In this document: positions 1 through 64,000 of the stretch, in pieces
How the letters are laid out: each line of letters begins with the position of its first letter
Numbering within the stretch: position 1 is the stretch's first letter
Assembly: GCF_001483135.1 (NCBI RefSeq)
Contig: NZ_LNAL01000008.1
Span: 1,240,001 to 1,304,000, forward strand
Reading direction: 5' to 3'
DNA from: Solirubrum puertoriconensis
GTDB taxonomy: Bacteria; Bacteroidota; Bacteroidia; Cytophagales; Hymenobacteraceae
DNA length: 64,000 nt
The notes under the pieces: generated by a model
Told to the model about the DNA's origin: nothing
Databases searched by the model: none
Seen by the model: the letters and a program-made list of their open reading frames with translations, nothing else
Made by a program: the position numbers and the translations under genes

Positions 1-1056
1 GGCTTCGACGCCACCGTTTACCAGTCTAACTCGGTTGACCAAATCATTCCGGTTGCTATTTCGACTGCTACCGGCTATAACTCCCGCGTAGTAAACTCGG
101 GTAATGTGCGTAACCGCGGCATTGAACTGACAGCGTACGTAACGCCGTTCCGTACGGATGATCTGAACTGGACCGTAAACGTGAACTGGACGCGCAACCG
201 CAACCGCGTGATGTCGCTGTACGAGGGCGTTGACAACGTGCAGATTGCCAGCTACCAAGGCGGCGTAAGCTCGAACGCTACAGTAGGCCAGCCTTATGGT
301 GTATTGCGCGGCTCGAACTACGTGTACGACAACAACGGTAACCGCCAAGTAACGGTAACTAAAAACGCTGCCGGAGTTCCTACTGCTGCTTACTACGCGC
401 AGAGCACGACTGCCAACGAAGTTATCGGTGACCCGAACCCAGATTGGACGGGCGGCGTTGGCAACACGTTGTCGTGGAAAGGTATTTCGCTGTACGCCCT
501 TGTTGATTTCCGGAAAGGTGGCGACGTGTTCTCGCTCGACCGTTACTACGGTCTTGCCACGGGTCTGACTCCAGAAACGGCTGGTGACAACGAACTTGGA
601 AATCCCTCGCGTAATCCTGTTGTTCGTAACGCCGACGGATCTTATGCTCCCAACTCGGGTGGTGTAATCCTGGGCGGTACTTATGCTCCCGGCACCACCA
701 TCAATGGTGTAGATGTATCGGGCCAACCCAACACGGTTCGTACGAGCAACACCAACTATGGCCTCTATGGCTACGTTCGTAACCCTGCCGCTGGCTTTGT
801 GTACGATGCTAGCTTCGTGAAGCTGCGTGAGGTGTCGCTGAGCTACTCGCTGCCGAAGAACCTGCTGGCTAAGTTTGGTCCGGTGCGCGGCATCGACGTG
901 TCGCTCGTAGGCCGTAACCTGTGGATCATCCACAAAAACCTGCCTGATGCTGACCCGGAGGATGCTTTGAGCTCGGGCAACGCTGGACAGGGCTACCAAG
1001 TAGGCTCTTACCCCAACACCCGTACGGTAGGTGGTAATATCCGCTTCAGCTTCTAA
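1..1056 (+). CDS. SusC/RagA-family TonB-dependent outer-membrane receptor, C-terminal part (5' end outside window)
   Basis: The reading frame is open from the first base and ends at TAA, giving 351 C-terminal residues. The sequence is rich in aromatic and Asn/Gly residues in alternating beta-strand patterns, contains the NRGIEL motif typical of the last third of SusC barrels, and ends in an aromatic strand (GNIRFSF) of the kind recognised by the BAM machinery. SusC proteins form the TonB-driven outer-membrane channel that imports glycans or peptides captured by a SusD lipoprotein lid. The next gene, 19 bp downstream, is a SusD homologue, which supports the call. The plug and N-terminal domains lie outside the window, so the substrate cannot be guessed. 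A GTG at 106 is an internal codon, not a start. Confidence 0.93.
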   Translation, partial: GFDATVYQSNSVDQIIPVAISTATGYNSRVVNSGNVRNRGIELTAYVTPFRTDDLNWTVNVNWTRNRNRVMSLYEGVDNVQIASYQGGVSSNATVGQPYGVLRGSNYVYDNNGNRQVTVTKNAAGVPTAAYYAQSTTANEVIGDPNPDWTGGVGNTLSWKGISLYALVDFRKGGDVFSLDRYYGLATGLTPETAGDNELGNPSRNPVVRNADGSYAPNSGGVILGGTYAPGTTINGVDVSGQPNTVRTSNTNYGLYGYVRNPAAGFVYDASFVKLREVSLSYSLPKNLLAKFGPVRGIDVSLVGRNLWIIHKNLPDADPEDALSSGNAGQGYQVGSYPNTRTVGGNIRFSF

Positions 1057-1075
1057 TTGATTTGTATTCTCAGAA

Positions 1076-2509
1076 ATGAAAAAGCTTCTGTTATTCTGCA
1101 TCCCGGCGCTGTTGTTTACAACGTCGTGTGTGGACTCGCTTGAGGAAGACTTCAACGTCAATCCTAAGGCTGCCACCAAAGTCCCGGGCACTACGCTGGT
1201 ATCCAACGCTCAGCGTAACCTGGCGCGTACCATGGTAAGCGGTAGCGTTAACCTGAACGTATTCCGTTTGTACGTGCAGCAGTGGGCCCAAACCACGTAC
1301 TTCGACGAAAGCGTTTACGACATCAATACCCGCAACATCAACGGTGCATTCTGGAATGCTTTGTACCGCGATGTACTGCGTGATTTGAATGAGGCTAAGG
1401 GTCTTATTCAGGCCGATAACACCTTGAATGCGAAGGTAAAAGCCAATCAGTTGGCTTCTATCGAAGTGCTGGAAGTGTACGCTTGGTCAACGCTGGTTAA
1501 CACCTTTGGTGATATTCCTTACACCCAAGCGCTCGACTTCAACAAGTCTCAGCCAGCGTACGATGACGACAAAGCCATTTACAACGACCTGATCAATCGA
1601 CTGAATACAGCTATCGGCCAGTTCGATGCCTCGGCTGAGGGTCTAGGTGGCGGTGACTTGCTGTACCACGGTGATGTTAGCCATTGGGTAATGTTTGCCA
1701 ATTCGCTGAAGCTGCGCATGGCTATGACTATTGCCGATGATGACGCTACCAAGGCCAAAACGATGGCTGAGCAGGCTGCCGGCAAAGTGTTCAAGTCGAA
1801 CGATGACAACGCTCAGGTAACCTTCCTCGACACGCCTCCCAACACGAACCCGTTGTGGGAAGACCTCGTGCAGAGCGGTCGTAAAGACTATGTAGGCACG
1901 AGCCTGTTCGTTGGTACCCTGAACGACCTGAAGGATCCGCGCTTGGACGAATACTTTAAGCCAGTTGGTACTACCAGTACCTACAAAGGTGGAGTTTACG
2001 GTGTGAACAACAGCTCAACCAATTTCTCCAATCCAGGTCCGGCGTTGGAGGAGCAAACGCTGCCAGGTGTGCTGATGTCTTACTCGCAGGTAGAATTCCT
2101 GTTGGCTGATGCTGCTTCGCGCGGCTTCAACGTAGGTGGTACGGTTGCTTCGCACTACAACGCTGGTGTAACCGCCTCGATCCTGCAGTGGGGCAACACC
2201 CAAGCCGAAGCTACTGCTTACCTGCTCCAACCGGAGGTAGCTTACCTCACCGCAACGGGCTCTGCTAAGGATAAGATTGGCCGTCAGGAATGGATTGCGC
2301 TTTACAACCAGCCGGTTGATGCGTGGACCGAGGTACGTCGCTTGGATTCGCCGAAACTGACTGCACCCACAGGCGCTCGTTCAGCTCTGCCGATTCGCTT
2401 GACTTATCCTATTGCCGAGCAGAACGTAAACGGTGCTAACTACGCCGCTGCTGCCTCTGCAATTGGTGGTGACAAGGTTGAATCGAGGATCTTCTGGGAT
2501 AAGAATTAG
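1076..2509 (+). CDS. SusD/RagB-like nutrient-binding outer-membrane lipoprotein
   Basis: This 477-residue protein starts with a lipoprotein signal peptide ending in the lipobox-like TTSC, so Cys18 should be lipidated. The body is an alpha-helical TPR-like SusD fold: early QRNLARTM-type helices, then the mid-region stretch around DLNEAKGLIQ. It resembles the SusD_2 subgroup. SusD proteins form the surface lid over the SusC channel and bind the incoming ligand. It follows the SusC end by 19 bp and is therefore cotranscribed. A strong hairpin terminator follows, so the locus ends here, with no glycosidase on this side that would reveal the substrate. Confidence 0.93.
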   Translation: MKKLLLFCIPALLFTTSCVDSLEEDFNVNPKAATKVPGTTLVSNAQRNLARTMVSGSVNLNVFRLYVQQWAQTTYFDESVYDINTRNINGAFWNALYRDVLRDLNEAKGLIQADNTLNAKVKANQLASIEVLEVYAWSTLVNTFGDIPYTQALDFNKSQPAYDDDKAIYNDLINRLNTAIGQFDASAEGLGGGDLLYHGDVSHWVMFANSLKLRMAMTIADDDATKAKTMAEQAAGKVFKSNDDNAQVTFLDTPPNTNPLWEDLVQSGRKDYVGTSLFVGTLNDLKDPRLDEYFKPVGTTSTYKGGVYGVNNSSTNFSNPGPALEEQTLPGVLMSYSQVEFLLADAASRGFNVGGTVASHYNAGVTASILQWGNTQAEATAYLLQPEVAYLTATGSAKDKIGRQEWIALYNQPVDAWTEVRRLDSPKLTAPTGARSALPIRLTYPIAEQNVNGANYAAAASAIGGDKVESRIFWDKN

Positions 2510-2531
2510 TCCCTAAGATCAATACTCAAAC

Positions 2532-2563
2532 AAAAAGGGCTGCCCAGTTGGGCAGCCCTTTTT
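2532..2563 (+). terminator. Intrinsic terminator of the SusCD transcript
   Basis: A perfect hairpin with a 15-bp stem (AAAAAGGGCTGCCCA and its complement) and a two-base GT loop is followed by a T-rich stretch, about 20 bp after the SusD stop codon. Confidence 0.9.
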
Positions 2564-2594
2564 GTTTATAAAGGAAAAATTGCAGACCGAAACA

Positions 2595-2626
2595 AAAGAG
2601 GCACCCCTAGGTAGGGGTGCCTCTTT
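2595..2626 (-). terminator. Intrinsic terminator of prfB (bidirectional hairpin)
   Basis: AAAGAGGCACCCCT pairs perfectly with AGGGGTGCCTCTTT around an AGGT loop. Read on the minus strand it follows the prfB stop and runs into TTTTGTTTC. A CCTAGG hexamer lies across the stem-loop junction. Confidence 0.85.
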
Positions 2627-2654
2627 CGCCTCACAGCACCTATGTGGCTGCGGC

Positions 2655-3732
2655 TTAGCTTTCCATCAAGAAGGCCTTAATGTACGGGTCCAGGTCTCCA
2701 TCAAGCACGTTCTGCACATCGGAGCGCTCAACGCCGGTGCGCAGGTCTTTTACCAACTTGTAAGGGTGCAACACGTAGTTCCTGATCTGCGAGCCGAAAT
2801 CGATGCGTTTTTTGCCGGCTTCTACCTCAGCTTTGGCGGCGTTGCGCTTCTCCATTTCGATCTGGTATAAGCGCGACTTGAGCATGCGCAGCGCGTGCTC
2901 CTTATTCATGAGCTGGCTGCGCTCAATTTGGACGGCAATGACGATACCAGACGGAGCGTGCGTTAGGCGTACGGCCGTTTCTACTTTGTTCACGTTCTGC
3001 CCACCTGCGCCGCCTGCCCGGAACGTATCCCAAGTAATGTCGGAGGGGTTGATGGCGATGTTGATCGTATCGTCGACAACGGGGTAGGCGAATACCGACG
3101 CGAAGGAAGTATGACGCCGACCGCTGCTGTCGAACGGCGAGATGCGCACCAAACGGTGTACCCCGATTTCGCTTTTCAGGTAGCCATAGGCAAACTGCCC
3201 TTCTATCTCGAGCGTGGCCGATTTGATGCCAGCTCCTTCGCCGGGTTGGTAGTTAACCTCGCGCACTGTGAAGCCGTGCTTCTCGCCCCACATGATATAC
3301 ATGCGCATGAGCATCTCGGCCCAATCCTGGCTTTCGGTACCTCCTGCGCCGGGGTTTATTTCGAGGATGGCCGAGAGCTGGTCTTCTTCACCGGAGAGCA
3401 TACGCTTGAACTCGAGTTGCTCCACGGTTTGCACCGCGTGGTCGAACTCGGCTCGCATTTCAGCTTCGGTGGCTTCGCCTTCCTTGTAGAAGTCGAACAG
3501 TACATCGGCATCGTCGACGGACTTTTGGGCTCTTTCGAAGTCGTCAGTCCACACCTTAATGCTTTTCAGCTCCTTGAGTGTGGTTTCAGCCTTCTTGGAG
3601 TCGTCCCAAAAGCCTGCCGATTGGCTTAGCTCTTCGAGCCGGGTGACTTCGGTTTTGCGGTTATCGTAGTCAAAGATACCTCCTTAAGGCCTCCACGCGG
3701 CCCTTCAGGTCTTTCACTTGTTCAGTGGTCAT
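2655..3732 (-). CDS. prfB: Peptide chain release factor 2 with programmed +1 frameshift
   Basis: RF2 releases the peptide at UGA and UAA codons. The long frame alone (3554 down to 2655) would give 299 residues and lack the N-terminus. Reading upstream on the minus strand, an ATG at 3732 opens a 20-codon frame that ends at an in-frame TGA (3672-3670). Skipping one base there joins the two frames into about 358 residues, the usual RF2 length. The merged protein has the stop-codon recognition tripeptide SPF (about residues 198-200), which identifies RF2 rather than RF1, and the catalytic GGQ loop (about 243-245). The gene stands alone with its own hairpin terminator. The coordinates cover both segments (3732-3673 and 3671-2655). 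Confidence 0.95.
3669..3684 (-). promoter_or_regulatory. prfB: prfB autoregulatory +1 frameshift site
   Basis: On the minus strand the sequence is AGGAGGTATCTTTGAC: an internal Shine-Dalgarno (AGGAGG), a short spacer, the slippery CTT codon and the in-frame TGA followed by C. This closely matches the known Escherichia coli element. When RF2 is scarce, ribosomes pause at UGA, slip +1 on CUU and complete RF2. It is notable here because Bacteroidota seldom use Shine-Dalgarno sequences for initiation, yet the element is kept. Confidence 0.95.
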
Positions 3733-3795
3733 CTGAGCGAAAGGGTAGGGGGTTGATGTATGAAATATAGGCTGCCTGACGGGGCGGCTTATCGG

Positions 3796-3803
3796 CAAAG
3801 GTA
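3796..3803 (-). promoter_or_regulatory. Candidate -7 box for prfB
   Basis: Read on the minus strand this is TACCTTTG, a perfect Bacteroidota TAnnTTTG box, which would place the start of transcription about 57 bases before the prfB ATG. I see no clear -33 TTG at the expected distance, so support is partial. Confidence 0.4.
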
Positions 3804-3819
3804 ACCTGCCGCAAACGAA

Positions 3820-3855
3820 GCCGCCTGCTGCGACCTAGGGGCCACAGCAGGCGGC
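3820..3855 (-). terminator. Hairpin downstream of ilvE
   Basis: GCCGCCTGCTG and CAGCAGGCGGC form an 11-bp perfect stem. The loop contains CCTAGG. It lies about 25 bp past the ilvE stop. On the minus strand it is followed only by a weak TTCGTTT run; on the plus strand by AGTATTTTTT. Confidence 0.65.
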
Positions 3856-3878
3856 AGTATTTTTTAAGCTTGAGTAGA

Positions 3879-4943
3879 TTAAACGCGCACCATCCAACCG
3901 TGCGGATCGGGAGCTTGGCCGCCACGAATGGCGTCCAGGGCTTCGCCTACGCGGCGCGAGAAAGCATCGGCACCTGCTTGGGGCAGGTCGTAATCGGTGC
4001 CTTCGTAGCCGATGGTGGCAATTGGGGCAATAGTGGCTGCGGTGCCTACTCCAAATGCTTCTTGCAGTTTGCCTTGCTTGAGGGCTTCAATGATTTCGAG
4101 TACCGAAACCTTGCGTTCCTCTACGGTCATTCCCCAGTCGCGGGCGAGTTGGAGCACGCTCTTGCGGGTAATGCCATCGAGGATGGAAGAACTGAGGGCA
4201 GGCGTAACCACACGGCCATCAATCACGAAGATGGCGTTCATGGTACCCGATTCTTCCACGTAGCGGTGCTCTGAGGCATCCGTCCAGATGAGCTGGTTGT
4301 AGCCTTGCTGCTGCGCCAGTTTGGTGGGGTACATAGCCGCACCGTAATTACCGGCATTTTTGGCATAGCCGGCACCTCCTTCGGCCGAGCGTACGTACTT
4401 CTGCTCGAAGCGCACACGCAGGGGCTTGTTGTAGTACTTGCCCACGGGGCAAGTAAAGATCATGAAACGATAGTTATCGGAGGGGCGCACACCGATGAAG
4501 CCATCCGTGGCAAACATGAACGGACGGATGTACAGCGAGCTGCCCGTTGCACTAGGTACCCAGCCGGCATCGAGGCGAATGAGCTGCGACAAACCTTGCA
4601 TGAAAAGCTCCTCTGGAATTTCGGGCATGCACATGCGCACAGCCGATTCGTTGAGGCGGCGCCAGTTGTCGAGGGGGCGGAACAGCGCAATTTCGCCGTT
4701 GGGGGCTTTGTAGGCCTTCATGCCCTCGAATATGGCTTGGCCATAATGCAGGGCCGAGTTGGCAGGGCTAACGGCCATGTCGCCGTAGGGCACAATTTGT
4801 GGTGCCTGCCACTCACCATCAGCATAATCGACGGCAAACATGTGGTCGGCGAAGATTTTGCCAAACTCAATATTGGCGGGGTCCAGCTCACCCAGGCGCG
4901 AGGCAGTGGTGGGCTGAATAGAAATCGTCAGCGTATCAAGCAT
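3879..4943 (-). CDS. ilvE: Branched-chain amino acid aminotransferase
   Basis: This 354-residue class IV PLP-dependent transaminase catalyses the last step of leucine, isoleucine and valine synthesis and the first step of their breakdown, exchanging the amino group with 2-oxoglutarate/glutamate in the cytoplasm. Visible family landmarks are EGMKAYK (about 73-79), the PLP-binding lysine in YAKNAGNYG (Lys195), and EESGTMNAIFV on the cofactor-binding side. Length and layout match the longer, eukaryotic-like BCAT group common in Bacteroidota rather than the 300-residue Escherichia coli IlvE. It starts at ATG and is a single gene with its own downstream hairpin. Confidence 0.93.
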   Translation of the reverse strand: MLDTLTISIQPTTASRLGELDPANIEFGKIFADHMFAVDYADGEWQAPQIVPYGDMAVSPANSALHYGQAIFEGMKAYKAPNGEIALFRPLDNWRRLNESAVRMCMPEIPEELFMQGLSQLIRLDAGWVPSATGSSLYIRPFMFATDGFIGVRPSDNYRFMIFTCPVGKYYNKPLRVRFEQKYVRSAEGGAGYAKNAGNYGAAMYPTKLAQQQGYNQLIWTDASEHRYVEESGTMNAIFVIDGRVVTPALSSSILDGITRKSVLQLARDWGMTVEERKVSVLEIIEALKQGKLQEAFGVGTAATIAPIATIGYEGTDYDLPQAGADAFSRRVGEALDAIRGGQAPDPHGWMVRV

Positions 4944-5010
4944 GACTAACAGGAAAAATCTGTGGGGGAATGCGAGGAAAGTGCGGGTGCTTGGTTCTGA
5001 AACGGGGCAG

Positions 5011-5559
5011 TTACTGGCGCGGTTGCCAAATAATTTCTTCGGCCCCTAGGTCTTGCGCCATGCGGCGGGCTAGTACGAACAAGTAGTCGGAGAGCCGGTT
5101 TAAATACTTGACTACCAGATCGGGTACAAACGAATCCTCGCGCAAGGCTATGGCCAGGCGTTCGGCGCGGCGGCATACGCAGCGGGTTACGTGGGCTTGC
5201 GAAACAGCAGGATGCCCACCCGGCAGAATAAAGTGACGCAGCTCGGGTAACGATTCGTTAAGGCGGTCCATCTCCTTCTCCAACTCCTCAACGTCGGAAT
5301 CGAGCAGATCGGGCAATTGCATGCGTGAACGTTCGGGGTCGGAGGCCAAGGTGGCGCCAATAGTGAACAGCCGATCCTGAATGTGCTTGAGCAGCGCGCG
5401 GTGCGGCAAGTTTACCTCCTGATCGCGCACAAGGCCAACCCAGGAGTTCAGTTCATCTACAGTGCCGTAGGCCTCGATGCGCAGGCTCGATTTGGGTACG
5501 CGCGTACCTCCGATAAGCGAAGTAAGTCCTTGGTCGCCGGTGCGGGTGTATATCTTCAC
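5011..5559 (-). CDS. PduO-type cob(I)alamin adenosyltransferase
   Basis: This 182-residue protein carries the PduO/MMAB N-terminal ATP-binding signature TRTGDQG (residues 5-11), then EAYGTVDELNSWVG and, further on, the helix with VTRCVCRRAER. It transfers the adenosyl group of ATP to cob(I)alamin to make coenzyme B12, for enzymes such as methylmalonyl-CoA mutase. It starts at GTG. No other cobalamin gene and no cobalamin riboswitch is visible nearby, suggesting a salvage role. The next gene upstream (an ABC ATPase) ends at its own terminator, so this gene is probably transcribed separately. Confidence 0.9.
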   Translation of the reverse strand: MKIYTRTGDQGLTSLIGGTRVPKSSLRIEAYGTVDELNSWVGLVRDQEVNLPHRALLKHIQDRLFTIGATLASDPERSRMQLPDLLDSDVEELEKEMDRLNESLPELRHFILPGGHPAVSQAHVTRCVCRRAERLAIALREDSFVPDLVVKYLNRLSDYLFVLARRMAQDLGAEEIIWQPRQ

Positions 5560-5615
5560 AGATGCTGGTGAAAACGAGCTAGGCTAAGGCCAAGCCTCAA
5601 GCGAAATTAACAGGT

Positions 5616-5652
5616 AAAAAAGAAAGTGCCCCACCGGGTAGGTTGGGGCACT
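5616..5652 (-). terminator. Intrinsic terminator of the ABC ATPase transcript
   Basis: On the minus strand AGTGCCCCA pairs with TGGGGCACT and is followed directly by TTTCTTTTTT. It lies about 35 bp past the ATPase stop codon. Confidence 0.88.
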
Positions 5653-5687
5653 AAATCAAACAACACAACCTAGGGCACAACAGTAAA

Positions 5688-6416
5688 TTAGCCTTGGGTG
5701 TTTAGGGCAATGTGGTGCGTAGCTACGTCGTGGTTGGGCAAGTCGCTTTCGATAAGGCCATCGCGCAGGCGCACAATGCGGTGCGAGTAGCGGGCAATAT
5801 CCTCTTCGTGCGTGACCATAATAATGGTGTTGCCTTTCACGTACAGGGCCTCAAACAAGTCCATAATTTCATAGCTTGTTTTGGTATCGAGGTTGCCCGT
5901 AGGCTCGTCGGCGAGGATGATGCTGGGGTTATTTACCAGTGCGCGGGCAATGGCCACACGTTGGCGCTGGCCCCCCGACAACTCGTTGGGGCGGTGCTTG
6001 GCACGGGATTCGAGCCCAACACTGCGCAACGATTCCATGGCGCGCTCCTCGCGCTCCGATTTGGAGTAGCCCGCGTAGATAAGCGGCAAAGCCACGTTAT
6101 CGAGAGCCGTAGCACGCGGCAGCAGGTTGAAGGTTTGGAACACGAAGCCAATTTCCCGATTGCGCACGTCGGCCAATTGGTTGTCCGTCATGCGGCTCAC
6201 TTTGTGCCCGTTCAGGATATACTCGCCGGTAGTAGGCGTATCCAAACAGCCCACGATGTTCATGAGCGTCGACTTGCCCGAGCCCGAAGGACCCATGAAG
6301 GCAACATACTCGCCGCGCTGAATCCGGATTGTAACCGAGCGCAAAGCATGGATTTCCTCAGTGCCCATCCGGTACACTTTGGATATGTCGGTAGTTTCGA
6401 TGACAGGCGGCAGCAT
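5688..6416 (-). CDS. ABC transporter ATP-binding protein (MacB/LolD type)
   Basis: The 242 residues form one complete nucleotide-binding domain: Walker [10 protein letters not shown] (42-50), Q-loop in [10 protein letters not shown], signature LSGGQRQR, Walker [12 protein letters not shown] and the H-loop histidine in MVTHEE. The sequence is closest in style to the MacB/LolD/FtsE group, which powers lipoprotein release, efflux or mechanotransmission in the cell envelope. No FtsX-like permease gene is adjacent, so the partner is unknown. It starts 12 bp after the stop of the large TPR membrane protein, so the two are cotranscribed and may work together. Confidence 0.92.
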
Positions 6417-6428
6417 GACAGCGTGGGG

Positions 6429-9146
6429 TTAGTTCCAGGGTGCTACGGCGGCCCGGTGGGCGGCACGCCGCTTGTCGTAATTGTTACGAAAGGTAATATA
6501 TTCTGATGATGGAAGCAACGTGCCAAGTTTAGCAAAAGAAGTCGTTGCATACTCCTCTAAACCAGCATCAGCCGCAGCTAGCACAAACCCTTGCAACAGT
6601 GCCACTGATTCGGGATTGTAGGACAATGCTCGGCGCATGATTTCGTAAGCGGTAATAGGATCTTGGCGCTGTGTAAAGAAATCGGATGCTTGCACTACAC
6701 CGGACTCGTCGAAGGGGTCGGCTTGCGTAAGCTTCTGATACTGTTGGGCCGCTGCTTTCGAATCCTTGGCTGCCGTGGAAGCCGCATTGGCGTATGCCTG
6801 CGCCAGCGGGCGTGCAGCTTTGGGTGCCGGCAGGATTGCGCCCGCCAAAATGCCGCGCAGGCTGCTTGCGCTGGCGGGTGTAGCCACAATGGCGCGTTGT
6901 GCAACAACGCGCGCCGAGTCGGGTTGGCCTGCCCAGGCTAATGCGTATGCCCTAGGTAGCAAAGCGGCGGTGTTGCCAGCTTGCTCGGCCAATGCCAAAC
7001 GTGCCGCTGCCGAAGCGTACAGGCCGCGCTCGAGCAGGTAAATGCCCAGTACTTGGTGATAGTAGCCACTGGTTGCGCCGGTAGCAAGGGCCTCGAGCTG
7101 ATCGAAGCCCGGCGCCGGACGTGCGCTGCGTAGCAATTGCAGGCCGCCTACAAACGTGAGCTGATCGGCGTAAGCATCGTTGGCTTGTACTCGGAGCAAG
7201 TTCTGTACAAGCGGCAAAGCAGCTGTGTCGTGCCGCGCCGCTTCGGCAAGCCCTAGGTGGTACAACTGTGCAAACTGCGCAACTGTAAGTGCCGAATCGA
7301 CTGCCAGCTTAGTATCGGCTACTTGCTGATAGCGGCCACGTAGCAAGTCGAGCACCAGGGTGTTGTTCTGCCAAGCGGGCCACTTCGGATTAGGGTTGTC
7401 GTTGGCTGAGGCTCGGGCGCCCTCGAGCTGATTGTTCTTGAGCAGAAAGGCCAGCCAGTTGGTGTGCGGTACCGGGTCGGCGTCGTTCGCAGCAGTAGCC
7501 CGGCCGTAGTAATGCAGCACCGAGTCGGGCAGCGAGGAACGCGAGTACAGTTGAGCCATTTCGGCATTGAGGCGGCCACTGGCCGGAAAAGCCCCCAAGC
7601 CTTGCCGTAGCACCTGTTGGCGCTCGAAAAAGTCGGTGGGTTGGTCGAAGCGAGCTGCCAACCGGAGCCAAACCTTTTCGTTGGGTTCGCGACGCAACGT
7701 GCTGCGCAGGATGTTGATTTCGTTTTGACGCTGCGACTTGGCTTGGTACAAAGCCGCTCTACCTAGGGCCGCACGGGCATTTAGCGGGTCCAGTTGGTCG
7801 GCCTCGGCGTAGTAGCGTTCTGCCAGCAGCGCCAAATACAGGTTATCGGGCTGCTGCTCGCTTTGCAGGCGAGTGAGGTCGCCGAACTGAATGTACTGCC
7901 CGGCGCGTGCCCGGTCGTACAAGTCAAATTGGTTGCGCATCAGCACTACCACGATAATGCCAATACCCAACGCATACATCATATAAAAGGGCATCCGACG
8001 TGGGTCGTACGCTACGCGGTGCACCTGTAGGCGTTGCTTGATAAGCGTCCCGAAGTTGAGCATCACGTACAGGAAGAACGCCAAGCCTAGGGCACCTAGG
8101 GCCAGAGCTACGAAGTCGCGGGTTGCCTGCAGCAGGGGCTCGTTGAGAGTTGCCGAAGCATACCCAAAGGTGCCAATTGCCACAAGCAGCAAGGCAACGT
8201 ACAGCCAGGTTGCGGCTTGGCGAGGCACCCACGCACGATAAGTAGGTTCGCGCAGGGGCAAGGTGTACCACCCGATGGCCGCTGCCGCGAGTAGCAGTAA
8301 GTAGGGGTTGAGGTACACGCCCGGCAGGATGGCCAACTTGCCAGCGTTCCAGTAGTACATCAGCAGTATGCCCAGCAGCAAGGCGCTCGAAAGCACAAAC
8401 GGCACCAACCCAAAACGGCCTTTTTGGGTTGCTCCTTGCGTATTCAGCCACAGCAGGCCGTAGATCAGCTCACCCCCAAGCCACACTGCCAGCAGAGCAA
8501 TGGCTGCTGCCCCGGCCAAGGTTCCGTAGGCTGCCAGGTGCAGCACCACAAAGCTGGCTGGGTGCCTGGTTTTGGCAAGCAGTAAGGCACCTAGGGCTGC
8601 TACCAGTACCGCAAACAGTACTAGGCGCCACCCAAAAGATAGGCCCTCTAAAAAAGCATGCAGTACAAAGGCCGCGCCGATCAATACCGCAATGCTCAGC
8701 ATCAGAAAATACTGATCCTGCTCGCCGAATATGCCCAACAAGTCCATGTTGAGCGACATCAGCAGGAAGATGGCCGCTGCCGCGCCCGCTACAAACGCCA
8801 ACCGGCTTAGTTGGCTGATTGCAGCTAGCCAAACCGCTAAGCCAATACCAAGCAACACTACCCAAGCTCCCGCCGCCGCAGGCCACAGCATAGGGCCTGC
8901 TACGTCGTAGGTTTGGGTAACTAAGTACGCATTGGCTGGCAGCGCGAGGGTGTCGGTACCTGCCGGTAGCTTAGCAATGGTAGTTGGTACGGGTGTGAGT
9001 TGTGCAATCGTGCCTACGGGCAGAGTATGCTCGGGGCCCGCAAAGTAGAAGTAAAGTGCTAGGCCTAACGCAGCGAAGAGCACCCCCAGTAGGCCCCATA
9101 GCAAACCGCGCGGAGTAGCTGGCTTAACCAGTGGAAGTTCGCGCAC
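6429..9146 (-). CDS. Polytopic membrane protein with C-terminal TPR repeats, function unknown
   Basis: The 905-residue product has two halves. Residues 1 to about 410 contain some 10-12 hydrophobic segments. Residues from about 430 onward are hydrophilic and Ala/Leu/Tyr-rich, with tetratricopeptide-like helices, for example around ADQLDPLNARAALGRAALYQ and the final block ITAYEIMRRALSYNPESVAL. I do not recognise a catalytic motif. The gene starts at GTG, 3 bp after the gatC stop, and is followed 12 bp later by an ABC ATPase. Membrane TPR proteins of this kind often act as assembly scaffolds, but no function can be assigned from the sequence. Confidence 0.8.
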   Translation of the reverse strand: MRELPLVKPATPRGLLWGLLGVLFAALGLALYFYFAGPEHTLPVGTIAQLTPVPTTIAKLPAGTDTLALPANAYLVTQTYDVAGPMLWPAAAGAWVVLLGIGLAVWLAAISQLSRLAFVAGAAAAIFLLMSLNMDLLGIFGEQDQYFLMLSIAVLIGAAFVLHAFLEGLSFGWRLVLFAVLVAALGALLLAKTRHPASFVVLHLAAYGTLAGAAAIALLAVWLGGELIYGLLWLNTQGATQKGRFGLVPFVLSSALLLGILLMYYWNAGKLAILPGVYLNPYLLLLAAAAIGWYTLPLREPTYRAWVPRQAATWLYVALLLVAIGTFGYASATLNEPLLQATRDFVALALGALGLAFFLYVMLNFGTLIKQRLQVHRVAYDPRRMPFYMMYALGIGIIVVVLMRNQFDLYDRARAGQYIQFGDLTRLQSEQQPDNLYLALLAERYYAEADQLDPLNARAALGRAALYQAKSQRQNEINILRSTLRREPNEKVWLRLAARFDQPTDFFERQQVLRQGLGAFPASGRLNAEMAQLYSRSSLPDSVLHYYGRATAANDADPVPHTNWLAFLLKNNQLEGARASANDNPNPKWPAWQNNTLVLDLLRGRYQQVADTKLAVDSALTVAQFAQLYHLGLAEAARHDTAALPLVQNLLRVQANDAYADQLTFVGGLQLLRSARPAPGFDQLEALATGATSGYYHQVLGIYLLERGLYASAAARLALAEQAGNTAALLPRAYALAWAGQPDSARVVAQRAIVATPASASSLRGILAGAILPAPKAARPLAQAYANAASTAAKDSKAAAQQYQKLTQADPFDESGVVQASDFFTQRQDPITAYEIMRRALSYNPESVALLQGFVLAAADAGLEEYATTSFAKLGTLLPSSEYITFRNNYDKRRAAHRAAVAPWN

Positions 9147-9149
9147 GTC

Positions 9150-9437
9150 TTACTCCAGTACTTTAGGCACGCGGAAGTAATCCGAATCCTTGCGGGGAGC
9201 ATTGAGTAAGCCCTCCGCGTGGGAAATAGTATTCTGGGGATTGTCGGCCCGGAGCACGTTGATTTCGTGCGACAGATGCACGAGCGGCTCCACGGTCGAG
9301 GTATCGAGGGCGCGCAGTTGCTCCACCCAATCAAGAATTTTGTTGAGGTCGGCCAACATCTGTTGCTCGTTGCTTTCGTCGAACTCAAGGCGGGCAAGGT
9401 GGGCCAGTTGGCGAAGGGTATTTAGATCGGTGCTCAC
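9150..9437 (-). CDS. gatC: Asp-tRNA(Asn)/Glu-tRNA(Gln) amidotransferase subunit C
   Basis: This 95-residue protein has the GatC pattern: an N-terminal helix with LAHLARLEFDE, the central LNKILDWVEQLRALDT and the C-terminal KDSDYFRVPKVLE. GatC is the small belt subunit that stabilises GatA and GatB in the GatCAB complex, which amidates misacylated Glu-tRNA(Gln) or Asp-tRNA(Asn). It starts at GTG. gatA and gatB are not in the window, so the complex is encoded at dispersed loci, as in many Bacteroidota. It sits between plsC (36 bp upstream) and the TPR membrane protein (3 bp downstream). Confidence 0.93.
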   Translation of the reverse strand: MSTDLNTLRQLAHLARLEFDESNEQQMLADLNKILDWVEQLRALDTSTVEPLVHLSHEINVLRADNPQNTISHAEGLLNAPRKDSDYFRVPKVLE

Positions 9438-9473
9438 GGGTGAGGCGAAAAAGTTAACGTCGTGGATTGAAAA

Positions 9474-10301
9474 TTAACGAGTTACTGAAGTATTGCTTGG
9501 CTCGGCAGTAGCTTGTGTGGTGCGCACTTTTACAAACGGGCTGGGAGCCGGCACACCTGCGGCTTTGGGGTCAAATTCGCTGGCAATGATAGCACGTACG
9601 CGTTCTTTCAGCGCGGGTAAATCGTCGGGGGTGAGTCCTTGCGTTGAAATTGGCGCGTGCAACACGATGCGCAGCGGCGAATAGCGTACCCGCAGCCCAC
9701 CAACATCGGGCATAAAGCGGTGGTTGTAGGGCATCGTTACTGGTACAATGGGCACACCAGCAGCTATAGCCAACAGAAAAGGCCCATCCTTAAAAGGGAG
9801 CAGTTCCTCTCCGGGCCTTTCGGCAATGGCACCCTCCGGAAAAATGACAACGGAACGGCCTGCATCGAGCGTCTGGCGAGCCTGCACCAACGCACGGCCA
9901 CGGCTAACGCGACTTTCCCGATCAACGCTGATGTAGCCGCGCTCAAAAATGGGGCCCCACAGCGGCACCTTAGATAAGGAGCTTTTGCCCATGATATTCA
10001 GGTGGCCCGGTATGGCTTTGAACAGCAGCGGAATGTCGATATAAGAGCTGTGATTGGGAACGTACACGCACGGTTGGCCAGCCGGGAGCGGCTGCTTGCG
10101 CACCACCGCAACAGGTATTCCCCACATGCGAATAAAGAGGATAGACCAAACCCGGTTGAGGGCGTGCAGGTACCGGTGCCACTTGGGCTGACGCGAAAGC
10201 AGCCACTGTAATGGGTACGTCACCACAAAGGGCATCACAAACCAAAAGGTTGCCCACGTGGTGTAAATGCGGTGCCCCAGATATTGCAACAGCCTACGCA
10301 T
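9474..10301 (-). CDS. plsC: 1-acyl-sn-glycerol-3-phosphate acyltransferase
   Basis: This 275-residue membrane-associated enzyme makes phosphatidic acid from lysophosphatidic acid in phospholipid synthesis. It shows the acyltransferase motif I HX4D in NHSSYID and the FPEG motif III in VVIFPEGAIAERPGEE. A hydrophobic stretch near residues 15-35 should anchor it to the inner membrane. I take the ATG at 10301 as start. A GTG six bases upstream overlaps a predicted -7 box. The C-terminal 30 residues are Pro/Thr/Ser-rich and probably disordered. It is probably the first gene of plsC-gatC-TPR-ABC. Confidence 0.9.
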   Translation of the reverse strand: MRRLLQYLGHRIYTTWATFWFVMPFVVTYPLQWLLSRQPKWHRYLHALNRVWSILFIRMWGIPVAVVRKQPLPAGQPCVYVPNHSSYIDIPLLFKAIPGHLNIMGKSSLSKVPLWGPIFERGYISVDRESRVSRGRALVQARQTLDAGRSVVIFPEGAIAERPGEELLPFKDGPFLLAIAAGVPIVPVTMPYNHRFMPDVGGLRVRYSPLRIVLHAPISTQGLTPDDLPALKERVRAIIASEFDPKAAGVPAPSPFVKVRTTQATAEPSNTSVTR

Positions 10302-10306
10302 AACCA

Positions 10307-10314
10307 CAAAGGTA
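10307..10314 (-). promoter_or_regulatory. Candidate -7 box for plsC, placing transcription start at the ATG
   Basis: The minus strand reads TACCTTTG, a perfect TAnnTTTG. Transcription would begin roughly at the plsC start codon (10301), implying a very short or absent leader. No obvious -33 TTG is visible. Confidence 0.4.
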
Positions 10315-10360
10315 AGGTAACCGTGCCTCTCGGCACGGCAGCTTTACCGCCAAATCGTGG

Positions 10361-10933
10361 TTAACCTAGGTGCCGCTCGCGCAAAATGCGCTCGGCCTTC
10401 AGCAAGCCGGCCACGCTTATGGCATCGGTTATGCGGTTGTTCATGCACATCTGCACGGCCTCGGCCAGGGGCAACTTCCAGAGGTGTAGCTCTTCGGTTT
10501 CTTCGGGCGCTACTTCGCCGTATTCCAGGTCTTCGGCCAGGAATACGAAGCCCTCTTCATCGGTAACCGAATTGGAGGTATGCAGGCGGGCAATGTTCGT
10601 CCAGCGGCGAGCATTCATGCCGGTTTCCTCCTTTAACTCCCGCTGCGCCGATTCAAGAATGTCCAGTTCTACCGGCCCGCCGCCCATGGGTATTTCCCAC
10701 GAGTACTCGTTGAGCGGGTAGCGGTACTGGCCCACCAACCAGGTGTTGCCCTCCGCGTCGACCGGGATAATACCTAGGGCTTTGTTCTTCATCGACACCA
10801 CGCCGTAAATGCCACGCCCACCAGTCGGATTGATGACCTGATCCTCACGCACACTGATCCAGGGGTTCTGATACTTGGCCTCGGTGCTGAGGGTTTGCCA
10901 CGGGTTGCGCGTTTCGTCGGGAAGCACTTGCAT
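10361..10933 (-). CDS. NUDIX hydrolase, ADP-ribose pyrophosphatase-like
   Basis: This 190-residue protein contains a NUDIX box around residues 84-106, with the catalytic REL-x-EET-G core (Arg98, Glu99, Glu102, Glu103, Gly105). The first conserved Glu of the box is displaced by one residue (Glu89). The family hydrolyses nucleoside diphosphates linked to another moiety. The length, an N-terminal beta domain (about 15-65) before the box, and the AGQYRYP-like WLVGQYRYPL stretch point to the ADP-ribose or GDP-sugar pyrophosphatase group. The exact substrate is uncertain. It starts at ATG and lies upstream of plsC with a 59-bp gap. Confidence 0.87.
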   Translation of the reverse strand: MQVLPDETRNPWQTLSTEAKYQNPWISVREDQVINPTGGRGIYGVVSMKNKALGIIPVDAEGNTWLVGQYRYPLNEYSWEIPMGGGPVELDILESAQRELKEETGMNARRWTNIARLHTSNSVTDEEGFVFLAEDLEYGEVAPEETEELHLWKLPLAEAVQMCMNNRITDAISVAGLLKAERILRERHLG

Positions 10934-11389
10934 GAGCTTGGTAAGTAATTGGAATGGTAAAGCTAACTAGACTGATAAGTGCACTGGCAGATGTTCGAAG
11001 AGTTATCAAAATATCAATATTCTTGATTCGATAATTAGGTAATGTTAAGCGCTGATTTTTTGGCCCTTACGAGTGATTGATAAGTGAGGGTTTTATTGAA
11101 ATCTGGGTGTGGAGGATGTTTTAGGCTTAAGTAGTCAGTTTTTCTGTGAAAGTAACCGCTCTGGATAAACCAGTATGTTCGATAAGCTTTTGTATAGCTG
11201 CACAGCAAGGAGTTCAATACGCGAGGGATTGAACGCTACCGTTCGCATAGGAGAATTACGGTTTCGCTAAGCCACACAGCGGCTTGGGTTAAAATGCCGA
11301 AAAGCAGGGTGGGGGCAAAATACTTTTGATGGCCTAACGACAAATTCTGGCCAACCCAAGAGTTCCATCCACTCAATTACCACACCATA
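10934..11389. other. 456-bp intergenic region between divergent genes, with one inverted repeat and one -7 box
   Basis: The region is more AT-rich than its flanks and has no convincing gene; a 60-codon minus-strand frame at 11035-11217 has no recognisable features. GTTCAAT (11212-11218) and ATTGAAC (11228-11234) form an inverted repeat with a 9-base spacer that could be an operator. TACTTTTG at 11321-11328 is a perfect -7 box for the downstream T9SS gene, giving a leader of about 55 bases. I do not see a matching -33 TTG. Confidence 0.5.
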
Positions 11390-14300
11390 ATGAAAGTACT
11401 TTTACGCTTAGCTGCCACAGCCATGGCTTGGGCTAGTTTAGGTGTTTTGGTTGCAGAGGCGGCGCCTCCTGTGCCCGTCGCGGTTACCGCCAACGTGGGT
11501 TCCGATGAAATTGGACCCTTCCAGCTTGCTAACCTGAGTGTTACCGATCCGAATGGCACGCCTGATTTGGCGGCTTATCGTTTTGTAACGCTGCCTACAA
11601 CCGGGCGACTGTATGCATACAATATCTCTACAGGAGCTTCTGTTGAAATTACCTCAGCGAATCAACAGGTCGATCCGTTTCTGTATCCCAATCTTGTTTT
11701 CGATCCGGCCTCGGCTACGGCTAACTACACCGTTAGCTTTCAGTACACGGCCGTTGATGAAGCAGGGGAGGTAGGTACTCCCGCAACCTACACCATCAAT
11801 GTAACCAATGCTACTGCGGCGGCAAATATTCAGCCGATTACGGCTGAGCGTACCAACGTGCTGATTGCCCATGGCTTTGGCGCGCAAACGCTTTCGCCCG
11901 GCTTGTTTGGTGTTGATACTGACGGTGCAGTTGCAAACTACAGCGTTACGCCTCCGGCAACAGGTGGCACGCTTTCACTTGATGGTGTTGCTATCACGGC
12001 AGCTCGTACAGTGTCGGCTACGGAGGCAACCCGCCTCGCATTCACGCCCGCAGCCAACTTTTTCGGTACGGTTGTAATTCAGTATCGCGCACTCGATAAC
12101 AGCGGAGCTCAGGATGGTTCCCCCGCTAACTATGTAATTCCGGTTGCTAAATCGGGGTCGAGCAAAGGTGGCTTGCTGAATTTTACTTCGCGCACCAACC
12201 TAGAGGACTGGACCGAAGCGCGCAGCACAACTGCCGATGAGGTTGTATTCAACTCTACTTACAGCGCCAGCACGCAGGGTAAAACGGCTTTTCGCATCGA
12301 GCCGAACCCGACTATGCCAGGCAAGGCGCTTACATGGAGCTCTGACTATCAGGCCAACGCAACAAATAAGATGGCCGAAGCCAATTTCAACTTTGGCAAG
12401 GCTCTGAGTGGCTTCACCCTTAGCATTGGTGATATTGATATTTCGGCCGCTAACACAACGGTTACGCCCAATGTGCCCGCCGGCGGTACCTGGATTGACC
12501 GTTTAGTGTTTGAGGGTTTTCGTGCTGATGGTACAATTGTTACCCTAACCAGTGTTGATGTGAAGCCTGGCGCAGCAGCTCGCTTTGATGCTGGCCTGAA
12601 TTCGCTTACCGGCACCGTTAACACGGGTGCTGCAACCAGCAACAGCATAATCACTTTCCCCGAGCCCATCGTTAGGCTGCGTATTCGTTATTACAACGAT
12701 GCCACAGGCACCGATCCGGTATTGCAGGTTGTCACTTTCGATTCGTTCTCGTGGTACACGCAGGACGTAAGCACCGTAGCGAGTGGTCCAGTAATTGCCA
12801 ATCCTGCGTCAACGGTTTCTTATACGGTAGTTACCGACAACGACGGCCCTTACACCGCTATCAACGTGGTGCCGACGCTGCAACTTGTTCCGAACTTGAC
12901 TAACGTAACCATCAACGGATCGGCGGCCGGTAGCAGCTACGTTAGCGCCACGGGTTTGCTTACGCTGCCAACCGTGTCCAACCTCGCTTCGGGCCAAGAG
13001 GTAACCAACACCGTAGGATTTACGATGCCGAACACGACTGTTACGGGTACTGCCCGCAACACCTCAAACAGCATCGACGAAGAGCCGTCCAACAACAACG
13101 GCAGCCTAGCCTCAGCGCAGGTAACCACCGTACCCAATCAAGCGCCGGTGGCTCGCAATATTACTGCACCTACGCTAAGCAATGGCAGCTCTGCTACACC
13201 AATTCCGAGCTTAGTAGCCAATGACCCCAATGGCGATAATACCATCGTTAGCTACCTGATTAGCGTGCCTAGCGCCGGTGGTGTATTGAGCTATTTGGAG
13301 GATAATGGCACCACCGTTACTATTTCCGGAACCTCGACGGTTGGGCAGCGTACGTTGTCACCCACTGAAATTGCTCGCTTGAGTTTTGATCCTAACGCGG
13401 GTTTCGTTGGCAATGCTTCGTTTACTTATACTGCTACCGACGACCTCTTGCTGACCTCAAATACTGCTACCTATACCATTCCGGTAGGTGCTGCTGTGGG
13501 TGCGACTGACTTAGCAGTAACGCAGCAAGTAGTGCTGGGCCCGTACGTTGTTGGTGATGAAGTGGTTTATACCATCACAGCCTACAACCTAGGCACCAGT
13601 CCGGCGCTAAACGCACAAGTGCAGGATGCTTTGCCCCAAGGATTGACGTTTGTTAGCGCCACTGCCTCTACGGGTACATCATACAGCAACGCCACTGGGG
13701 TATGGACGATTACATCAGGCGTAACCACCTTTAACGCTGGAGCAACGGCAACGCTCACCATCCGCGCCCTGATCAATCGTGAAGGTGAGTTCACCAACAC
13801 CTCGATTGTTACTTCTTCGACGGTAGACTCGAACCCAGCCAACAACGAAGCCAACGAAACCATCAACCCTGGTACGGCGGCCTACGCACAAGATTTTGAA
13901 GGACGTGTCGTGCCCGATAACTGCGAACCGGTATCGACTGGTGTGAGCATACTCACGGGCAGCACGGCATTGGCCGAAGGCAACTCGCTCACAACCGGCA
14001 CGCTCTCTACAACTGCCAGCACCTACACTACGCCCTTCCTGCGTTTGGCTGGCAACTCGGTTCTCTCATTCCGCGCACAAGCCTCCGCAACTACCAACAC
14101 GCCGCAGTACCGCGTAGTACTTGTTGATGCCAGCGGTAACCGCACTACTCTGCAAGCTGCTACAAATCTTTCGGCCACGAACTCAGGCTACACACTCAAC
14201 CTGACGCAAGCTGGCGTGTATCGTATTGAGATTGGTTTCTTAACTACCGCAAACGGTACGAGCAACCCTACGGCCCGCCTCGATGAAGTACTGGTTACAA

Positions 14301-17134
14301 ATGCCACGGTGGCTAGCCAAGCCAACTGCACTGCCAACGTTCTGCCCGTTGCAAATAACGTATCGACGCGCATTGCAAACAGCCGCGCTGCTACTTCTAT
14401 TCCGGCACTTTCAGGTTCGGATACTGCTCCTGGTACTGTCGATTCTTACCGCATCGAATCTATCTTGGATCTTAACACCCAGGGTGTACTTACCCTGAAC
14501 GGCGTGCCGCTGACCATCGGGCAAGAAATCTTGGCTGCTGATGCCGACAAGCTTCAGTTTGATCCGGTAAGTGGCTATGTTGGTACGGCTACGTTCCGGT
14601 TCAGCGCCCGCGACAATAGCAACGAGTTGAGTGCAGCGCCAGCAACCTATTCCATCTCAGTTGAAAACGCGACTAGCATTGCAGGGGTAGTATTTGACGA
14701 TGTGAACTACGGTGGTGGTGCTGGCCGCAGCTTCACCGAGGCCAACACCTCGGCCGTTGCAAGCTCGTTCGCTAACAACGCCATTGCGCGTCCGAACGCC
14801 GTGGTTGAGCTGTACGACAATGCTTCGGGCGAGATTCTGGAAACTCAGCAAACCAACGCAAGCGGTAGCTACCAGTTTACGCAAGTGCTCAGTGGCAACT
14901 ATTCGGTACGTGTTGTAAACAGCACGGTAACCTCGGTGCGCAACTCCGCTGCAGTTGGTGTAGTACCCGTGCAAACATTCGTGAACGGTGCGACCAACGT
15001 TGTAGGTGGTGTTGCGCCCAGCAAAACCGATGCCCCGGCTAATACCGGCTCACAACTGCTGGCCGACCTTACAACCACTAATACGGAAGCCCAGTCGGTT
15101 GCGCAAGTAAGCATTCCGGCCGTGGTAGCGCCGGTGTCTAACGTTAACTTCGGATTCAACTTCGATGTTGTATCGAACACTAATGCTACTGGACAAGGGT
15201 CGCTGGCGCAATTCATTACCAATGCCAATGCCCTGCCCAATACCAACCTGGCGCAAAGTGGCACGGGCCTAGTAGCCGGACGCGAAACCAGCATCTTCAT
15301 GATCAGTGATGGCCGCACCACTGGCGTACCAGCGGGTCTGCGTGCCGGCGTATCGGGCGGTGCCGCGAGCGGTTCAGCTACCATCACGTTGCCTTCGGGC
15401 CAGCCACTGCCTGTCATTACCGATGCCGGTACCACTATCGATGGTGGTCGTCAGAGCTTGGTTACCGGTAATGCCATTGCAAGCGCCGCAGAGCTAACGA
15501 CGGGCCCCGAGGTAATCATCAACTTTGGTGGTGGCCGTGGCCTAAATACCTCGGCAGCCAATACCACGTTCGCAGGCCTAGGTTTGACCAACGCTGATGC
15601 TGGTACGAGCAACAACCCTGCAGTGTACTTTACCGCAGCCGCCACGACTGGCTCGTCGTTACGCAACAGCACGGTGTACAACAACGGCGTAAACGTGCGC
15701 CTCGACAACGCCACCGGAATTACAATTGCCGATAACGTTATCCGTAATGCGACCCGGGCTGCAGCCGATGGCATTGAGTTGAACGGAGCTGCTAGCAACA
15801 TCATCTCGAACAACCAGATTCTCAGCAACGCTGGCTACGGCATTGACTTCATCAGCGGTGCCAACAACAGCAATCAGATTACGGGTAACCTGTTCAAGAA
15901 CAACGGCAATGCTACCGGTAGTGTGCAAACCTCGGGCATCGGCTTGCGCAGCGGCAGCGGCAACACCATCCAGGGCAACACCTTCACCAGCAACATCGGC
16001 GACGGTATCACGGTGCTGAATGGCCAAAATGGCAACCGCATCACGCAGAACAGCTTCTCGAACAACGGCGACCTAGCTATTGACCTAGGTTCTGATAACT
16101 CGACCACAGGCAACGGGGTGTCGATCAACGACAATACCGACGCTGATGGGGGTGGCAACACAGGCCTGAACTTCCCAGTGTTCACGCAGGCAACCATCAG
16201 CGGTGGCAACCTGCAGGTAACAGGTTATGCTGCTCCCGGTGCAATCATCGAACTATACGTAGCCGCTACCGACCCCAGCAACTTTGGCGAAGGCCAGGTT
16301 TACTTAACCACAGTTACGGAGGGCAGTTCGCAGGATGGCGACGGGAAAACAGCTTCGTACAGCGGCGCTATCAACGGCGGACCCAACTCGGGCTCGGAGA
16401 ACAACCAAAACCGCTTTGTTTTCTCTATACCGCTCTCGTCGCTGAATGCCACGCAGCAAGCAGCCCTAGGTGCCGCTACCGTGCGTCTCACGGCAACTGC
16501 CAGCCAAGCTGTGAGCAGCACCAACCCTGTGCAATACAACACGTCGGAATTTGCTGGCGTGATTACGCTGCGCAACGGTCCGCTGCCCGTTGAGCTGGTT
16601 GAGTTCACGGCTAAATCTTTGAACGCCGACGCTCTGCTGACTTGGAAAACCGCTCAGGAGAAAAACAACGACCGTTTCGAGGTAGAGCGCTCCATCGACG
16701 GGGTTAACTACGAGAAGGTAGGGCAGATAGCTGGCCACGGCACTACCTCGGCGCCACAGAACTACAGCTACACCGATGCCAACGTGGGCACGAGTGCTGC
16801 GCAGGTGTACTACCGCCTGAAGCAAATTGACCGCGACGGTACCACTGCTTACTCGCCGGTGCGTGCGGTATCGTTCGGCAAAGAACTGGCGCAGGGCAAC
16901 CTCACGCTGTACCCCAACCCCGCTCACGATGAGCTGACGGTAAGCCTAGGTACTGCCTCGCAAAACGCCATGGTAGAGGTGTACACGGTAAACGGCTTGT
17001 TTGTGCGCAAGCAGTCGTTTGATGCCGCCGCTACTACCAAGCTCAACGTAAGCTCGCTGCCGCAAGGCACTTACCTGCTGAAGGTAACGACCGCAACGGG
17101 CTCGGTGCTTACTAGCCGCTTCGTGAAGAACTAG
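11390..17134 (+). CDS. Giant secreted multidomain protein with T9SS type A sorting domain
   Basis: The 1914-residue product begins with a Sec signal peptide (about 1-25). The domain order seen is: two cadherin/Ig-like repeats (about 30-255, each ending in a YTINV or YVIPV strand), a beta-rich module starting near LEDWTEARS, a DUF11-like repeat, a third cadherin-like repeat, a second DUF11 repeat (TDLAVTQQV onward), another beta module, an SdrD-B/carboxypeptidase-regulatory-like repeat (IAGVVFDDV onward), a right-handed parallel beta-helix with many NxI/ITxN turns (about 1390-1560), and an FN3-like stretch. It ends in a C-terminal sorting domain (LTLYPNPAHDEL to SRFVKN), the signal for export by the type IX system and attachment to surface A-LPS. 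Likely an adhesin or matrix protein. No enzymatic motif was seen apart from the beta-helix, which might bind or cut polysaccharide. Confidence 0.9.
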   Translation: MKVLLRLAATAMAWASLGVLVAEAAPPVPVAVTANVGSDEIGPFQLANLSVTDPNGTPDLAAYRFVTLPTTGRLYAYNISTGASVEITSANQQVDPFLYPNLVFDPASATANYTVSFQYTAVDEAGEVGTPATYTINVTNATAAANIQPITAERTNVLIAHGFGAQTLSPGLFGVDTDGAVANYSVTPPATGGTLSLDGVAITAARTVSATEATRLAFTPAANFFGTVVIQYRALDNSGAQDGSPANYVIPVAKSGSSKGGLLNFTSRTNLEDWTEARSTTADEVVFNSTYSASTQGKTAFRIEPNPTMPGKALTWSSDYQANATNKMAEANFNFGKALSGFTLSIGDIDISAANTTVTPNVPAGGTWIDRLVFEGFRADGTIVTLTSVDVKPGAAARFDAGLNSLTGTVNTGAATSNSIITFPEPIVRLRIRYYNDATGTDPVLQVVTFDSFSWYTQDVSTVASGPVIANPASTVSYTVVTDNDGPYTAINVVPTLQLVPNLTNVTINGSAAGSSYVSATGLLTLPTVSNLASGQEVTNTVGFTMPNTTVTGTARNTSNSIDEEPSNNNGSLASAQVTTVPNQAPVARNITAPTLSNGSSATPIPSLVANDPNGDNTIVSYLISVPSAGGVLSYLEDNGTTVTISGTSTVGQRTLSPTEIARLSFDPNAGFVGNASFTYTATDDLLLTSNTATYTIPVGAAVGATDLAVTQQVVLGPYVVGDEVVYTITAYNLGTSPALNAQVQDALPQGLTFVSATASTGTSYSNATGVWTITSGVTTFNAGATATLTIRALINREGEFTNTSIVTSSTVDSNPANNEANETINPGTAAYAQDFEGRVVPDNCEPVSTGVSILTGSTALAEGNSLTTGTLSTTASTYTTPFLRLAGNSVLSFRAQASATTNTPQYRVVLVDASGNRTTLQAATNLSATNSGYTLNLTQAGVYRIEIGFLTTANGTSNPTARLDEVLVTNATVASQANCTANVLPVANNVSTRIANSRAATSIPALSGSDTAPGTVDSYRIESILDLNTQGVLTLNGVPLTIGQEILAADADKLQFDPVSGYVGTATFRFSARDNSNELSAAPATYSISVENATSIAGVVFDDVNYGGGAGRSFTEANTSAVASSFANNAIARPNAVVELYDNASGEILETQQTNASGSYQFTQVLSGNYSVRVVNSTVTSVRNSAAVGVVPVQTFVNGATNVVGGVAPSKTDAPANTGSQLLADLTTTNTEAQSVAQVSIPAVVAPVSNVNFGFNFDVVSNTNATGQGSLAQFITNANALPNTNLAQSGTGLVAGRETSIFMISDGRTTGVPAGLRAGVSGGAASGSATITLPSGQPLPVITDAGTTIDGGRQSLVTGNAIASAAELTTGPEVIINFGGGRGLNTSAANTTFAGLGLTNADAGTSNNPAVYFTAAATTGSSLRNSTVYNNGVNVRLDNATGITIADNVIRNATRAAADGIELNGAASNIISNNQILSNAGYGIDFISGANNSNQITGNLFKNNGNATGSVQTSGIGLRSGSGNTIQGNTFTSNIGDGITVLNGQNGNRITQNSFSNNGDLAIDLGSDNSTTGNGVSINDNTDADGGGNTGLNFPVFTQATISGGNLQVTGYAAPGAIIELYVAATDPSNFGEGQVYLTTVTEGSSQDGDGKTASYSGAINGGPNSGSENNQNRFVFSIPLSSLNATQQAALGAATVRLTATASQAVSSTNPVQYNTSEFAGVITLRNGPLPVELVEFTAKSLNADALLTWKTAQEKNNDRFEVERSIDGVNYEKVGQIAGHGTTSAPQNYSYTDANVGTSAAQVYYRLKQIDRDGTTAYSPVRAVSFGKELAQGNLTLYPNPAHDELTVSLGTASQNAMVEVYTVNGLFVRKQSFDAAATTKLNVSSLPQGTYLLKVTTATGSVLTSRFVKN

Positions 17135-17163
17135 GGTGGATGGAATAACCTTTCATGAACGGC

Positions 17164-17196
17164 AAACGCCGCTGCTCCTCGGAGCAGCGGCGTTTT
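17164..17196 (+). terminator. Intrinsic terminator of the T9SS protein gene
   Basis: AAACGCCGCTGCTCC and GGAGCAGCGGCGTTT form a perfect 15-bp stem with a 2-base loop, followed by TTTT-rich sequence 30 bp after the stop. Confidence 0.9.
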
Positions 17197-17293
17197 GGCT
17201 TAGTAGGCACTTAACATAGACTTAACTCCATATTAGGTAAAGCCGTAACTTAATACAGCCGGCCGCCCACATCCCGGTCGGTATACCGTACGT

Positions 17294-17542
17294 ATGGCCA
17301 ATTCGCAGAAAAAAGGCGCTACCAACCAAGACACTAACAACATCGGCGACCCGCTATTTAACCTTAAGCACGCCCAAGTAGAAGCAGAACTGCAACAGCA
17401 AACCGGCGGCCTAGGTCCGCTCACCAACGAATACATCAGCACCGACGAAGACGGAGAGCTTGACGAAGGCCCGCGCGACAGCCAGGGCCGCCGCCGCGGC
17501 GAACCCGGTATAGATTTAGGCAGCACCGCGGGCAAGCATTAG
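17294..17542 (+). CDS. Small acidic hydrophilic protein, unknown
   Basis: This 82-residue protein has no signal peptide or membrane segment. It is rich in Gln, Asn, Asp, Glu and Gly, with an acidic patch STDEDGELDEG around 49-59 and a basic run GRRRGE after it, so it is probably disordered. The ATG start, codon use like its neighbours (CCTAGG within Gly-Leu-Gly) and a position between a terminator and rnhB suggest a real gene. I do not recognise the family. Short proteins of this composition occur widely in Hymenobacteraceae, but the role is not known to me. Confidence 0.65.
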   Translation: MANSQKKGATNQDTNNIGDPLFNLKHAQVEAELQQQTGGLGPLTNEYISTDEDGELDEGPRDSQGRRRGEPGIDLGSTAGKH

Positions 17543-17638
17543 CCTTGCCTGTTCGCTGCTCATCAATGCAAGTCGTCCTTCTGGCAGCCGGCCGGGAGGA
17601 CGATTTTTTTGTGTGCTTACCTAGGCGTGGTTCGTACC

Positions 17639-17646
17639 TAGCTTTG
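17639..17646 (+). promoter_or_regulatory. Candidate -7 box for rnhB
   Basis: TAGCTTTG matches TAnnTTTG and ends 8 bases before the rnhB ATG (17655). The predicted transcription start would fall at or next to the start codon. No -33 TTG lies at the right distance. Confidence 0.35.
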
Positions 17647-17654
17647 CGGCCATT

Positions 17655-18230
17655 ATGCTGCTTGCTTCTTATACTGGTAAGCCTTTGGAGGCCGGGCTCG
17701 ACGAAGCCGGCCGGGGCTGCCTGGCCGGGCCGGTATTTGCCGCCGCCGTAATTCTGCCCCCCCATTTGGCTATACCCGGTCTCAAAGACTCAAAACAATT
17801 AAGCGCCCGCCGACGCGAGCAACTGCGCGAGCTAATTTGCCGCGAGGCCGTGGCCTGGGCCGTAGCCGAAGCCTCGCCCGAAGAAATTGCCAGCATCAAT
17901 ATTGCGCAGGCTAGCTACTTGGCTATGCACCGCGCCGTGGGCAACCTAGGTGTAGTGCCCGAGCATTTGGTGGTGGATGGCAACCGGTTCAAAGCCTACC
18001 CGGGCATTGAGCACACGTGCATCGTAAAGGGCGATGCAAAGTACCTGAACATTGCCGCTGCCTCGGTACTGGCCAAAACCTTCCGCGACGACCGCATGCG
18101 CGAGCTGCATGCCGAGTTTCCGGTTTACGGTTGGGGCCAGAATGCAGGCTACCCCACCATACAGCACCGCAGTGCTATTCGGGAGCATGGCCCTACACCG
18201 CACCACCGCATGGGCTTTCGACTACTCTAA
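17655..18230 (+). CDS. rnhB: Ribonuclease HII
   Basis: This 191-residue enzyme removes ribonucleotides and RNA primers from RNA-DNA hybrids using divalent metal. The diagnostic motif GLDEAGRGCLAGP occupies residues 14-26, with catalytic Asp16 and Glu17. A further catalytic Asp is expected in HLVVDGNR, and the conserved C-terminal block is GYPTIQHRSAIREHGPTP. Length is normal for the family. ATG start. It converges on the response regulator gene, with a shared long palindromic terminator between them. Confidence 0.95.
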   Translation: MLLASYTGKPLEAGLDEAGRGCLAGPVFAAAVILPPHLAIPGLKDSKQLSARRREQLRELICREAVAWAVAEASPEEIASINIAQASYLAMHRAVGNLGVVPEHLVVDGNRFKAYPGIEHTCIVKGDAKYLNIAAASVLAKTFRDDRMRELHAEFPVYGWGQNAGYPTIQHRSAIREHGPTPHHRMGFRLL

Positions 18231-18252
18231 ACCCCCTAGGTAGCAAGGTGCC

Positions 18253-18303
18253 CACCAACACAAAGGCCCGATTGGTACTTCCAATCGGGCCTTTGTGTTG
18301 GTG
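18253..18303. terminator. Perfect 23-bp bidirectional terminator between rnhB and the response regulator
   Basis: The arms 18253-18275 and 18281-18303 are exact reverse complements around a TACTT loop. The stem interior carries AAAGGCCCGATTGG, giving T-rich sequence on both exits. It serves two convergent genes. Confidence 0.88.
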
Positions 18304-18312
18304 TAAGTAAGG

Positions 18313-18768
18313 TCAGTGAGGTTGCTCCTTGAGCTGTAGCAGATCCAGAAACAAGCTAAAACCATCGACGGTAGCGCCGCCTTCGCCAAACTTATCGAAG
18401 CTTAGGGGCTTGATGATGTAGCCGCTTACGGCTAGTTCGCGTGCTTTCAGCCGATCCGATTCAAGGTCGGAAGTGGTCATGATGAACACATTCAGGCCCA
18501 CAAATTCGGTGTCGGAGCGGAGAGCTTCCAGCAGCTCCAGGCCATTCATGCGTGGCATATTGATGTCGAGCATTACCACGTTGGGCTTCGGGATGCGCTC
18601 CTTGCCGTTTTCGCCGCGCAACATCGACAGCGCCTCGCGGCCATTGCGGGCAATGTGCAGCGGTACTTCGATATTGTGCTTACGCAGCTCGCGTTGCACG
18701 TTCATAATGTCCATCTGGTCGTCTTCAACGAGCAGAATGCTGGGTGAGGCGTGGGTATCGGCAGACAT
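18313..18768 (-). CDS. CheY-like response regulator (single receiver domain)
   Basis: This 151-residue protein is one receiver domain without an output domain: acidic pocket VEDD (14-17), phosphoacceptor Asp68 in VVMLDINMP, a conserved Thr in MTTSD, and Lys in IIKPLSF. The sequence style is that of Rcp1-type regulators that pair with phytochrome-like or CHASE3 histidine kinases. It lies 73 bp downstream of the kinase gene on the same strand and is the obvious phosphorylation partner. With no DNA-binding domain, it should act by protein contact or as a phosphorelay intermediate. Confidence 0.92.
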   Translation of the reverse strand: MSADTHASPSILLVEDDQMDIMNVQRELRKHNIEVPLHIARNGREALSMLRGENGKERIPKPNVVMLDINMPRMNGLELLEALRSDTEFVGLNVFIMTTSDLESDRLKARELAVSGYIIKPLSFDKFGEGGATVDGFSLFLDLLQLKEQPH

Positions 18769-18841
18769 AAGTATCGGGGTAGGGAAGGGCTACTGAGCTG
18801 GGTGAGGGTGGAGCAGCACCAGTCCTATACGGCATTTTGCT

Positions 18842-20374
18842 TTACGGGATAACCTTGCCAGCCCGCTGACTGGCCACGGTGTGTGCCGCCGACGTTTTGG
18901 GCCAGGTAAATGTGAAGGTGGCGCCGGCGCCCTCGCTCGATTCGAGGCGAATGGTGCCGCCGTGCCGCTCGATGATTTTTTTCACGATGGCCAAGCCTAC
19001 GCCGGTGCTTTCCAGCGTGTCGCGTTCGGTGAGCGTTTGGAAGATGACAAAAACCCGCTCGTGGTATTCCGGCGCGATGCCGGGGCCGTTGTCGGCTACG
19101 GCAAAGGTGTACTCCTCGGGGCTTTCGCGCAGCGTAATGCGCACCATGCCGTTGGCCGGTTCGTGGTGGTACTTTAGCGCGTTGCTGATGAGGTTGCTGA
19201 ACACCTGATGCAGCTCTACGCGCGAGGCGGTAAGAGTGGGCAGGTAGGGAGGCAGCACAATCCGGAAGCCCTCTGGCGGAGCCAGCGAGTCGCTGATTTC
19301 GGTAAGCAGCTCGCGCAGGTTTACGCGCTCTTGCTGCTCCTTCACGCGGCCAATGCGCGCCAGCTCCAGAATGCCGCTAATGAGGTTTTCCATACGGTGC
19401 ACACGCGTGCGCATCAGCACCAGAAACTCCCGAATGTGCTCGGGCAGGTTTTCGCCCATGTCTTCCTCAATCCAATGCGAGGCGCTTTCGATACCCCGGA
19501 GCGGTGCTTTTAGGTCGTGCGATACCACATAGGCAAACTGATCGAGCTCTCGGTTGCGGCGCTCCAGCTGCGAAATCGTCGACTCGATCGTGCCGGCCAT
19601 TGAGTTGAGGGAAGTAGCCAGCTCGCTTAGCTCATCTTGCTCGGCATCGGCGAGGCGCACGTGGTACTCGCCATGGGCAATGCGCGTGGCCAGTTGCACC
19701 ATGGAGTTGATGCGCCCAGCCAATAGCCGCGTGATGATCATGGCCCCGATCAGACCTAGGATCAGCGCCAAAATGGTAAGGGCAACGGATATGATGCGCG
19801 TTTCGCGGATGCTGTCGGCAAGCTTTTCGCGCTGCTTTTCGCGCGAGGCCAGCTCCTCGCGGTCAAAACCCCGAAACAGCACCCTGATTTGGTCCATCAG
19901 CTGCTTGCCGGTTTTGTCTTCCACCAAGCTGCGGTGCTCCATGCCGTCGATGCCTTCCTGTTTAGCATTGCGCAGGCGGGCCTGCCGCTTTTCGGTTATG
20001 AGCAGGTGCGAGTAAGCCGACCACCGTTCGTACAGATCCTGCGCCCGCAACAAACGCGCATACTGCGGGTCGTTGGGCTCAAACTCGTCGCGCAGGCGCG
20101 AAAAGGCACCCAGGAGCTGCCGCTCGCCCTCGTAGTACGATTCGAGCAACCCTTCATTGCCTATCAGCAGATACCCCCGTAGGCCCGATTCCATGTCCAC
20201 GATGTGGCGGAGCATGCGCGTAGATTGGGCCGTGCGGTTTTGCGACTGGGCAATGCGCTCGGAGTTGCGCAACACCTTGCGCGACAACTGATAGTTGACG
20301 ATTACTACCGTTACGAACAGTAGCGCAATGGCCAAAAAGCCAATAAACAGGCGTGTGGAAAGCTTGAGCTTCAT
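18842..20374 (-). CDS. CHASE3-HAMP sensor histidine kinase
   Basis: The 510-residue protein has a first membrane helix (about 9-29), a periplasmic CHASE3-like helical domain (about 35-185), a second membrane helix (about 194-220), a HAMP linker (about 220-275), and a HisKA domain with phosphoacceptor His286 in YVVSHDLKAPL. The HATPase_c domain has the N box (FSNLISNALKYH), G1 (VADNGPGIAP) and G2 (STGVGLAIVKK). All catalytic motifs are intact. It is encoded 21 bp after a small CZB-domain protein and before a single-domain response regulator, on one strand, forming a signalling module. Confidence 0.92.
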   Translation of the reverse strand: MKLKLSTRLFIGFLAIALLFVTVVIVNYQLSRKVLRNSERIAQSQNRTAQSTRMLRHIVDMESGLRGYLLIGNEGLLESYYEGERQLLGAFSRLRDEFEPNDPQYARLLRAQDLYERWSAYSHLLITEKRQARLRNAKQEGIDGMEHRSLVEDKTGKQLMDQIRVLFRGFDREELASREKQREKLADSIRETRIISVALTILALILGLIGAMIITRLLAGRINSMVQLATRIAHGEYHVRLADAEQDELSELATSLNSMAGTIESTISQLERRNRELDQFAYVVSHDLKAPLRGIESASHWIEEDMGENLPEHIREFLVLMRTRVHRMENLISGILELARIGRVKEQQERVNLRELLTEISDSLAPPEGFRIVLPPYLPTLTASRVELHQVFSNLISNALKYHHEPANGMVRITLRESPEEYTFAVADNGPGIAPEYHERVFVIFQTLTERDTLESTGVGLAIVKKIIERHGGTIRLESSEGAGATFTFTWPKTSAAHTVASQRAGKVIP

Positions 20375-20395
20375 GCGTCGGGGCTGCGCAAAGCG

Positions 20396-20764
20396 CTAGC
20401 GGCCCTCTTTACGCAACTTTCGCTCGATGGTATTGATCAGCTCCAGTACTTCGTCGGTAATGGGGTTTATGGAGCTCAGGCCGCGCTGGGCTTGCTCGGT
20501 TTGGCCTGCTTGGCGCAGGTCCATGAGTTGGTTGGCTACTTGGTGCAAATGGCGGTGCAGGCGGTCGAGCTTTTGGGTTTCAGGAATGTGCCCAAACTGC
20601 GGCAGGGCCACGTTAGCAATCCACTGACCTAGGGCACACACGTCGGCGTCGCGCACGGGGGCTTCGTCGCTACCACTGCCATACAAGAAGGAACGCAGCT
20701 TGGCTTTGAACAATATGTGCTTGAGTCGGGCTGCGTCGATTTCCCGCTTGATGTCTTCACTCAT
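20396..20764 (-). CDS. Free-standing CZB (chemoreceptor zinc-binding) domain protein
   Basis: The 122 residues fit the CZB domain, a helical bundle that binds one zinc through three His and one Cys. The expected ligands are visible: His16 in LKHILFK, Cys43 in VCALGQW (matching the family CxLGxW), and His70 and His74 in LHRHLH. The domain is usually fused to chemoreceptors or diguanylate cyclases such as DgcZ, where zinc or hypochlorous acid at the Cys changes signalling. Here it stands alone, as first gene of an apparent CZB-kinase-regulator operon, 21 bp before the kinase. Cytoplasmic, with no signal peptide. The family call rests on motif spacing only. Confidence 0.75.
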   Translation of the reverse strand: MSEDIKREIDAARLKHILFKAKLRSFLYGSGSDEAPVRDADVCALGQWIANVALPQFGHIPETQKLDRLHRHLHQVANQLMDLRQAGQTEQAQRGLSSINPITDEVLELINTIERKLRKEGR

Positions 20765-20811
20765 GTGATGCTGGTAGAACGGCGCCTATGCGGTTGTTTG
20801 CCTTTCTACGG

Positions 20812-20819
20812 CAAAGATA
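20812..20819 (-). promoter_or_regulatory. Candidate -7 box for the CZB-kinase-regulator operon
   Basis: The minus strand reads TATCTTTG (TAnnTTTG), 48 bases before the CZB ATG. No good -33 TTG is visible. It sits only a few bases from the divergent gcvT promoter. Confidence 0.45.
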
Positions 20820-20824
20820 ACTGA

Positions 20825-20855
20825 TTGGGCGGGGCTAGCTTTTCGGCTACTTTTG
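20825..20855 (+). promoter_or_regulatory. Promoter of gcvT
   Basis: TTG at 20825-20827 and TACTTTTG at 20848-20855 are separated by 20 bp, the Bacteroidota -33/-7 arrangement. Transcription should start near 20862, leaving a leader of about 60 bases, too short for a glycine riboswitch. Confidence 0.7.
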
Positions 20856-20922
20856 CGCCGGCTTGGCAGCCTAGGTTGCCGGGTTGCTTATTCCCACCGA
20901 TTCTCGCAAGCTTTTCCCCAAC

Positions 20923-22029
20923 ATGAGCGAACTGAAAACCGTCGTGCTCAACGACGTGCACCAGCAACTCGGCGCCAAAATGGTGCCCTTCGCCGGCTAC
21001 AACATGCCCGTGCGCTACTCCTCCGACCTCGACGAGCACCACACCGTGCGCCGGGCTGTGGGCATTTTCGACGTGTCGCACATGGGCGAGTTTCGGGTAC
21101 GCGGCCCCCGCGCGCTCGACCTCATCCAGCGCGTAACCAGCAACGACGCCAGCAAGCTCGCCGACGGCAAAGCGCAGTACTCGTGCCTGCCCAACGAGCA
21201 AGGCGGCATCGTGGATGACCTGCTGGTGTACAAGCTGGCCGACGAGGACTACATGCTGGTGGTAAACGCCTCCAACATCGAGAAAGACTGGAACTGGATC
21301 AGCCGCTTCAACGAGGAGTTTGGCGCCGACATGGAGAACGTTTCGGACCAGATCAGCCTGTTTGCCGTGCAAGGCCCCAAAACCGCCGATGCCCTGCAGA
21401 GCCTCACCGACGTGGACCTGAAGTCGATTCCGTACTACTCGTTTGTGCAAGGCACTTTCGCCGGGCACCCCAACGTAATCATCTCAGCTACGGGCTACAC
21501 CGGCGCCGGCGGTTTCGAGCTGTACATCCCGAACGAAGCCGCTGCCGATATCTGGAACAAGATTTTGGAAGCCGGCAAGCCCTTCGGCCTAAAGCCCATC
21601 GGCCTAGGTGCCCGCGACACCCTGCGCCTCGAAATGGGTTTCTGCCTCTACGGCAACGACATCGACGACAATACCTCGCCGCTCGAAGGTGGCTTGGGTT
21701 GGATTACCAAGTTCACCAAGGAGTTCACCAACAGCGCAGCCCTGAAGCAGCAGAAGGAGCAAGGCGTGCAGCGCAAGCTGGTAGGCTTTGTGATGGATGG
21801 CCCCGGGATTCCGCGCGCGCACTACGAGCTGGTAAACGAAGCCGGCGAAAAGATTGGCGAAGTTACCTCGGGCACGCAGTCGCCGAGCATGAGCAAAGGC
21901 ATTGGCCTAGGTTATGTTGCCACCGACTTCAGCGCGCCGGGCAGCAAAATCTTTGTACAAGTGCGTGGCAAAAACCTGCCTGCTACCGTTACGAAGCTAC
22001 CCTTCGTGAAAGGCACGGAGGAAGCGTAG
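20923..22029 (+). CDS. gcvT: Glycine cleavage system aminomethyltransferase (T protein)
   Basis: The 368-residue T protein takes the methylamine group from lipoylated H protein and passes the methylene to tetrahydrofolate, releasing ammonia. Landmarks are [10 protein letters not shown] near the N-terminus, the folate-site region [12 protein letters not shown], the conserved [11 protein letters not shown] motif and [11 protein letters not shown] with GYVATDF near the C-terminus. I choose the ATG at 20923; a TTG start 39 bp upstream would add residues unlike the family and lies close to the promoter. gcvH and gcvP are not adjacent. It carries two CCTAGG sites, both as Gly-Leu-Gly. Confidence 0.95.
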
Positions 22030-22045
22030 TATCTTGAGCATCCCA

Positions 22046-22139
22046 GCGTCATGCTGAGCGAAGTCGAAGCATCTCTACCGGTTCGTGAGATAGTAAAATA
22101 CTATCAGTAGAGATGCTTCAACTTCGCTTAGCATGACGC
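22046..22139. repeat. REP-like inverted repeat element
   Basis: Two 32-base arms (22046-22077 and 22108-22139), beginning GCGTCATGCTGAGCGAAGTC, are reverse complements with only two mismatches, both compatible with G-U pairing. Between them, GATAGTA-AAA-TACTATC (22089-22105) is a second nested hairpin. It fills the gcvT-comB gap. Motifs of the type CATGCTGAGCGAAGTCGAAGCATCTC are familiar to me as dispersed intergenic repeats in several bacterial lineages. It could also end gcvT transcription. Confidence 0.75.
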
Positions 22140-22157
22140 AATTTTTTCGATTACCGC

Positions 22158-22898
22158 ATGCCTTCTGTTGATATCTGTTTTTCGCCCGAGCTGTTGCCGC
22201 TGTACGACTTGCGCGGCCGGGTAGCCGTGGTGGTTGATATCCTGCGCGCTACTTCTAGCATTGTTACGGCACTGGCCAGCGGCGTTACGCACGTGTTTCC
22301 GGTGGCTGAGCTAGCCGAGTGCCAAGCCCTAGGTGAGCAGCATGGGTGCTTAACAGCTGCCGAGCGCGACGGCCGTGCCGCCGAAGGTTTCGACCTAGGC
22401 AACTCGCCCTTCGGTTACCTCGATGGCGTGCTGCCAGTGCGCGGCCGCGCCGTTGCCATCAGCACCACCAACGGCACGCAGGCCCTGCGCCGCTCGCTGG
22501 CGGCCGATGCGGTGGTAGTAGGGGCTTTCCTGAACCTGCAGGCGGTGGAGGAGTTTGCCCGCGCGCAGCATAAGGATGTAGTAGTGGTGTGCGCTGGCTG
22601 GAAAGGGAAGTTTTGCCTTGAAGACACGGTATTTGGCGGTGCCTTGGCCGAGCGCCTGTGCGACACCTTCGACGTAAGCAGCTCCGATTCTACCATTGCC
22701 GCACTGCACCTCTGGCAGCAAGCCAAAGCCGATTTGCACGGTTATTTGCTGCAATCGGCCCACGTGCGGCGCCTCAACTCGCTCGAGGCCAACAAAGACT
22801 TTGAGTTCTGCCTGCGCGTGGATGAGTACCCTGCGGTACTGCCCATCTGGAAGGAAGACCGGCTGGTGGCATTGCAGGCCGAAGTAGCGCGGGTATAG
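22158..22898 (+). CDS. comB: ComB-like 2-phosphosulfolactate phosphatase family protein
   Basis: The 246-residue sequence matches the ComB family: the N-terminal VVVDILRATSSIVTAL with a conserved Asp (about residue 29), the block GNSPF, the strand AISTTNGTQAL (about 98-108), VVVVCAGWKG and CLEDTVFGG. ComB hydrolyses 2-phosphosulfolactate to sulfolactate in coenzyme M synthesis in methanogens, and homologues occur in many bacteria that make no coenzyme M. In this aerobic organism the substrate may be a different phosphate or sulfonate. No other sulfolactate gene lies nearby. ATG start at 22158, and a hairpin terminator follows. Confidence 0.82.
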   Translation: MPSVDICFSPELLPLYDLRGRVAVVVDILRATSSIVTALASGVTHVFPVAELAECQALGEQHGCLTAAERDGRAAEGFDLGNSPFGYLDGVLPVRGRAVAISTTNGTQALRRSLAADAVVVGAFLNLQAVEEFARAQHKDVVVVCAGWKGKFCLEDTVFGGALAERLCDTFDVSSSDSTIAALHLWQQAKADLHGYLLQSAHVRRLNSLEANKDFEFCLRVDEYPAVLPIWKEDRLVALQAEVARV

Positions 22899-22903
22899 TG
22901 GCT

Positions 22904-22925
22904 GTAGCGCGGGCTGAAGCCCGCG
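22904..22925. repeat. Short palindromic repeat, GTAGCGCGG family, copy 1
   Basis: CGCGGGC-TGAA-GCCCGCG preceded by GTAG, immediately after comB. Related copies lie at 23010-23059 and 29928-29951. Confidence 0.6.
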
Positions 22926-22964
22926 TTTGCCAAGACGAGCAGTGCTAAACCAGCTTTACACAAC

Positions 22965-22998
22965 AACGGCTCAGGGCGCGTGCTCTGAGCCGTTTTAG
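22965..22998 (+). terminator. Intrinsic terminator of comB
   Basis: AACGGCTCAG and CTGAGCCGTT form a 10-bp perfect stem around a 10-base GC-rich loop, followed by TTAGTTTT. Confidence 0.82.
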
Positions 22999-23009
22999 TT
23001 TTACTACCT

Positions 23010-23059
23010 GTGGACCGCGGACTACAACCGAAGGTCGGCGTAGCCAAAGTCCGCGCTAC
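23010..23059. repeat. Palindromic repeat, GTAGCGCGG family, copy 2 (long-loop form)
   Basis: CGCGGACT (23016-23023) and AGTCCGCG (23048-23055) are exact inverted repeats, with GTAGCGCGGACTTTGG readable on the minus strand. The inner 24 bases contain a partial GACCTTCGGTTG hairpin. It lies in the comB-mazG gap. Confidence 0.55.
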
Positions 23060-23075
23060 ATCGTGCTGCGGCGTG

Positions 23076-23402
23076 CTACTTTAGCTTCTCATTTTGCTTG
23101 TGGCGGTCGGCGTCGCGCTGGGTTTTCTTTTCTAGGTTGCGCTGCAGGGCCTCGGTGAGGTTAACGCCGGTTTGGTTGGCGAGGCAGATCACCACGAACA
23201 GCACGTCAGCCAGCTCATCGGCCAGCACTTTGTCGCGGTCAGAGGGTTTGAACGACTGCTCGCCGTATTGGCGGGCAATGATGCGGGCTACTTCGCCAAC
23301 CTCTTCGGTGAGCATCGCCATGTTGGTGAGCTCGTTGAAATAACGCACGCCGGTGGTCTGAATCCACTGATCAACGGTTTGCTGGGCTTCTTCGATGGTC
23401 AT
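23076..23402 (-). CDS. MazG-like nucleotide pyrophosphohydrolase
   Basis: This 108-residue all-alpha protein has the metal-binding pattern of the MazG/dCTPase superfamily: EEVGE (about 33-37), then DELADVLF (about 62-69), where E, E, E and D would coordinate magnesium. Members hydrolyse (d)NTPs to NMP and pyrophosphate, often clearing abnormal nucleotides. The size is that of the short single-domain group. ATG start. It lies 12 bp downstream of dtd on the same strand, so the two quality-control genes are probably cotranscribed. Confidence 0.85.
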   Translation of the reverse strand: MTIEEAQQTVDQWIQTTGVRYFNELTNMAMLTEEVGEVARIIARQYGEQSFKPSDRDKVLADELADVLFVVICLANQTGVNLTEALQRNLEKKTQRDADRHKQNEKLK

Positions 23403-23414
23403 GGCACCTAGGGG

Positions 23415-23873
23415 TTAAGCGTTGTTGGAAGTAGGCGTGTCGAGCACAATGGTTACGGGGCCGTCGTTGAGCAGGCGCACCTTCATGTCGGCGCCGAAGC
23501 GGCCGGTGGCTACGGGGCGGCCCATCAGCTGCTCGAGCTGCTGCACAAACTGCTCGTAGAGCGGAATGGCAATGGGCGGTGGTGCGGCGGCAATGTAGCT
23601 CGGGCGCGTGCCCTTGCGGGCATCGGCCAGCAGCGTAAACTGGCTTACCACCAGCAAGTCGCCGCCCACATCCTGCACCGAGCGGTTCATCTTGCCTTCG
23701 TCGTCGTTGAAGATGCGTAGTTGCACCAATTTGCGGGCCATCCAATCGAGCTCGGCGGCACCATCGGAGTGGGTGAAGCCGGCCAGCACCAGCAAGCCGG
23801 CGCCAATTTGTCCCGTGATTTCGCCGTCGACGGTAACCGAAGCTTCCGCGACGCGCTGCACAACTATGCGCAT
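23415..23873 (-). CDS. dtd: D-aminoacyl-tRNA deacylase
   Basis: The 152-residue protein removes D-amino acids and mischarged glycine from tRNA. Visible family motifs are the start [15 protein letters not shown], the catalytic-side SQFTLLAD (about 78-85) and the cross-subunit GPVTIVLDT loop near the C-terminus (canonical bacterial DTDs have GPVT here). An upstream in-frame start would add 30 residues unlike the family, so the ATG at 23873 is preferred. This ATG abuts the divergent frame on the other strand (CATATG), which leaves no shared leader and argues for a later start of the plus-strand gene. Confidence 0.93.
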
Positions 23874-23918
23874 ATGGAGGAGGTAAAGGCGAACAAGAGC
23901 CGCAAAGAAAGGCAGCAA

Positions 23919-25460
23919 ATGCCCATCTTCGCCCACGTGTCGTCTCCTTCCGCTACTTCGCACACTGCATCGACTTACCTGCGTTGGCTGCTGCCAGCAC
24001 TGCTGCTAGTGGCTGCTTTGCGGCTGTGGCACCTGCCCGCCGTAGCCCTGCCCGATTACGACTCGGTGCGTAACTGGCAAATCATTCAGGAGGTAGCACA
24101 GCTCGATTGGCGGCACATTTTCCACCACGGTAGTCCCGGGTTCTACCTATTCTTCGCACCCATTACTTGGCTTACCACCAACTACCGCGTGTACTTGGTG
24201 CTGAATGGCTTGGTAGGCGTAGCCGCCCTAGGTATAATGACGCAATGGATAGCCCGGGCAGCTCGCCTGCGTGGTCCCGAAACGGCTTTGTTGGTACTGC
24301 TGGCGGGGTCGTCGGTGTTTCTGACGTTTTCGGGCCGCGACTTCACCATGAGCTCCTTAAGCCTGCTAGCTTTGGCCGGCCTGATGCGTGCCCACTGGCA
24401 CCGCCTGCAAGTGCCTACCCAGCGCAATCTGCTCCGCACCGCGGTGTGGCTGGCAGTAGGGCTTACTATCAACTACAAATTCCTGCTTACCACGCCCGTT
24501 CTACTGGTGCTCGAGCTGCTGCAAGCCGATGGGCTGTTGTGGCGCAAGGGCAACTGGTGGCGCGTGCTGATGGCGGTGGCGTTGCCCTTTATAGTGCTCG
24601 GGATACTGGCCTGGCTGATATCGAGTGTGCCGCTGTGGCGCTGGCCGGCAGTATACTTCGTCATCATGTTTCCGGCGGCAGCTAATGCGGCCGGGCGGCA
24701 GGGTACCGTGCAGGTCGATTTTGCTTACTACCTGCGCTACCTCACCGATTTCGAGTCGCCGTTGCTGTTGCCGGGTTTGGCCATGGCGCTGGTGTGGTTC
24801 GGGGCCGATTTGCGCCAACGGCCAACTACCATCGGGGCATACTTGCTGGTGTGGGCCGCCTGCACCTTGGCGGGTATGTCGTTGCTGATAAAGGCGCCGC
24901 GGGGCCTGCTGTTTGGCTACATACCGATGTACGCTTTGCCTGTGGTGCTGCTGCAAAAATGGCCGCGCGCCGTGGCGCTAAGCTTGCTGGTGCTGGCCCT
25001 AGGTTACAATGGCTGGCAGGTGCAGCGACAGGTGCTAGCTTACACGCCATCGAGCTACCCACAGGTAGCGACGCGGCTCAAGCAACAGCAGATTACACGA
25101 GTAGCTACTGCCGTGGGCATAAGCTTGGCGCCAGCCGCTGCCGAGCATGGCATTGCCGTAACCGGCGCCAACAACCTAGGGCAACTAGCAGCCCTGCGCC
25201 GGCAAGGCTACCGCTACCTGCTGCTCGATGATTACTACCGCGTAGCGGGCGTGCAGCAGTTCGATACGTTGCGCCGTTTGCCTTATGTGGCTGCCTGGCC
25301 TGAGCTGTTGCTTCGCTCGCCGCTCATCTACCTCGAGCATTCCGAGTACACCGGCCTAGGTTACCAGGCTACGCTGCAGCGACAGCAGCAAGCCGCCCGC
25401 GATACACTGCAATTGCGCCTGATCGACCTGAGTACGTTGCCGCTTCCGGAGCCGCGCTAG
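23919..25460 (+). CDS. Polytopic membrane protein, GT39/PMT-like glycosyltransferase candidate
   Basis: From the ATG at 23919 the product is 513 residues with about 10-12 membrane helices, beginning [17 protein letters not shown]. The first loop after helix 1 carries [19 protein letters not shown] followed by [12 protein letters not shown]. An acidic residue in this position with a following His-rich loop is typical of C-superfamily, lipid-phosphate-sugar-dependent glycosyltransferases (GT39/ArnT-like). The soluble C-terminus (about 390-513) has no motif I recognise. The frame is open upstream (ATG at 23874 is possible), but that ATG overlaps the start of dtd. The stop overlaps that of mltG by a shared CTAG. 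Confidence 0.7.
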
Positions 25461-26524
25461 CGCTTAATCTTGAGGCTATCGAGCCAGCGCTGATACTTGC
25501 GGGCGTTCTTTTTGTGCTCGGCGTAGGAGGCGGCAAAATCGGAGTAGCCACTGCCGCCAGCACGGGCGCAGAAGAACAAGTAGTCGTGTTGGGCGGGCTT
25601 CAGCACCGCATCGAGGCTCTGGCGGTTGGCCGAGGTAATAGGGCCGGGCGGCAGGCCTTTCTGCTTGTAGGTGTTGTAAGGCGAATCAACCAGCTTATCC
25701 TTGTTCAGCACGCGCTTCACGCCGAAGTTGCCAATGGCCCACAACAGCGTAGGGTCGGCTTGCAGGCGCATGCCGCGGCGCAGGCGGTTGAGGTACACGC
25801 CGGCAATTACGGGCTTGTCCTCGGGCTTGGCGGTTTCGCGCTGCACAATGCTGGCCAGCACGTGCACTTGGGTAGGGGAGAGGCGCAGTGAATCGGCCCG
25901 GCGCTGCCGCTCCGCCGACCAAAACCGCCGGTGGTGCGCCGCCATGCTGTCGAGAAACTGCTGGGCCGAGGTGTTCCAAACAAACCGGTACCGGCCCGGA
26001 ATAAACAGCGTCAGCACCGTAGTGGTATCCACGCGGTACTGCCGCTGCAAAGTGGCTTGCTGATTCAGCAGGCGCCGCAGCTGGGTTGAGTCAGCTTCGA
26101 GCTGACGCTGCATCTGGCGGGCCAGCTGCGGCTTGTATTTAAAGGCATCGAGCACAAACTCCACGGTATCCTGCTGGCCCTGCATCAGCTTCTCGAGCAG
26201 CGCAGCATTGCCTAGGTTGCTCTCGAGCAAATAGCGGCCGGGGCGCACCTGCGCGGGATATCCTTTGTGCTCGGCCAACCAGGCAAAGGTGGCGGGCTCC
26301 AGCAGCAGCTCGTGGCGCTCGAGTGAGTCGAGCACATCTTGGTAAGTGCCGCCAGTGCGGATGTAGAGGTAAGCCGGGCCAAACGGCGAAGGCTCCACGT
26401 TCGGGCGCCACAGCACGCGCCAGGCGCCATACAGCCCAATACCGCCCGCAATCAGCAGCACGACAAACAGTGTCCAGCCTACGCGGCGCCACAGCAAAGC
26501 AGATTTATTATTCGGGTAAGCCAA
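25457..26524 (-). CDS. mltG: Endolytic murein transglycosylase
   Basis: This 355-residue YceG/MltG protein cleaves nascent glycan strands in the periplasm and so sets peptidoglycan strand length. It has one N-terminal membrane anchor (about 15-37), a LysM-like domain (about 50-110) and the catalytic domain with Glu230 in ASIVQRET. The family block YNTYKQKGLPPGPI and the SAN that follows are present. The start is TTG: an in-frame TGA lies directly upstream and no ATG or GTG precedes the membrane helix. It converges on the glycosyltransferase-like gene, with both stop codons inside one CTAG. Confidence 0.93.
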   Translation of the reverse strand: MAYPNNKSALLWRRVGWTLFVVLLIAGGIGLYGAWRVLWRPNVEPSPFGPAYLYIRTGGTYQDVLDSLERHELLLEPATFAWLAEHKGYPAQVRPGRYLLESNLGNAALLEKLMQGQQDTVEFVLDAFKYKPQLARQMQRQLEADSTQLRRLLNQQATLQRQYRVDTTTVLTLFIPGRYRFVWNTSAQQFLDSMAAHHRRFWSAERQRRADSLRLSPTQVHVLASIVQRETAKPEDKPVIAGVYLNRLRRGMRLQADPTLLWAIGNFGVKRVLNKDKLVDSPYNTYKQKGLPPGPITSANRQSLDAVLKPAQHDYLFFCARAGGSGYSDFAASYAEHKKNARKYQRWLDSLKIKR

Positions 26525-26641
26525 TCAGAAGAAAACTAACGCGACCCAGGGGAGGGGCGAACGGCGTGTGCCGCCCCGGCCGCGTGTACTACCATCACCA
26601 ATCCGCTCCGGCCGATGCCCGAGCAGCTACCCACCTAGGGC

Positions 26642-28120
26642 TTACTGGCCTTGTACCAACGCCGCGATGGATGCGGCCAGTTCGGTTTTGCGTTGTTGCT
26701 CCACAATCTTCACGGGCGGAGCGGCGCGCACTTCGCAATCCGGAATGGAGCACCGCTCGCATGTTTCGTTTACCCAGCGTGTCGGGATGGACTCGTCGGC
26801 CAAGAACGCTACTTTCTGCCGCAGGTTGTCGTCGACGGGTAGGCCCACAGTTACGCTGGTGGCGTGGCCCGAGGCATCGTAACGCGCAATCGTGATGCAG
26901 AGGTACTCGTCGGGCGTTTGCCAGTAGCGCGAGCGTTGGGCGGCCACCCGCAGGCCGGGGCTGCCCGCTTGCCGGGCCTGTTCCATCAGCCACAGACTAA
27001 CCCAGCGGCGGCAGTAGTGCTCTTGCAGCTCGTTGCCGTGTGGGTTGTGCAGGCGCGAGAGGTGCAGCTCTTTGGTGAGGCGGAAGCCCTGCGCGTCGGG
27101 CTCCTGATCGAAGCGCAGGAAAAACAAACTGCCAATGCCGAAGTGCCGCGCCAGCAAGTTGGTAACGCGCTGCAGCAGCATTTCCGGCGACACCTCGTAG
27201 CGCGTGAGCAAACCCAGGAGCAGGGCGGCATTCCAGCGCGGCGTCGTGAACAGGGCCTGTAAATCGGCTACCAGCTGGCTTTCTTCCATAATCAGGGCCA
27301 CCGCGAAGTACGAAGCCCGGAAGTGATTCAGCACTTGCTCGAACGAGCCCGGCGTAGCCGACGGCACATTGGTATACGGCCGCTCTTTCAGCCCTAGGTA
27401 GTTGAAGGCCACCTCGCGGCCCAGTACAAACATCTCCTGCGCCCGCGAAAGGCCCGGCCGCAGCAGCAGGCGCCGCGCCGCAGGCTGGTACACCGAGCGC
27501 AGCTCCTGCAGCTCAGGGTGTTCACTTAGGGTGTGGCGGTCGATGAGGTAGTGATATTCCTGGCCGAGCAAATCTTCGAGCTGGTGCATATCGAACGGCG
27601 GTTCGGTGCGCAGCCGGAAGCGCGCCACGCAGCTGCGCACGGCATCTTCGAGGTCGTCGAAGTAGTTGTCGTGCATTTCCTGGTAGGAGCGGAGCGCGGC
27701 TAGGTAAAAGTTCTCCTGCCGCATTTCGTAGTTGCGCGCCAGCTCCAGTATGGTGCTGATGAACGCCATTACTCGCGTGGGCGCGTCGGATATCATCTCG
27801 ATTAGCCGCGCCGGATCGAGCCCGAACATATCCAACGGAAACTCGCGCAGCACATCCGACTGCAGCAGCTCCGAAATAGGCGCCAAGCGCTTGCCAAGGT
27901 GCAACGACACCAGCTCATCGTAGCTCACGCCCAGCACCCGCGCAAAGGCCATAATCTTATCGGCCTTGGGGTACTTCTTGCCCTTTTCAATCTCATTCAG
28001 GTACGAGACCGACACATCAACGGCCTGCGACAAGGCTGCGGGCGTAAGGCCACGCTCTTGGCGGAGCTGTCGAAGCTTAAGGCCAAAAATCAAGCGGACT
28101 ACTTGTGCGTGAGTAAGCAT
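26642..28120 (-). CDS. RamB/ScfR-type XRE-family transcriptional regulator
   Basis: The 492-residue protein has an N-terminal HTH_3 domain (about 12-68, SQAVDVSVSYLNEIEKGKKYP), a middle region corresponding to the IrrE/ImmA-like (DUF955) domain, and a C-terminal DUF2083-type domain ending in the cysteine cluster C-x2-C-x4-C (Cys454, 457, 462) followed by EVRAAPP. This is the architecture of RamB, MccR and ScfR regulators, which in actinobacteria control acetate, methylcitrate or short-chain fatty acid metabolism. The peptidase HExxH is absent (GREVAF at about 234-239), so that domain is probably only a sensor. It is divergent from aceB, 171 bp away, matching the genetic setting of a glyoxylate-shunt regulator. 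Confidence 0.88.
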   Translation of the reverse strand: MLTHAQVVRLIFGLKLRQLRQERGLTPAALSQAVDVSVSYLNEIEKGKKYPKADKIMAFARVLGVSYDELVSLHLGKRLAPISELLQSDVLREFPLDMFGLDPARLIEMISDAPTRVMAFISTILELARNYEMRQENFYLAALRSYQEMHDNYFDDLEDAVRSCVARFRLRTEPPFDMHQLEDLLGQEYHYLIDRHTLSEHPELQELRSVYQPAARRLLLRPGLSRAQEMFVLGREVAFNYLGLKERPYTNVPSATPGSFEQVLNHFRASYFAVALIMEESQLVADLQALFTTPRWNAALLLGLLTRYEVSPEMLLQRVTNLLARHFGIGSLFFLRFDQEPDAQGFRLTKELHLSRLHNPHGNELQEHYCRRWVSLWLMEQARQAGSPGLRVAAQRSRYWQTPDEYLCITIARYDASGHATSVTVGLPVDDNLRQKVAFLADESIPTRWVNETCERCSIPDCEVRAAPPVKIVEQQRKTELAASIAALVQGQ

Positions 28121-28206
28121 GCAAGCGGTGGAGAGTAAGAAAACAAAGAAACAAAACCTGCTTCAGATGCTGTGAAATTCGACATAAAAGCTAATTTTTT
28201 ACTTTT

Positions 28207-28250
28207 AGCGAAAATTCGCTTGACAAAATTTATTCGCTCACGTATGTTTG
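28207..28250 (+). promoter_or_regulatory. aceB promoter with overlapping inverted-repeat operator
   Basis: TTG at 28220-28222 and TATGTTTG at 28243-28250 are spaced by 20 bp, a full Bacteroidota promoter; transcription should start near 28257, 35 bases before the aceB ATG. AGCGAA-AA-TTCGCT (28207-28220) is an exact inverted repeat running into the -33 element, and a second TTCGCT (28233-28238) lies between -33 and -7, 18 bp from the first. A protein bound here would block polymerase. The divergent RamB-like regulator is the natural candidate. Confidence 0.72.
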
Positions 28251-28291
28251 GTCAAGATCTTCCTGCACATAATCCCACCAACTAAAAACCT

Positions 28292-29920
28292 ATGGAAACG
28301 CTTGATCAGCCGCTCGTTGCCGCCAAAACCGATTACCTCTGCCCCGAGCGCGTGAAAGTGCTGGGCCGTTGCACAACAGCTTATGCCGAGGTGCTCACGC
28401 CATCGGCCCTGGCGTTTGTAGCCGCTTTGCACCGCCACTTCGAGGGGCGCCGGCGCGAGCTGTTGCAGCGCCGTCAGCAACGCCACGCCGAGTTTGCGGC
28501 TGGTCAGCTGCCCGATTTTTTGCCCGAAACCAAGCAGCTGCGCGAGAGCGACTGGAAAGTGGCCGAGTTGCCCGCCGACCTGCTCGACCGGCGCGTGGAG
28601 ATTACCGGCCCCACCGAGCGGAAGATGATCATCAACGCCCTGAACTCGGGAGCCAAGGTGTTCATGGCCGACTGCGAAGACTCGCTTTCGCCCACCTGGG
28701 ACAATGTGGTGCAGGGCCAGATAAACCTGCGCGATGCCGTGCGCCGCACCATCTCGCTCGAAACGCCCGCTAAAACCTACAAGCTGAACGAGCGCACCGC
28801 CACACTACTGGTGCGCCCCCGCGGCTGGCACCTACCCGAAAAGCACGTGCTCGTAGATGGCGAAGAAGTAAGCGGCGCGTTGTTCGACTTTGGCCTGTAC
28901 TTCTTTCATAACGCCCACGAGCTGATTGCTCGCGGTACCGGGCCGTACTTCTACCTGCCGAAGCTGGAAAGCCACCTGGAGGCGCGCCTCTGGAACGAAG
29001 TATTCGAGTTTGCGCAGTGGGAGCTGAGGATTCCGAAGGGCACCATCAAGGCTACTGTGCTCATCGAAACGCTGCCGGCCGCCTTCGAAACCAACGAGAT
29101 TTTGTGGGAGCTGCGCCAGCACTCGGCCGGCCTTAACTGCGGTCGGTGGGACTACATCTTCTCCTACATTAAAACCCTAGGTGCCCGCTCCGAGTACCGC
29201 CTGCCCGACCGCTCGCAGGTAACCATGACGGTGCCCAACATGGCCGCCTACGTGCGCCTGGTTATCGATACCTGCCACCGCCGAGGGGTACACGCCATGG
29301 GCGGCATGGCCGCGCAAATTCCCATCAAGGATAACCCCGCCGACAATGCCATTGCCCTCGATAAGGTGCACAACGACAAAGTGCGCGAGGCTACCCTCGG
29401 GCACGATGGCACTTGGGTGGCGCACCCCGCGCTGGTGCCTATAGCGCTGGAGGTATTCGATAAACTGATGGCCCAGCCGAACCAGATTGACAAGCCGCGC
29501 TCCGAGCAGCCGCTGCCTACCGCCGCCGAGCTGCTGCATGCACCCGAAGGCACCATCACCGAAGCTGGCATGCGCCAGAACATTGATGTTGCCCTGCGCT
29601 ACCTAGGCGCTTGGATTAGCGGCAACGGCTGCGTGCCGCTCTACAACCTGATGGAAGACGCCGCCACTGCCGAAATCTCGCGCGTGCAACTGTGGCAATG
29701 GCTGCACACCCCCGGCACCGTGCTGGCCGATGACCGCTACGTTACCTCCGAGCTATACCGCGAGCTGCTGCAGGACATTGTAGACAAGCTGCGGCGCGAA
29801 GTAGGAGAGGATACCTACCAGGAGTATTACCGCCCCGCCGTGCACCTGCTCGACCGCCTGGTACTGGCCGAAAAGTGCGCCGACTTTTTGACCCTGCCAG
29901 CCTACGAGACACTGGCCTAG
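28292..29920 (+). CDS. aceB: Malate synthase A
   Basis: The 542-residue enzyme condenses glyoxylate with acetyl-CoA to malate, the second glyoxylate-shunt step. The malate synthase A group is recognised by the block [33 protein letters not shown], then [14 protein letters not shown] and [14 protein letters not shown]. Length is normal (about 530-545). ATG start, with a strong promoter and inverted-repeat operator just upstream. aceA follows on the same strand after 213 bp, and the divergent neighbour is a RamB-like regulator. CCTAGG occurs twice, both as Leu-Gly. Confidence 0.96.
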
Positions 29921-29927
29921 CGAACCG

Positions 29928-29951
29928 TAGCGCGGGCTTCGCGGTCCGCGC
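29928..29951. repeat. Short palindromic repeat, GTAGCGCGG family, copy 3
   Basis: GCGCGGGC and GTCCGCGC form an 8-base imperfect inverted repeat with a TTCGCG loop, preceded by GTA, just after the aceB stop. The remaining aceB-aceA gap (29952-30133) shows no TAnnTTTG box, so aceA is probably read from the aceB promoter. Confidence 0.5.
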
Positions 29952-30133
29952 CTCCGGGTAGTAACCGGCAATCCGCTGGATGATTGACTTTACTGCCCAT
30001 GGGCTGCGGCTTGCAGCGCGCGCTACCTCGCTTCCTCCGCCTTCTGCTTATCCCTCACCGACGCTTGAAATCGTCGGTCTGGCTTCGCATTGCCCAAACC
30101 TTTCTCCAATTCCACACCCAAAACCCTACACAT

Positions 30134-31432
30134 ATGAACCGCGCCGAACGCATTGCCGCCATCAACCAAGACTGGGCCACTAACTCCCGCTGGGAAGGCA
30201 TCGAGCGACCCTACTCCGCCGAAGACGTTGTAAAGCTGCAAGGCTCCGTTAAGATTGAACACTCGCTGGCGCGGCACGGGGCCGAGCGGCTCTGGAAGCT
30301 GCTGCACACCCAGCCCTACGTGGCGGGCCTAGGTGCCCTCACCGGCAACCAGGCCGTGCAGGAGGTGCAGGCCGGCCTCAACGCCATTTATCTCTCGGGC
30401 TGGCAGGTAGCAGCCGATGCTAACCTGGCCGGCCACATGTACCCTGATCAAAGCCTATACCCCGTCGACTCGGTGCCTGCCGTTGTGCGCCGCATCAACA
30501 ACGCCCTCTTGCGCGCCGACCAAATCCAGCACCTAGAGAATAAAGATGGCGGCGAAGGAAGCGTGAATTACTTGGTGCCCATTGTGGCCGATGCCGAAGC
30601 CGGTTTTGGAGGCAACCTGAATGCCTTCGAGCTGATGAAGATGATGATTGAAGCCGGCGCCGCGGGCGTGCACTTCGAGGACCAGCTGTCGTCGGCCAAA
30701 AAGTGCGGCCACCTAGGCGGCAAGGTGCTGGTGCCCACCCAAGAGGCCGTGCAAAAACTGGTAGCTGCCCGCCTCGCTGCCGACGTAATGGGCGTGCCTA
30801 CGCTCATTGTAGCCCGCACCGATGCCGATGCCGCCGACCTGCTCACCTCCGATGTAGATGAGCGCGACAAGCCCTTTGTGCTGCAAGAAGCCGAGCGTAC
30901 CAGCGAGGGTTTTTACCGGGTGCATTGCGGCGTAGAGGCCTGCATTGCCCGCGGCCTAGCCTATGCGCCCTACGCCGATATGCTCTGGATGGAAACCTCG
31001 CACCCCGACCTCGAGCAGGCGCGCCAATTCGCCGAAGGCATTCATGCCAAGTACCCGGGCAAAATTCTGGCCTACAACTGCTCGCCCTCGTTCAACTGGG
31101 CCGCCAAGCTGACGGTGGAACAGATGGAAACCTTCCGCGAAGAGCTTGCTGCCATGGGCTTCAAGTTTCAGTTCATCACGCTGGCTGGCTTCCACGCGCT
31201 CAACACCAGCATGTTCGAGCTAGCCCAAGCGTACCGCGACCGGGGCATGGCTGGCTACTCCGAGCTGCAACAGCGCGAGTTTGCCCTACAGCAGCACGGC
31301 TTCAAGGCCGTAAAGCACCAGGCCTTCGTAGGTACCGGCTACTTCGATGCCGTGCAGAACGTGGTGTCGAGCGGGCAGGCTAGCACGGCGGCGTTGGTGG
31401 GCTCTACCGAAGAAGCCCAGTTTCAGCATTAG
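30134..31432 (+). CDS. aceA: Isocitrate lyase
   Basis: The 432-residue enzyme splits isocitrate to succinate and glyoxylate, the committed step of the glyoxylate shunt, bypassing the CO2-releasing steps of the TCA cycle. The catalytic-loop signature KKCGH is at residues 189-193, preceded by [10 protein letters not shown] and FEDQ. The later block YNCSPSFNW is also typical. The start is the ATG at 30134, where the protein begins like other bacterial AceA ([14 protein letters not shown]); the frame is open upstream but that part is not AceA-like. It follows aceB and ends at a bidirectional terminator. Confidence 0.96.
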
Positions 31433-31493
31433 GCGCTTGTCACTAGGTGCCCTTGCCTGCCGCTCGACATGACAGCCTAAACAGGATTTCAAT

Positions 31494-31535
31494 ACACAAA
31501 CAGCGCCCGGCTTGGCTGCCGGGCGCTGTTTGTGT
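31494..31535. terminator. Perfect 18-bp bidirectional terminator between aceA and rnd
   Basis: The arms 31494-31511 and 31518-31535 are exact reverse complements around a TTGGCT loop, with ACACAAA/TTTGTGT at the stem base giving a T-rich exit in both directions. Confidence 0.88.
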
Positions 31536-31554
31536 ACTACCGACCTAGGGCCGG

Positions 31555-32739
31555 TTAGGCACTCACCGCATCGAAAGGCTCGGCGATGAAAGCGTAGTCG
31601 AGGTTGTGGCGCTGGGTGGCATCGCGCAGCAACTGCTTTTGCCAGGGGCGCAACACACGCTCGGCACCTTGCTCCACAATGTCGCCGATGAGCCGGTTGG
31701 AGAGTACCAGGTTGGCCACGTAGCTATTGATGTCGTTGGCGATGTGCGTTTTCAGCGTCATCAGGAACTGCTCGCGGGCATCGGCGCGGGCAGCTCGGTC
31801 GCCGTTGAGGCGGCGGCGGAACGGAAAGCGGCGCTGATCGGCAGCCAGCGGCGGCTCGGGCACGGCCACAAACTTATCCGGCGACATGGCCGCCAGTTGG
31901 TTGATGTACGGCTCGCGCTTCAGCTCAGGGTGCAGGCCACGGGCGGCTCGCCAATCGTTGGTGCTACGTGGCGTATCGCGCACCAGCTCCGAAAGGCGGT
32001 CGTTCGAAAACACCATGTACGGCGGCCGGTCGAGCTCCTTGGCTACTTGGTCGCGCAGCAAGTACAGGTCGCGGAAAAGCGGCAGCTCGTGCGGCTGAAT
32101 GCGGTATTTGCCGGCAATGCGCAGGTAGGGGCGTTCGTCGCGGGTGTAGCGTACGTCTTCCAGAATGGCGTTTTCCTCAGCTGCCCAATTCGTGCGGCCC
32201 AATACGGCCAGCTTTGCAGCAAGGCGGTCGGCTAGCTCTAGCAGGTACAGCACGTCGTTGGCGGCGTATTGCTTCTGCGCTTCGGTGAGAGGGCGCTTCA
32301 GCCAGTTCGATTTCTGCTCGCCCTTGTCCACCTCAATGCCCAGCTCGCTTTGGATTAGCCGACCTAGGGCAATGTTATTATCCGACTCGGCCAGCAACGT
32401 GTGCAGCACACTGGTATCGGTGATGCGGCGCACGCGCACGCCGTACAGCTCGTCGAGCAGCAGTATATCCGACTTGCAGCTGTGGAATACCTTTTCCACG
32501 TTGCTGTCGCTCAGGATTTCCCAAAGGGGCTGCAGCTCGGCGGCGGGGTTGGTTAGCGGAATGGGGTCGATGAGGTAAACCGTAGCCCCGTCGAAAATTT
32601 GAATTAAGGCAAGATTGCGGCCGTAGTGATGACGCATGTCGTCGAACTCCAGGTCGACGGCAATGCGCGGTTGATTACGCAACCAATCGGCAGCTTGCCG
32701 GATGGCATCGGGCGTAGTGAGGTATTGTATTTCAGCCAT
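31555..32739 (-). CDS. rnd: Ribonuclease D-like 3'-5' exoribonuclease
   Basis: The 394-residue protein has a DEDDy exonuclease domain: VDLEFDD (about 28-34) holds the first Asp and Glu, HSCKSDILLL gives the second Asp, and YAANDVLYLLEL gives the Tyr and last Asp. A C-terminal HRDC-like helical region follows (PPYMVFSNDRLSELV). RNase D trims the 3' ends of tRNA precursors and other stable RNAs. I choose the ATG at 32739, because the longer frame adds seven residues from an upstream TTG-like codon. It is a single gene between a shared terminator and the SusC upstream region. Confidence 0.9.
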   Translation of the reverse strand: MAEIQYLTTPDAIRQAADWLRNQPRIAVDLEFDDMRHHYGRNLALIQIFDGATVYLIDPIPLTNPAAELQPLWEILSDSNVEKVFHSCKSDILLLDELYGVRVRRITDTSVLHTLLAESDNNIALGRLIQSELGIEVDKGEQKSNWLKRPLTEAQKQYAANDVLYLLELADRLAAKLAVLGRTNWAAEENAILEDVRYTRDERPYLRIAGKYRIQPHELPLFRDLYLLRDQVAKELDRPPYMVFSNDRLSELVRDTPRSTNDWRAARGLHPELKREPYINQLAAMSPDKFVAVPEPPLAADQRRFPFRRRLNGDRAARADAREQFLMTLKTHIANDINSYVANLVLSNRLIGDIVEQGAERVLRPWQKQLLRDATQRHNLDYAFIAEPFDAVSA

Positions 32740-33374
32740 TAAATAACAAGTAGGCCACAAGGTAAAAACCTTACGCGAAGGTAGTAGCGCGGCTACTCCG
32801 TACCCGGTAAAGGTATGCAGGCCAAACGACGTACGCTAGTGCTCCATCTGCATGCTTTCTACGGCATGCCCCACCAAGGCAGCTTAATTGGGCCGATTGT
32901 ACGCGTTTTAAGCGGGCTCCGGGTAAGCTACTGATTCCCGCTGAGTGCAGTGCTTTGGAGCGGCCAGTGATGGTAGGCTGTTGTAGCAGCATATACTCAA
33001 GATGCAAATACGCTTGGCAATTTTGCTTGTGTGTGGGGCTACAGCCAAGGTTAGAAATATCGATAGAATTATTATCGGCTAGTTGTCTTAGTAGTGAAAT
33101 TGTGTTGTGTAATATTTATATTAGTTGCTGACGAAGGCGTGTTCTGCCGGTCGGCAGCACCGCGCGTTACCGCTGATTTTTCCTTCTTTTCCCTAGTCTC
33201 AGCTCGGCAGGAAATCTTCATAGGTTTCAAAAACCGGCTCTACTAACGAGCACATGCCGTTTACCGCGCCACGGAGCGGCTGTTGTGTCGGGCACCTTTC
33301 CACCTCTTACCAGTACGCATGGCTTAATCTTTTTTGCTTTTTCACTCACCAAACCGGCCGAAAGGCCATCCCTT
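32740..33374. other. 635-bp non-coding region upstream of the second SusC gene
   Basis: No gene is supported; short frames on both strands lack features. The middle part (about 33040-33130) is AT-rich, unlike its flanks, and contains ATCGATA-GAATTAT-TATCGG, a loose inverted repeat. The best -7 candidate is TAGGTTTC (33221-33228), one base off consensus, with no -33. The long leader (up to about 140 bases) may hold SusCD regulation. I see no ECF sigma/anti-sigma or hybrid two-component gene here. Confidence 0.5.
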
Positions 33375-36300
33375 ATGAATCATAAACTTCTACTCTCGCT
33401 AGCCCTTCTGGGTCCGGCGGCAGTGGTAGCCCAAGCCCAAACGCGTACCGTTAGCGGCCGCGTAACGGCAGTGGCCGATGGCACCGGATTGCCGGGGGCC
33501 ACGGTACTGGAGCAAGGCACCACTAATGGTACAAGCACCGATGCCGATGGCAACTTTCGGCTAACGGTGCGGCAGGGAGCTACAATCGTGATCAGTTCGG
33601 TAGGTTTCGCCACCCAAACAATTCCGGTGGGCGAGCAAACGAACATCAACGTGCGTTTGCAAGGCAGCGAGCAGCTTCTGAACGAAACGGTAGTAGTGGG
33701 CTACGGTACGCAAACCAAGCGCGAGCTCACCGGTGCCGTAACGCAGCTAGGTTCGAAAGAGGTTGAAAACGTGCCGGTGGTGAGCTTTGAGCAGGCTGTG
33801 CAAGGCCGCACGCCGGGGGTGCAAATTAACCAAGGCTCGGGTAAGCTGGGTGCTGCGGTGCAAATTCGGGTGCGTGGTTCATCGTCGGTGTCGGCCTCCA
33901 ACCAGCCGTTGTATGTGATTGATGGCATACCCGTAACCTCGCAGGATGTGGGCTTGGCCAACACGGAGCCCATCAACCCGCTGGCCGACCTGAACCCGAA
34001 CGACATTGAATCGATTACCATTCTGAAGGATGCGGCGGCTTCAGCTATTTACGGTTCGCGAGCCTCCAACGGGGTTATTCTGGTAACCACTAAGAAGGGC
34101 CGGCAAGGGCAAACCCGAGTTAACGTAGGCTATTATTACGGCCGCAGCGAGGCCACGCGCTTACGCAAATTCCTGAACGCCGAGCAGTACAAAGAGCTGT
34201 TTGCCGAGGCCATTCGTAACTCGGCTGCCAACCCCGACGGCTACATCAACTTCTTCTACGGACCCAACCCCGACATTGCCGAGGTATTCGAGTTCGAAGG
34301 CGGACTCGACTACAACTCTAACTTCGATACGCCGTGGTCGGAACTGGCCTTCCGTAAAGGAAACGTGCAGCAGTACGACGCGAACGTGTCGGGTGGTGAT
34401 GCCAAAACGCGCTTCTTCCTGAGTGCGAACTACAACGACCAAACCGGCATCATTGTGGGCAACCGCTACCGCCGGGGCTCGTTCCGCACCAACCTCGACC
34501 ACTCCATTACCGAAAAACTGAAAGTCGGCCTGAACCTGTCGCTGACGCGCTCGGTGAACAACCGGGTGCCCGATGACAACGCCTTCTCGAACCCGGTACA
34601 GCTGAACGCCATTCCGCCCATTCAGGCGAAGGACGACCCCACCGACCCCACGGGCCTCAACCGCGGTACGCTGTACTACAACGCGCTGGTAGAGGTTAGC
34701 AACGCCCAAAACACGGCCGGTACGTACCGCTCGTTCAGCAACGCGTTTTTGCAGTACCAGCCCATTTCGGGCCTTACGCTGCGCTCGGAGATTGGGGCCG
34801 ACTTCCTGAACCTGAACGAAGAACTGTTTCGCGGCCGCTACACCGAAGATGGCGCGCCCACCGGCTACGGCTACTCCAACCAGGTGCAGTCGATAAACTA
34901 CACCACCAACCAAACGGCGACGTACTTCAAAACCATTGGCAACGACCACACCGTGGAGGCGCTGCTTGGTTTTTCGTTCCAGCGGTTCAATCAGCGGCAA
35001 ACCGCTTCGGAGGGGCGTGGTTTCCCCAACGACCAGTTCCGGCGCATTGCCTCGGCGGCACGCATCACTGCTGGTTCAAGCTCGGGTACGGATTACTCCT
35101 TCATTTCGTACCTCAGCCGCGTCAACTACACCTTCCGCAACAAGTACTTGGTTTCGGCTAGCGCCCGCGTCGACGGATCGTCGCGCTTCAGCCCCGATAA
35201 CCGCTACGGTATTTTCCCGGCAGGTTCGGTGGGCTGGGTAATTACCGAAGAGGATTTCCTGCAAGGCAACTCCGCGGTAAGCCTCCTAAAGCTGCGCGCC
35301 AGCTACGGCCTCACCGGCAACGCCGAGGTGGGCAACTTTGCCTATCGGCGCTTGTTTACGGCCATCCCGTACGCCGACGTGGCCGGTATCCAACCCAGTG
35401 GCCTAGGTAACCCCAACCTCACTTGGGAAAACACCGCGCAGGCCGACATCGGTTTGGAATTCGGTTTCCTGAACAACCGCATCGGTGGCGAAATCGACGT
35501 GTACGACAAGCAGACCAACGACCTGCTGCTCGATCTGCAATTACCCTACACGGGTGGTTACCCCATCGTTACGCGCAACATTGGCAAGCTGCAAAACCGC
35601 GGCATCGAGCTAAGCCTAAACACGCGCAACATCGACAACGAGGTGTTTAAGTGGGCTACCAACTTCAACATTTCCGTCAACCGCAATAAGGTTACGCAGC
35701 TCAACGGCCAAGAAATTATTTCGGGCGGCCGCAACCTAGGGCGCGTGCGTGAGGGCGAGCCCATCGGCGTGTTCTGGGGTAAGAAGTTTGCCGGCGCCGA
35801 TCCAGCCACCGGCGATGCGCTCTACTACACAGCCGAAGGCACCACCACCAACGACTACACTGCCGCCGCCGATCAGCGCCTAGGTAACCCCAACCCCAAG
35901 TTCACGGGGGGACTTACCAACACGTTCAATGCGTTCGGGTTCGATCTGAGCATCCTGAATCAGTTCTCGTACGGCAACGACATTTACAACATCGGTGGGG
36001 TGTTCCAGTCGGTAAACGCCGACTTCTTCGACAACCAAACCGTCGATCAGCTGCGCCGCTGGCGGCAACCCGGCGACGTTACCGATGTGCCGCGCGCCAG
36101 CTTCGGCGATGCGAACGGAACGCAGCCTTCTTCGCGTTGGATCTACGATGGTTCGTTCCTGCGCTTCAAAAACGTAACGCTGGGTTACACTTTGCCCAAG
36201 TCGCTAATCGAAAAGGCTCGTTTGCAGTCGGCGCGCATTTACGTGACGGGGCAAAACCTGATTACCATTACCGACTATCCCGGGTACGACCCCGAGGTAA

Positions 36301-36401
36301 ACACGACGGCCTTTGGCTTGCCGAACTACCTGCTGGGACACGATTTCTACACGCCACCGCTGGCCAAAACCTGGCTGGTAGGGGTAAACCTGGGCTTCTA
36401 A
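33375..36401 (+). CDS. SusC/RagA-family TonB-dependent outer-membrane receptor
   Basis: From the ATG at 33375 the product is 1008 residues, typical for SusC. It begins with a signal peptide (MNHKLLLSLALLGPAAVVAQA), then a carboxypeptidase-like regulatory domain (about 24-105, VSGRVTAV to INVRLQG), the SusC box (NETVVVGYGTQTKRELTGAV, about 113-132), a plug domain with VRIRGSSS-like QIRVRGSSSVSASNQPLYVIDGIP, and a 22-strand barrel ending LVGVNLGF. It imports a substrate captured by the following SusD protein. The Met at 33285 of the longer frame would leave the signal peptide internal and is rejected. No adjacent enzyme reveals the substrate. Confidence 0.95.
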   Translation: MNHKLLLSLALLGPAAVVAQAQTRTVSGRVTAVADGTGLPGATVLEQGTTNGTSTDADGNFRLTVRQGATIVISSVGFATQTIPVGEQTNINVRLQGSEQLLNETVVVGYGTQTKRELTGAVTQLGSKEVENVPVVSFEQAVQGRTPGVQINQGSGKLGAAVQIRVRGSSSVSASNQPLYVIDGIPVTSQDVGLANTEPINPLADLNPNDIESITILKDAAASAIYGSRASNGVILVTTKKGRQGQTRVNVGYYYGRSEATRLRKFLNAEQYKELFAEAIRNSAANPDGYINFFYGPNPDIAEVFEFEGGLDYNSNFDTPWSELAFRKGNVQQYDANVSGGDAKTRFFLSANYNDQTGIIVGNRYRRGSFRTNLDHSITEKLKVGLNLSLTRSVNNRVPDDNAFSNPVQLNAIPPIQAKDDPTDPTGLNRGTLYYNALVEVSNAQNTAGTYRSFSNAFLQYQPISGLTLRSEIGADFLNLNEELFRGRYTEDGAPTGYGYSNQVQSINYTTNQTATYFKTIGNDHTVEALLGFSFQRFNQRQTASEGRGFPNDQFRRIASAARITAGSSSGTDYSFISYLSRVNYTFRNKYLVSASARVDGSSRFSPDNRYGIFPAGSVGWVITEEDFLQGNSAVSLLKLRASYGLTGNAEVGNFAYRRLFTAIPYADVAGIQPSGLGNPNLTWENTAQADIGLEFGFLNNRIGGEIDVYDKQTNDLLLDLQLPYTGGYPIVTRNIGKLQNRGIELSLNTRNIDNEVFKWATNFNISVNRNKVTQLNGQEIISGGRNLGRVREGEPIGVFWGKKFAGADPATGDALYYTAEGTTTNDYTAAADQRLGNPNPKFTGGLTNTFNAFGFDLSILNQFSYGNDIYNIGGVFQSVNADFFDNQTVDQLRRWRQPGDVTDVPRASFGDANGTQPSSRWIYDGSFLRFKNVTLGYTLPKSLIEKARLQSARIYVTGQNLITITDYPGYDPEVNTTAFGLPNYLLGHDFYTPPLAKTWLVGVNLGF

Positions 36402-36413
36402 ACCGCAACCACC

Positions 36414-37916
36414 ATGTTTAAGATGAAATTTTCTGCTGTTGGCAGCACGGCCGCTCTGGCCTTGCTGCTCACGCTGGGCGCTACCACCGGCTGTAAGGAT
36501 CAGCTGGAGCTTAGCCCTCAGCAGTCGATTGATGCCGGCGAGGCGCTGAACTCTCGCGAAGGCATCGAATCGGCCGTGGTGGGTGCTTATGCTCGCCTCG
36601 ATTTGCCGCAGCTCTACGGCACCAACATGCTGCTGCTGCCCGAACTGCTGGCCTCCGAAAACAACATAAACTGGCAGGGCACCTTTGTGAGCTACCGCGA
36701 GGTGGCCCGCAAGGAAATGACCAGCCTCAATACCGAGGCCGACCGCACCTTCAACCAAGCGTACCAAACAATCAACCTCACTAACCTCATTCTGGCTGCC
36801 ATTAACCCAACGGCCGTTACCGACGAGGACGACCGGGCGCAGTTTGAAGGCGAAGCTAAGTTCATCCGGGCGTTGGTTTATTTCGATTTGGTACGTCTCT
36901 ACGCGCAGCAGTATCAGGCTGCCACAGCGGCTTCGCAGCCTGGCGTGCCTTTGTCGCTTACGCCGAACACTTCCGAAGAGCAGGCAGGCCAGCGCTTACC
37001 TAGGGCCTCGGTAGCGGCCGTGTACCAGCAAGTCATTCAGGATTTGCAGGATGCTATTGCAAAGCTACCCGAAGCCAACGGCGTACGCGCCGACGTGTAC
37101 GATGCGCAAGCGCTGTTATCACGGGTGTACCTACAGCAGGCCAACTACACGCAAGCCCGCAACCTTGCCAACGAGGTAATTCAGAACAGCGGCGCTGCAC
37201 TTAACGCCTCCGTATTGTCTGCCTTCACTAACCGTAACACTCGAGAGTCACTGTTCGAAATTCAGCAAAACGACCAAAATAATGCTGGTGCTGCTAACGA
37301 TGGCTTAGCAACATTTTATTCTAGCAATGCTGCAGGATTCGGTGGTCGTGGCGATGTGCAAATTCTAGAGAGTTTTGCCGGGCTGTATGGAGTTCGGGAC
37401 CAGCGTGGCTCTGCTCAAGGCATTGGTAACAGTTTAATATACACCGGCACAGGTCGTAGAGCTGGCAGATTGCGTTCGTACAAGTGGAACACTGCTGGTC
37501 AGAATATACCCATCATTCGAATTGCTGAACTGTATTTGACCCGAGCTGAAGCCAACTTTCGCTTAGGTGCAGCAGTAGGAGCATCGCCTTGGGCAGATGT
37601 AAACAGGATCAGAGCGAGAGCACAAGCTGATTCTTTGAATCCGGTGATTCTTAAGGACGCTAACAACGTACCCATTATTGATCCGACTACGAATCAACCT
37701 CAAAAAAATCCAAATGCGCGACAAATCACCTTGGCGCAGATTCTACGTGAGCGGGAACTGGAACTAGCCTTCGAGGGCTTCCGCTTGCACGATTACCGCC
37801 GCACACAACGCGACATCTCTACCGCAATTCCGTGGAACTCGCCCAGGCTCGTGATGCCCATTCCGCAGCACGAAATCAACCTAGGCAACGCTCTACCGCA
37901 GAACCCCGGCTACTAA
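36414..37916 (+). CDS. SusD/RagB-like nutrient-binding outer-membrane lipoprotein
   Basis: This 500-residue lipoprotein has a signal peptide ending TTGC (Cys near residue 24) and the RagB/SusD architecture: N-terminal TPR-like helices with EGIESAVVGAYARL, the central FIRALVYFDLVRLYAQ, and the C-terminal ELAFEGFRLHDYRRTQ with IPQHEINLGNALPQNPGY. It lies 12 bp after SusC and is cotranscribed. The stretch at about 37190-37750 is visibly less GC-rich and uses AGA, AGG and ATA codons rare in its flanks, suggesting a recombined segment in the ligand-facing half. The start may be either the ATG at 36414 or the one at 36423. Confidence 0.94.
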   Translation: MFKMKFSAVGSTAALALLLTLGATTGCKDQLELSPQQSIDAGEALNSREGIESAVVGAYARLDLPQLYGTNMLLLPELLASENNINWQGTFVSYREVARKEMTSLNTEADRTFNQAYQTINLTNLILAAINPTAVTDEDDRAQFEGEAKFIRALVYFDLVRLYAQQYQAATAASQPGVPLSLTPNTSEEQAGQRLPRASVAAVYQQVIQDLQDAIAKLPEANGVRADVYDAQALLSRVYLQQANYTQARNLANEVIQNSGAALNASVLSAFTNRNTRESLFEIQQNDQNNAGAANDGLATFYSSNAAGFGGRGDVQILESFAGLYGVRDQRGSAQGIGNSLIYTGTGRRAGRLRSYKWNTAGQNIPIIRIAELYLTRAEANFRLGAAVGASPWADVNRIRARAQADSLNPVILKDANNVPIIDPTTNQPQKNPNARQITLAQILRERELELAFEGFRLHDYRRTQRDISTAIPWNSPRLVMPIPQHEINLGNALPQNPGY

Positions 37917-37937
37917 CGGCCTAGGTGCTTACAAGCC

Positions 37938-37973
37938 AAAAGCCACCCCGACAGCTGCCGGGGTGGCTTTTTT
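37938..37973 (+). terminator. Intrinsic terminator of the second SusCD transcript
   Basis: AAAAGCCACCCCG and CGGGGTGGCTTTT pair around a short loop, followed by TT. It begins 22 bp after the SusD stop; a CCTAGG overlaps the end of the gene. Confidence 0.9.
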
Positions 37974-37999
37974 GTGCTGTACGCGTAGGCGGCTGTTGA

Positions 38000-38479
38000 C
38001 TATTCGTCCTCGTCCTCGTCTTCCTCGGCTTGGTGGTTGAAGTCTAGCTCCGAAACCAGATCCAAAGCTTCTTCCATCACCTGATCCATAGCCGGGATGG
38101 AGTCGGCATCGAGCGTGCGCTCGAACAAGTTGAGCAGCAAGCTGCCTTCCTCGTTCACGTACAAATCGGTGTACAGTCGCTCGAAACGGTGGGCGTCCTT
38201 GGTAATGATGCTATCGATTTGCTGCGTGGAGCGGGCACCTAGGGCTTTGTGCAACACCTCCATCACCTGCCGGCTCTCTTCGTGGTCGCCTAGGTCAGCC
38301 AGCGCCTTCATCAGGCTCATGGCCACTAGCAGGCGTACGCGCTCAAACCGAAAGCCCTGCTCGGCCGGAGCCGAGCGGTGCAGCGTTTGGTAGGCCTTTA
38401 GGTCGTCGGGCAGCAGGTAAGTGGGGCCATCCTGACGAAAGGCCGCATCGAGGAGCTGTTGGAAGGTAGTGGCAGGCAT
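38000..38479 (-). CDS. Hypothetical cytoplasmic helical protein with acidic tail
   Basis: The 159-residue product from the ATG at 38479 is predicted mostly helical (FQQLLDAAFRQDG, then a LLVAMSLMKALADLGDHEESRQVMEVLHK stretch of which the central part looks TPR-like). It ends in a run of Asp/Glu (EEDEDEDE). There is no signal peptide or membrane segment. I do not recognise a named family. The longer frame from 38530 would add 17 hydrophobic residues and is less likely. Confidence 0.7.
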   Translation of the reverse strand: MPATTFQQLLDAAFRQDGPTYLLPDDLKAYQTLHRSAPAEQGFRFERVRLLVAMSLMKALADLGDHEESRQVMEVLHKALGARSTQQIDSIITKDAHRFERLYTDLYVNEEGSLLLNLFERTLDADSIPAMDQVMEEALDLVSELDFNHQAEEDEDEDE

Positions 38480-38633
38480 TGGCGCTGAAAACCGAAGTAA
38501 GGTGCAAAGGAACGCAATTGGTCGCAGCAATAATGCGGGGGTACAAAGGCTGCCGAACTTAGGTAGATTACGTACCTACGCAACAAGCTGCTCTACGCAG
38601 AGTTGTTACGCACATCAAAACACCTAATTAGAT

Positions 38634-38897
38634 ATGACGCACAAAATCAAATGGCTGGTATTTGCTCCCAGTGGGCTAATGGTAATTGGCTTCGGTGTAT
38701 GCCTGATTCAGTGGGCCAGCAAGCGCATGCAGGATGGCGCCGCTACCAAGGATTGGGTAGTGGCGGGCACTGTAGCCCTAGGTGTGTTCAACGCTGGCGT
38801 TAGCTTGTTTGGGCGAGGAGTAGCCGAGAGCGTGTTGTATCAGCTAAAGGAGAAACCAGAAGAAGAGTCGTCGAACAGCAAACTGCCGCAGGATTAA
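38634..38897 (+). CDS. Small two-helix membrane protein, unknown
   Basis: The 87 residues contain two hydrophobic helices (about 8-26 and 43-62) separated by a short charged loop with KRMQDGAATKD, and a hydrophilic Glu/Lys/Ser-rich tail. Both termini should be cytoplasmic. It starts at ATG, and CCTAGG is present as Ala-Leu-Gly, consistent with a resident gene. I do not recognise the family. A compact hairpin follows the stop. Confidence 0.65.
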   Translation: MTHKIKWLVFAPSGLMVIGFGVCLIQWASKRMQDGAATKDWVVAGTVALGVFNAGVSLFGRGVAESVLYQLKEKPEEESSNSKLPQD

Positions 38898-39227
38898 GGC
38901 GCTCAAACTGGCTAAAAAGTAGAAAGCCGCAGTCAGAGACTGCGGCCTTACCAACGTGCCAGTAGATTCTCACCAATACCCTTTTGCTGGCACCCTTTGT
39001 TTTCTAGTAGCTAATTGCCCTCACCACAAGGCCGATTAGCAATTCAAAGGTAGAGGAGCCCAGTAGGAGAGTTGGCGAAACTCGCTGAACTGCAGTTATT
39101 GCTGTGCGAACGGCGGGCTTTGCTTGGCAGGACTAAGGGACCATGCCGTGAGGTAAGGCGGCCGTAGCCGATGGTGCTGCTCGTATACGACGGGTGTCGC
39201 CCTGCTTGGCTTTGTCGAAAAAAAAGA
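38898..39227. other. Non-coding region upstream of tRNA-Lys
   Basis: A hairpin GCCGCAGTC-AGA-GACTGCGGC (38926-38946) lies just after the small membrane gene and may end its transcript, though its T-run is weak. No other structure or gene is supported up to the tRNA promoter. Confidence 0.5.
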
Positions 39228-39260
39228 TTTGCAAATCTCCGACGAGCTGTGTTAAGTTTG
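39228..39260 (+). promoter_or_regulatory. Promoter of tRNA-Lys
   Basis: TTTG (39228-39231) and TAAGTTTG (39253-39260) are spaced by 21 bp, matching the Bacteroidota -33/-7 consensus. Transcription should start near 39267, about 40 bases before the mature tRNA. Confidence 0.75.
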
Positions 39261-39306
39261 CACCCCGTTTCAGCAATGCCTCTGCACGCAAGCAAAGCCA
39301 GGAACC

Positions 39307-39379
39307 GATTCTGTAGCTCAGCTGGTAGAGCAATACACTTTTAATGTATGGGTCCTGGGTTCGAATCCCAGCGGAATCA
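39307..39379 (+). tRNA. tRNA-Lys (anticodon TTT)
   Basis: A 73-base cloverleaf: acceptor GATTCTG pairs with CGGAATC (one G-U), the D arm has AGCTCAGCTGGTAGAGC, the anticodon stem ATACA/TGTAT encloses the loop CTTTTAA with anticodon TTT, and the T arm has the GGTTCGAATCC core. The discriminator is A and CCA is not encoded. A hairpin terminator follows within 10 bases. Confidence 0.97.
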
Positions 39380-39386
39380 CTCAAAA

Positions 39387-39412
39387 GCCTCGCACTTCTG
39401 CGGGGCTTTTTT
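39387..39412 (+). terminator. Intrinsic terminator of tRNA-Lys
   Basis: GCCTCGCA-CTTC-TGCGGGGC is an 8-bp stem with one T-G pair, followed directly by TTTTTT. Confidence 0.92.
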
Positions 39413-39528
39413 GTTATGCCAAGTGTCGGCTGTGGCCTTGCCTACGTGGCGAAGGCATCCAGAGCACCTAGGCCTAAAACCAGTGCAGGTAGCAGCTGCG
39501 TAAGCATTGCAACATCACCTTCTGCATC

Positions 39529-40095
39529 ATGCAAATTCGTACGGCTGTACTGCTGCTTTTGGTTAGCTGGTTTTCGGCGGCTAACGCACAAACCAAACCT
39601 ACCAGCACAAAGCCACAGAAAACCACTACCGCGGCCAAGCCAGCTACGCCGCGCAACCCTTACTACTCCCGCACCGACACCACCCGCTTGCGCCTGACCG
39701 ATGGGCAGTGGCAAAAGGTATTGTCGCCGGATGTGTACCGTGTGGCCCGCGGCAAAGACACTGAGCGGGCATTTACGGGAAAGTACTGGAATGCTACCGG
39801 CCGCGGCACGTACTACTGCGCGGCGTGTGGCAATGCCCTGTTTCGCTCGGATGCCAAGTTTGCCAGCGACTGTGGCTGGCCTAGCTTCTTTGAGCCCATG
39901 CGGGCGAAATCGGTGAAGTACCTACCCGATAACTCGCACGGCATGGAGCGCACCGAGGTGCTGTGCGGGCGCTGCGATTCGCACCTAGGGCACATTTTCG
40001 ACGACGGGCCCGCGCCTACTTACAAGCGCTTCTGTATGAATTCCATCGTGCTCGACTTTGTGCCGAGCAGCGGCACCAGCTTTGGCTTGCGGTAA
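39529..40095 (+). CDS. msrB: Secreted peptide-methionine (R)-S-oxide reductase
   Basis: The 188-residue protein has a Sec signal peptide (about 1-20, ending ANAQ), a Thr/Lys/Pro-rich linker (to about 45), and a full MsrB domain. Two zinc-binding CxxC pairs are visible (CAAC near 97 and CGRC near 147), along with the CGWPSF block, HLGHIFDDGP, and the catalytic Cys in RFCMNS. It reduces methionine-R-sulfoxide in proteins of the periplasm, a repair role against oxidants. Its electron donor is not encoded here. The gene follows the tRNA terminator by about 115 bp. Confidence 0.93.
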   Translation: MQIRTAVLLLLVSWFSAANAQTKPTSTKPQKTTTAAKPATPRNPYYSRTDTTRLRLTDGQWQKVLSPDVYRVARGKDTERAFTGKYWNATGRGTYYCAACGNALFRSDAKFASDCGWPSFFEPMRAKSVKYLPDNSHGMERTEVLCGRCDSHLGHIFDDGPAPTYKRFCMNSIVLDFVPSSGTSFGLR

Positions 40096-40119
40096 AGCAA
40101 CGCAGCTGTAGCAACATAA

Positions 40120-40548
40120 TCAACGGCGGTTGGCCTCGTGGGCTTGCCGCCGTTGTTCGTTTTGCTGCAGGTCGTTCAGCTCGATGTTAAGGGCATCTAC
40201 GGAAATCTGAATTTCCCACAACGACAGCGCCAGCGACACGAGCAAGGCCAATAAGCTGGCGCCGAATACAACCTTGCCTAGGTCGGCGAAGCCAGCATAG
40301 AGCAAAAACATGCACAACACGCAGCCAAACATGCTGGCAATGCCCACGGCCTGCATGTTGCGCACCAAGCCGAGCCGCCGCCGCAGGTTGCGGATTTGCT
40401 GCATGTAATGCTCGCTGTGAGTTTCGGCGTACTGCACTTTAAGCGTGCGCACCAAGTTGGCCAGTGCCAGAAAGCGGTTGGTAAAGGCTAGCAACAGCAG
40501 CGACAAAGCCGGAAAGAGCAGAGCAGGCGTGGTAAGCGAAATATCCAT
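40120..40548 (-). CDS. DUF2721 family small membrane protein
   Basis: The 142-residue product has three hydrophobic segments: MDISLTTPALLFPALSLLLL at the N-terminus and two more at about 75-93 and 98-115. These are separated by a basic stretch (NLRRRLGLVRNM), which is the DUF2721 pattern. The end is charged (NELNDLQQNEQRRQ) and probably forms a short coiled coil. The function of the family is unknown. I prefer the ATG at 40548 over the one at 40566. Confidence 0.75.
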   Translation of the reverse strand: MDISLTTPALLFPALSLLLLAFTNRFLALANLVRTLKVQYAETHSEHYMQQIRNLRRRLGLVRNMQAVGIASMFGCVLCMFLLYAGFADLGKVVFGASLLALLVSLALSLWEIQISVDALNIELNDLQQNEQRRQAHEANRR

Positions 40549-40694
40549 AAGCAAAGCCAGGCGCAACCTGCACCTGTGGCCCTAAGCTACCTAGGTGCAT
40601 TGGTATAACCACATCGGTTACCTTGTAGCGTACATTCGGAGCGAGGCCGCCGCAAGCCGATATTCTTACCCACCTTTTCTACCTAGGCACCACG

Positions 40695-43268
40695 ATGACT
40701 CTACCGTTTACCCGCTTGCTGCGGGCTGGACTGCTGGCTATGAGCATAGCAGCCGCTGCCCCCAGTTTTGCGCAGCAGGCTCTGCAGTCGCCCGAACAGT
40801 TTTTGGGCTACAAGTTGGGCAGCCGTTTCACCTATCATGCCGATGTACTGCGCTACGCCGATTACCTGGTGCAGCAAAACGCCGACCGCATGCGCGTGGT
40901 GCCTTACGGCCGCACCTACGAAGGCCGCCCGCTCGAAGTAGTACAGATTGCCACCGCGCGTAATTTGCAGCGCCTCGATGATATTCGGCGCAGCAACTTG
41001 CGGCGGGCCGGGCTCGAAAGCGGCACGCCCAACCTCGATCAGCCGGCTATAGTATGGCTGAGCTACAACGTGCACGGCAACGAGGCCGTATCGAGCGAAG
41101 CCGTGCTGCAGGTGCTCTACGACTTTGCCAACCCGCAGAATAAAGAGGCCCAAGCGCTGCTCGAACGCGTGGTGCTGCTCATCGACCCGTGCGTGAACCC
41201 CGATGGGCGCGAGCGGTACGCGCAGTGGTACGGCCGCGTAGCTGGCGCGCCAGCCAACGCCTCGCCGCTTAGCTGGGAGCACCGCGAGCCGTGGCCCGGT
41301 GGCCGCTTCAACCACTACATGTTCGATCTGAACCGCGATTGGGCTTGGCAAACCCAGCGCGAAAGCCAGCAGCGCATTGCCTTGTACAACCAATGGCTGC
41401 CGCAAGTGCACGCCGATTTTCACGAGATGAGCGCCGAAGCGCCTTACTATTTCTCGCCGGCGGCCAAGCCCTTTCACGAGGATATTACGCCCTACCAGCG
41501 CAAGTTTCAGAACGTAATCGGCGATTACAATCGGCAGGTGTTCGATAAAAACGGCTGGCTTTATTTCAGCCGCGAAACTTACGACCTATTTGCGCCCAGC
41601 TACGGCGACACGTGGCCCAGCTTCAACGGCGCTATCGGCATGACGTACGAGCAGGGCGGTAGTGGCCGCGCGGGCGTGCGGTACATTAAGAGCGACGGCG
41701 ACACCCTGACGCTGGCCGACCGCATTGCGCACCACCACGCCGCCAGCTGGGCCACCATTCGGGCTGCTGCCGACCACCAGCAGGAGATGCTGAAGCAGTT
41801 CGACAAGTACTACCAGGATGCGCGCCAGCGCCCCCGCGGCCGCTACAAGAGCTACGTGGTAAGCGGCTCGCCCGAGCGACTGGCACCCTTGGTTGATTAC
41901 CTGCAGCGCCAGCAGATACAGTTTGGCTACTTAGGCGAACGGCGCAAAACCCAAGCCTACAACTACAGCAACGGCAAGCGCGAAGGCGTAACGCTGCAGC
42001 CCACTGATGTAGTGATAAGCATGTACCAGCCGAAATCGACGCTGGTAAAAGTGCTGTTTGAGCCACAGGCAGCCCTAGAGGATTCGCTGACTTACGACAT
42101 TACGGCTTGGTCGCTGCCATACGCCTACGGGCTGCAAGGGTACGCTCTTACCTCCAATTTGAAGTCTGGCGGCAAAGCGCCTGCCGCGGCAAGCAAGCCC
42201 AACAGCGGCTTGCCCGCTGCCGACGGCACCACCTACGCCTACATTGCCCGCTGGAACTCGCTGCGCGATGCACGCCTCCTCTCGACTTTGCTGCAGCGCC
42301 AGGTGCGCGTGCGCGTAGCCTACCAGCCCTTTGAGGCCGGCGGACAGAAATTCCAGGCTGGCACACTCATCATCAACCGCGGCAACAACCAAGGCCTCGG
42401 TAACCGCTTCGATGCCGTGGTGCGCAGCCTCGCCGACTCGGTCGGTGCCGAGCTCACAGCCGTGAAAACGGGCTTTGCTTCGGAGGGTAGCGACCTAGGC
42501 TCGAGCAATGTGCACGGGGTAGGGAGGCCTAATGTGGCTCTTATGGCTGGCCCTGGCACCGATGCCACGGCATTTGGCGAGGTGTGGCACTTCTTCGAGC
42601 AGCAGTTGGGCTACCCAGTGTCGGTAATTGGCACCGATTACTTTGCCTCGGTGCCGCTGAACAAGTTTGATGTGCTGGTGCTGCCCGATGGCAACTACGC
42701 CGATGTGCTGAACGAGCGGCAACTCGAAAACCTGAAAAGCTGGGTGCGCAGCGGTGGCCGCCTGGTGGCCATGGAAGGTGCCATGAGCTACCTGGCCGGC
42801 AAAAAGGATTTTGCCCTGAAAACAAAGCCAGCCGACTCGAGCCGCACCAATACTAACAAGAAAGGCGCCGCTCCCGACCCGTACCGGCAGCTGCGCCGCT
42901 ACGGCACCGCCGAGCGCGAATCGTTGCAGGGGCAGGTGCAAGGCAGCGTGTACCGCGTTGAGCTCGACAACACGCACCCGCTGGCATTTGGCTACCCAAA
43001 CAATTACTACGCCTTAGTGCGCAGCCCGCTCAACTACCAGTTTTTGGGCGAAGGCAGCTGGAACGTGGGCGTGCTGAAAAAAGGGCAAGCGGCTTCCGGC
43101 TTCACAGGTAGCCAAGTACGCGCCAAGCTCAACGATACGGTGGTGCTAGGTGTGCAGGAGATGGGCCGCGGCCAAGTAGTATACCTCGGCGACAACCCGC
43201 TATTTCGGGGATTTTGGCAGGCTGGTAAACTGTTATTCACCAATGCTATTTTCATGGTAGGCCAATAG
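40695..43268 (+). CDS. Secreted M14-family zinc carboxypeptidase
   Basis: The 857-residue protein has a signal peptide (about 1-26, ending SFAQ) and an M14 peptidase domain. Zinc ligands His127 and Glu130 are in the motif HGNE, with the third His in the VHADFHEMS block near 237. NPDGR (about 160) and the substrate-binding NRDW stretch follow the family pattern. The second half (about 390-857) contains beta-rich and GATase-like segments (VLVLPDGNYADVLNERQLE), as in the larger Bacteroidota members. It probably degrades peptides in the periplasm or outside. A perfect palindromic terminator follows. Confidence 0.9.
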   Translation: MTLPFTRLLRAGLLAMSIAAAAPSFAQQALQSPEQFLGYKLGSRFTYHADVLRYADYLVQQNADRMRVVPYGRTYEGRPLEVVQIATARNLQRLDDIRRSNLRRAGLESGTPNLDQPAIVWLSYNVHGNEAVSSEAVLQVLYDFANPQNKEAQALLERVVLLIDPCVNPDGRERYAQWYGRVAGAPANASPLSWEHREPWPGGRFNHYMFDLNRDWAWQTQRESQQRIALYNQWLPQVHADFHEMSAEAPYYFSPAAKPFHEDITPYQRKFQNVIGDYNRQVFDKNGWLYFSRETYDLFAPSYGDTWPSFNGAIGMTYEQGGSGRAGVRYIKSDGDTLTLADRIAHHHAASWATIRAAADHQQEMLKQFDKYYQDARQRPRGRYKSYVVSGSPERLAPLVDYLQRQQIQFGYLGERRKTQAYNYSNGKREGVTLQPTDVVISMYQPKSTLVKVLFEPQAALEDSLTYDITAWSLPYAYGLQGYALTSNLKSGGKAPAAASKPNSGLPAADGTTYAYIARWNSLRDARLLSTLLQRQVRVRVAYQPFEAGGQKFQAGTLIINRGNNQGLGNRFDAVVRSLADSVGAELTAVKTGFASEGSDLGSSNVHGVGRPNVALMAGPGTDATAFGEVWHFFEQQLGYPVSVIGTDYFASVPLNKFDVLVLPDGNYADVLNERQLENLKSWVRSGGRLVAMEGAMSYLAGKKDFALKTKPADSSRTNTNKKGAAPDPYRQLRRYGTAERESLQGQVQGSVYRVELDNTHPLAFGYPNNYYALVRSPLNYQFLGEGSWNVGVLKKGQAASGFTGSQVRAKLNDTVVLGVQEMGRGQVVYLGDNPLFRGFWQAGKLLFTNAIFMVGQ

Positions 43269-43276
43269 CCACCTAG

Positions 43277-43330
43277 CCAAGCACAAAAAAGCCCCGCCGG
43301 AACGTTCCGGCGGGGCTTTTTTGTGCTTGG
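43277..43330. terminator. 54-bp perfect palindrome, bidirectional terminator
   Basis: 43277-43303 and 43304-43330 are exact reverse complements with no spacer, containing A-run, GC-rich core and T-run in both directions. It lies between the convergent M14 and Lys-rich protein genes. Confidence 0.9.
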
Positions 43331-43342
43331 CAGAAGCAACTA

Positions 43343-43819
43343 TTAATCAACTGCGTCTTCCACTTCGTTGCCTACTTTCTTGGCGCCTTTTTTCACGCCT
43401 TTGCCTACTTTCTTGGCGCCTTTGCCTACGGTGCGGCCCACTTTCTTGCCACCGCGCTTCACGTCGCTGCCCGTGTTGCTTACCATACGGCCAGCTTTGG
43501 TGCGCTCGTAAGGCGTGTTGGAATCGGTAGCGGGCGTAGCCGAACTGTTGGCGTCGTTGGTGGTGCTGGTGCCCGTCATGGTACCGCCGGTAGTCGTGCC
43601 GCCGGTGGTGCTGCCGCTCGTGGTACCGGTGTTGTAGCTACCCGAAGTAGTACCTGTAGTAGTACCCGTGGTAGAACCCGACGTGGTGCCGTAAGTAGTG
43701 GTGCCCGTGGTGCTACCGCTGGTGGTAGTTGTCGACGACGAAGTAGTGGTGCCGGTTTGCGCCATGGCTGAAATGCTGGTCAGCGCAACGGCCGACAGGA
43801 GCATCAGTATCTTTTTCAT
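43343..43819 (-). CDS. Exported Thr/Gly/Ser-repeat protein with Lys-rich C-terminus
   Basis: The 158 residues begin with a Sec signal peptide (ending SAMAQ, about 21). Residues 22-90 are nearly all Thr, Gly and Ser in irregular TTSGSTTGT repeats. Residues 105-155 carry basic Gly/Lys/Val repeats of the form KKVGKGVKKGAKKVG, ending in an acidic NEVEDAVD. The first part should be flexible and might be O-glycosylated in Bacteroidota (D-S/T-A/L/V motifs are few); the second resembles small amphipathic KGAKK repeats in some stress or histone-like proteins. I recognise no family. Confidence 0.72.
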   Translation of the reverse strand: MKKILMLLSAVALTSISAMAQTGTTTSSSTTTTSGSTTGTTTYGTTSGSTTGTTTGTTSGSYNTGTTSGSTTGGTTTGGTMTGTSTTNDANSSATPATDSNTPYERTKAGRMVSNTGSDVKRGGKKVGRTVGKGAKKVGKGVKKGAKKVGNEVEDAVD

Positions 43820-43874
43820 AGGATGAGGTCAGATTGGAATGGACCTTTCTACGCAAACTCTGGCACAAGGATAC

Positions 43875-45098
43875 CTAGGGCAGCAACAATGAACTATCGC
43901 CGTAGCTTAAAAAGCGGTAATTGTTGGCCAATGCATGGTCGTAAACCGTGCGCCAACCCGGCCCCAGCAAGGCGGCCACTAGCAGCAACAAGGTACTTTC
44001 GGGCTGATGAAAGTTGGTAATCAGCCCTTGTACTACTCTGAAGCGGTACCCCGGTGCAATTAGCAGCTGTGTACTGGCTTGCAGGGCATCGTCGCCCCGG
44101 CGCTCCAGCTCATCGAGCAACGCCTGCAAGGCGGTTTGCATAGGCACCTCAGTGGTGTGTTCGTACGGCTCCCACTGTTGTACCTGGCCCGATAGGCTGC
44201 CGCCCCGCACCACCTGGCAGCCCAGCCAGTAGAGACTTTCGAGTGTGCGCAGGCTGGTGGTACCCACAGCAATGATGGGCCTAGGTGCGTGGGCTATCAG
44301 CTGGCGCAGCACCTGGCGGGTAGCGCTAATGGGCTCCGAGTGCATGGCGTGGTCGGCCATTTGGGCCGCTTTTACCGGCTGAAAGGTACCGGCGCCCACG
44401 TGCAGGGTAAGCTGCGCACTCCCAATGCCACGAGCCTGCAATGCCTGCAGTACCCGCTCGGTAAAGTGCAGACCGGCGGTAGGAGCAGCTACGGCGCCAT
44501 CGTGCGCGGCGTATACGGTTTGGTACCGCTCATCGTCGGTAGGGTTGGCTTCGCGGTTGAGGTAGGGCGGCAAGGGCAAGCGGCCCGCACCAGCCAGCAC
44601 CTGCGCAAACGGCAACTCAGCAGGCTGCCACCGAAACCGGATAAGGGAACTGCCCTCTTCGGCGGCATCGCGCTCGGCCTCCAGTACTGCCGTTTGCCCA
44701 TCGGGCGTAGTAAAACTGGCCTGCACGGTGCCGATTTTCCAGCGCTTTCCGTTGCCTACGAGGCAGCGCCACACGCATTCGCCGGTTTGTTGCATAGCCG
44801 GCTCAATAGCGCGGCTAGGCGCTACCGGCTCCAAGCAAAACAGCTCAATTTGGCCGCCCGTGGGTTTGTGCAAATACAACCGAGCCCGCACCACTTTGGT
44901 GTTGTTGAACACGAGCAACGCGTCGTTGGGTAGTTCGTTGGGTAGCTCTCGAAAAATGCGGTTCTGAATTGCGCCTTGGCGGTATACCAGCAGCCGCGAA
45001 GAGTCACGGTCGGGGAGGGGTTCCGGCGCAATGCGCTCGGCTGGCAAATCGTAGGTAAAATCCTGTATGGAAAGCTGACGTGGGTCGGGGGTGTGCAT
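43875..45098 (-). CDS. queA: tRNA queuosine ribosyltransferase-isomerase
   Basis: The 407-residue QueA transfers and isomerises ribose from S-adenosylmethionine onto 7-aminomethyl-7-deazaguanine in tRNA, making epoxyqueuosine at position 34. Recognisable blocks are FTYDLPAERIAPEPLPDR at the N-terminus, VFNNTKVVRARL (about 63-74), PTAGLHFT (about 210) and the C-terminal NFHQPESTLLLLVAALLG. Size is slightly longer than the typical 340-360. No other Met is available near the start. A TAnnTTTG box ends only 5 bases before the ATG on the minus strand. Confidence 0.94.
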   Translation of the reverse strand: MHTPDPRQLSIQDFTYDLPAERIAPEPLPDRDSSRLLVYRQGAIQNRIFRELPNELPNDALLVFNNTKVVRARLYLHKPTGGQIELFCLEPVAPSRAIEPAMQQTGECVWRCLVGNGKRWKIGTVQASFTTPDGQTAVLEAERDAAEEGSSLIRFRWQPAELPFAQVLAGAGRLPLPPYLNREANPTDDERYQTVYAAHDGAVAAPTAGLHFTERVLQALQARGIGSAQLTLHVGAGTFQPVKAAQMADHAMHSEPISATRQVLRQLIAHAPRPIIAVGTTSLRTLESLYWLGCQVVRGGSLSGQVQQWEPYEHTTEVPMQTALQALLDELERRGDDALQASTQLLIAPGYRFRVVQGLITNFHQPESTLLLLVAALLGPGWRTVYDHALANNYRFLSYGDSSLLLP

Positions 45099-45102
45099 GG
45101 GG

Positions 45103-45110
45103 CAAAATTA
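45103..45110 (-). promoter_or_regulatory. Candidate -7 box abutting the queA start
   Basis: The minus strand reads TAATTTTG (TAnnTTTG), ending 5 bases before the queA ATG. If used, the message would be essentially leaderless. No -33 TTG is seen. Confidence 0.35.
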
Positions 45111-45156
45111 ACCCAGGCGTTGTAATGCGGCCCCAGGTACTCAACTGTAAACAACA

Positions 45157-45181
45157 CGGCCACGCTCAATGAGCATGGCCG
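45157..45181 (-). terminator. Hairpin downstream of the methyltransferase lipoprotein gene
   Basis: CGGCCACGCTCA pairs with TGAGCATGGCCG with one mismatch and a single-base loop. On the minus strand it is followed by GTGTTGTTT. Confidence 0.6.
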
Positions 45182-45217
45182 CGCGGTGAAACGTAGCAGA
45201 ATGTAGCCCTAGGTGCT

Positions 45218-46006
45218 TTAAGGCCGCTTGAAAATGAGGAGGTGCTGCTGCGGCAACGATTTGATGTTCTCTACAAACTGCAGCCCTACCGCCTGCAATT
45301 CGCGGCGGGCCTGTTCCTCGCTCATGCGGTGAATGCGCTTAATGGGCACATTGGGGTCTTCGGAGCGGTATTCCACCAAAGCCACTCGGCCACCAGGCTT
45401 CAGTGAGTTTTTTATGGCGCGCATCATTTCCCTGGGGTGGTCGAACTCATGGTAGGCATCCACGATTAGGGCCAGATCCACGGTACTAGCCGGCAGGTTA
45501 GGGTTTTTAACGGTGCCCAGCACGGGCTCTACATTGGTAACCTTGCGGCGTTGGCTGGCTGCCTTCAGCTTTTCGAGCATCTGCGGCTGTATATCTACGG
45601 CTAGCACTTTGCCTTGAGGTACCAACTCGCTCATGCGAAACGTGAAAAAGCCAGTGCCCGCGCCAATGTCGGCTACCACGTCGGTGGGCTTTAGTTTCAG
45701 CTCGCGCAGCAAAATGTCGGTGCCTTCTTCCTGCTCCCGATCGGGGCGCTCCAGCCAGCCGGCGCCGTCGTGGCCCATTACGTGGGCAATTTGCCGGCCC
45801 ATATAGTAGCGACTAATGCCGTTGGGGTCTTGGGGGGCGCGGCGCTGGTAGCCAGCTGTGTCGGGCGTGGCCTCGGTGCGGCCCTGCACCACGCGGGCAG
45901 CGTCGCTTTCGGCAATGGGCGTTTGGGTGCAGGAAAGCAGCAGTGCAGGCACAGCAATAGCGGCAACTAGTGCTTTGCGCAGAAACAAGGAGACATCCGT
46001 GTGCAT
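45218..46006 (-). CDS. Class I methyltransferase-fold protein with lipoprotein signal
   Basis: From the ATG at 46006 the 262 residues begin with a signal peptide ending in LLLSC (Cys near 25), a lipobox. The rest is a Rossmann-type SAM-dependent methyltransferase: motif I VADIGAGTGFFTFRMSE (about 110-126), an acidic residue at the end of strand 2 (AVDIQ), and DLALIVDAYHEFDHP as the later motifs. A 'YMGRQIAHVMGHDGAGWLER' stretch precedes it, which is typical of this envelope subfamily. SAM is not expected outside the cytoplasm, so either the Cys is not processed, or the protein has another ligand. The longer upstream frame from 46111 would put the signal peptide internal and is rejected. Confidence 0.82.
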   Translation of the reverse strand: MHTDVSLFLRKALVAAIAVPALLLSCTQTPIAESDAARVVQGRTEATPDTAGYQRRAPQDPNGISRYYMGRQIAHVMGHDGAGWLERPDREQEEGTDILLRELKLKPTDVVADIGAGTGFFTFRMSELVPQGKVLAVDIQPQMLEKLKAASQRRKVTNVEPVLGTVKNPNLPASTVDLALIVDAYHEFDHPREMMRAIKNSLKPGGRVALVEYRSEDPNVPIKRIHRMSEEQARRELQAVGLQFVENIKSLPQQHLLIFKRP

Positions 46007-46093
46007 AGACGCGTGCAAAGAAAACGGCAACTTTGGGTTTAACAACGCCTGCTGCCAAAACCGTTCGTTACCTTCCCAACGCCAGAAAAAACC

Positions 46094-46114
46094 CAATTGA
46101 TCCTCAATCAATTG
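46094..46114. promoter_or_regulatory. Inverted repeat upstream of the small lipoprotein gene
   Basis: CAATTGA-TCCTCAA-TCAATTG is a 7-bp exact inverted repeat in the divergent gap between the methyltransferase and the next lipoprotein. Candidate operator; no perfect TAnnTTTG is found beside it. Confidence 0.35.
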
Positions 46115-46217
46115 AAGAAAGAATATAGTTAATACTTCTTTTGTCTGAGCTAACTCCTATTTTCGGCTCGAAAACGTACCATTCCTTGGTTCAAAACAAT
46201 CTTAACCCATAACCACT

Positions 46218-46799
46218 ATGAAGCAACTTGCCTCTGCACTCCAGAAAATGGCTGCTGCTGCCCTGTTTGCCGCTGCTCTCACGGGCTGCGCACGCAACGA
46301 GTACGCCATGCTCCCCAAAACCAGCTCGTACCACGGCGACCAGCACCGTTCGGTAGCTGTGAAGCCCGCTGCGCCGGTAGCCGAGCAAACCGCTCCAGCT
46401 GTAGTAGCCGACGAGCCTGTAGCGCCGGCCGCCACGGTAGCTGCTGCCGTAAAAGATGAAGCTGCTGCTCCGCGCAAGGCTGCCAAAGTAGCCAAGCAAG
46501 AGCGCGCCGAAGTAGCCGCTGCTCCGGCTGCTAAGCCCAACATGGTGCAGAAAGCCCTTGTTGCCAAGGCACTGAAGAAAGTTGACAAGCTGGCTGCCAA
46601 AGCCGAGCTTAAGAAGCAGTCGAACGCTGCCTCGGCCGACGATGCCAACGCCCTGGCTAAGAACATCAAGCTGGGTATCATCCTGCTGCTGATCGGCGTA
46701 CTGCTCGGCATTTTCGGCGGTATCATCGGCCTGCTCGGTCTGATCTTCGCCATCATCGGTATCGTACTGATCGTACTCGGTCTGCTCGAAGAAATCTAG
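46218..46799 (+). CDS. Lipoprotein with Ala/Lys-rich linker and C-terminal glycine-zipper hydrophobic segment
   Basis: The 193-residue product has a lipoprotein signal (ALTGC, Cys24). Residues 45-110 are a low-complexity Ala/Pro/Val/Lys region (VAAAVKDEAAAPRKAAK). The last 45 residues are a Gly/Ile/Leu membrane segment (IILLLIGVLLGIFGGIIGLL) that would form one or two tightly packed hairpin helices. This architecture, lipid anchor plus C-terminal membrane hairpin, would tether two membranes or pack into oligomers. I do not recognise a named family; it is common in Hymenobacter-type genomes as a hypothetical protein. Confidence 0.75.
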   Translation: MKQLASALQKMAAAALFAAALTGCARNEYAMLPKTSSYHGDQHRSVAVKPAAPVAEQTAPAVVADEPVAPAATVAAAVKDEAAAPRKAAKVAKQERAEVAAAPAAKPNMVQKALVAKALKKVDKLAAKAELKKQSNAASADDANALAKNIKLGIILLLIGVLLGIFGGIIGLLGLIFAIIGIVLIVLGLLEEI

Positions 46800-46825
46800 G
46801 TCGTACGCACTGTACCGGTCTAAAC

Positions 46826-46863
46826 AAAAGCGCCTCGGCTCTGCAGCCGGGGCGCTTTTGTTT
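46826..46863. terminator. Bidirectional terminator between the small lipoprotein gene and priA
   Basis: AAAAGCGCCTCGGCT and AGCCGGGGCGCTTTT pair (one T-G) around CTGC, with T-rich exits on both sides. Confidence 0.87.
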
Positions 46864-46884
46864 ATCAGCCCTAGGTATGTGGGG

Positions 46885-49434
46885 CTACATCGGGTCAACA
46901 TCAGCCACAATGCGGGCTTGGCGGTAGTCTTTTTCGTCGCGCACCAGCGTCATGGCCTCCAATATCTGCGCTTTGGCGTGCTTCAGTACCGTATGCTCAC
47001 GGCTGAGCTTGATGGTAATTTCCTGCAGGTAGAAGTTACGAATCCGGAAAATGTACGGTGCCTCGGGGCCCAGCACGGCATCCCGACCTAGGCGCTCCAC
47101 CAATTCCTGCGTCAACAGCACGGCCGCCTCCAGGGCTACTCGTTCTTCCACGTGCTTCACCGTAATCTTGATAACGCGGGCAAACGGCGGGTACATGTGC
47201 TCGCGGCGCTGCGCAATCTCGTACTCGTAGAAGTCCTCGTAGTCGTTGCGCATCACCTTGTCGAAGATGGGCTGCTGCGGGTCGCCGGTCTGCACGATTA
47301 CCTTGCCCTTTTTGCCCTTGCGCCCGGCGCGGCCACTCACCTGCACAAACATCTGGTAAGCCCGCTCGTGCGCCCGGAAATCGGGGTAATGGATGATGCT
47401 ATCGGCGTTGATGATGCCCACGAGGCTTACGTTGCCAAAGTCTAGTCCTTTGGTAACCATTTGCGTACCCACCAGCACATTGGTGCGCTGCTGCTCAAAG
47501 TCGCTGATAATTTGCTGGTAGGCGTTTTTAGCGCGCGTGGTGTCTAGGTCCATGCGCTGCACGTTGGCCTCGGGCAGCATAATCTTTAGGTCGTCTTCGA
47601 TGCGCTCGGTGCCAAAGCCCATGGCCCGAATAGCCCGCGACCCGCAGGCTGGGCACTCACGCGGCATGGCTTCGTGGTGGCCGCAGTAGTGGCAGCGCAG
47701 CTCGTGCGCGTTCTTGTGGTAGCTGAGGCTCACAGCGCAACTTTTGCACTTGGGTATCCAGCCGCAATCGAGGCAGCTGATAAAGGGCGAGTAACCCCGG
47801 CGGTTCTGAAACAAAATCACCTGCTCGCCCTGCGATAAGCGACCTTCAATGGCCGCCGTAAGCTCAGGCGTAAAGTGATGCGAAGGTTTTTTCTGACCTT
47901 GCTGCGCATTGCGGCGCGTGTCAATTAGCTCTATTTCGGGCAGACCCGCCTCGCCAAAGCGTTTGGTGAGTTGCACCAAACCCCAGCGCCCGGCGCGGCA
48001 CTGGTAATACGTCTCGACCGACGGCGTTGCCGAACCCAGCAGGATTTTAGCGCCCTGAAAGGTGCCCATCATCAGGGCCACTTCGCGGGCGTTGTAGCGC
48101 GGGGCCGGGTCGTACTGCTTGTAGCTCGATTCGTGCTCCTCGTCGACGATTATCAGCGACAAACTGTCGAAGGGCAGAAACACGGCCGAGCGCACGCCCA
48201 CTACCACCTGAAAACGGCCCGAAAGCACGCCGTTCCATACCTCCACCCGTTCGTTGTCGGAGAACTTGGAGTGGTACACACCTAGGCGCGAGCCAAACAC
48301 GCGCATGAGGCGCGTTACGATTTGCGCCGTTAAGGCAATTTCGGGCAGCAAATACAGCACCTGTCCGCCGCCTTCCAGCGCCTTCCGGATCAAGTCGATG
48401 TAAATCTCGGTTTTGCCGGCGCCGGTTACGCCGTGCAGCAACGTAATGTCCTTTTGCCCGAATAGCTCCAGCACTTGGTCGCGCGCTTTGGTTTGGGCTT
48501 CCGACAGCGCGAAAGGCATTTGGTTGCCTTCGTTCTCGTCGAGCGGAAAGCGCGACACAATCTGATCGAACTGATCGAGCACGCCGTTTTTGATGAGCGT
48601 GTTCACGGCGGAAGGGGAGAGGTGCGGCGAGCTGGTAAGGGCCGCTTTCTCGATGCCGCTGTGGTTGAGGTGCTCGTTTTGGTACACCGGCACGCGCTGG
48701 ATGTAGCGCATCAGCACATCCAGTTGCTTCGGCTTACTGGCTAAGCCCTCAAACAAGCCTTCCAGTGCTGCCTCAGCTACGAAATGGTGGGCGAGGCGCA
48801 CCTTCTTCACCACTTTGGGTGCGTACTTATCGGCAATGTGCTCAAACAGAAAGACCACATCTTTCTGAATGAGGCTCTTGATAACCTTGTGGAACGAGCT
48901 GATACCTAGAATTTCGCCTACTTCCGAAAAAGTCAATGCTTTGCCATCTTCTGTGCTCAGCGCCTCCACAATCTTCTGCTCTTGCTCGCTGAGTGGGTAA
49001 GGTGTGCCTTCCGACACATACTGCGGATGCAATTGCACCCGCGACTCGGAGCTGAGCTTTAGCGCCGACGGCAGGGCCGCATTAATTACCTCGCCAATGG
49101 TGCATATGTAGTACTCGGCAATCCAGCGAAAAAGCTTCAGCTGAGGCTGCGTTACCACCGGCGCATCGTCAATAAACTCGAGGATGTATTTGGCTTGGTA
49201 ATCCTTGGGCGGAGTTTCGTGCACGGCCGCCACAATGCAGCTCAGCGTCTTTTTTGCGCCGAATTGCACCAGCACCCGCCCACCAATTACCACTTGGTCG
49301 TTCAGCTCGAAGGGTACGCGGTAAGTGTAGAGCTTAGGCAGCGGCAACGGCAATATCACGTCAGCAAAAAGCGTGACGCGGTCGGCTGCGGCGGGCTCGG
49401 ATTGAGGCAGGGAGAAAAGGTGCGTTTGGGACAC
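46885..49434 (-). CDS. priA: Primosomal protein N' (replication restart helicase)
   Basis: PriA recognises stalled or collapsed forks and reloads the replicative helicase. With the GTG start at 49434 the product is 849 residues. The N-terminal 3' DNA-binding domain begins around LFADVILPLPLPKLYTY. The helicase core has Walker A GVTGAGKTE, the DEEH box (VDEEHESSY), and later VGTQMVTKGLDF and VSGRAGR. Between them lies the zinc-binding region with eight Cys in pairs (CLDC, CKSC, CHYC, CPAC). An upstream TTG at 49491 would add 19 hydrophobic residues. CCTAGG appears as Leu-Gly. Confidence 0.94.
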   Translation of the reverse strand: MSQTHLFSLPQSEPAAADRVTLFADVILPLPLPKLYTYRVPFELNDQVVIGGRVLVQFGAKKTLSCIVAAVHETPPKDYQAKYILEFIDDAPVVTQPQLKLFRWIAEYYICTIGEVINAALPSALKLSSESRVQLHPQYVSEGTPYPLSEQEQKIVEALSTEDGKALTFSEVGEILGISSFHKVIKSLIQKDVVFLFEHIADKYAPKVVKKVRLAHHFVAEAALEGLFEGLASKPKQLDVLMRYIQRVPVYQNEHLNHSGIEKAALTSSPHLSPSAVNTLIKNGVLDQFDQIVSRFPLDENEGNQMPFALSEAQTKARDQVLELFGQKDITLLHGVTGAGKTEIYIDLIRKALEGGGQVLYLLPEIALTAQIVTRLMRVFGSRLGVYHSKFSDNERVEVWNGVLSGRFQVVVGVRSAVFLPFDSLSLIIVDEEHESSYKQYDPAPRYNAREVALMMGTFQGAKILLGSATPSVETYYQCRAGRWGLVQLTKRFGEAGLPEIELIDTRRNAQQGQKKPSHHFTPELTAAIEGRLSQGEQVILFQNRRGYSPFISCLDCGWIPKCKSCAVSLSYHKNAHELRCHYCGHHEAMPRECPACGSRAIRAMGFGTERIEDDLKIMLPEANVQRMDLDTTRAKNAYQQIISDFEQQRTNVLVGTQMVTKGLDFGNVSLVGIINADSIIHYPDFRAHERAYQMFVQVSGRAGRKGKKGKVIVQTGDPQQPIFDKVMRNDYEDFYEYEIAQRREHMYPPFARVIKITVKHVEERVALEAAVLLTQELVERLGRDAVLGPEAPYIFRIRNFYLQEITIKLSREHTVLKHAKAQILEAMTLVRDEKDYRQARIVADVDPM

Positions 49435-49569
49435 GGTTCTATCAGCGGCGAATAACAAAGATAGCCCGCCAAACGCCAGAACAATCCCCAACCCGGAGCA
49501 TCCTGAAATGGCTATTCAGCCATATGCTTGCCGCTGAGTGGCCTGCTGGAACCTAGGGCTAAGTAAAGG

Positions 49570-51627
49570 TTACTCGCGCAACGCTGCTGCATGAATTTGC
49601 GCCAACGCTTCGGCAACGCTGTGCACTGGCTGCTGACAGGTATAGTTGTAGCACACGTAAATGGTAGTGTTGCCATCAGCTGCATGGCGGTTGAGGAGCA
49701 GTGGCAGCTCGCTGGTGGTGCTACTACCCGTAAGCACAGCATTGGGCAGGTTGTGGCGGCTCAACTCGCGCCGGAAAAGCTCGGCATCGGGGCCTACAAT
49801 GGCTACTTCAGCCAACGGGGCCAGCTGGCTGAGGTACAACGAAGCCCAATTACACAGGTGCTGGGGCTCCTTTACGGCCAAGTCTTGTACCAGCGCCAGC
49901 ATAGCAGCAGCTCGTCCGCGCCAAGCAGGCACATCGAGCAGTGTACCTAGGCGCAGCAGGTTATGCGCCATCACGGAGTTTGAGCTTGGTATTACGTTGT
50001 CGAACAATTCTTTCTTCCGCGCTATCAACGCTTCGCCGGTGCTATCGGTGTAGAACAAGTGCGACTCAATCTCATCGGCAAAATGCTCAAGTACATACTC
50101 CGTCAGCTCACGCGCCCGCTGCAACCAGCGTTCAGCAAAAGTGGCTTCGTAGAGGGCTGTGTACGCATCAATAAGCAGCGCATAATCTTCCAGGAAGGCT
50201 ATAATAGTAGCGCGGCCGTTCTTGTAGTTGCGCCACAAACCACGCCCGCGGCGTAGGTTCTGCTCGATAAATTCGGCGTTTTGCAGGGCCAGCTCGAGGT
50301 ATTGCGGCTTATGAAAAGTACGGTAAGCATCAACCAAGCCGCGTAGCATCAGGGCGTTCCAGCCCGTCAGAATTTTGTCGTCGAGGCCTGGGCGTACGCG
50401 TTGGTTGCGGTATTCAAGCAACTTCCGACGCCAACCCGCAGCTAGATCGGCTACCACACCGCTCGTCAGTTGGTGTACCTCGGCAAACGCAGCATCGGAG
50501 TACCGGCGGTGCAAAATGTTGTTGCCATGCTCCCAGTTGCCCCCAGCCGTGCAGTTGTAGTAATCGGCAGCCAAGGGGGCTTCGTCACCTAGGGCCTCGC
50601 GCAGCTGCTCCAAGCTGAAGACGTAAAACTTACCTTCTTCGCCCTCGCTATCGGCGTCGAGCGACGAGTAAAAACCGCCTTCGGGGCTCATTAGCTCGCG
50701 GTGCACAAACTCTACGGTTTGCTGTACCACCTCGCGCCATTGCTCATCCTGCGTTAGCTGATAAGCTTCGGCATACAGGCTAATGAGCTGGCCGTTGTCG
50801 TACAGCATCTTTTCAAAGTGCGGAACCAGCCATTCCTCATCCACCGAATACCGAGCAACACCACCGCCTACTTGGTCATAAATGCCACCCCACGCTATTT
50901 CCTGTAGCGTAAGGTTTGTTTGTTGCAGGGCTGCGTTGTTGCCGGTAAGCGCATGCGCCCGCAGCAAAAAGCGCCAGATCACTGGCATCGAGAACTTGGG
51001 CGCCTTCTTGGTGCCGCCCAGCTTCGTGTCGAAACGCTTGACTAGGTTGCGCAGCAAAGTTTGAAACTCTTGCCTAGCAACTGGCTTGGCGCTAGTCTTC
51101 GCCCCGTATTTCTCGAGGTCGTTCGCGCGCAGCACCCGCGCAAACTCCTCAGCCGATTGGTCTAGTTCGGCACGGTGCTCACTGCCATAGGCATTGGCAA
51201 TCTGTTGCAGCAACTCAAACCAATTGCGGGGTGGAAAGTACGTGCCGCCATAAAACGGTTTTGTTTCTGGAGTCAGAAACACGTTCAGCGGCCAACCACC
51301 ACCTAGGCCCATGGCGTGTATGGCATCCATATATACTTGGTCGATATCGGGCCGTTCCTCCCGATCAACCTTGATGCATACAAACCGCTCGTTCATCACC
51401 TGCGCTATCTGCTCGTGCTCAAACGACTCGCGCTCCATCACATGGCACCAGTGGCAGGCGGCATAACCAATGCTCACTAGGATGGGCTTTTGCTCGGTTT
51501 GCGCACGTCTGAGTGCCTCTTCGCCCCACGGGTACCAGTCAACGGGGTTATAGGCGTGCTGAAGCAAGTACGGGCTTGATTCGTGCACTAAGCGGTTTGG
51601 TTGGCTAGCGGAGGCGGGCGTTGCCAT
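49570..51627 (-). CDS. DUF255 thioredoxin-fold protein (YyaL/SPATA20 family)
   Basis: From the ATG at 51627 the 685 residues begin with a thioredoxin-like domain holding an active CxxC in AACHWCHVM (about 50-58) and the family hallmark [20 protein letters not shown]. The remainder is a long alpha/alpha toroid, like N-acylglucosamine 2-epimerase or cellobiose-epimerase folds ([23 protein letters not shown]). The group includes bacterial YyaL and animal SPATA20; biochemical function is not settled. The longer frame from 51723 runs through the terminator of the next gene and is rejected. Confidence 0.87.
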
Positions 51628-51690
51628 AAGCAGGAGAAAGCTTGGGTTGAAGGCAGTAACTATGCTTGTACGCGTACCAACAAAAACAGC

Positions 51691-51716
51691 AAACCCGGCC
51701 CTAGGTGGCCGGGTTT
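51691..51716 (-). terminator. Intrinsic terminator of the GSCFA gene, with CCTAGG at the loop
   Basis: AAACCCGGCC and GGCCGGGTTT form a 10-bp stem; the CTAGGT loop completes a CCTAGG. On the minus strand it is followed by a GCTGTTTTTGTT T-rich tail, 12 bp after the GSCFA stop codon. Confidence 0.85.
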
Positions 51717-51727
51717 GGATCAACTAA

Positions 51728-53716
51728 CTAACTAGAAGGGGGCTCTTGCGGCTTACGGCGCGGCGGTCGGCCACGGCGTTTAGGTGCCGAAGCCGGGGCT
51801 GCGTCATCGGCAGGTGCCGCAGTTGCGTCCGGGACTGCGGCACCTACATCTGAGGATGCCTCCCGTGGCGATTTAGCCGATGCCGCTGGTTTCCGCCTAG
51901 GTGCTGGGCGCCGGCGATTCGTGACAGGAGCGGGTGTAGCCGCTTCTTCAGCAACCGGCGCAGTTGGCTCGGCAACTGCTGGTGCTGCCGGTACAAGCGT
52001 TGGCAGGGCATCAATTGCCGATTCTACTGCTGCCATTAACTTGCTACTGCCCTTGCCTCGGTCAGCTCGGCCCCGCGATTTGGGCTTGCGCGGCTCGGGT
52101 TCTGTTGGCTCAATAGCAGATCCCTCCGCAGGAGCAGCCTCTGTTATAGGCGATGCATCAACCGCAACGGGCGGCGTAAGCTCAGTAATGTGTTGCTCGG
52201 CTTGGGCTTCAGGCTGAGGCTCGGCATATAAAGCAGGCTTCTTGCGCGCCGGGCGGCCGCGGCGGGAAGGCTGCGGCGGGGTAGGCGCCTCCAGCGCCGG
52301 GGGCTCTGGTTGCGTAACTACCGGGGCTGGGTTTAACTCCGCGGTATTGTCAGCTGCATCTGCTAGCGCAGGCTCAGCGGTTAGCTCCTGCGTGTTGTCA
52401 GCTGATGCGTCCTCCGAGCGTAGTTGGTTCTTCTTTTTGTGCTTACGTCCTCCGCGCTTGCGTTTGCGGCGCTTGGCAGAGCCGGCTTCAGATGCACCCA
52501 GTTCCATTTCATGGGCAACTTCGGCAGCAGGGGGCACATCGGCCAGTTCTTCGTTCTCCTCAGCTGCCAACACTTCGGCCCATACCACAGAAGCTGCGGG
52601 AGGAATCACTTCTCGCACTTGCTCCTGACGAACCGAAGTTGTTGGAATGGCAGCTTCTATTGGTGCACTTCCTTCTCCGATGTCGATGCGCTCTTCATTG
52701 TCTTCGGGCTCGGGCGGCAATATGGGTTTGGGAGGCGGTGGCAAGGCTACAATGCGCTTGTGCACGTCGCGTAGTTCGGAACGCACATCAACACGATTAG
52801 CTAAGCGCTGTAGGCGCTGCTGCGTTTGCTCCAAGAAATGACGGTGCTCAGGAGCTCCTACATGGAAAGGCCGATGCTCCAGTGCTCTGCGGATTCCATC
52901 CCATTCCTGGGCGAACTGCCTGAACGCGTTATCGAAGTAAACGGCCGTAAACTTTTCCCAGATGTACTGCTCTGCCACTTCCGACGGATGCAGCATATCA
53001 TTTCCGTAGAAACGATAATCGCGCAGATCATCGAGCAGCAACTCGTACGCCGGAAAATAGGTAGCGCCGGGCAGTAGTTCGCTTAAATAGTGGCAGGCCA
53101 CGCGCAGCACCGATTTGCTTACCGCGTTCAGCGGTAATGTATCGCGCAAATGCCGAACGGGGCTAACCGTTAGAATTAGCTTAAGCTTGGGGTTTATCTG
53201 GCGTAGTAAGGCATATGCCTCCGTTACCGCAGTAATTACCTCCTCCGCTGAGAGCAACTCTTTTTCGAAGCGCTCTGCCGCAATCTTGTGGCAGTTGTTT
53301 ACTACCTCACCCGTTTCCTGAAGCCGGTAACCAAATGCGGTGCCGAGAGTCCAGATCAGTACATCTGCCGAACGCACGAACTCCGCAGTTTCGCGCACGG
53401 TTTGCTCGATGCGTTGCAACAGGGCGGGAGGAGAGTCGGCACCTAGGGTAGCATGCAGATCAAAGCTCTGCCAGCGGCCCCGGGCTTCAACCAAGTGTTG
53501 CTGCCAGTCGGTTTCCTCGCCAGCAACTGCACGAAGCAGCCGAGCCGCAGCAAGCGGATTGAACACGGTGCCAAACGGATTAACTAGCGTCCGCACCTTA
53601 TGCTGGGCTAGCCGCTCCCCAATAACATCCGAAAAGCACGACCCTAGGGTAAGCACGCGTGCTCCCTGTGTAAGGGGCTGCGCATCGGGTCGAAGAATTA
53701 ATTCAGTACGAAACAT
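51728..53716 (-). CDS. GSCFA-domain protein with long disordered tail containing AT-hook-like motifs
   Basis: The 662-residue product from the ATG at 53716 starts with a GSCFA domain, SGNH-hydrolase-like (about 8-290): LTLGSCFSDVIG (GSCFA hallmark), LIWTLGTAFGYR and a later FYGNDMLHPSEVA block with a likely catalytic His. From about residue 310 the rest is Glu/Ala/Pro-rich and disordered, with four basic clusters: KRRKRKRGGRKHKKK, SRRGRPARKK, RKPKSRGRADRG and KRRGRPPRRK. Two contain the RGRP core of AT-hooks. GSCFA proteins are thought to act on cell-surface glycans, so a DNA- or RNA-binding tail is unexpected. There is no signal peptide. Confidence 0.82.
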   Translation of the reverse strand: MFRTELILRPDAQPLTQGARVLTLGSCFSDVIGERLAQHKVRTLVNPFGTVFNPLAAARLLRAVAGEETDWQQHLVEARGRWQSFDLHATLGADSPPALLQRIEQTVRETAEFVRSADVLIWTLGTAFGYRLQETGEVVNNCHKIAAERFEKELLSAEEVITAVTEAYALLRQINPKLKLILTVSPVRHLRDTLPLNAVSKSVLRVACHYLSELLPGATYFPAYELLLDDLRDYRFYGNDMLHPSEVAEQYIWEKFTAVYFDNAFRQFAQEWDGIRRALEHRPFHVGAPEHRHFLEQTQQRLQRLANRVDVRSELRDVHKRIVALPPPPKPILPPEPEDNEERIDIGEGSAPIEAAIPTTSVRQEQVREVIPPAASVVWAEVLAAEENEELADVPPAAEVAHEMELGASEAGSAKRRKRKRGGRKHKKKNQLRSEDASADNTQELTAEPALADAADNTAELNPAPVVTQPEPPALEAPTPPQPSRRGRPARKKPALYAEPQPEAQAEQHITELTPPVAVDASPITEAAPAEGSAIEPTEPEPRKPKSRGRADRGKGSSKLMAAVESAIDALPTLVPAAPAVAEPTAPVAEEAATPAPVTNRRRPAPRRKPAASAKSPREASSDVGAAVPDATAAPADDAAPASAPKRRGRPPRRKPQEPPSS

Positions 53717-53828
53717 TAGCAAAAACAGCCTTCAAGGCCGTATACGGAAGGCCAACCTACGCAACTACCAGCTTACGGCCAAACTTCAACTTGGATTGGT
53801 GCAGCTTTTGTTGGCGAAGCCAGCTAAT

Positions 53829-53860
53829 GAAAAAGCCCTACCATCACGGCAGGGCTTTTC
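53829..53860 (-). terminator. Intrinsic terminator of the rpsF-rpsR-rplI operon
   Basis: AAAAGCCCT and AGGGCTTTT pair around a 10-base loop; read on the minus strand the hairpin leads into TTTTT-rich sequence after rplI. Confidence 0.87.
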
Positions 53861-53886
53861 TGATAGTTGCGGATTCGTTGGGCAGC

Positions 53887-54330
53887 TTACTCAGCTACAA
53901 CGTTTACGCGGATCTTGTGCTTCACCTCGCGGTGCAGATCGATCGAAGCGGTGTACTCACCTACAGCTACCGGATCCGAATCGAGGCTGATACGCTTGCG
54001 GTCAACTTCGAAGCCTTTCGACTTCAAAACATCGGCAATCTGCAGCGTCGTTACGCGGCCGAAGATCCTGCCCGACTCACCTACTTTAGCAGGGATGTCG
54101 ATGCTCAGGTCACCAATACGGTCGGCAAGGCCCTGGGCGTCAGATTTGATCTTGTCGGCTTTGTGCGAAGCCTGACGTACGTTCTCAGCTACGATTTTCT
54201 TGTTGGTCTTGTCGGCCAATACAGCCAGACCTTGGGGCAACAGGTAATTGCGGCCGTAGCCGGGCTTCACCTTCACGATGTCGTTTTTGTAGCCCAGACC
54301 TTTTACGTCGTCTTTCAGGATAACTTCCAT
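53887..54330 (-). CDS. rplI: 50S ribosomal protein L9
   Basis: The 147-residue L9 has the N-terminal RNA-binding signature MEVILKDDVKGLGYKNDIVKVKPGYGRNYLLPQGLA, in which the Gly/Lys-rich loop and the conserved Asn-Tyr-Leu are evident. A long connecting helix and a C-terminal domain beginning near residue 80 follow. Length is as usual. It is the last gene of rpsF-rpsR-rplI; 30 bp separate it from rpsR. No ssb gene is inserted between rpsF and rpsR as in other phyla. Codon use is typical of highly expressed genes, with no CCTAGG sites. Confidence 0.97.
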   Translation of the reverse strand: MEVILKDDVKGLGYKNDIVKVKPGYGRNYLLPQGLAVLADKTNKKIVAENVRQASHKADKIKSDAQGLADRIGDLSIDIPAKVGESGRIFGRVTTLQIADVLKSKGFEVDRKRISLDSDPVAVGEYTASIDLHREVKHKIRVNVVAE

Positions 54331-54360
54331 CTCGGTCAGTCGTCGTTAGAGGGTAATGGA

Positions 54361-54612
54361 CTACTTCAACTGGTCAGCCACATAGGGCATCAGAGCCAGG
54401 TGACGAGCTTTTGCTACGGCCTGAGCTACTTTGCGCTGGAATTTCAGGCTAGTGCCCGTGATGCGGCGGGGCAGAATGCGGCCCTGCTCGTTCACGAACT
54501 TCAGCAGGAAGTCCGGGTTCTTGTAATCTACGTAGCGAATGCCGGCCTTCTTGAAGCGGCAGTACTTCTTGCGTTGCTCCTGCTTGTGGATGCGTTCGTT
54601 GGCGAGGCTCAT
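54361..54612 (-). CDS. rpsR: 30S ribosomal protein S18
   Basis: The 83-residue S18 shows the family pattern: basic N-terminus [11 protein letters not shown], then IDYKNPDFL-like [17 protein letters not shown], and the C-terminal [27 protein letters not shown] block. It binds S6 on the platform of the small subunit. It begins one base after the rpsF stop and precedes rplI, in the standard order. Confidence 0.97.
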
Positions 54613-54613
54613 G

Positions 54614-54988
54614 TTACTGGGCTACTGCTTCTGATTGTTTTGCTTTCTGCTGGTTCAGCTCGCCCTTACGACGACGCTCATTGTAAGTCACAGCGTGCTT
54701 ATCAAGAGCAGTGGTGAGGAAGCGGATTACGCGCTCATCGCGACGGAATGCCAATTCCAACGTGTCAACCAGCGTAGGCTCGCTAGCAAATTCTACCAGG
54801 AAGTAATACCCGGTCGATTTTTTCTGAATCGGATAAGCAAGCTTGCGCAAGCCCCAGCTTTCCGAATTCAGAATGTCGGCGCCATTTTCCTTAAGCACCT
54901 GAGTGAACTTCTCGATCGTCTCTTGAACCTGCGCGTCGTTCAGCACGGGCGTCAGGATGAAGACGGTCTCATAGTTTCTGTTAGCCAT
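54614..54988 (-). CDS. rpsF: 30S ribosomal protein S6
   Basis: The 124-residue S6 starts at the ATG at 54988 ([16 protein letters not shown]), matching other S6 N-termini; the longer frame from 55033 adds residues covering the promoter region. The YYFLVEF strand and the [17 protein letters not shown] stretch follow the family. The tail is Lys/Gln/Ala-rich and flexible. S6 partners with S18 on the 30S platform. First gene of its operon, with a TACCTTTG -7 box about 43 bases upstream of the ATG. Confidence 0.97.
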
Positions 54989-55030
54989 TGCGGAACAGAG
55001 AAAAAGTAAGTGAGACGATGAATGAGCCGG

Positions 55031-55061
55031 CAAAGGTAAGATAATTTCTTAATTCATTAAG
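55031..55061 (-). promoter_or_regulatory. rpsF promoter with adjacent palindrome
   Basis: On the minus strand TACCTTTG (55038-55031) is a perfect -7 box, giving transcription start near 55024. The palindrome CTTAAT-TC-ATTAAG (55048-55061) occupies the spacer/-33 region; no TTG is present there. It could bind a regulator of the ribosomal protein operon or replace the -33 element. Confidence 0.55.
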
Positions 55062-55203
55062 TGTGTGAAAAGATAATTTGCACAAAATGGCAAAGTAAAC
55101 TTATTGAGCATCAACTCTAAAACCTTAAAAAGCGTAGGCAGTTAACTAAATACAGATGCCTTGGCGCTAGCCTGAAGTTGTATGTTTTGAGGGAGGCATC
55201 TAT

Positions 55204-55225
55204 ACACCTATATATAATAAGGTGT
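55204..55225. other. AT-rich hairpin in the rpsF-actA divergent region
   Basis: ACACCT and AGGTGT (exact inverted repeat) enclose TATATATAAT, upstream of the act promoter. The whole 54989-55365 gap has no gene; besides the two promoters this is its only clear structure. Possible regulatory site. Confidence 0.35.
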
Positions 55226-55288
55226 AAGACAAGGCTTTTTAGAATGTTTCTAAGCAGTGCACATAGGCCAAAAATTAGCAAACCCTGG

Positions 55289-55319
55289 TTTGCGGTCTGG
55301 CAATCGTGGGCTACATTTG
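55289..55319 (+). promoter_or_regulatory. Promoter of the act operon
   Basis: TTTG (55289-55292) and TACATTTG (55312-55319) are spaced by 19 bp, a full match to the Bacteroidota -33/-7 consensus. Transcription should start near 55326, giving a 40-base leader before actA. Confidence 0.8.
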
Positions 55320-55365
55320 TGGCCCTAAAGCGCCCTGCTTTTACGTTTTTCCAGCACGTTTTGCA

Positions 55366-56700
55366 ATGAGTAGCTTCCGACTACGTCCCTTTTCACACTG
55401 GCTTCTTGCTCTGTTTCTGACGTTTACTGCCGTTGGCCAAGTGGCTGCGCAGGACGCCGCAACAGTTAGCAAGGAGGGTGTGACCCCCGGCGCCACAGCC
55501 GGTGCCGCTCCGGCGGCCGCAGCGGGTGGTGCCGCCCCCGCTGGCGACGCCGCAGCCATTTCGGCCGGCGACGCCTTGTTCAAAGGCAACTGTGCCCAGT
55601 GCCACGCCATCAACGATGTGGTAGTTGGCCCTGCTTTGGCCGGTATCGATCAGCGTCGTCCGCTTCCCTGGCTCATCAAATGGATTCAGAATTCGAGCAA
55701 GATGGTAGCCAGCGGCGACGAGTACGCGGTGAAGATCTTCAACGAGTACCAGAAGCAACAAATGCCCAGCTTCGCACTGAGCGACGAGGAGGTAACTTCG
55801 ATTATCGCTTACATCAAAGCTGAGTCATCTAAGCCAGCAACTGCTGCAGTTGGTGGAGATGACCGCGGCGCGGAAGGCAAACCTTCTGGCGAAGTAGCAG
55901 AAGGTAGTGCTGCTGGTGCAGGTAAGTACGTAAACGTTGTACTTATCGTGCTGATCGTAGTGCTTATCGTGTTGGTGGTTACGCTGGTAATCATTGCCAA
56001 CATCATGCGCGATGTACTGCGTGGCCGCAAAGACCTAGACGGCCGCGACGTAGAAATGATCGATCAGAAGACGGATTGGATGGCTATCCTAAAGTCGGGT
56101 TGGTTTAAAGGAATTGTTGGTACGCTGTTCGTGCTCGTGGTTCTCTACGAATCTATCCAAGGTCTGATGGCCATCGGTCTGCAACAAGGCTATCAGCCTT
56201 CGCAGCCTATCGCCTTCTCGCACAAGCTGCACGCCGGTGAGCACCAGATCAACTGCGCATACTGCCACACCTCTGTATATAAGAGCAAGTCGGCTAATAT
56301 TCCTTCGGCTAACATCTGTATGAACTGTCACTCGCAGATCAAAACGACTTCGCCGGAAATTAAGAAGATTTATCGCGCTATTCAGCGCAACCAGCCGATT
56401 CAGTGGGTACGTGTTCACAACCTGCCTGATCTGGCTTACTTCAACCATTCGCAGCATACCCAAGTAGGTGGCATTGAGTGCCAAACCTGCCACGGCCCGA
56501 TCCAGAATATGGATGTGGTGTACCAGTATTCGGCTCTAACCATGGGTTGGTGCATCAACTGCCACCGCGAAACGCCGCTCAATACCAAAGGCAACGGTTA
56601 CTACGATAACCTGGTTAAGCTGCACGACAAGGCTAATGCCGGTGCTCCGTTCACCGTGTCGTCGAATGGCGGCACTGAATGCTCGAAGTGCCACTACTAA
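55366..56700 (+). CDS. actA: Alternative complex III subunit ActA, multihaem cytochrome c with extra N-terminal monohaem domain
   Basis: ActA brings electrons out of the quinol oxidoreductase complex (alternative complex III) to cytochrome c or the terminal oxidase. The 444 residues have a signal peptide (ending VAAQ, about 29), a class I cytochrome c domain with CAQCH (76-80) and a likely Met ligand in MPSF, a membrane helix (about 199-223), a cytoplasmic loop (GRKDLDGRDVEMIDQK), a second helix (about 245-270), and a periplasmic pentahaem part with CAYCH, CMNCH, CQTCH, CINCH and CSKCH. That is six haem sites, one more than the five described for classical ActA. The start at 55366 follows a complete promoter; the upstream frame lacks a signal peptide. 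Confidence 0.93.
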   Translation: MSSFRLRPFSHWLLALFLTFTAVGQVAAQDAATVSKEGVTPGATAGAAPAAAAGGAAPAGDAAAISAGDALFKGNCAQCHAINDVVVGPALAGIDQRRPLPWLIKWIQNSSKMVASGDEYAVKIFNEYQKQQMPSFALSDEEVTSIIAYIKAESSKPATAAVGGDDRGAEGKPSGEVAEGSAAGAGKYVNVVLIVLIVVLIVLVVTLVIIANIMRDVLRGRKDLDGRDVEMIDQKTDWMAILKSGWFKGIVGTLFVLVVLYESIQGLMAIGLQQGYQPSQPIAFSHKLHAGEHQINCAYCHTSVYKSKSANIPSANICMNCHSQIKTTSPEIKKIYRAIQRNQPIQWVRVHNLPDLAYFNHSQHTQVGGIECQTCHGPIQNMDVVYQYSALTMGWCINCHRETPLNTKGNGYYDNLVKLHDKANAGAPFTVSSNGGTECSKCHY

Positions 56701-56802
56701 TCAAGAAAGTACTGAGCTAGGGTGTCAAGTAACGAAGTAAGCCTAGCGCTACTTCATACTAGATGCCCTAACTCTCTGCCAAATACGACTACCCAACCCA
56801 CG

Positions 56803-59800
56803 ATGCAAGAGTCGCCTAAGTACTGGAAGGGAATTGAGGAGCTCGAGAACTCACCGGAGTTTTTGCACAACGCCCTGAGCGAATTCGGGACGTTGCCGGT
56901 GAAGGAAAGCCACCCCTCAACGGATGATACGGTTGCACCGCGTCGCGACTTCCTGAAGCTGATGGGCTTTGGTCTAGCTGCCGCTACATTGGCTAGCTGC
57001 GAAGCACCCGTCCGTAAAGCCATTCCGTACCTGAACAAGCCCGAGGAAGTAGACCCGGGTATAGCTAACTTCTACGCTTCGACCTATTTCAACGGTCAGG
57101 ACTACAACAGCGTGCTGATCAAGACGCGCGAAGGTCGCCCGATCAAGGTTGAAGGAAATCCGGAGTCGCCGGTAACGCGTGGCGGTTTGTCCGCTCGCGG
57201 TCAGGCGTCGTTGCTGAACCTGTACGACCAAGCTCGTCTGCAGTCATTTGCTATCAATGGCAAACCTGCCGACAAAGATCAGGTCGATCAAGAAATCCGT
57301 ACGAAGCTTGCAGGTGTGACTGGTCGCATTGCAATCGTTTCGCCAACTATTATCAGCCCTACCACAAAGCGAGTTATCGCTGAGTTTGCAGGCCGTTATG
57401 CAAACACGGAGCACGTAATGTACGATGCAGTGTCGCAGTCGGGCTTGCTACGTGCAAACGGTGGTGTGGTACCAGGCTATGACTTCAGCAAAGCTGCTGT
57501 AATTGTAAGCTTAGCTGCCGACTTCCTGGGCACGTGGGTTTCTCCGGTAGAATACGCTTCGCAGTACATCGTAAACCGCAAGGTTTCTTCTTCTAAGAAG
57601 ACGATGTCACGTCACTTCCAGTTTGAGCCAAATATGTCGCTCACTGGTGCTAATGCCGACGTTCGCGTAGCTGTTAAACCATCGGAGATTGGCAAGGTTG
57701 CTCTCGCCCTGTATAACGGTATCGTTGGTGGTGGTGCAGCTTCCTCTTATAGAAACGCCCAACTTACCAAGGCTATCAACGAACTGAAAGCTGCTGGCAA
57801 TCGTGCCCTAGTGGTGTCTGGTTCGAACGATGTTGCAGTCCAAACCTTGGTAACTGCCATCAACGCTGCTCTAGGTAACACTGGGACTACAATCAACCCT
57901 GCAGCACCTTCCTATGTGCGTCAGGGTGATGATGCACGTATGGCGCGCTTGGTAGCTGATATGAAGGCTGGCCAAGTAGGTGCAGTTATCTTTTATCATG
58001 CTAACCCAGCCTACGACCACCCACTGGCCGCAGATGTAAAGCAAGCCCTGCAGAACAAAAATCTGCTGAGCATTTCGTTCAATGAGAAGATGGACGAAAC
58101 TACCTCGCTTTGCCAGTACCAGTGCCCCGACCATAACTGGATGGAGTCCTGGAATGACTTCGAACCGCGTCGTGGTGCTTTGAGCTTGTCACAACCCGTT
58201 ATCACACCCCTGTTCAAAACTCGTCAAGCACAGGAAAGCTTGCTCGTTTGGGCTGGTAACCCTAACACCTATTACAACTACCTGCGCAACAACTGGCGTG
58301 GTGTACTAGGTGGCAACTTTCAAGCTGGTTGGGATAAGGCAGTACACGATGGCGTAGCTGCTGGTACTCTCAGCCCAGCTCCGGCTACTCAAATAGCTCC
58401 TGTTATTTCGGCTGATCAGGCTGCTGGTGAAATTGCAGCTGCTAAGCCTGGCTCAGGCATCGAGCTTGCTCTGTACGAGAAAGTGGGTGTTGGCAACGGT
58501 TCGCATGCCAACAACCCTTGGTTGCAAGAATTGCCTGACCCAGTTTCCAAGGCAACTTGGGGCAACTATGTCTCTGTTTCCCGCGCGATGGCGAAGGAGC
58601 AGGAGTGGGAGCAGGGTGACGTAATCCGCGTAACGGCTAACGGTAAATCCGTCGAATTGCCGGTGCTAATTCAGCCTGGACAAGCTCAAGGTTCGGTAGG
58701 CATTGCTATCGGTTATGGTCGTGAGAAGGCAGGCAAAGTAGGGGATAAAGTAGGTAGTAACGCCTACCCTCTTGCTCAGCTTCGTAATGGTGCTATCGTG
58801 TACAACGTGCCGGTAACACTCGAAAAAACGGATGCCTCGCAGCCCATCGCCCAGACGCAGACGCACCATACCATTATGGACCGCAAGCCGGTAGTGCAAG
58901 AAGCTACGCTGGCTCAATACATCAAGGATTCTAAATCCGTAACTGAGTACGATAAGATCTCCACTCCCGAAGGATTGGAGAAACCGAACAAAGTTTCGCT
59001 GTGGCAGGATTACGAGTATAAGAACCACCACTGGGCAATGGCCATCGACCTCAACTCATGCATTGGCTGCGGCTCGTGCGTGTTGGGTTGCCAGGTTGAG
59101 AACAATATCCCCGTAGTTGGTAAGCAGGAAGTAATCAACCGTCGCGAGATGCACTGGTTGCGTATTGACCGCTATTATAGCTCCGATACGCATAAGGACT
59201 CGTTCGAAACCGAAGGTAAGCTGGCTACTTACGCGCTGATGGAAGACCCGTCGGATAATCCGCAGGTTATCTTCCAGCCGATGCTGTGCCAACACTGCAA
59301 CCACGCTCCTTGCGAAACAGTGTGCCCGGTACTTGCTACTACTCACAGCACCGAGGGTCTGAATCAAATGACCTACAACCGCTGCGTAGGTACTCGCTAC
59401 TGTGCAAACAACTGCCCCTATAAGGTGCGTCGTTTCAACTGGTTCTCGTACTACTCTAACGAGAAGTTCGAAACCGTGAACGGCCACATGTTCACCGACC
59501 TAGGTCGCATGGTGCTGAACCCCGACGTAACTGTGCGTGCCCGTGGCGTTATCGAAAAGTGCTCGTTCTGTGTACAGCGCATTCAGCTCGGTAAGCTGGA
59601 AGCCAAGAAGCAGAAGCGTCGTCCGGTTGATGGTGAAGTTGTAACAGCCTGCGCCCAGTCTTGCCCAACTCAAGCCATTGTATTTGGTGATCTGAAAGAT
59701 CCGAACTCGCGTGTGTCGCAAATCTGGCGCCGTGAGGATGGTGAACGAGGCTTTAAAGTGCTTGACGCTATCAATACGCAGCCAAACATTACGTATCTGA

Positions 59801-59883
59801 CGAAGATTCGTAATACGGACGTATCGAACTTCTTTGCGCCTGAAGCTGAGCATGCAGCTAAGGCTGAGCCCCACAATGCGTAA
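56803..59883 (+). CDS. actB: Alternative complex III subunit ActB, molybdopterin-oxidoreductase-like iron-sulfur protein
   Basis: The 1026-residue protein has an N-terminal RRDFLKLMGFG twin-arginine-like signal (about 48-58) followed by TLASC. A molybdopterin-oxidoreductase-type domain (to about 720) follows, then a ferredoxin-like domain with four cysteine clusters: CIGCGSCVLGC, CQHCNHAPCETVC, CVGTRYCANNC and CSFCVQRI with a final CAQSC. These bind three [4Fe-4S] and one [3Fe-4S] centres in known complexes, passing electrons from quinol. The molybdopterin-like part carries no cofactor in this family. Its ATG (56803) follows actA by 102 bp; the longer frame from 56722 is not family-like. Confidence 0.93.
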   Translation: MQESPKYWKGIEELENSPEFLHNALSEFGTLPVKESHPSTDDTVAPRRDFLKLMGFGLAAATLASCEAPVRKAIPYLNKPEEVDPGIANFYASTYFNGQDYNSVLIKTREGRPIKVEGNPESPVTRGGLSARGQASLLNLYDQARLQSFAINGKPADKDQVDQEIRTKLAGVTGRIAIVSPTIISPTTKRVIAEFAGRYANTEHVMYDAVSQSGLLRANGGVVPGYDFSKAAVIVSLAADFLGTWVSPVEYASQYIVNRKVSSSKKTMSRHFQFEPNMSLTGANADVRVAVKPSEIGKVALALYNGIVGGGAASSYRNAQLTKAINELKAAGNRALVVSGSNDVAVQTLVTAINAALGNTGTTINPAAPSYVRQGDDARMARLVADMKAGQVGAVIFYHANPAYDHPLAADVKQALQNKNLLSISFNEKMDETTSLCQYQCPDHNWMESWNDFEPRRGALSLSQPVITPLFKTRQAQESLLVWAGNPNTYYNYLRNNWRGVLGGNFQAGWDKAVHDGVAAGTLSPAPATQIAPVISADQAAGEIAAAKPGSGIELALYEKVGVGNGSHANNPWLQELPDPVSKATWGNYVSVSRAMAKEQEWEQGDVIRVTANGKSVELPVLIQPGQAQGSVGIAIGYGREKAGKVGDKVGSNAYPLAQLRNGAIVYNVPVTLEKTDASQPIAQTQTHHTIMDRKPVVQEATLAQYIKDSKSVTEYDKISTPEGLEKPNKVSLWQDYEYKNHHWAMAIDLNSCIGCGSCVLGCQVENNIPVVGKQEVINRREMHWLRIDRYYSSDTHKDSFETEGKLATYALMEDPSDNPQVIFQPMLCQHCNHAPCETVCPVLATTHSTEGLNQMTYNRCVGTRYCANNCPYKVRRFNWFSYYSNEKFETVNGHMFTDLGRMVLNPDVTVRARGVIEKCSFCVQRIQLGKLEAKKQKRRPVDGEVVTACAQSCPTQAIVFGDLKDPNSRVSQIWRREDGERGFKVLDAINTQPNITYLTKIRNTDVSNFFAPEAEHAAKAEPHNA

Positions 59884-59911
59884 GTCAACTCGAAACTCTT
59901 AACTGATCAAT

Positions 59912-61366
59912 ATGCAGCACGTTTCGCCTGTACGTATACCGCTCGTAACAAGCGGTAAGACGTACCACGACGTCACCCAGGACGTGTGCCGCCAAGTGGA
60001 GGCCAAGCCGAACATCCGCTGGATGGCCGCGCTAGCCGTTGCCTTGTTTTTTCTGGGCATTTTCTTCTACTCTGTTTATCGTACTCTGTGGTACGGTATC
60101 GGTGAGTGGGGCCTCAACAAGACTGTCGACTGGGCCTGGGACATTACCAACTTTGTATGGTGGGTAGGTATCGGTCACGCAGGTACCCTGATTTCAGCAG
60201 TGCTTCTGCTATTCCGCCAAAAGTGGCGGACCTCCATTAACCGGGCCGCAGAAGCAATGACCATCTTCGCAGTTATCTGTGCTGCCATGTTCCCTGTACT
60301 GCACATGGGCCGTCCTTGGCTCGCATACTGGGTACTGCCACTCCAAAACACCTGGGGTTCTCTGTGGGTGAACTTCAATTCGCCTCTGCTCTGGGACGTA
60401 TTCGCTATTTCGACTTACTTCTCGGTTTCGCTGGTGTTCTGGTATACCGGTCTGATTCCAGACTTCGCTACCATCCGCGACCGAGCTAAAGGGCCTATTG
60501 CCCGTCGTGCTTACGCTCTTCTGAGCTTTGGTTGGAAAGGTGGTGCTAAGCACTGGTCGCGTTACGAAACTGTTTCGCTTATTCTGGCTGGTGTCTCGAC
60601 TCCGCTTGTACTGTCGGTACACACCATCGTATCGATGGACTTTGCTACCTCGGTAGTGCCAGGTTGGCACACTACGATCTTCCCGCCTTACTTCGTAGCT
60701 GGTGCAATCTTCTCGGGCTTCGCAATGGTACTCACGCTCATGCTGATTACCCGCGTAGTATTCCGCCTCGAGGATTATATCACCTTAGAGCACATTGCTC
60801 TCATGAACAAAATCATGATGATCACAGGCTCTATCGTAGGTGTAGCTTATATCACTGAGTTCTTTATTGCTTGGTACTCGCAAGTTGAGTTCGAGCAGTA
60901 CGCCTTCATCAACCGTGCTACTGGTCCTTACTGGTGGGCGTACTGGTCAATGATGACCTGCAACGTGATTTCGCCTCAGTTGGTATGGATCCGTCGCATC
61001 CGTTACAGCATCCCCGCAACGTTCATTTTGTCAATCATCGTGAACATTGGTATGTGGTTCGAGCGCTTCGTGATTATTGTTACCTCGCTGCACCGTGACT
61101 ACTTGCCGTCCAGCTGGGCAATGTTCTCGCCTTCGATCATTGACATTGGTATATATGTAGGTACTCTGGGCCTGTTCTTCACCTTGTTCCTTCTGTTTGC
61201 CAAGTTCTTCCCCGTGATCAACATGGCTGAAGTAAAATCCATCCTCAAATACGGTGTAGACAACGGCCCGACCTACGGTGGTAATAACACCGGTGCTCAA
61301 CAGTCGAGCTATCGTCCGACCGGTGCTCCTGCTTCTGCTCCCGTAAACTACAACAAGCATGACTAA
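59912..61366 (+). CDS. actC: Alternative complex III subunit ActC, NrfD-like quinol-binding membrane protein
   Basis: The 484-residue integral membrane protein has about 10 transmembrane helices after an amphipathic N-terminus (first at about 40-62, [20 protein letters not shown]), matching the PsrC/NrfD fold that binds menaquinol. It carries conserved polar residues in helices ([14 protein letters not shown]-like [10 protein letters not shown]). The Ser/Pro/Ala-rich tail is cytoplasmic. It begins 28 bp after actB and overlaps actD by 8 bp, which shows translational coupling. Confidence 0.93.
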
Positions 61367-61883
61367 GCGGTACGCGCTCGGCATCTTCGAAGACGAAGAC
61401 GTGCTTTTGCACGCTATTGAAAACATTCGCGCTGCCGGCGTAAAAATCTACGACGTTTTCTCGCCTTACCCTATTCACGGCATTGATGATGCCTTGGGTA
61501 TCGAACGCTCCCGTCTGCCGATTGCTGCCTTCTTTTATGGATTGTGCGGCTTGTCGTTTGCGCTCTGGATGCAGATCTACATGATGGGTTTCGACTGGCC
61601 AATGATTGTTGGCGGTAAGCCTCACATCGGTCTTCCGGCTTTCATTCCAGTAGCTTTTGAGTTAACAGTTCTCTTCACTGCTCACGGCATGATGATTACT
61701 TTCTTTCTCATCAGCAAGCTTTGGCCACGTTGGCGCGTACCTGTAATGGATGTGCGTTCAACCGATGATAAGTTCGTAATGGCCATCGAACTGAAGGAAG
61801 GAACCGATCTGGCTCAACTCACCCAACTGCTGCGTAGCAACGGTGCTTCTGAGGTGAACGAAAAAGAAATGACCAAAGAATAA
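61359..61883 (+). CDS. actD: Alternative complex III subunit ActD (DUF3341)
   Basis: The 174-residue protein has the DUF3341 layout: a short cytoplasmic N-terminal domain ([23 protein letters not shown]) with the invariant [10 protein letters not shown] (about 44-53), two membrane helices (about 62-85 and 95-120), and a soluble C-terminal ferredoxin-like end. It is a structural subunit at the cytoplasmic face of alternative complex III. Its ATG lies inside actC, and its stop overlaps the actE start, so actCDE are translated as a coupled series. Confidence 0.93.
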
Positions 61884-62608
61884 TGACGCACTTAGTAAAA
61901 TACGGCGTCCAGGCTTCGGCCATTCTGTTCGCTTCGGTGCTTGTTACTGCTTGCAACGATGCCAACGATCCTGGCTTGGAGTATGCGCCTCAGATGTACG
62001 AGTCGATTCCGTACGAGCCGCTGAAACAATACGATGCAAATACGGTAAATCCGATGGGCTTAAACATGCGAAACCCTGCTATTGCTACGGTTCCGCGTGG
62101 AAAGCTTGATTACTTCAATCATATCGGGAAAGACAGTGTAGGTATTGCTGAGCGTACTCTGCGCAACCCACTGGCATATAGCCGCCAAAACCTTGAGGAA
62201 GGTAAGGTTCTATATACCCGAATCTGCCAACACTGCCACGGTGAGCAAGGTGACGGACAAGGGCCTGTCGGAGCTAAATTCAAAGGTGTACCTAGTTATT
62301 CAACTGGTGCATATGTTAACATGAATGATGCTCACATCTACCATGTGATTCAGTGGGGCAAAGGACGGATGATGCCGCACGGCTCAATTGTCAATCCGGA
62401 GGAGCGCTGGAAAATTGCTATGTACGTCCGCGTACTGCAGAAAGGTAAAGGTCCGGAAGGCATGAGCGAATTGGTAACAGACGAACTTACCCCTACGCAG
62501 AAAACCAACCCCGAAAATCAGGAGCCTTACGGTGAGGCGCAAGCTAACAAAGCTTCGGAAACCCCGGGCCAAGGTGGCACGGAGGCTCGTAACGGCACGG
62601 CAGAGTAA
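61883..62608 (+). CDS. actE: Alternative complex III subunit ActE, lipoprotein monohaem cytochrome c
   Basis: The 241 residues start with a lipoprotein signal ending LVTAC (Cys24) and contain one class I cytochrome c domain, with CQHCH at 115-119 and a Met axial ligand in RMMPHG (about 157). The last 40 residues are Glu/Gln/Ala-rich and disordered. ActE is the lipid-anchored electron exit of the complex. Its first base overlaps the actD stop by one base. Confidence 0.93.
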   Translation: MTHLVKYGVQASAILFASVLVTACNDANDPGLEYAPQMYESIPYEPLKQYDANTVNPMGLNMRNPAIATVPRGKLDYFNHIGKDSVGIAERTLRNPLAYSRQNLEEGKVLYTRICQHCHGEQGDGQGPVGAKFKGVPSYSTGAYVNMNDAHIYHVIQWGKGRMMPHGSIVNPEERWKIAMYVRVLQKGKGPEGMSELVTDELTPTQKTNPENQEPYGEAQANKASETPGQGGTEARNGTAE

Positions 62609-62613
62609 TCAAT

Positions 62614-63939
62614 ATGGCTTCAACGCATCATCACGAACCTGTAACGGCTGAGTTTCTAGAACTCTCGCCTGCTGCTCGCCGTCGGTTCATCCTGTTCATT
62701 GTTGCCGGGGTCGTGCTTATGGCCATCGGTCTCATCATGGCTGCCATGGGTATTGGTGGCGGCCACCACGAAGTAGCTGCTGCTGCTCATGGTGCCTCAG
62801 AAGGTGCTGGTGCATCAGTTGAGCATGGTGGAGATCATGCTCCGGTATGGCTTCGCCGTTTGTTTGCCAGCCTGTGGCAAAGCAATACTTATCTAATTGG
62901 TATCTCTGTTGTCGGCACAGTATTCGTAGCAATTAATACTGTTGCTTATGCAGGCTGGTCAATCATCGTTCGCCGCATTGCAGAAGCTTTCAGTGCTTGG
63001 TTGCTTCCTGGCTTGGTGATCATGCTGATTGTGTTCTTCGCGAGCGGGCACAACCTGTTCCACTGGCGTACTCACGGCATCATGGATCCGGGCTCTGAGA
63101 ATTACGATGCAATCATTGCTGGCAAATCAGGCTTCTTGAACTTGCCTTTCTATGTGATTCGTATGGTGCTGTTCGTACTAATCTGGTGGTTTTTCTCGGA
63201 ACGTTTGCGAAAGCTCTCTTTGGAAGAAGATCAACTAGGCGGTACGGGTTTCTGGGATAAGAGCATCAATGTGTCAGCGCTCTTCCTCGTACTGTTTGCT
63301 GTTACATCTTCAATTGCTGCTTGGGATTGGGTGATGTCTATTGACACTCACTGGTTCTCAACCATGTTCGGTTGGTATGTATTTGCTTCGTGGTGGGTAG
63401 CAGGTATTGCTGCGATTCTCCTGAGTGCTATATTCCTGAAGCAAGCCGGTTACTTGCGCTTTTTGAATTCGAACCACCTGCATGACCTAGGAAAGCTGAT
63501 GTTTGGCTTCAGCATCTTCTGGACTTACATCTGGTTCTCACAGTTCATGTTGATTTGGTACGCGAACCTCCCCGAGGAATCGGTGTACTTCAATCAACGT
63601 CTAGGTGGCTTCAATGGCCAATATACTTGGTTGTTCTTCTTCAACCTGATCATCAATTTCGCTTTCCCATTCTTGGCTCTAATGACCCGCGATGCTAAGC
63701 GTCAGATGATCATGCTGAAGATTGTGGCTATTGCGGTGCTGATTGGCCACTGGCTTGACTTCTATATGATGATCATGCCCGGAACGTTGAAGGCCGACAG
63801 TGGGTTTATCATAGAAATCGGTACTGCGCTGGTTTTCCTCGGCTCGTTCCTCCTCTTGATGACCAAACGTCTCTCGCAAGCTTCTCTGATTCCGGTTAAT
63901 CATCCCTTTGTAGAGGAGAGCGTACATCATACCACCTAA
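62614..63939 (+). CDS. actF: Alternative complex III subunit ActF, NrfD-like membrane protein
   Basis: The 441-residue product has a soluble N-terminal segment, a first helix (about 27-48), a His/Gly/Ala-rich periplasmic loop (HEVAAAAHGASEGAG), then about nine further helices, the ActF form of the NrfD family. A VIEEISTALV-like region near the C-terminus (IIEIGTALVFLGSFLLLMTKRL) closes the last helix. It is the second quinol/proton membrane subunit, paralogous to ActC. It follows actE by 5 bp and is the last complete gene of the window. Confidence 0.93.
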   Translation: MASTHHHEPVTAEFLELSPAARRRFILFIVAGVVLMAIGLIMAAMGIGGGHHEVAAAAHGASEGAGASVEHGGDHAPVWLRRLFASLWQSNTYLIGISVVGTVFVAINTVAYAGWSIIVRRIAEAFSAWLLPGLVIMLIVFFASGHNLFHWRTHGIMDPGSENYDAIIAGKSGFLNLPFYVIRMVLFVLIWWFFSERLRKLSLEEDQLGGTGFWDKSINVSALFLVLFAVTSSIAAWDWVMSIDTHWFSTMFGWYVFASWWVAGIAAILLSAIFLKQAGYLRFLNSNHLHDLGKLMFGFSIFWTYIWFSQFMLIWYANLPEESVYFNQRLGGFNGQYTWLFFFNLIINFAFPFLALMTRDAKRQMIMLKIVAIAVLIGHWLDFYMMIMPGTLKADSGFIIEIGTALVFLGSFLLLMTKRLSQASLIPVNHPFVEESVHHTT

Positions 63940-63981
63940 GCTCGCGCTGTTCGGACCACTGACTTTCACAACGTACAACTA

Positions 63982-64000
63982 ATGATTGCTCTCGGTATCC
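63982..64000 (+). CDS. Start of next gene of the act operon (partial, possibly cytochrome c oxidase subunit II)
   Basis: An ATG at 63982 opens a frame (Met-Ile-Ala-Leu-Gly-Ile) that runs off the window 42 bp after actF. In Bacteroidota, oxidase subunit II (coxB) commonly follows actF, which is the basis of the suggestion; 19 bases cannot prove it. Confidence 0.4.

What the first reader, a model, noticed from the sequence alone, without database searches (positions are those of the whole stretch)
2606..63491. CCTAGG behaves as a highly iterated palindrome in this genome
About 73 hand-counted sites lie in 64 kb. If GC is near 57 percent, chance predicts roughly 20, and CTAG is generally avoided in bacteria. 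The context is fixed beyond the hexamer: almost every site reads ACCTAGG on one strand, often ACCTAGGG or ACCTAGGC. In genes on both strands the motif is usually Leu-Gly written CTA-GGT/GGC, although CTG is the dominant Leu codon, so the choice is made at DNA level. A Pro-Arg case at 36999 uses the rare AGG codon. Density falls sharply in highly expressed genes (ribosomal and act genes, 53.7-64 kb: two sites). This is HIP1-like behaviour; possible causes are a methylation site, a nucleoid or repair protein site, or an uptake or mutational bias.
Basis: partly seen in the sequence, partly recalled or inferred. Interest (0 to 1): 0.78.

Follow-up and report, generated by a model that had tools for sequence, protein, structure and literature searches.

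The report
Chromosome-wide CTAG-core motif in Hymenobacter
In some Hymenobacter species a short DNA word built around CTAG, a combination that their close relatives avoid, has been written thousands of times across the chromosome but is scarce on the plasmids examined in this clade, and each of the usual explanations tested here fails in at least one feature.

Summary
Confirmed: exactly 73 CCTAGG in the window (19 expected from composition), 6,212 in the genome. In genes, 373 sites against 45 after synonymous shuffling; CTA between C and GG is conserved 83-87% in two sister species, other CTA 18-19%. The unit is asymmetric: ACCTAGG followed by G>C>>A/T, with an all-or-none core. It was gained recently: 3 of 8 genomes of the genus have 5,325-6,212 sites, 5 have 123-249. 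Of 204 family genomes 9 exceed 5,000; of 391 others drawn from the phylum none exceeds 734. Enriched genomes use at least three dialects (ACCTAGGS, CCCTAGGG, ASCTAGST). Transitions and transversions both made sites. Plasmids in this clade are nearly free of sites, including a 41.7-kb backbone shared by two species (2 and 0; about 50 expected); plasmids of one distant enriched species are partly loaded. No methyltransferase family of four tested, no pilus-type ATPase and no Vsr tracks the trait; there is no strand bias. HIP-type methylation, pilus-type uptake, Chi and KOPS each miss a defining feature. Best guess: drive by biased exchange of chromosomal DNA through an unidentified reader (0.35). 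The phenomenon is firm; the mechanism is open.

The parts
2606..2611 (-). site CCCTAGGT
3834..3839 (+). site ACCTAGGG
5045..5050 (-). site CCCTAGGT; CCGAGG in 5 of 5 unenriched relatives
5669..5674 (+). site ACCTAGGG
6951..6956 (-). site CCCTAGGT
7252..7257 (-). site CCCTAGGT
7762..7767 (+). site ACCTAGGG
8086..8091 (.). site GCCTAGGG (no A flank)
8095..8100 (+). site ACCTAGGG
8590..8595 (+). site ACCTAGGG
10365..10370 (.). site ACCTAGGT (palindromic)
10773..10778 (+). site ACCTAGGG
13588..13593 (+). site ACCTAGGC
15577..15582 (-). site GCCTAGGT
16084..16089 (.). site ACCTAGGT (palindromic)
16465..16470 (-). site CCCTAGGT
16945..16950 (-). site GCCTAGGT
17410..17415 (-). site GCCTAGGT
17620..17625 (+). 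site ACCTAGGC
17945..17950 (.). site ACCTAGGT (palindromic)
18235..18240 (-). site CCCTAGGT
19755..19760 (+). site ACCTAGGA
20628..20633 (+). site ACCTAGGG
20870..20875 (-). site GCCTAGGT
21603..21608 (-). site GCCTAGGT
21906..21911 (-). site GCCTAGGT; CCTGGG in 5 of 5 unenriched relatives
22328..22333 (-). site CCCTAGGT
22394..22399 (+). site ACCTAGGC; CCTCGG in 5 of 5 unenriched relatives
23407..23412 (+). site ACCTAGGG
24227..24232 (-). site CCCTAGGT
24998..25003 (-). site CCCTAGGT
25175..25180 (+). site ACCTAGGG
25355..25360 (-). site GCCTAGGT
26211..26216 (-). site GCCTAGGT
26634..26639 (+). site ACCTAGGG
27393..27398 (-). site CCCTAGGT; CCGAGG in 5 of 5 unenriched relatives
29176..29181 (-). 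site CCCTAGGT
29602..29607 (+). site ACCTAGGC; CCTCGG in 5 of 5 unenriched relatives
30328..30333 (-). site GCCTAGGT; CCTCGG in 5 of 5 unenriched relatives
30712..30717 (+). site ACCTAGGC
31544..31549 (+). site ACCTAGGG
32363..32368 (+). site ACCTAGGG
35402..35407 (-). site GCCTAGGT
35735..35740 (+). site ACCTAGGG
35879..35884 (-). site GCCTAGGT
36999..37004 (+). site ACCTAGGG in Pro-Arg frame
37880..37885 (+). site ACCTAGGC
37920..37925 (-). site GCCTAGGT
38238..38243 (+). site ACCTAGGG
38289..38294 (-). site GCCTAGGT; CCGAGG in 4 of 4 unenriched relatives aligned
38777..38782 (-). site CCCTAGGT
39467..39472 (+). site ACCTAGGC
39984..39989 (+). site ACCTAGGG
40277..40282 (-). site GCCTAGGT
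40590..40595 (.). site ACCTAGGT (palindromic)
40682..40687 (+). site ACCTAGGC
42494..42499 (+). site ACCTAGGC
43874..43879 (+). site ACCTAGGG
44280..44285 (-). site GCCTAGGT
45208..45213 (-). site CCCTAGGT
46870..46875 (-). site CCCTAGGT
47087..47092 (+). site ACCTAGGC
48281..48286 (+). site ACCTAGGC
49552..49557 (+). site ACCTAGGG
49946..49951 (+). site ACCTAGGC
50588..50593 (+). site ACCTAGGG
51302..51307 (+). site ACCTAGGC
51700..51705 (-). site CCCTAGGT
51896..51901 (-). site GCCTAGGT
53442..53447 (+). site ACCTAGGG
53643..53648 (.). site CCCTAGGG (no A flank)
59499..59504 (.). site ACCTAGGT (palindromic)
63486..63491 (+). site ACCTAGGA

Best explanation
Shown: ACCTAGG followed by G or C is a recognition word read nearly all-or-none in its core. 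It was gained across the chromosome in the lineage of this three-species clade and is maintained by a site-level fixation bias (about 46-fold excess for ACCTAGGG and 20-fold for ACCTAGGC over base composition in intergenic DNA). The bias completes near-misses by transitions and transversions alike and scarcely shows on this clade's plasmids. Inferred: the bias is a drive through biased acquisition and recombination of conspecific chromosomal DNA, functionally like DNA-uptake sequences. A reader that recognises the word would favour incoming fragments carrying it; homologous recombination then replaces near-miss alleles by complete ones.
For: Sharpness: in 122.6 kb of intergenic DNA of three enriched species, ACCTAGGG 195 sites (4.2 expected), ACCTAGGC 86 (4.2), core one-mismatch forms 167 (147.7 expected). 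Gain: at 44 sites with at least 3 of 5 unenriched relatives aligned, a majority of these share one hexamer at 26 (all five alike at 6), and only 5 of 206 aligned cells are CCTAGG. Precursors include CCTCGG/CCGAGG and CCTGGG/CCCAGG. Maintenance: with the C-Leu-GG context kept in both species, CTA is kept in 0.83 of 36 (G004) and 0.87 of 38 (G007), against 0.19 of 130 and 0.18 of 131 elsewhere. Plasmids: 2 sites in 51 kb of small G004 contigs, 16 in the 158-kb plasmid of YIM 151858-1, 2 and 0 in a 41.7-kb backbone shared at 82.6% by plasmids of two species. Site-poor chromosomal pieces (7 per 20 kb against 25-36) look like recent acquisitions. Both strands are used equally. Dialects. Competence without pilus homologs is reported in another Bacteroidota (PMC8459023, passages).
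Against: No competence gene was tested except PF00437, found in 0 of 24 genomes. Unlike uptake sequences (passages of PMC1939737) there is almost no near-miss excess, and sites are not enriched in hairpins (39 of 355 against 182 of 1,701 random positions). Plasmids with conjugation genes may be recent arrivals. Plasmid pieces of the distant enriched GOD-10R carry 0.50 and 0.35 CCTAGG per kb against a genome mean of about 0.74, so scarcity on plasmids is not universal. One 80-kb block of G000's plasmid-like 259-kb contig holds 54 of its 63 sites. A chromosome-binding function would explain the plasmid pattern equally well. No reader gene was found.
Confidence: 0.35

Rival explanations
1. HIP-type: a DNA methyltransferase modifies the core and a methylation-dependent mismatch-repair ratchet creates and keeps the sites (Elhai's model for cyanobacterial HIPs).
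For: Same density range, fixed palindromic tetramer core with lineage-specific flanks, creation by substitutions in coding DNA (PMC4390886: abstract, sections 2.3, 2.4 and part 1 of 3.4). Section 2.4 also reports one asymmetric favourite, ACCGGC/GCCGGT within rCCGGy in Oscillatoria PCC 10802, a parallel to ACCTAGGC. The partly loaded plasmids of GOD-10R fit a cell-wide process better than a chromosome-only one.
Against: Of the nine strongly enriched genomes PF02086 is in 0, PF00145 in 2, PF01555 in 4, PF02384 in 8 but not in G000; PF02384 is in 22 of all 24 genomes searched and so does not discriminate. Within the window's clade, of these families G000 has only one PF01555 gene, on a 12.5-kb contig, and G004 only one PF02384 gene, in a site-poor piece. 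A cell-wide process should mark long-resident plasmids. Not excluded: an untested methyltransferase family, different enzymes in different lineages, or an enzyme lost since.
Confidence: 0.25
2. The word is the binding site of a chromosome-organising, recombination or repair protein, and natural selection keeps it at about one site per 0.7-0.8 kb of chromosome.
For: Scarcity on this clade's plasmids, no strand bias, even density along the H. oligotrophus chromosome (variance/mean per 20 kb 0.31 over 18 of 20 pieces, lowest of 11 abundant palindromes) and a mild deficit of very short gaps.
Against: G000 is not under-dispersed (1.49, 21 of 22 pieces); the pieces dropped were chosen by their low CCTAGG count, which favours a low ratio. 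No candidate protein. Changing dialects and sporadic occurrence are unusual for a core nucleoid protein.
Confidence: 0.25
3. A context-specific mutational or very-short-patch repair bias creates the word.
For: CTAGG resembles a Vsr target (recalled), and Vsr occurs in some Hymenobacter.
Against: Precursors include transversions about as often as transitions; sites are conserved far above other CTA codons; Vsr in 3 of 13 enriched and 2 of 11 other genomes; this clade's plasmids escape.
Confidence: 0.05
4. Chi-like or KOPS-like polar sites that guide a recombination or segregation motor.
For: Asymmetric octamer, chromosome-wide.
Against: No strand preference: ACCTAGGS 2,359 forward and 2,472 reverse in G000; 180 against 205 by G-rich strand; both orientations in each of 20 pieces along the 4.1-Mb G004 contig. 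The skew expected of such sites is recalled.
Confidence: 0.04
5. A codon-pair or translational preference for CTA-GGN.
For: 336 of 373 coding sites are Leu-Gly.
Against: Density outside predicted genes is higher (1.9 against 1.0 per kb); 37 coding sites are in the Pro-Arg frame; CTA is 67% only when C precedes and GG follows, and 11% when GG follows without C.
Confidence: 0.01

Closest known systems
Highly iterated palindromes of cyanobacteria (HIP1 GCGATCGC and alternates)
   Same: About one site per kb, fixed palindromic tetramer core (GATC there, CTAG here), flanks that differ between lineages, sporadic among close relatives; one alternate (Oscillatoria PCC 10802) also favours asymmetric members (PMC4390886).
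   Different: Asymmetric unit in this clade, while HIP1 extensions stay palindromic; no shared methyltransferase family among those tested; different phylum; scarce on this clade's plasmids; core is a tetramer that relatives avoid.
DNA uptake sequences / USS with dialects (Neisseriaceae, Pasteurellaceae)
   Same: Short asymmetric word, thousands of copies, both strands, dialects with a conserved core (PMC3630211, passages); scarcity on mobile elements (for uptake sequences recalled).
   Different: No PF00437 ATPase in 24 of 24 genomes; essentially no near-miss excess; no hairpin enrichment; core is palindromic; competence of Hymenobacter untested.
Chi and KOPS sites
   Same: Short, chromosome-wide, asymmetric.
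   Different: No strand skew here.
Type II restriction-modification site CCTAGG (AvrII specificity; a table passage of PMC1939737 lists GCCTAGGC as a palindrome of unknown effect)
   Same: Same hexamer.
   Different: Restriction predicts avoidance (recalled); here there is extreme enrichment with flank requirements.

Membership tests
HIP (highly iterated palindrome) | Palindromic word at about 0.5-2.5 sites per kb, far above expectation | tested here: inconclusive
   Density and excess met, but in this clade the word is asymmetric (A..S at 385 of 531 sites); palindromic dialects in G030 and G072.
HIP (highly iterated palindrome) | Cognate DNA methyltransferase present when the word is frequent | tested here: not met
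   No family shared by the nine strongly enriched genomes among PF01555, PF00145, PF02086, PF02384. Other families and enzyme specificities not tested.
HIP (highly iterated palindrome) | Sites methylated in vivo | not testable with these tools
   Needs long-read signal data.
DNA uptake sequence | Asymmetric word, about 1 per kb, balanced on both strands | tested here: met
DNA uptake sequence | Type IV pilus or related uptake ATPase | tested here: not met
   PF00437 in 0 of 24 genomes; rings in 14 of 14 controls, over the cut-off in 13.
DNA uptake sequence | Graded excess of one-mismatch forms | tested here: not met
   Core one-mismatch forms 167 observed, 147.7 expected.
DNA uptake sequence | Biased uptake of word-bearing DNA | not testable with these tools
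   Needs transformation assays.
DNA uptake sequence | Scarce on mobile elements | tested here: inconclusive
   Met for plasmids of G000, G004, G007 except one block of G000 C5; plasmid pieces of GOD-10R at 0.50 and 0.35 per kb.
Chi / KOPS | Strand skew along the replichores | tested here: not met
VSP / mutational bias | One substitution type creates the word | tested here: not met

The most novel reading that the evidence does not exclude
Hymenobacter carries a previously undescribed class of chromosome-marking system: an unknown protein family reads CTAG-centred octamers nearly all-or-none, its specificity changes from lineage to lineage, and each lineage's chromosome is rewritten to match at about one site per kb, without DNA methylation and without a pilus.
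Probability: 0.35. Interest if true: 0.92.

Novelty: new variant of a known kind. Interest (0 to 1): 0.76.

Why it matters
What highly iterated words are for, and what drives them, is treated as open in the HIP paper that I read in part (PMC4390886). Here is a natural experiment: held genomes of one genus differ 21- to 50-fold in copy number, enriched lineages use different dialects, and plasmids in the same cells act as partial internal controls. For the two closest known kinds a usual component was looked for and not found: a shared methyltransferase family, and a pilus-type ATPase. If the drive reading is right, it would be an uptake-type system in Bacteroidota.

Tried and rejected
Searched without result for a gene that tracks the trait: PF01555, PF00145 (22 genomes each), PF02086, PF02384, PF00437, PF03852 (24 genomes each). 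Six window genes that are absent from or diverged in unenriched relatives were looked up in Pfam: SelR/MsrB at 39529-40095, SusD-like at 1076-2509, DUF2721 at 40123-40566, and no match for three (106-1056, 46218-46799, 43346-43819); none suggests a DNA reader. Rejected: base composition and codon usage, codon pair, strand-polar motif, single mutation type, hairpin/terminator function.

Spacing: gaps are near exponential with a mild deficit of the shortest; the under-dispersion in G004 is not seen in G000, so I lean little on it. Weakly enriched genomes (G041, G043, G129, G137) gave too little DNA for a firm dialect. Alignment of G000 sites with six enriched genomes of the other genus is too small to use: CCTAGG kept at 5 of 7 (G088), 4 of 8 (G104), 4 of 7 (G072), 4 of 13 (G036), 4 of 16 (G123) and 2 of 18 (G030), hexamer background 0.14-0.18; shared Leu-Gly codons can produce this by convergence.

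Literature: ten searches of an open-licence library showed no report of this word in Hymenobacter; (CCTAGG with Hymenobacter) and one search returned nothing. A HIP1 survey cited by Elhai was not held, and subscription papers are mostly missing.

Full report
1. The observation. The window holds exactly 73 CCTAGG. Base composition predicts 19.2 and an order-2 Markov model about 11. The genome (4.80 Mb) holds 6,212; the letters read backwards occur 136 times. In 444 kb of the genome, 373 sites lie in predicted genes against 45.2 +/- 6.4 when synonymous codons are shuffled within each gene (z about 51; the next palindrome, TGCGCA, has z 15.8). The choice is made at DNA level: among 502 Leu codons preceded by C and followed by GG, CTA makes up 67%; in the three other contexts it makes up 6.7-11.2%. 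DNA outside predicted genes carries more sites (1.9 per kb against 1.0), most in convergent gaps (4.8 per kb) and least in divergent ones (2.0).

2. What the word is. It is not simply a palindrome. In 122.6 kb of intergenic DNA from three enriched species, ACCTAGGG occurs 195 times (4.2 expected), ACCTAGGC 86 (4.2), ACCTAGGA 29 (3.7), ACCTAGGT 16 (1.8); words without a 5' A on either strand are near chance (0 to 2.9-fold). Core one-mismatch forms of ACCTAGG[GC] total 167 against 147.7. Three site-poor pieces (two of G004, one of G007) and the plasmid-like contigs were left out of this set. Recognition of CCTAGG is therefore nearly all-or-none, with graded flanks: an A on one side and G>C>>A/T on the other. 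There is no strand bias (ACCTAGGS 2,359 and 2,472 in the genome; both orientations in each of 20 pieces along the 4.1-Mb G004 contig).

3. Who has it. Of 8 held genomes of the genus, three have 5,325-6,212 CCTAGG and five have 123-249. Of 204 genomes of the family, 9 exceed 5,000, 4 more exceed 1,000, 8 have 507-888 and 183 have fewer than 500; the 13 above 1,000 lie in two of the six genera. Of 391 other genomes drawn from the phylum, three of them of the same family, the maximum is 734. G004 is Hymenobacter oligotrophus, G007 Hymenobacter sp. YIM 151858-1 and G123 Hymenobacter sp. GOD-10R, by identical plasmid sequence. In loci of about 22.6 kb from eight named Hymenobacter (these five and three more), CCTAGG counts are 1-4.

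4. Dialects. An unrooted tree from 2,492 columns of one gene, with the nine strongly enriched genomes and five unenriched ones of the window's genus, groups the enriched genomes into three clusters; unenriched members of the other genus were not in it, so the number of origins is not settled. Cluster A (G000, G004, G007) uses ACCTAGGS. Cluster B joins G088 and G104 (ACCTAGGG, ACCTAGGC) with G072 (CCCTAGGG 52 sites against 2.9 expected, CCCTAGGC 43 against 5.8). Cluster C (G030, G036, G123) uses ASCTAGST: in G030 ACCTAGGT 50 against 1.0, ACCTAGCT 30 against 2.0, AGCTAGCT 12 against 1.0 (64-112 kb per group). The constant part is CTAG. In the five unenriched relatives CTAG is strongly avoided (observed/expected 0.10-0.24). 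Outside CCTAGG it is still avoided in cluster A (0.21-0.39) but not in B and C (0.77-1.24).

5. How it arose. Aligned to its seven congeners, 46 of 66 sites are kept in G004 and 45 of 69 in G007 (background hexamer identity 0.39 and 0.44), but 0-4 of 45-52 in each of the five unenriched species. At 44 sites with at least three unenriched species aligned, the cells are mostly near-misses (102 of 206 at one mismatch, 65 at two, 25 at three, 9 at four, 5 identical). A majority of the species share one hexamer at 26 of the 44 (5 of 5 alike at 6 sites); at 18 there is no majority. The simplest reading is gain in cluster A. Among listed precursors, CCTCGG/CCGAGG (transversions) number 9-12 per species and CCTGGG/CCCAGG (transitions) 4-10.

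6. Plasmids and islands. The small G004 contigs (one, 11 kb, verified as a plasmid; two others, sampled for 20 kb each, share stretches with the YIM plasmid) have 2 sites in 51 kb. The 158-kb plasmid of YIM 151858-1 has 16, four of them ACCTAGGS; its second contig shows 3 in 40 kb. G000's 12.5-kb contig C4 has 2. G000's 259-kb contig C5, which shares ParA, mobilisation, transfer and replication-initiation regions with that plasmid, has 63 sites, of which 54 lie in one 80-kb block; the rest is nearly empty. The 41.7 kb that C5 and the YIM plasmid share at 82.6% identity (G000 and G007 over the window: 85.7%) hold 2 and 0 sites where chromosomal density predicts about 50. Against this, two plasmid pieces of GOD-10R (cluster C) carry 0.50 and 0.35 CCTAGG per kb, some half to two thirds of its genome mean. 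G000's 89-kb contig C2 (124 sites) and G072's 101-kb contig C5 (1.6 per kb in 20 kb) are fully loaded; whether they are plasmids was not established. Two of 20 sampled G004 pieces and a G007 piece that lies beside Vsr and a C5 methyltransferase gene are poor (7, 7 and 4 per 20 kb). A process acting on all DNA in the cell should have marked a long-resident plasmid; because these plasmids carry conjugation genes, recent arrival cannot be excluded.

7. Genes that do not track it. Among the nine strongly enriched genomes, PF01555 methyltransferases are in 4, PF00145 in 2, PF02086 in 0, and PF02384 in 8 but not in G000; PF02384 is in all 11 of the unenriched genomes searched (22-24 genomes each). 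Within cluster A none of the four families is shared: G000 has one PF01555 gene on a 12.5-kb contig, G004 one PF02384 gene inside a site-poor piece. Vsr is in 3 of 13 enriched and 2 of 11 other genomes. The ATPase family of type IV pili, type II secretion and VirB11 (PF00437) is in none of 24, although it rings in 14 of 14 controls.

8. Reading. The density and the fixed-core, variable-flank design resemble cyanobacterial HIPs. The HIP hallmark of a cognate methyltransferase is not met by the families tested, and HIP1 extensions stay palindromic; but one alternate HIP favours asymmetric members, as here (PMC4390886: abstract, sections 2.3, 2.4 and part 1 of 3.4, and passages). The asymmetry, strand balance and dialects resemble DNA-uptake sequences (PMC3630211, passages), but near-misses are not enriched as they are for uptake sequences (PMC1939737, passages) and no PF00437 ATPase was found. 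Riemerella, another Bacteroidota, is competent without pilus homologs (PMC8459023, passages), so an uptake drive with a different machine is possible. I put 0.35 on drive by biased exchange of chromosomal DNA, 0.25 on a chromosome-binding function, 0.25 on an undetected methylation system and 0.10 on the three other rivals together; the remainder is for something not listed. The phenomenon itself I hold at better than 0.95.

9. Limits. Gene models are my own ORF calls. Only stretches of the genomes could be read: 1.15 Mb pooled from cluster A. Expected counts use base composition unless stated. Dropped before the dispersion ratios: 2 of 20 G004 pieces and 1 of 22 G000 pieces. The gene responsible was not found.

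Noticed in passing
own genome, 444 kb sampled (window and L044-L061, L063): TGCGCA is also above synonymous expectation in genes (308 against 174.1, z 15.8), while CGATCG and TCGCGA are strongly avoided (z -11.1 and -8.4).
   Followed up: no
control columns, genus g4: GGATCC is almost absent in a subset of Hymenobacter (for example G084 1, G113 0, G121 0 copies) but present in one to three hundred copies in others (for example G029 227, G123 323), suggesting a second lineage-specific word under strong avoidance.
   Followed up: no
G000 contig C5, 160-240 kb (L184-L187): A block with 54 of the contig's 63 CCTAGG sites inside an otherwise nearly site-free plasmid-like replicon; perhaps chromosomal DNA moved onto it, or an assembly join.
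   Followed up: partly
clusters B and C (G072, G088, G104; G030, G036, G123): General CTAG avoidance has disappeared outside CCTAGG (observed/expected 0.77-1.24), unlike in the window's own clade (0.21-0.39).
   Followed up: partly
L171, L172 (plasmids of Hymenobacter sp. GOD-10R): Plasmid pieces in this enriched species carry 0.50 and 0.35 CCTAGG per kb, unlike the nearly empty plasmids of the window's clade.
   Followed up: partly
window 11390-17134: 1,914-aa ORF with a full-length match (49%) only in G001 among seven syntenic stretches, partial matches in G007 and G005 and none in four; a variable large protein.
   Followed up: no
window 39307-39380: tRNA-Lys (ttt); explains the short stretch at about 39300-39415 that matches many Hymenobacter genomes at 85-98%. 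Ordinary.
   Followed up: yes
window 39529-40095: SelR/MsrB-type gene found at this locus in the three enriched species and not in the syntenic stretches of five unenriched ones; probably unrelated to the motif.
   Followed up: partly
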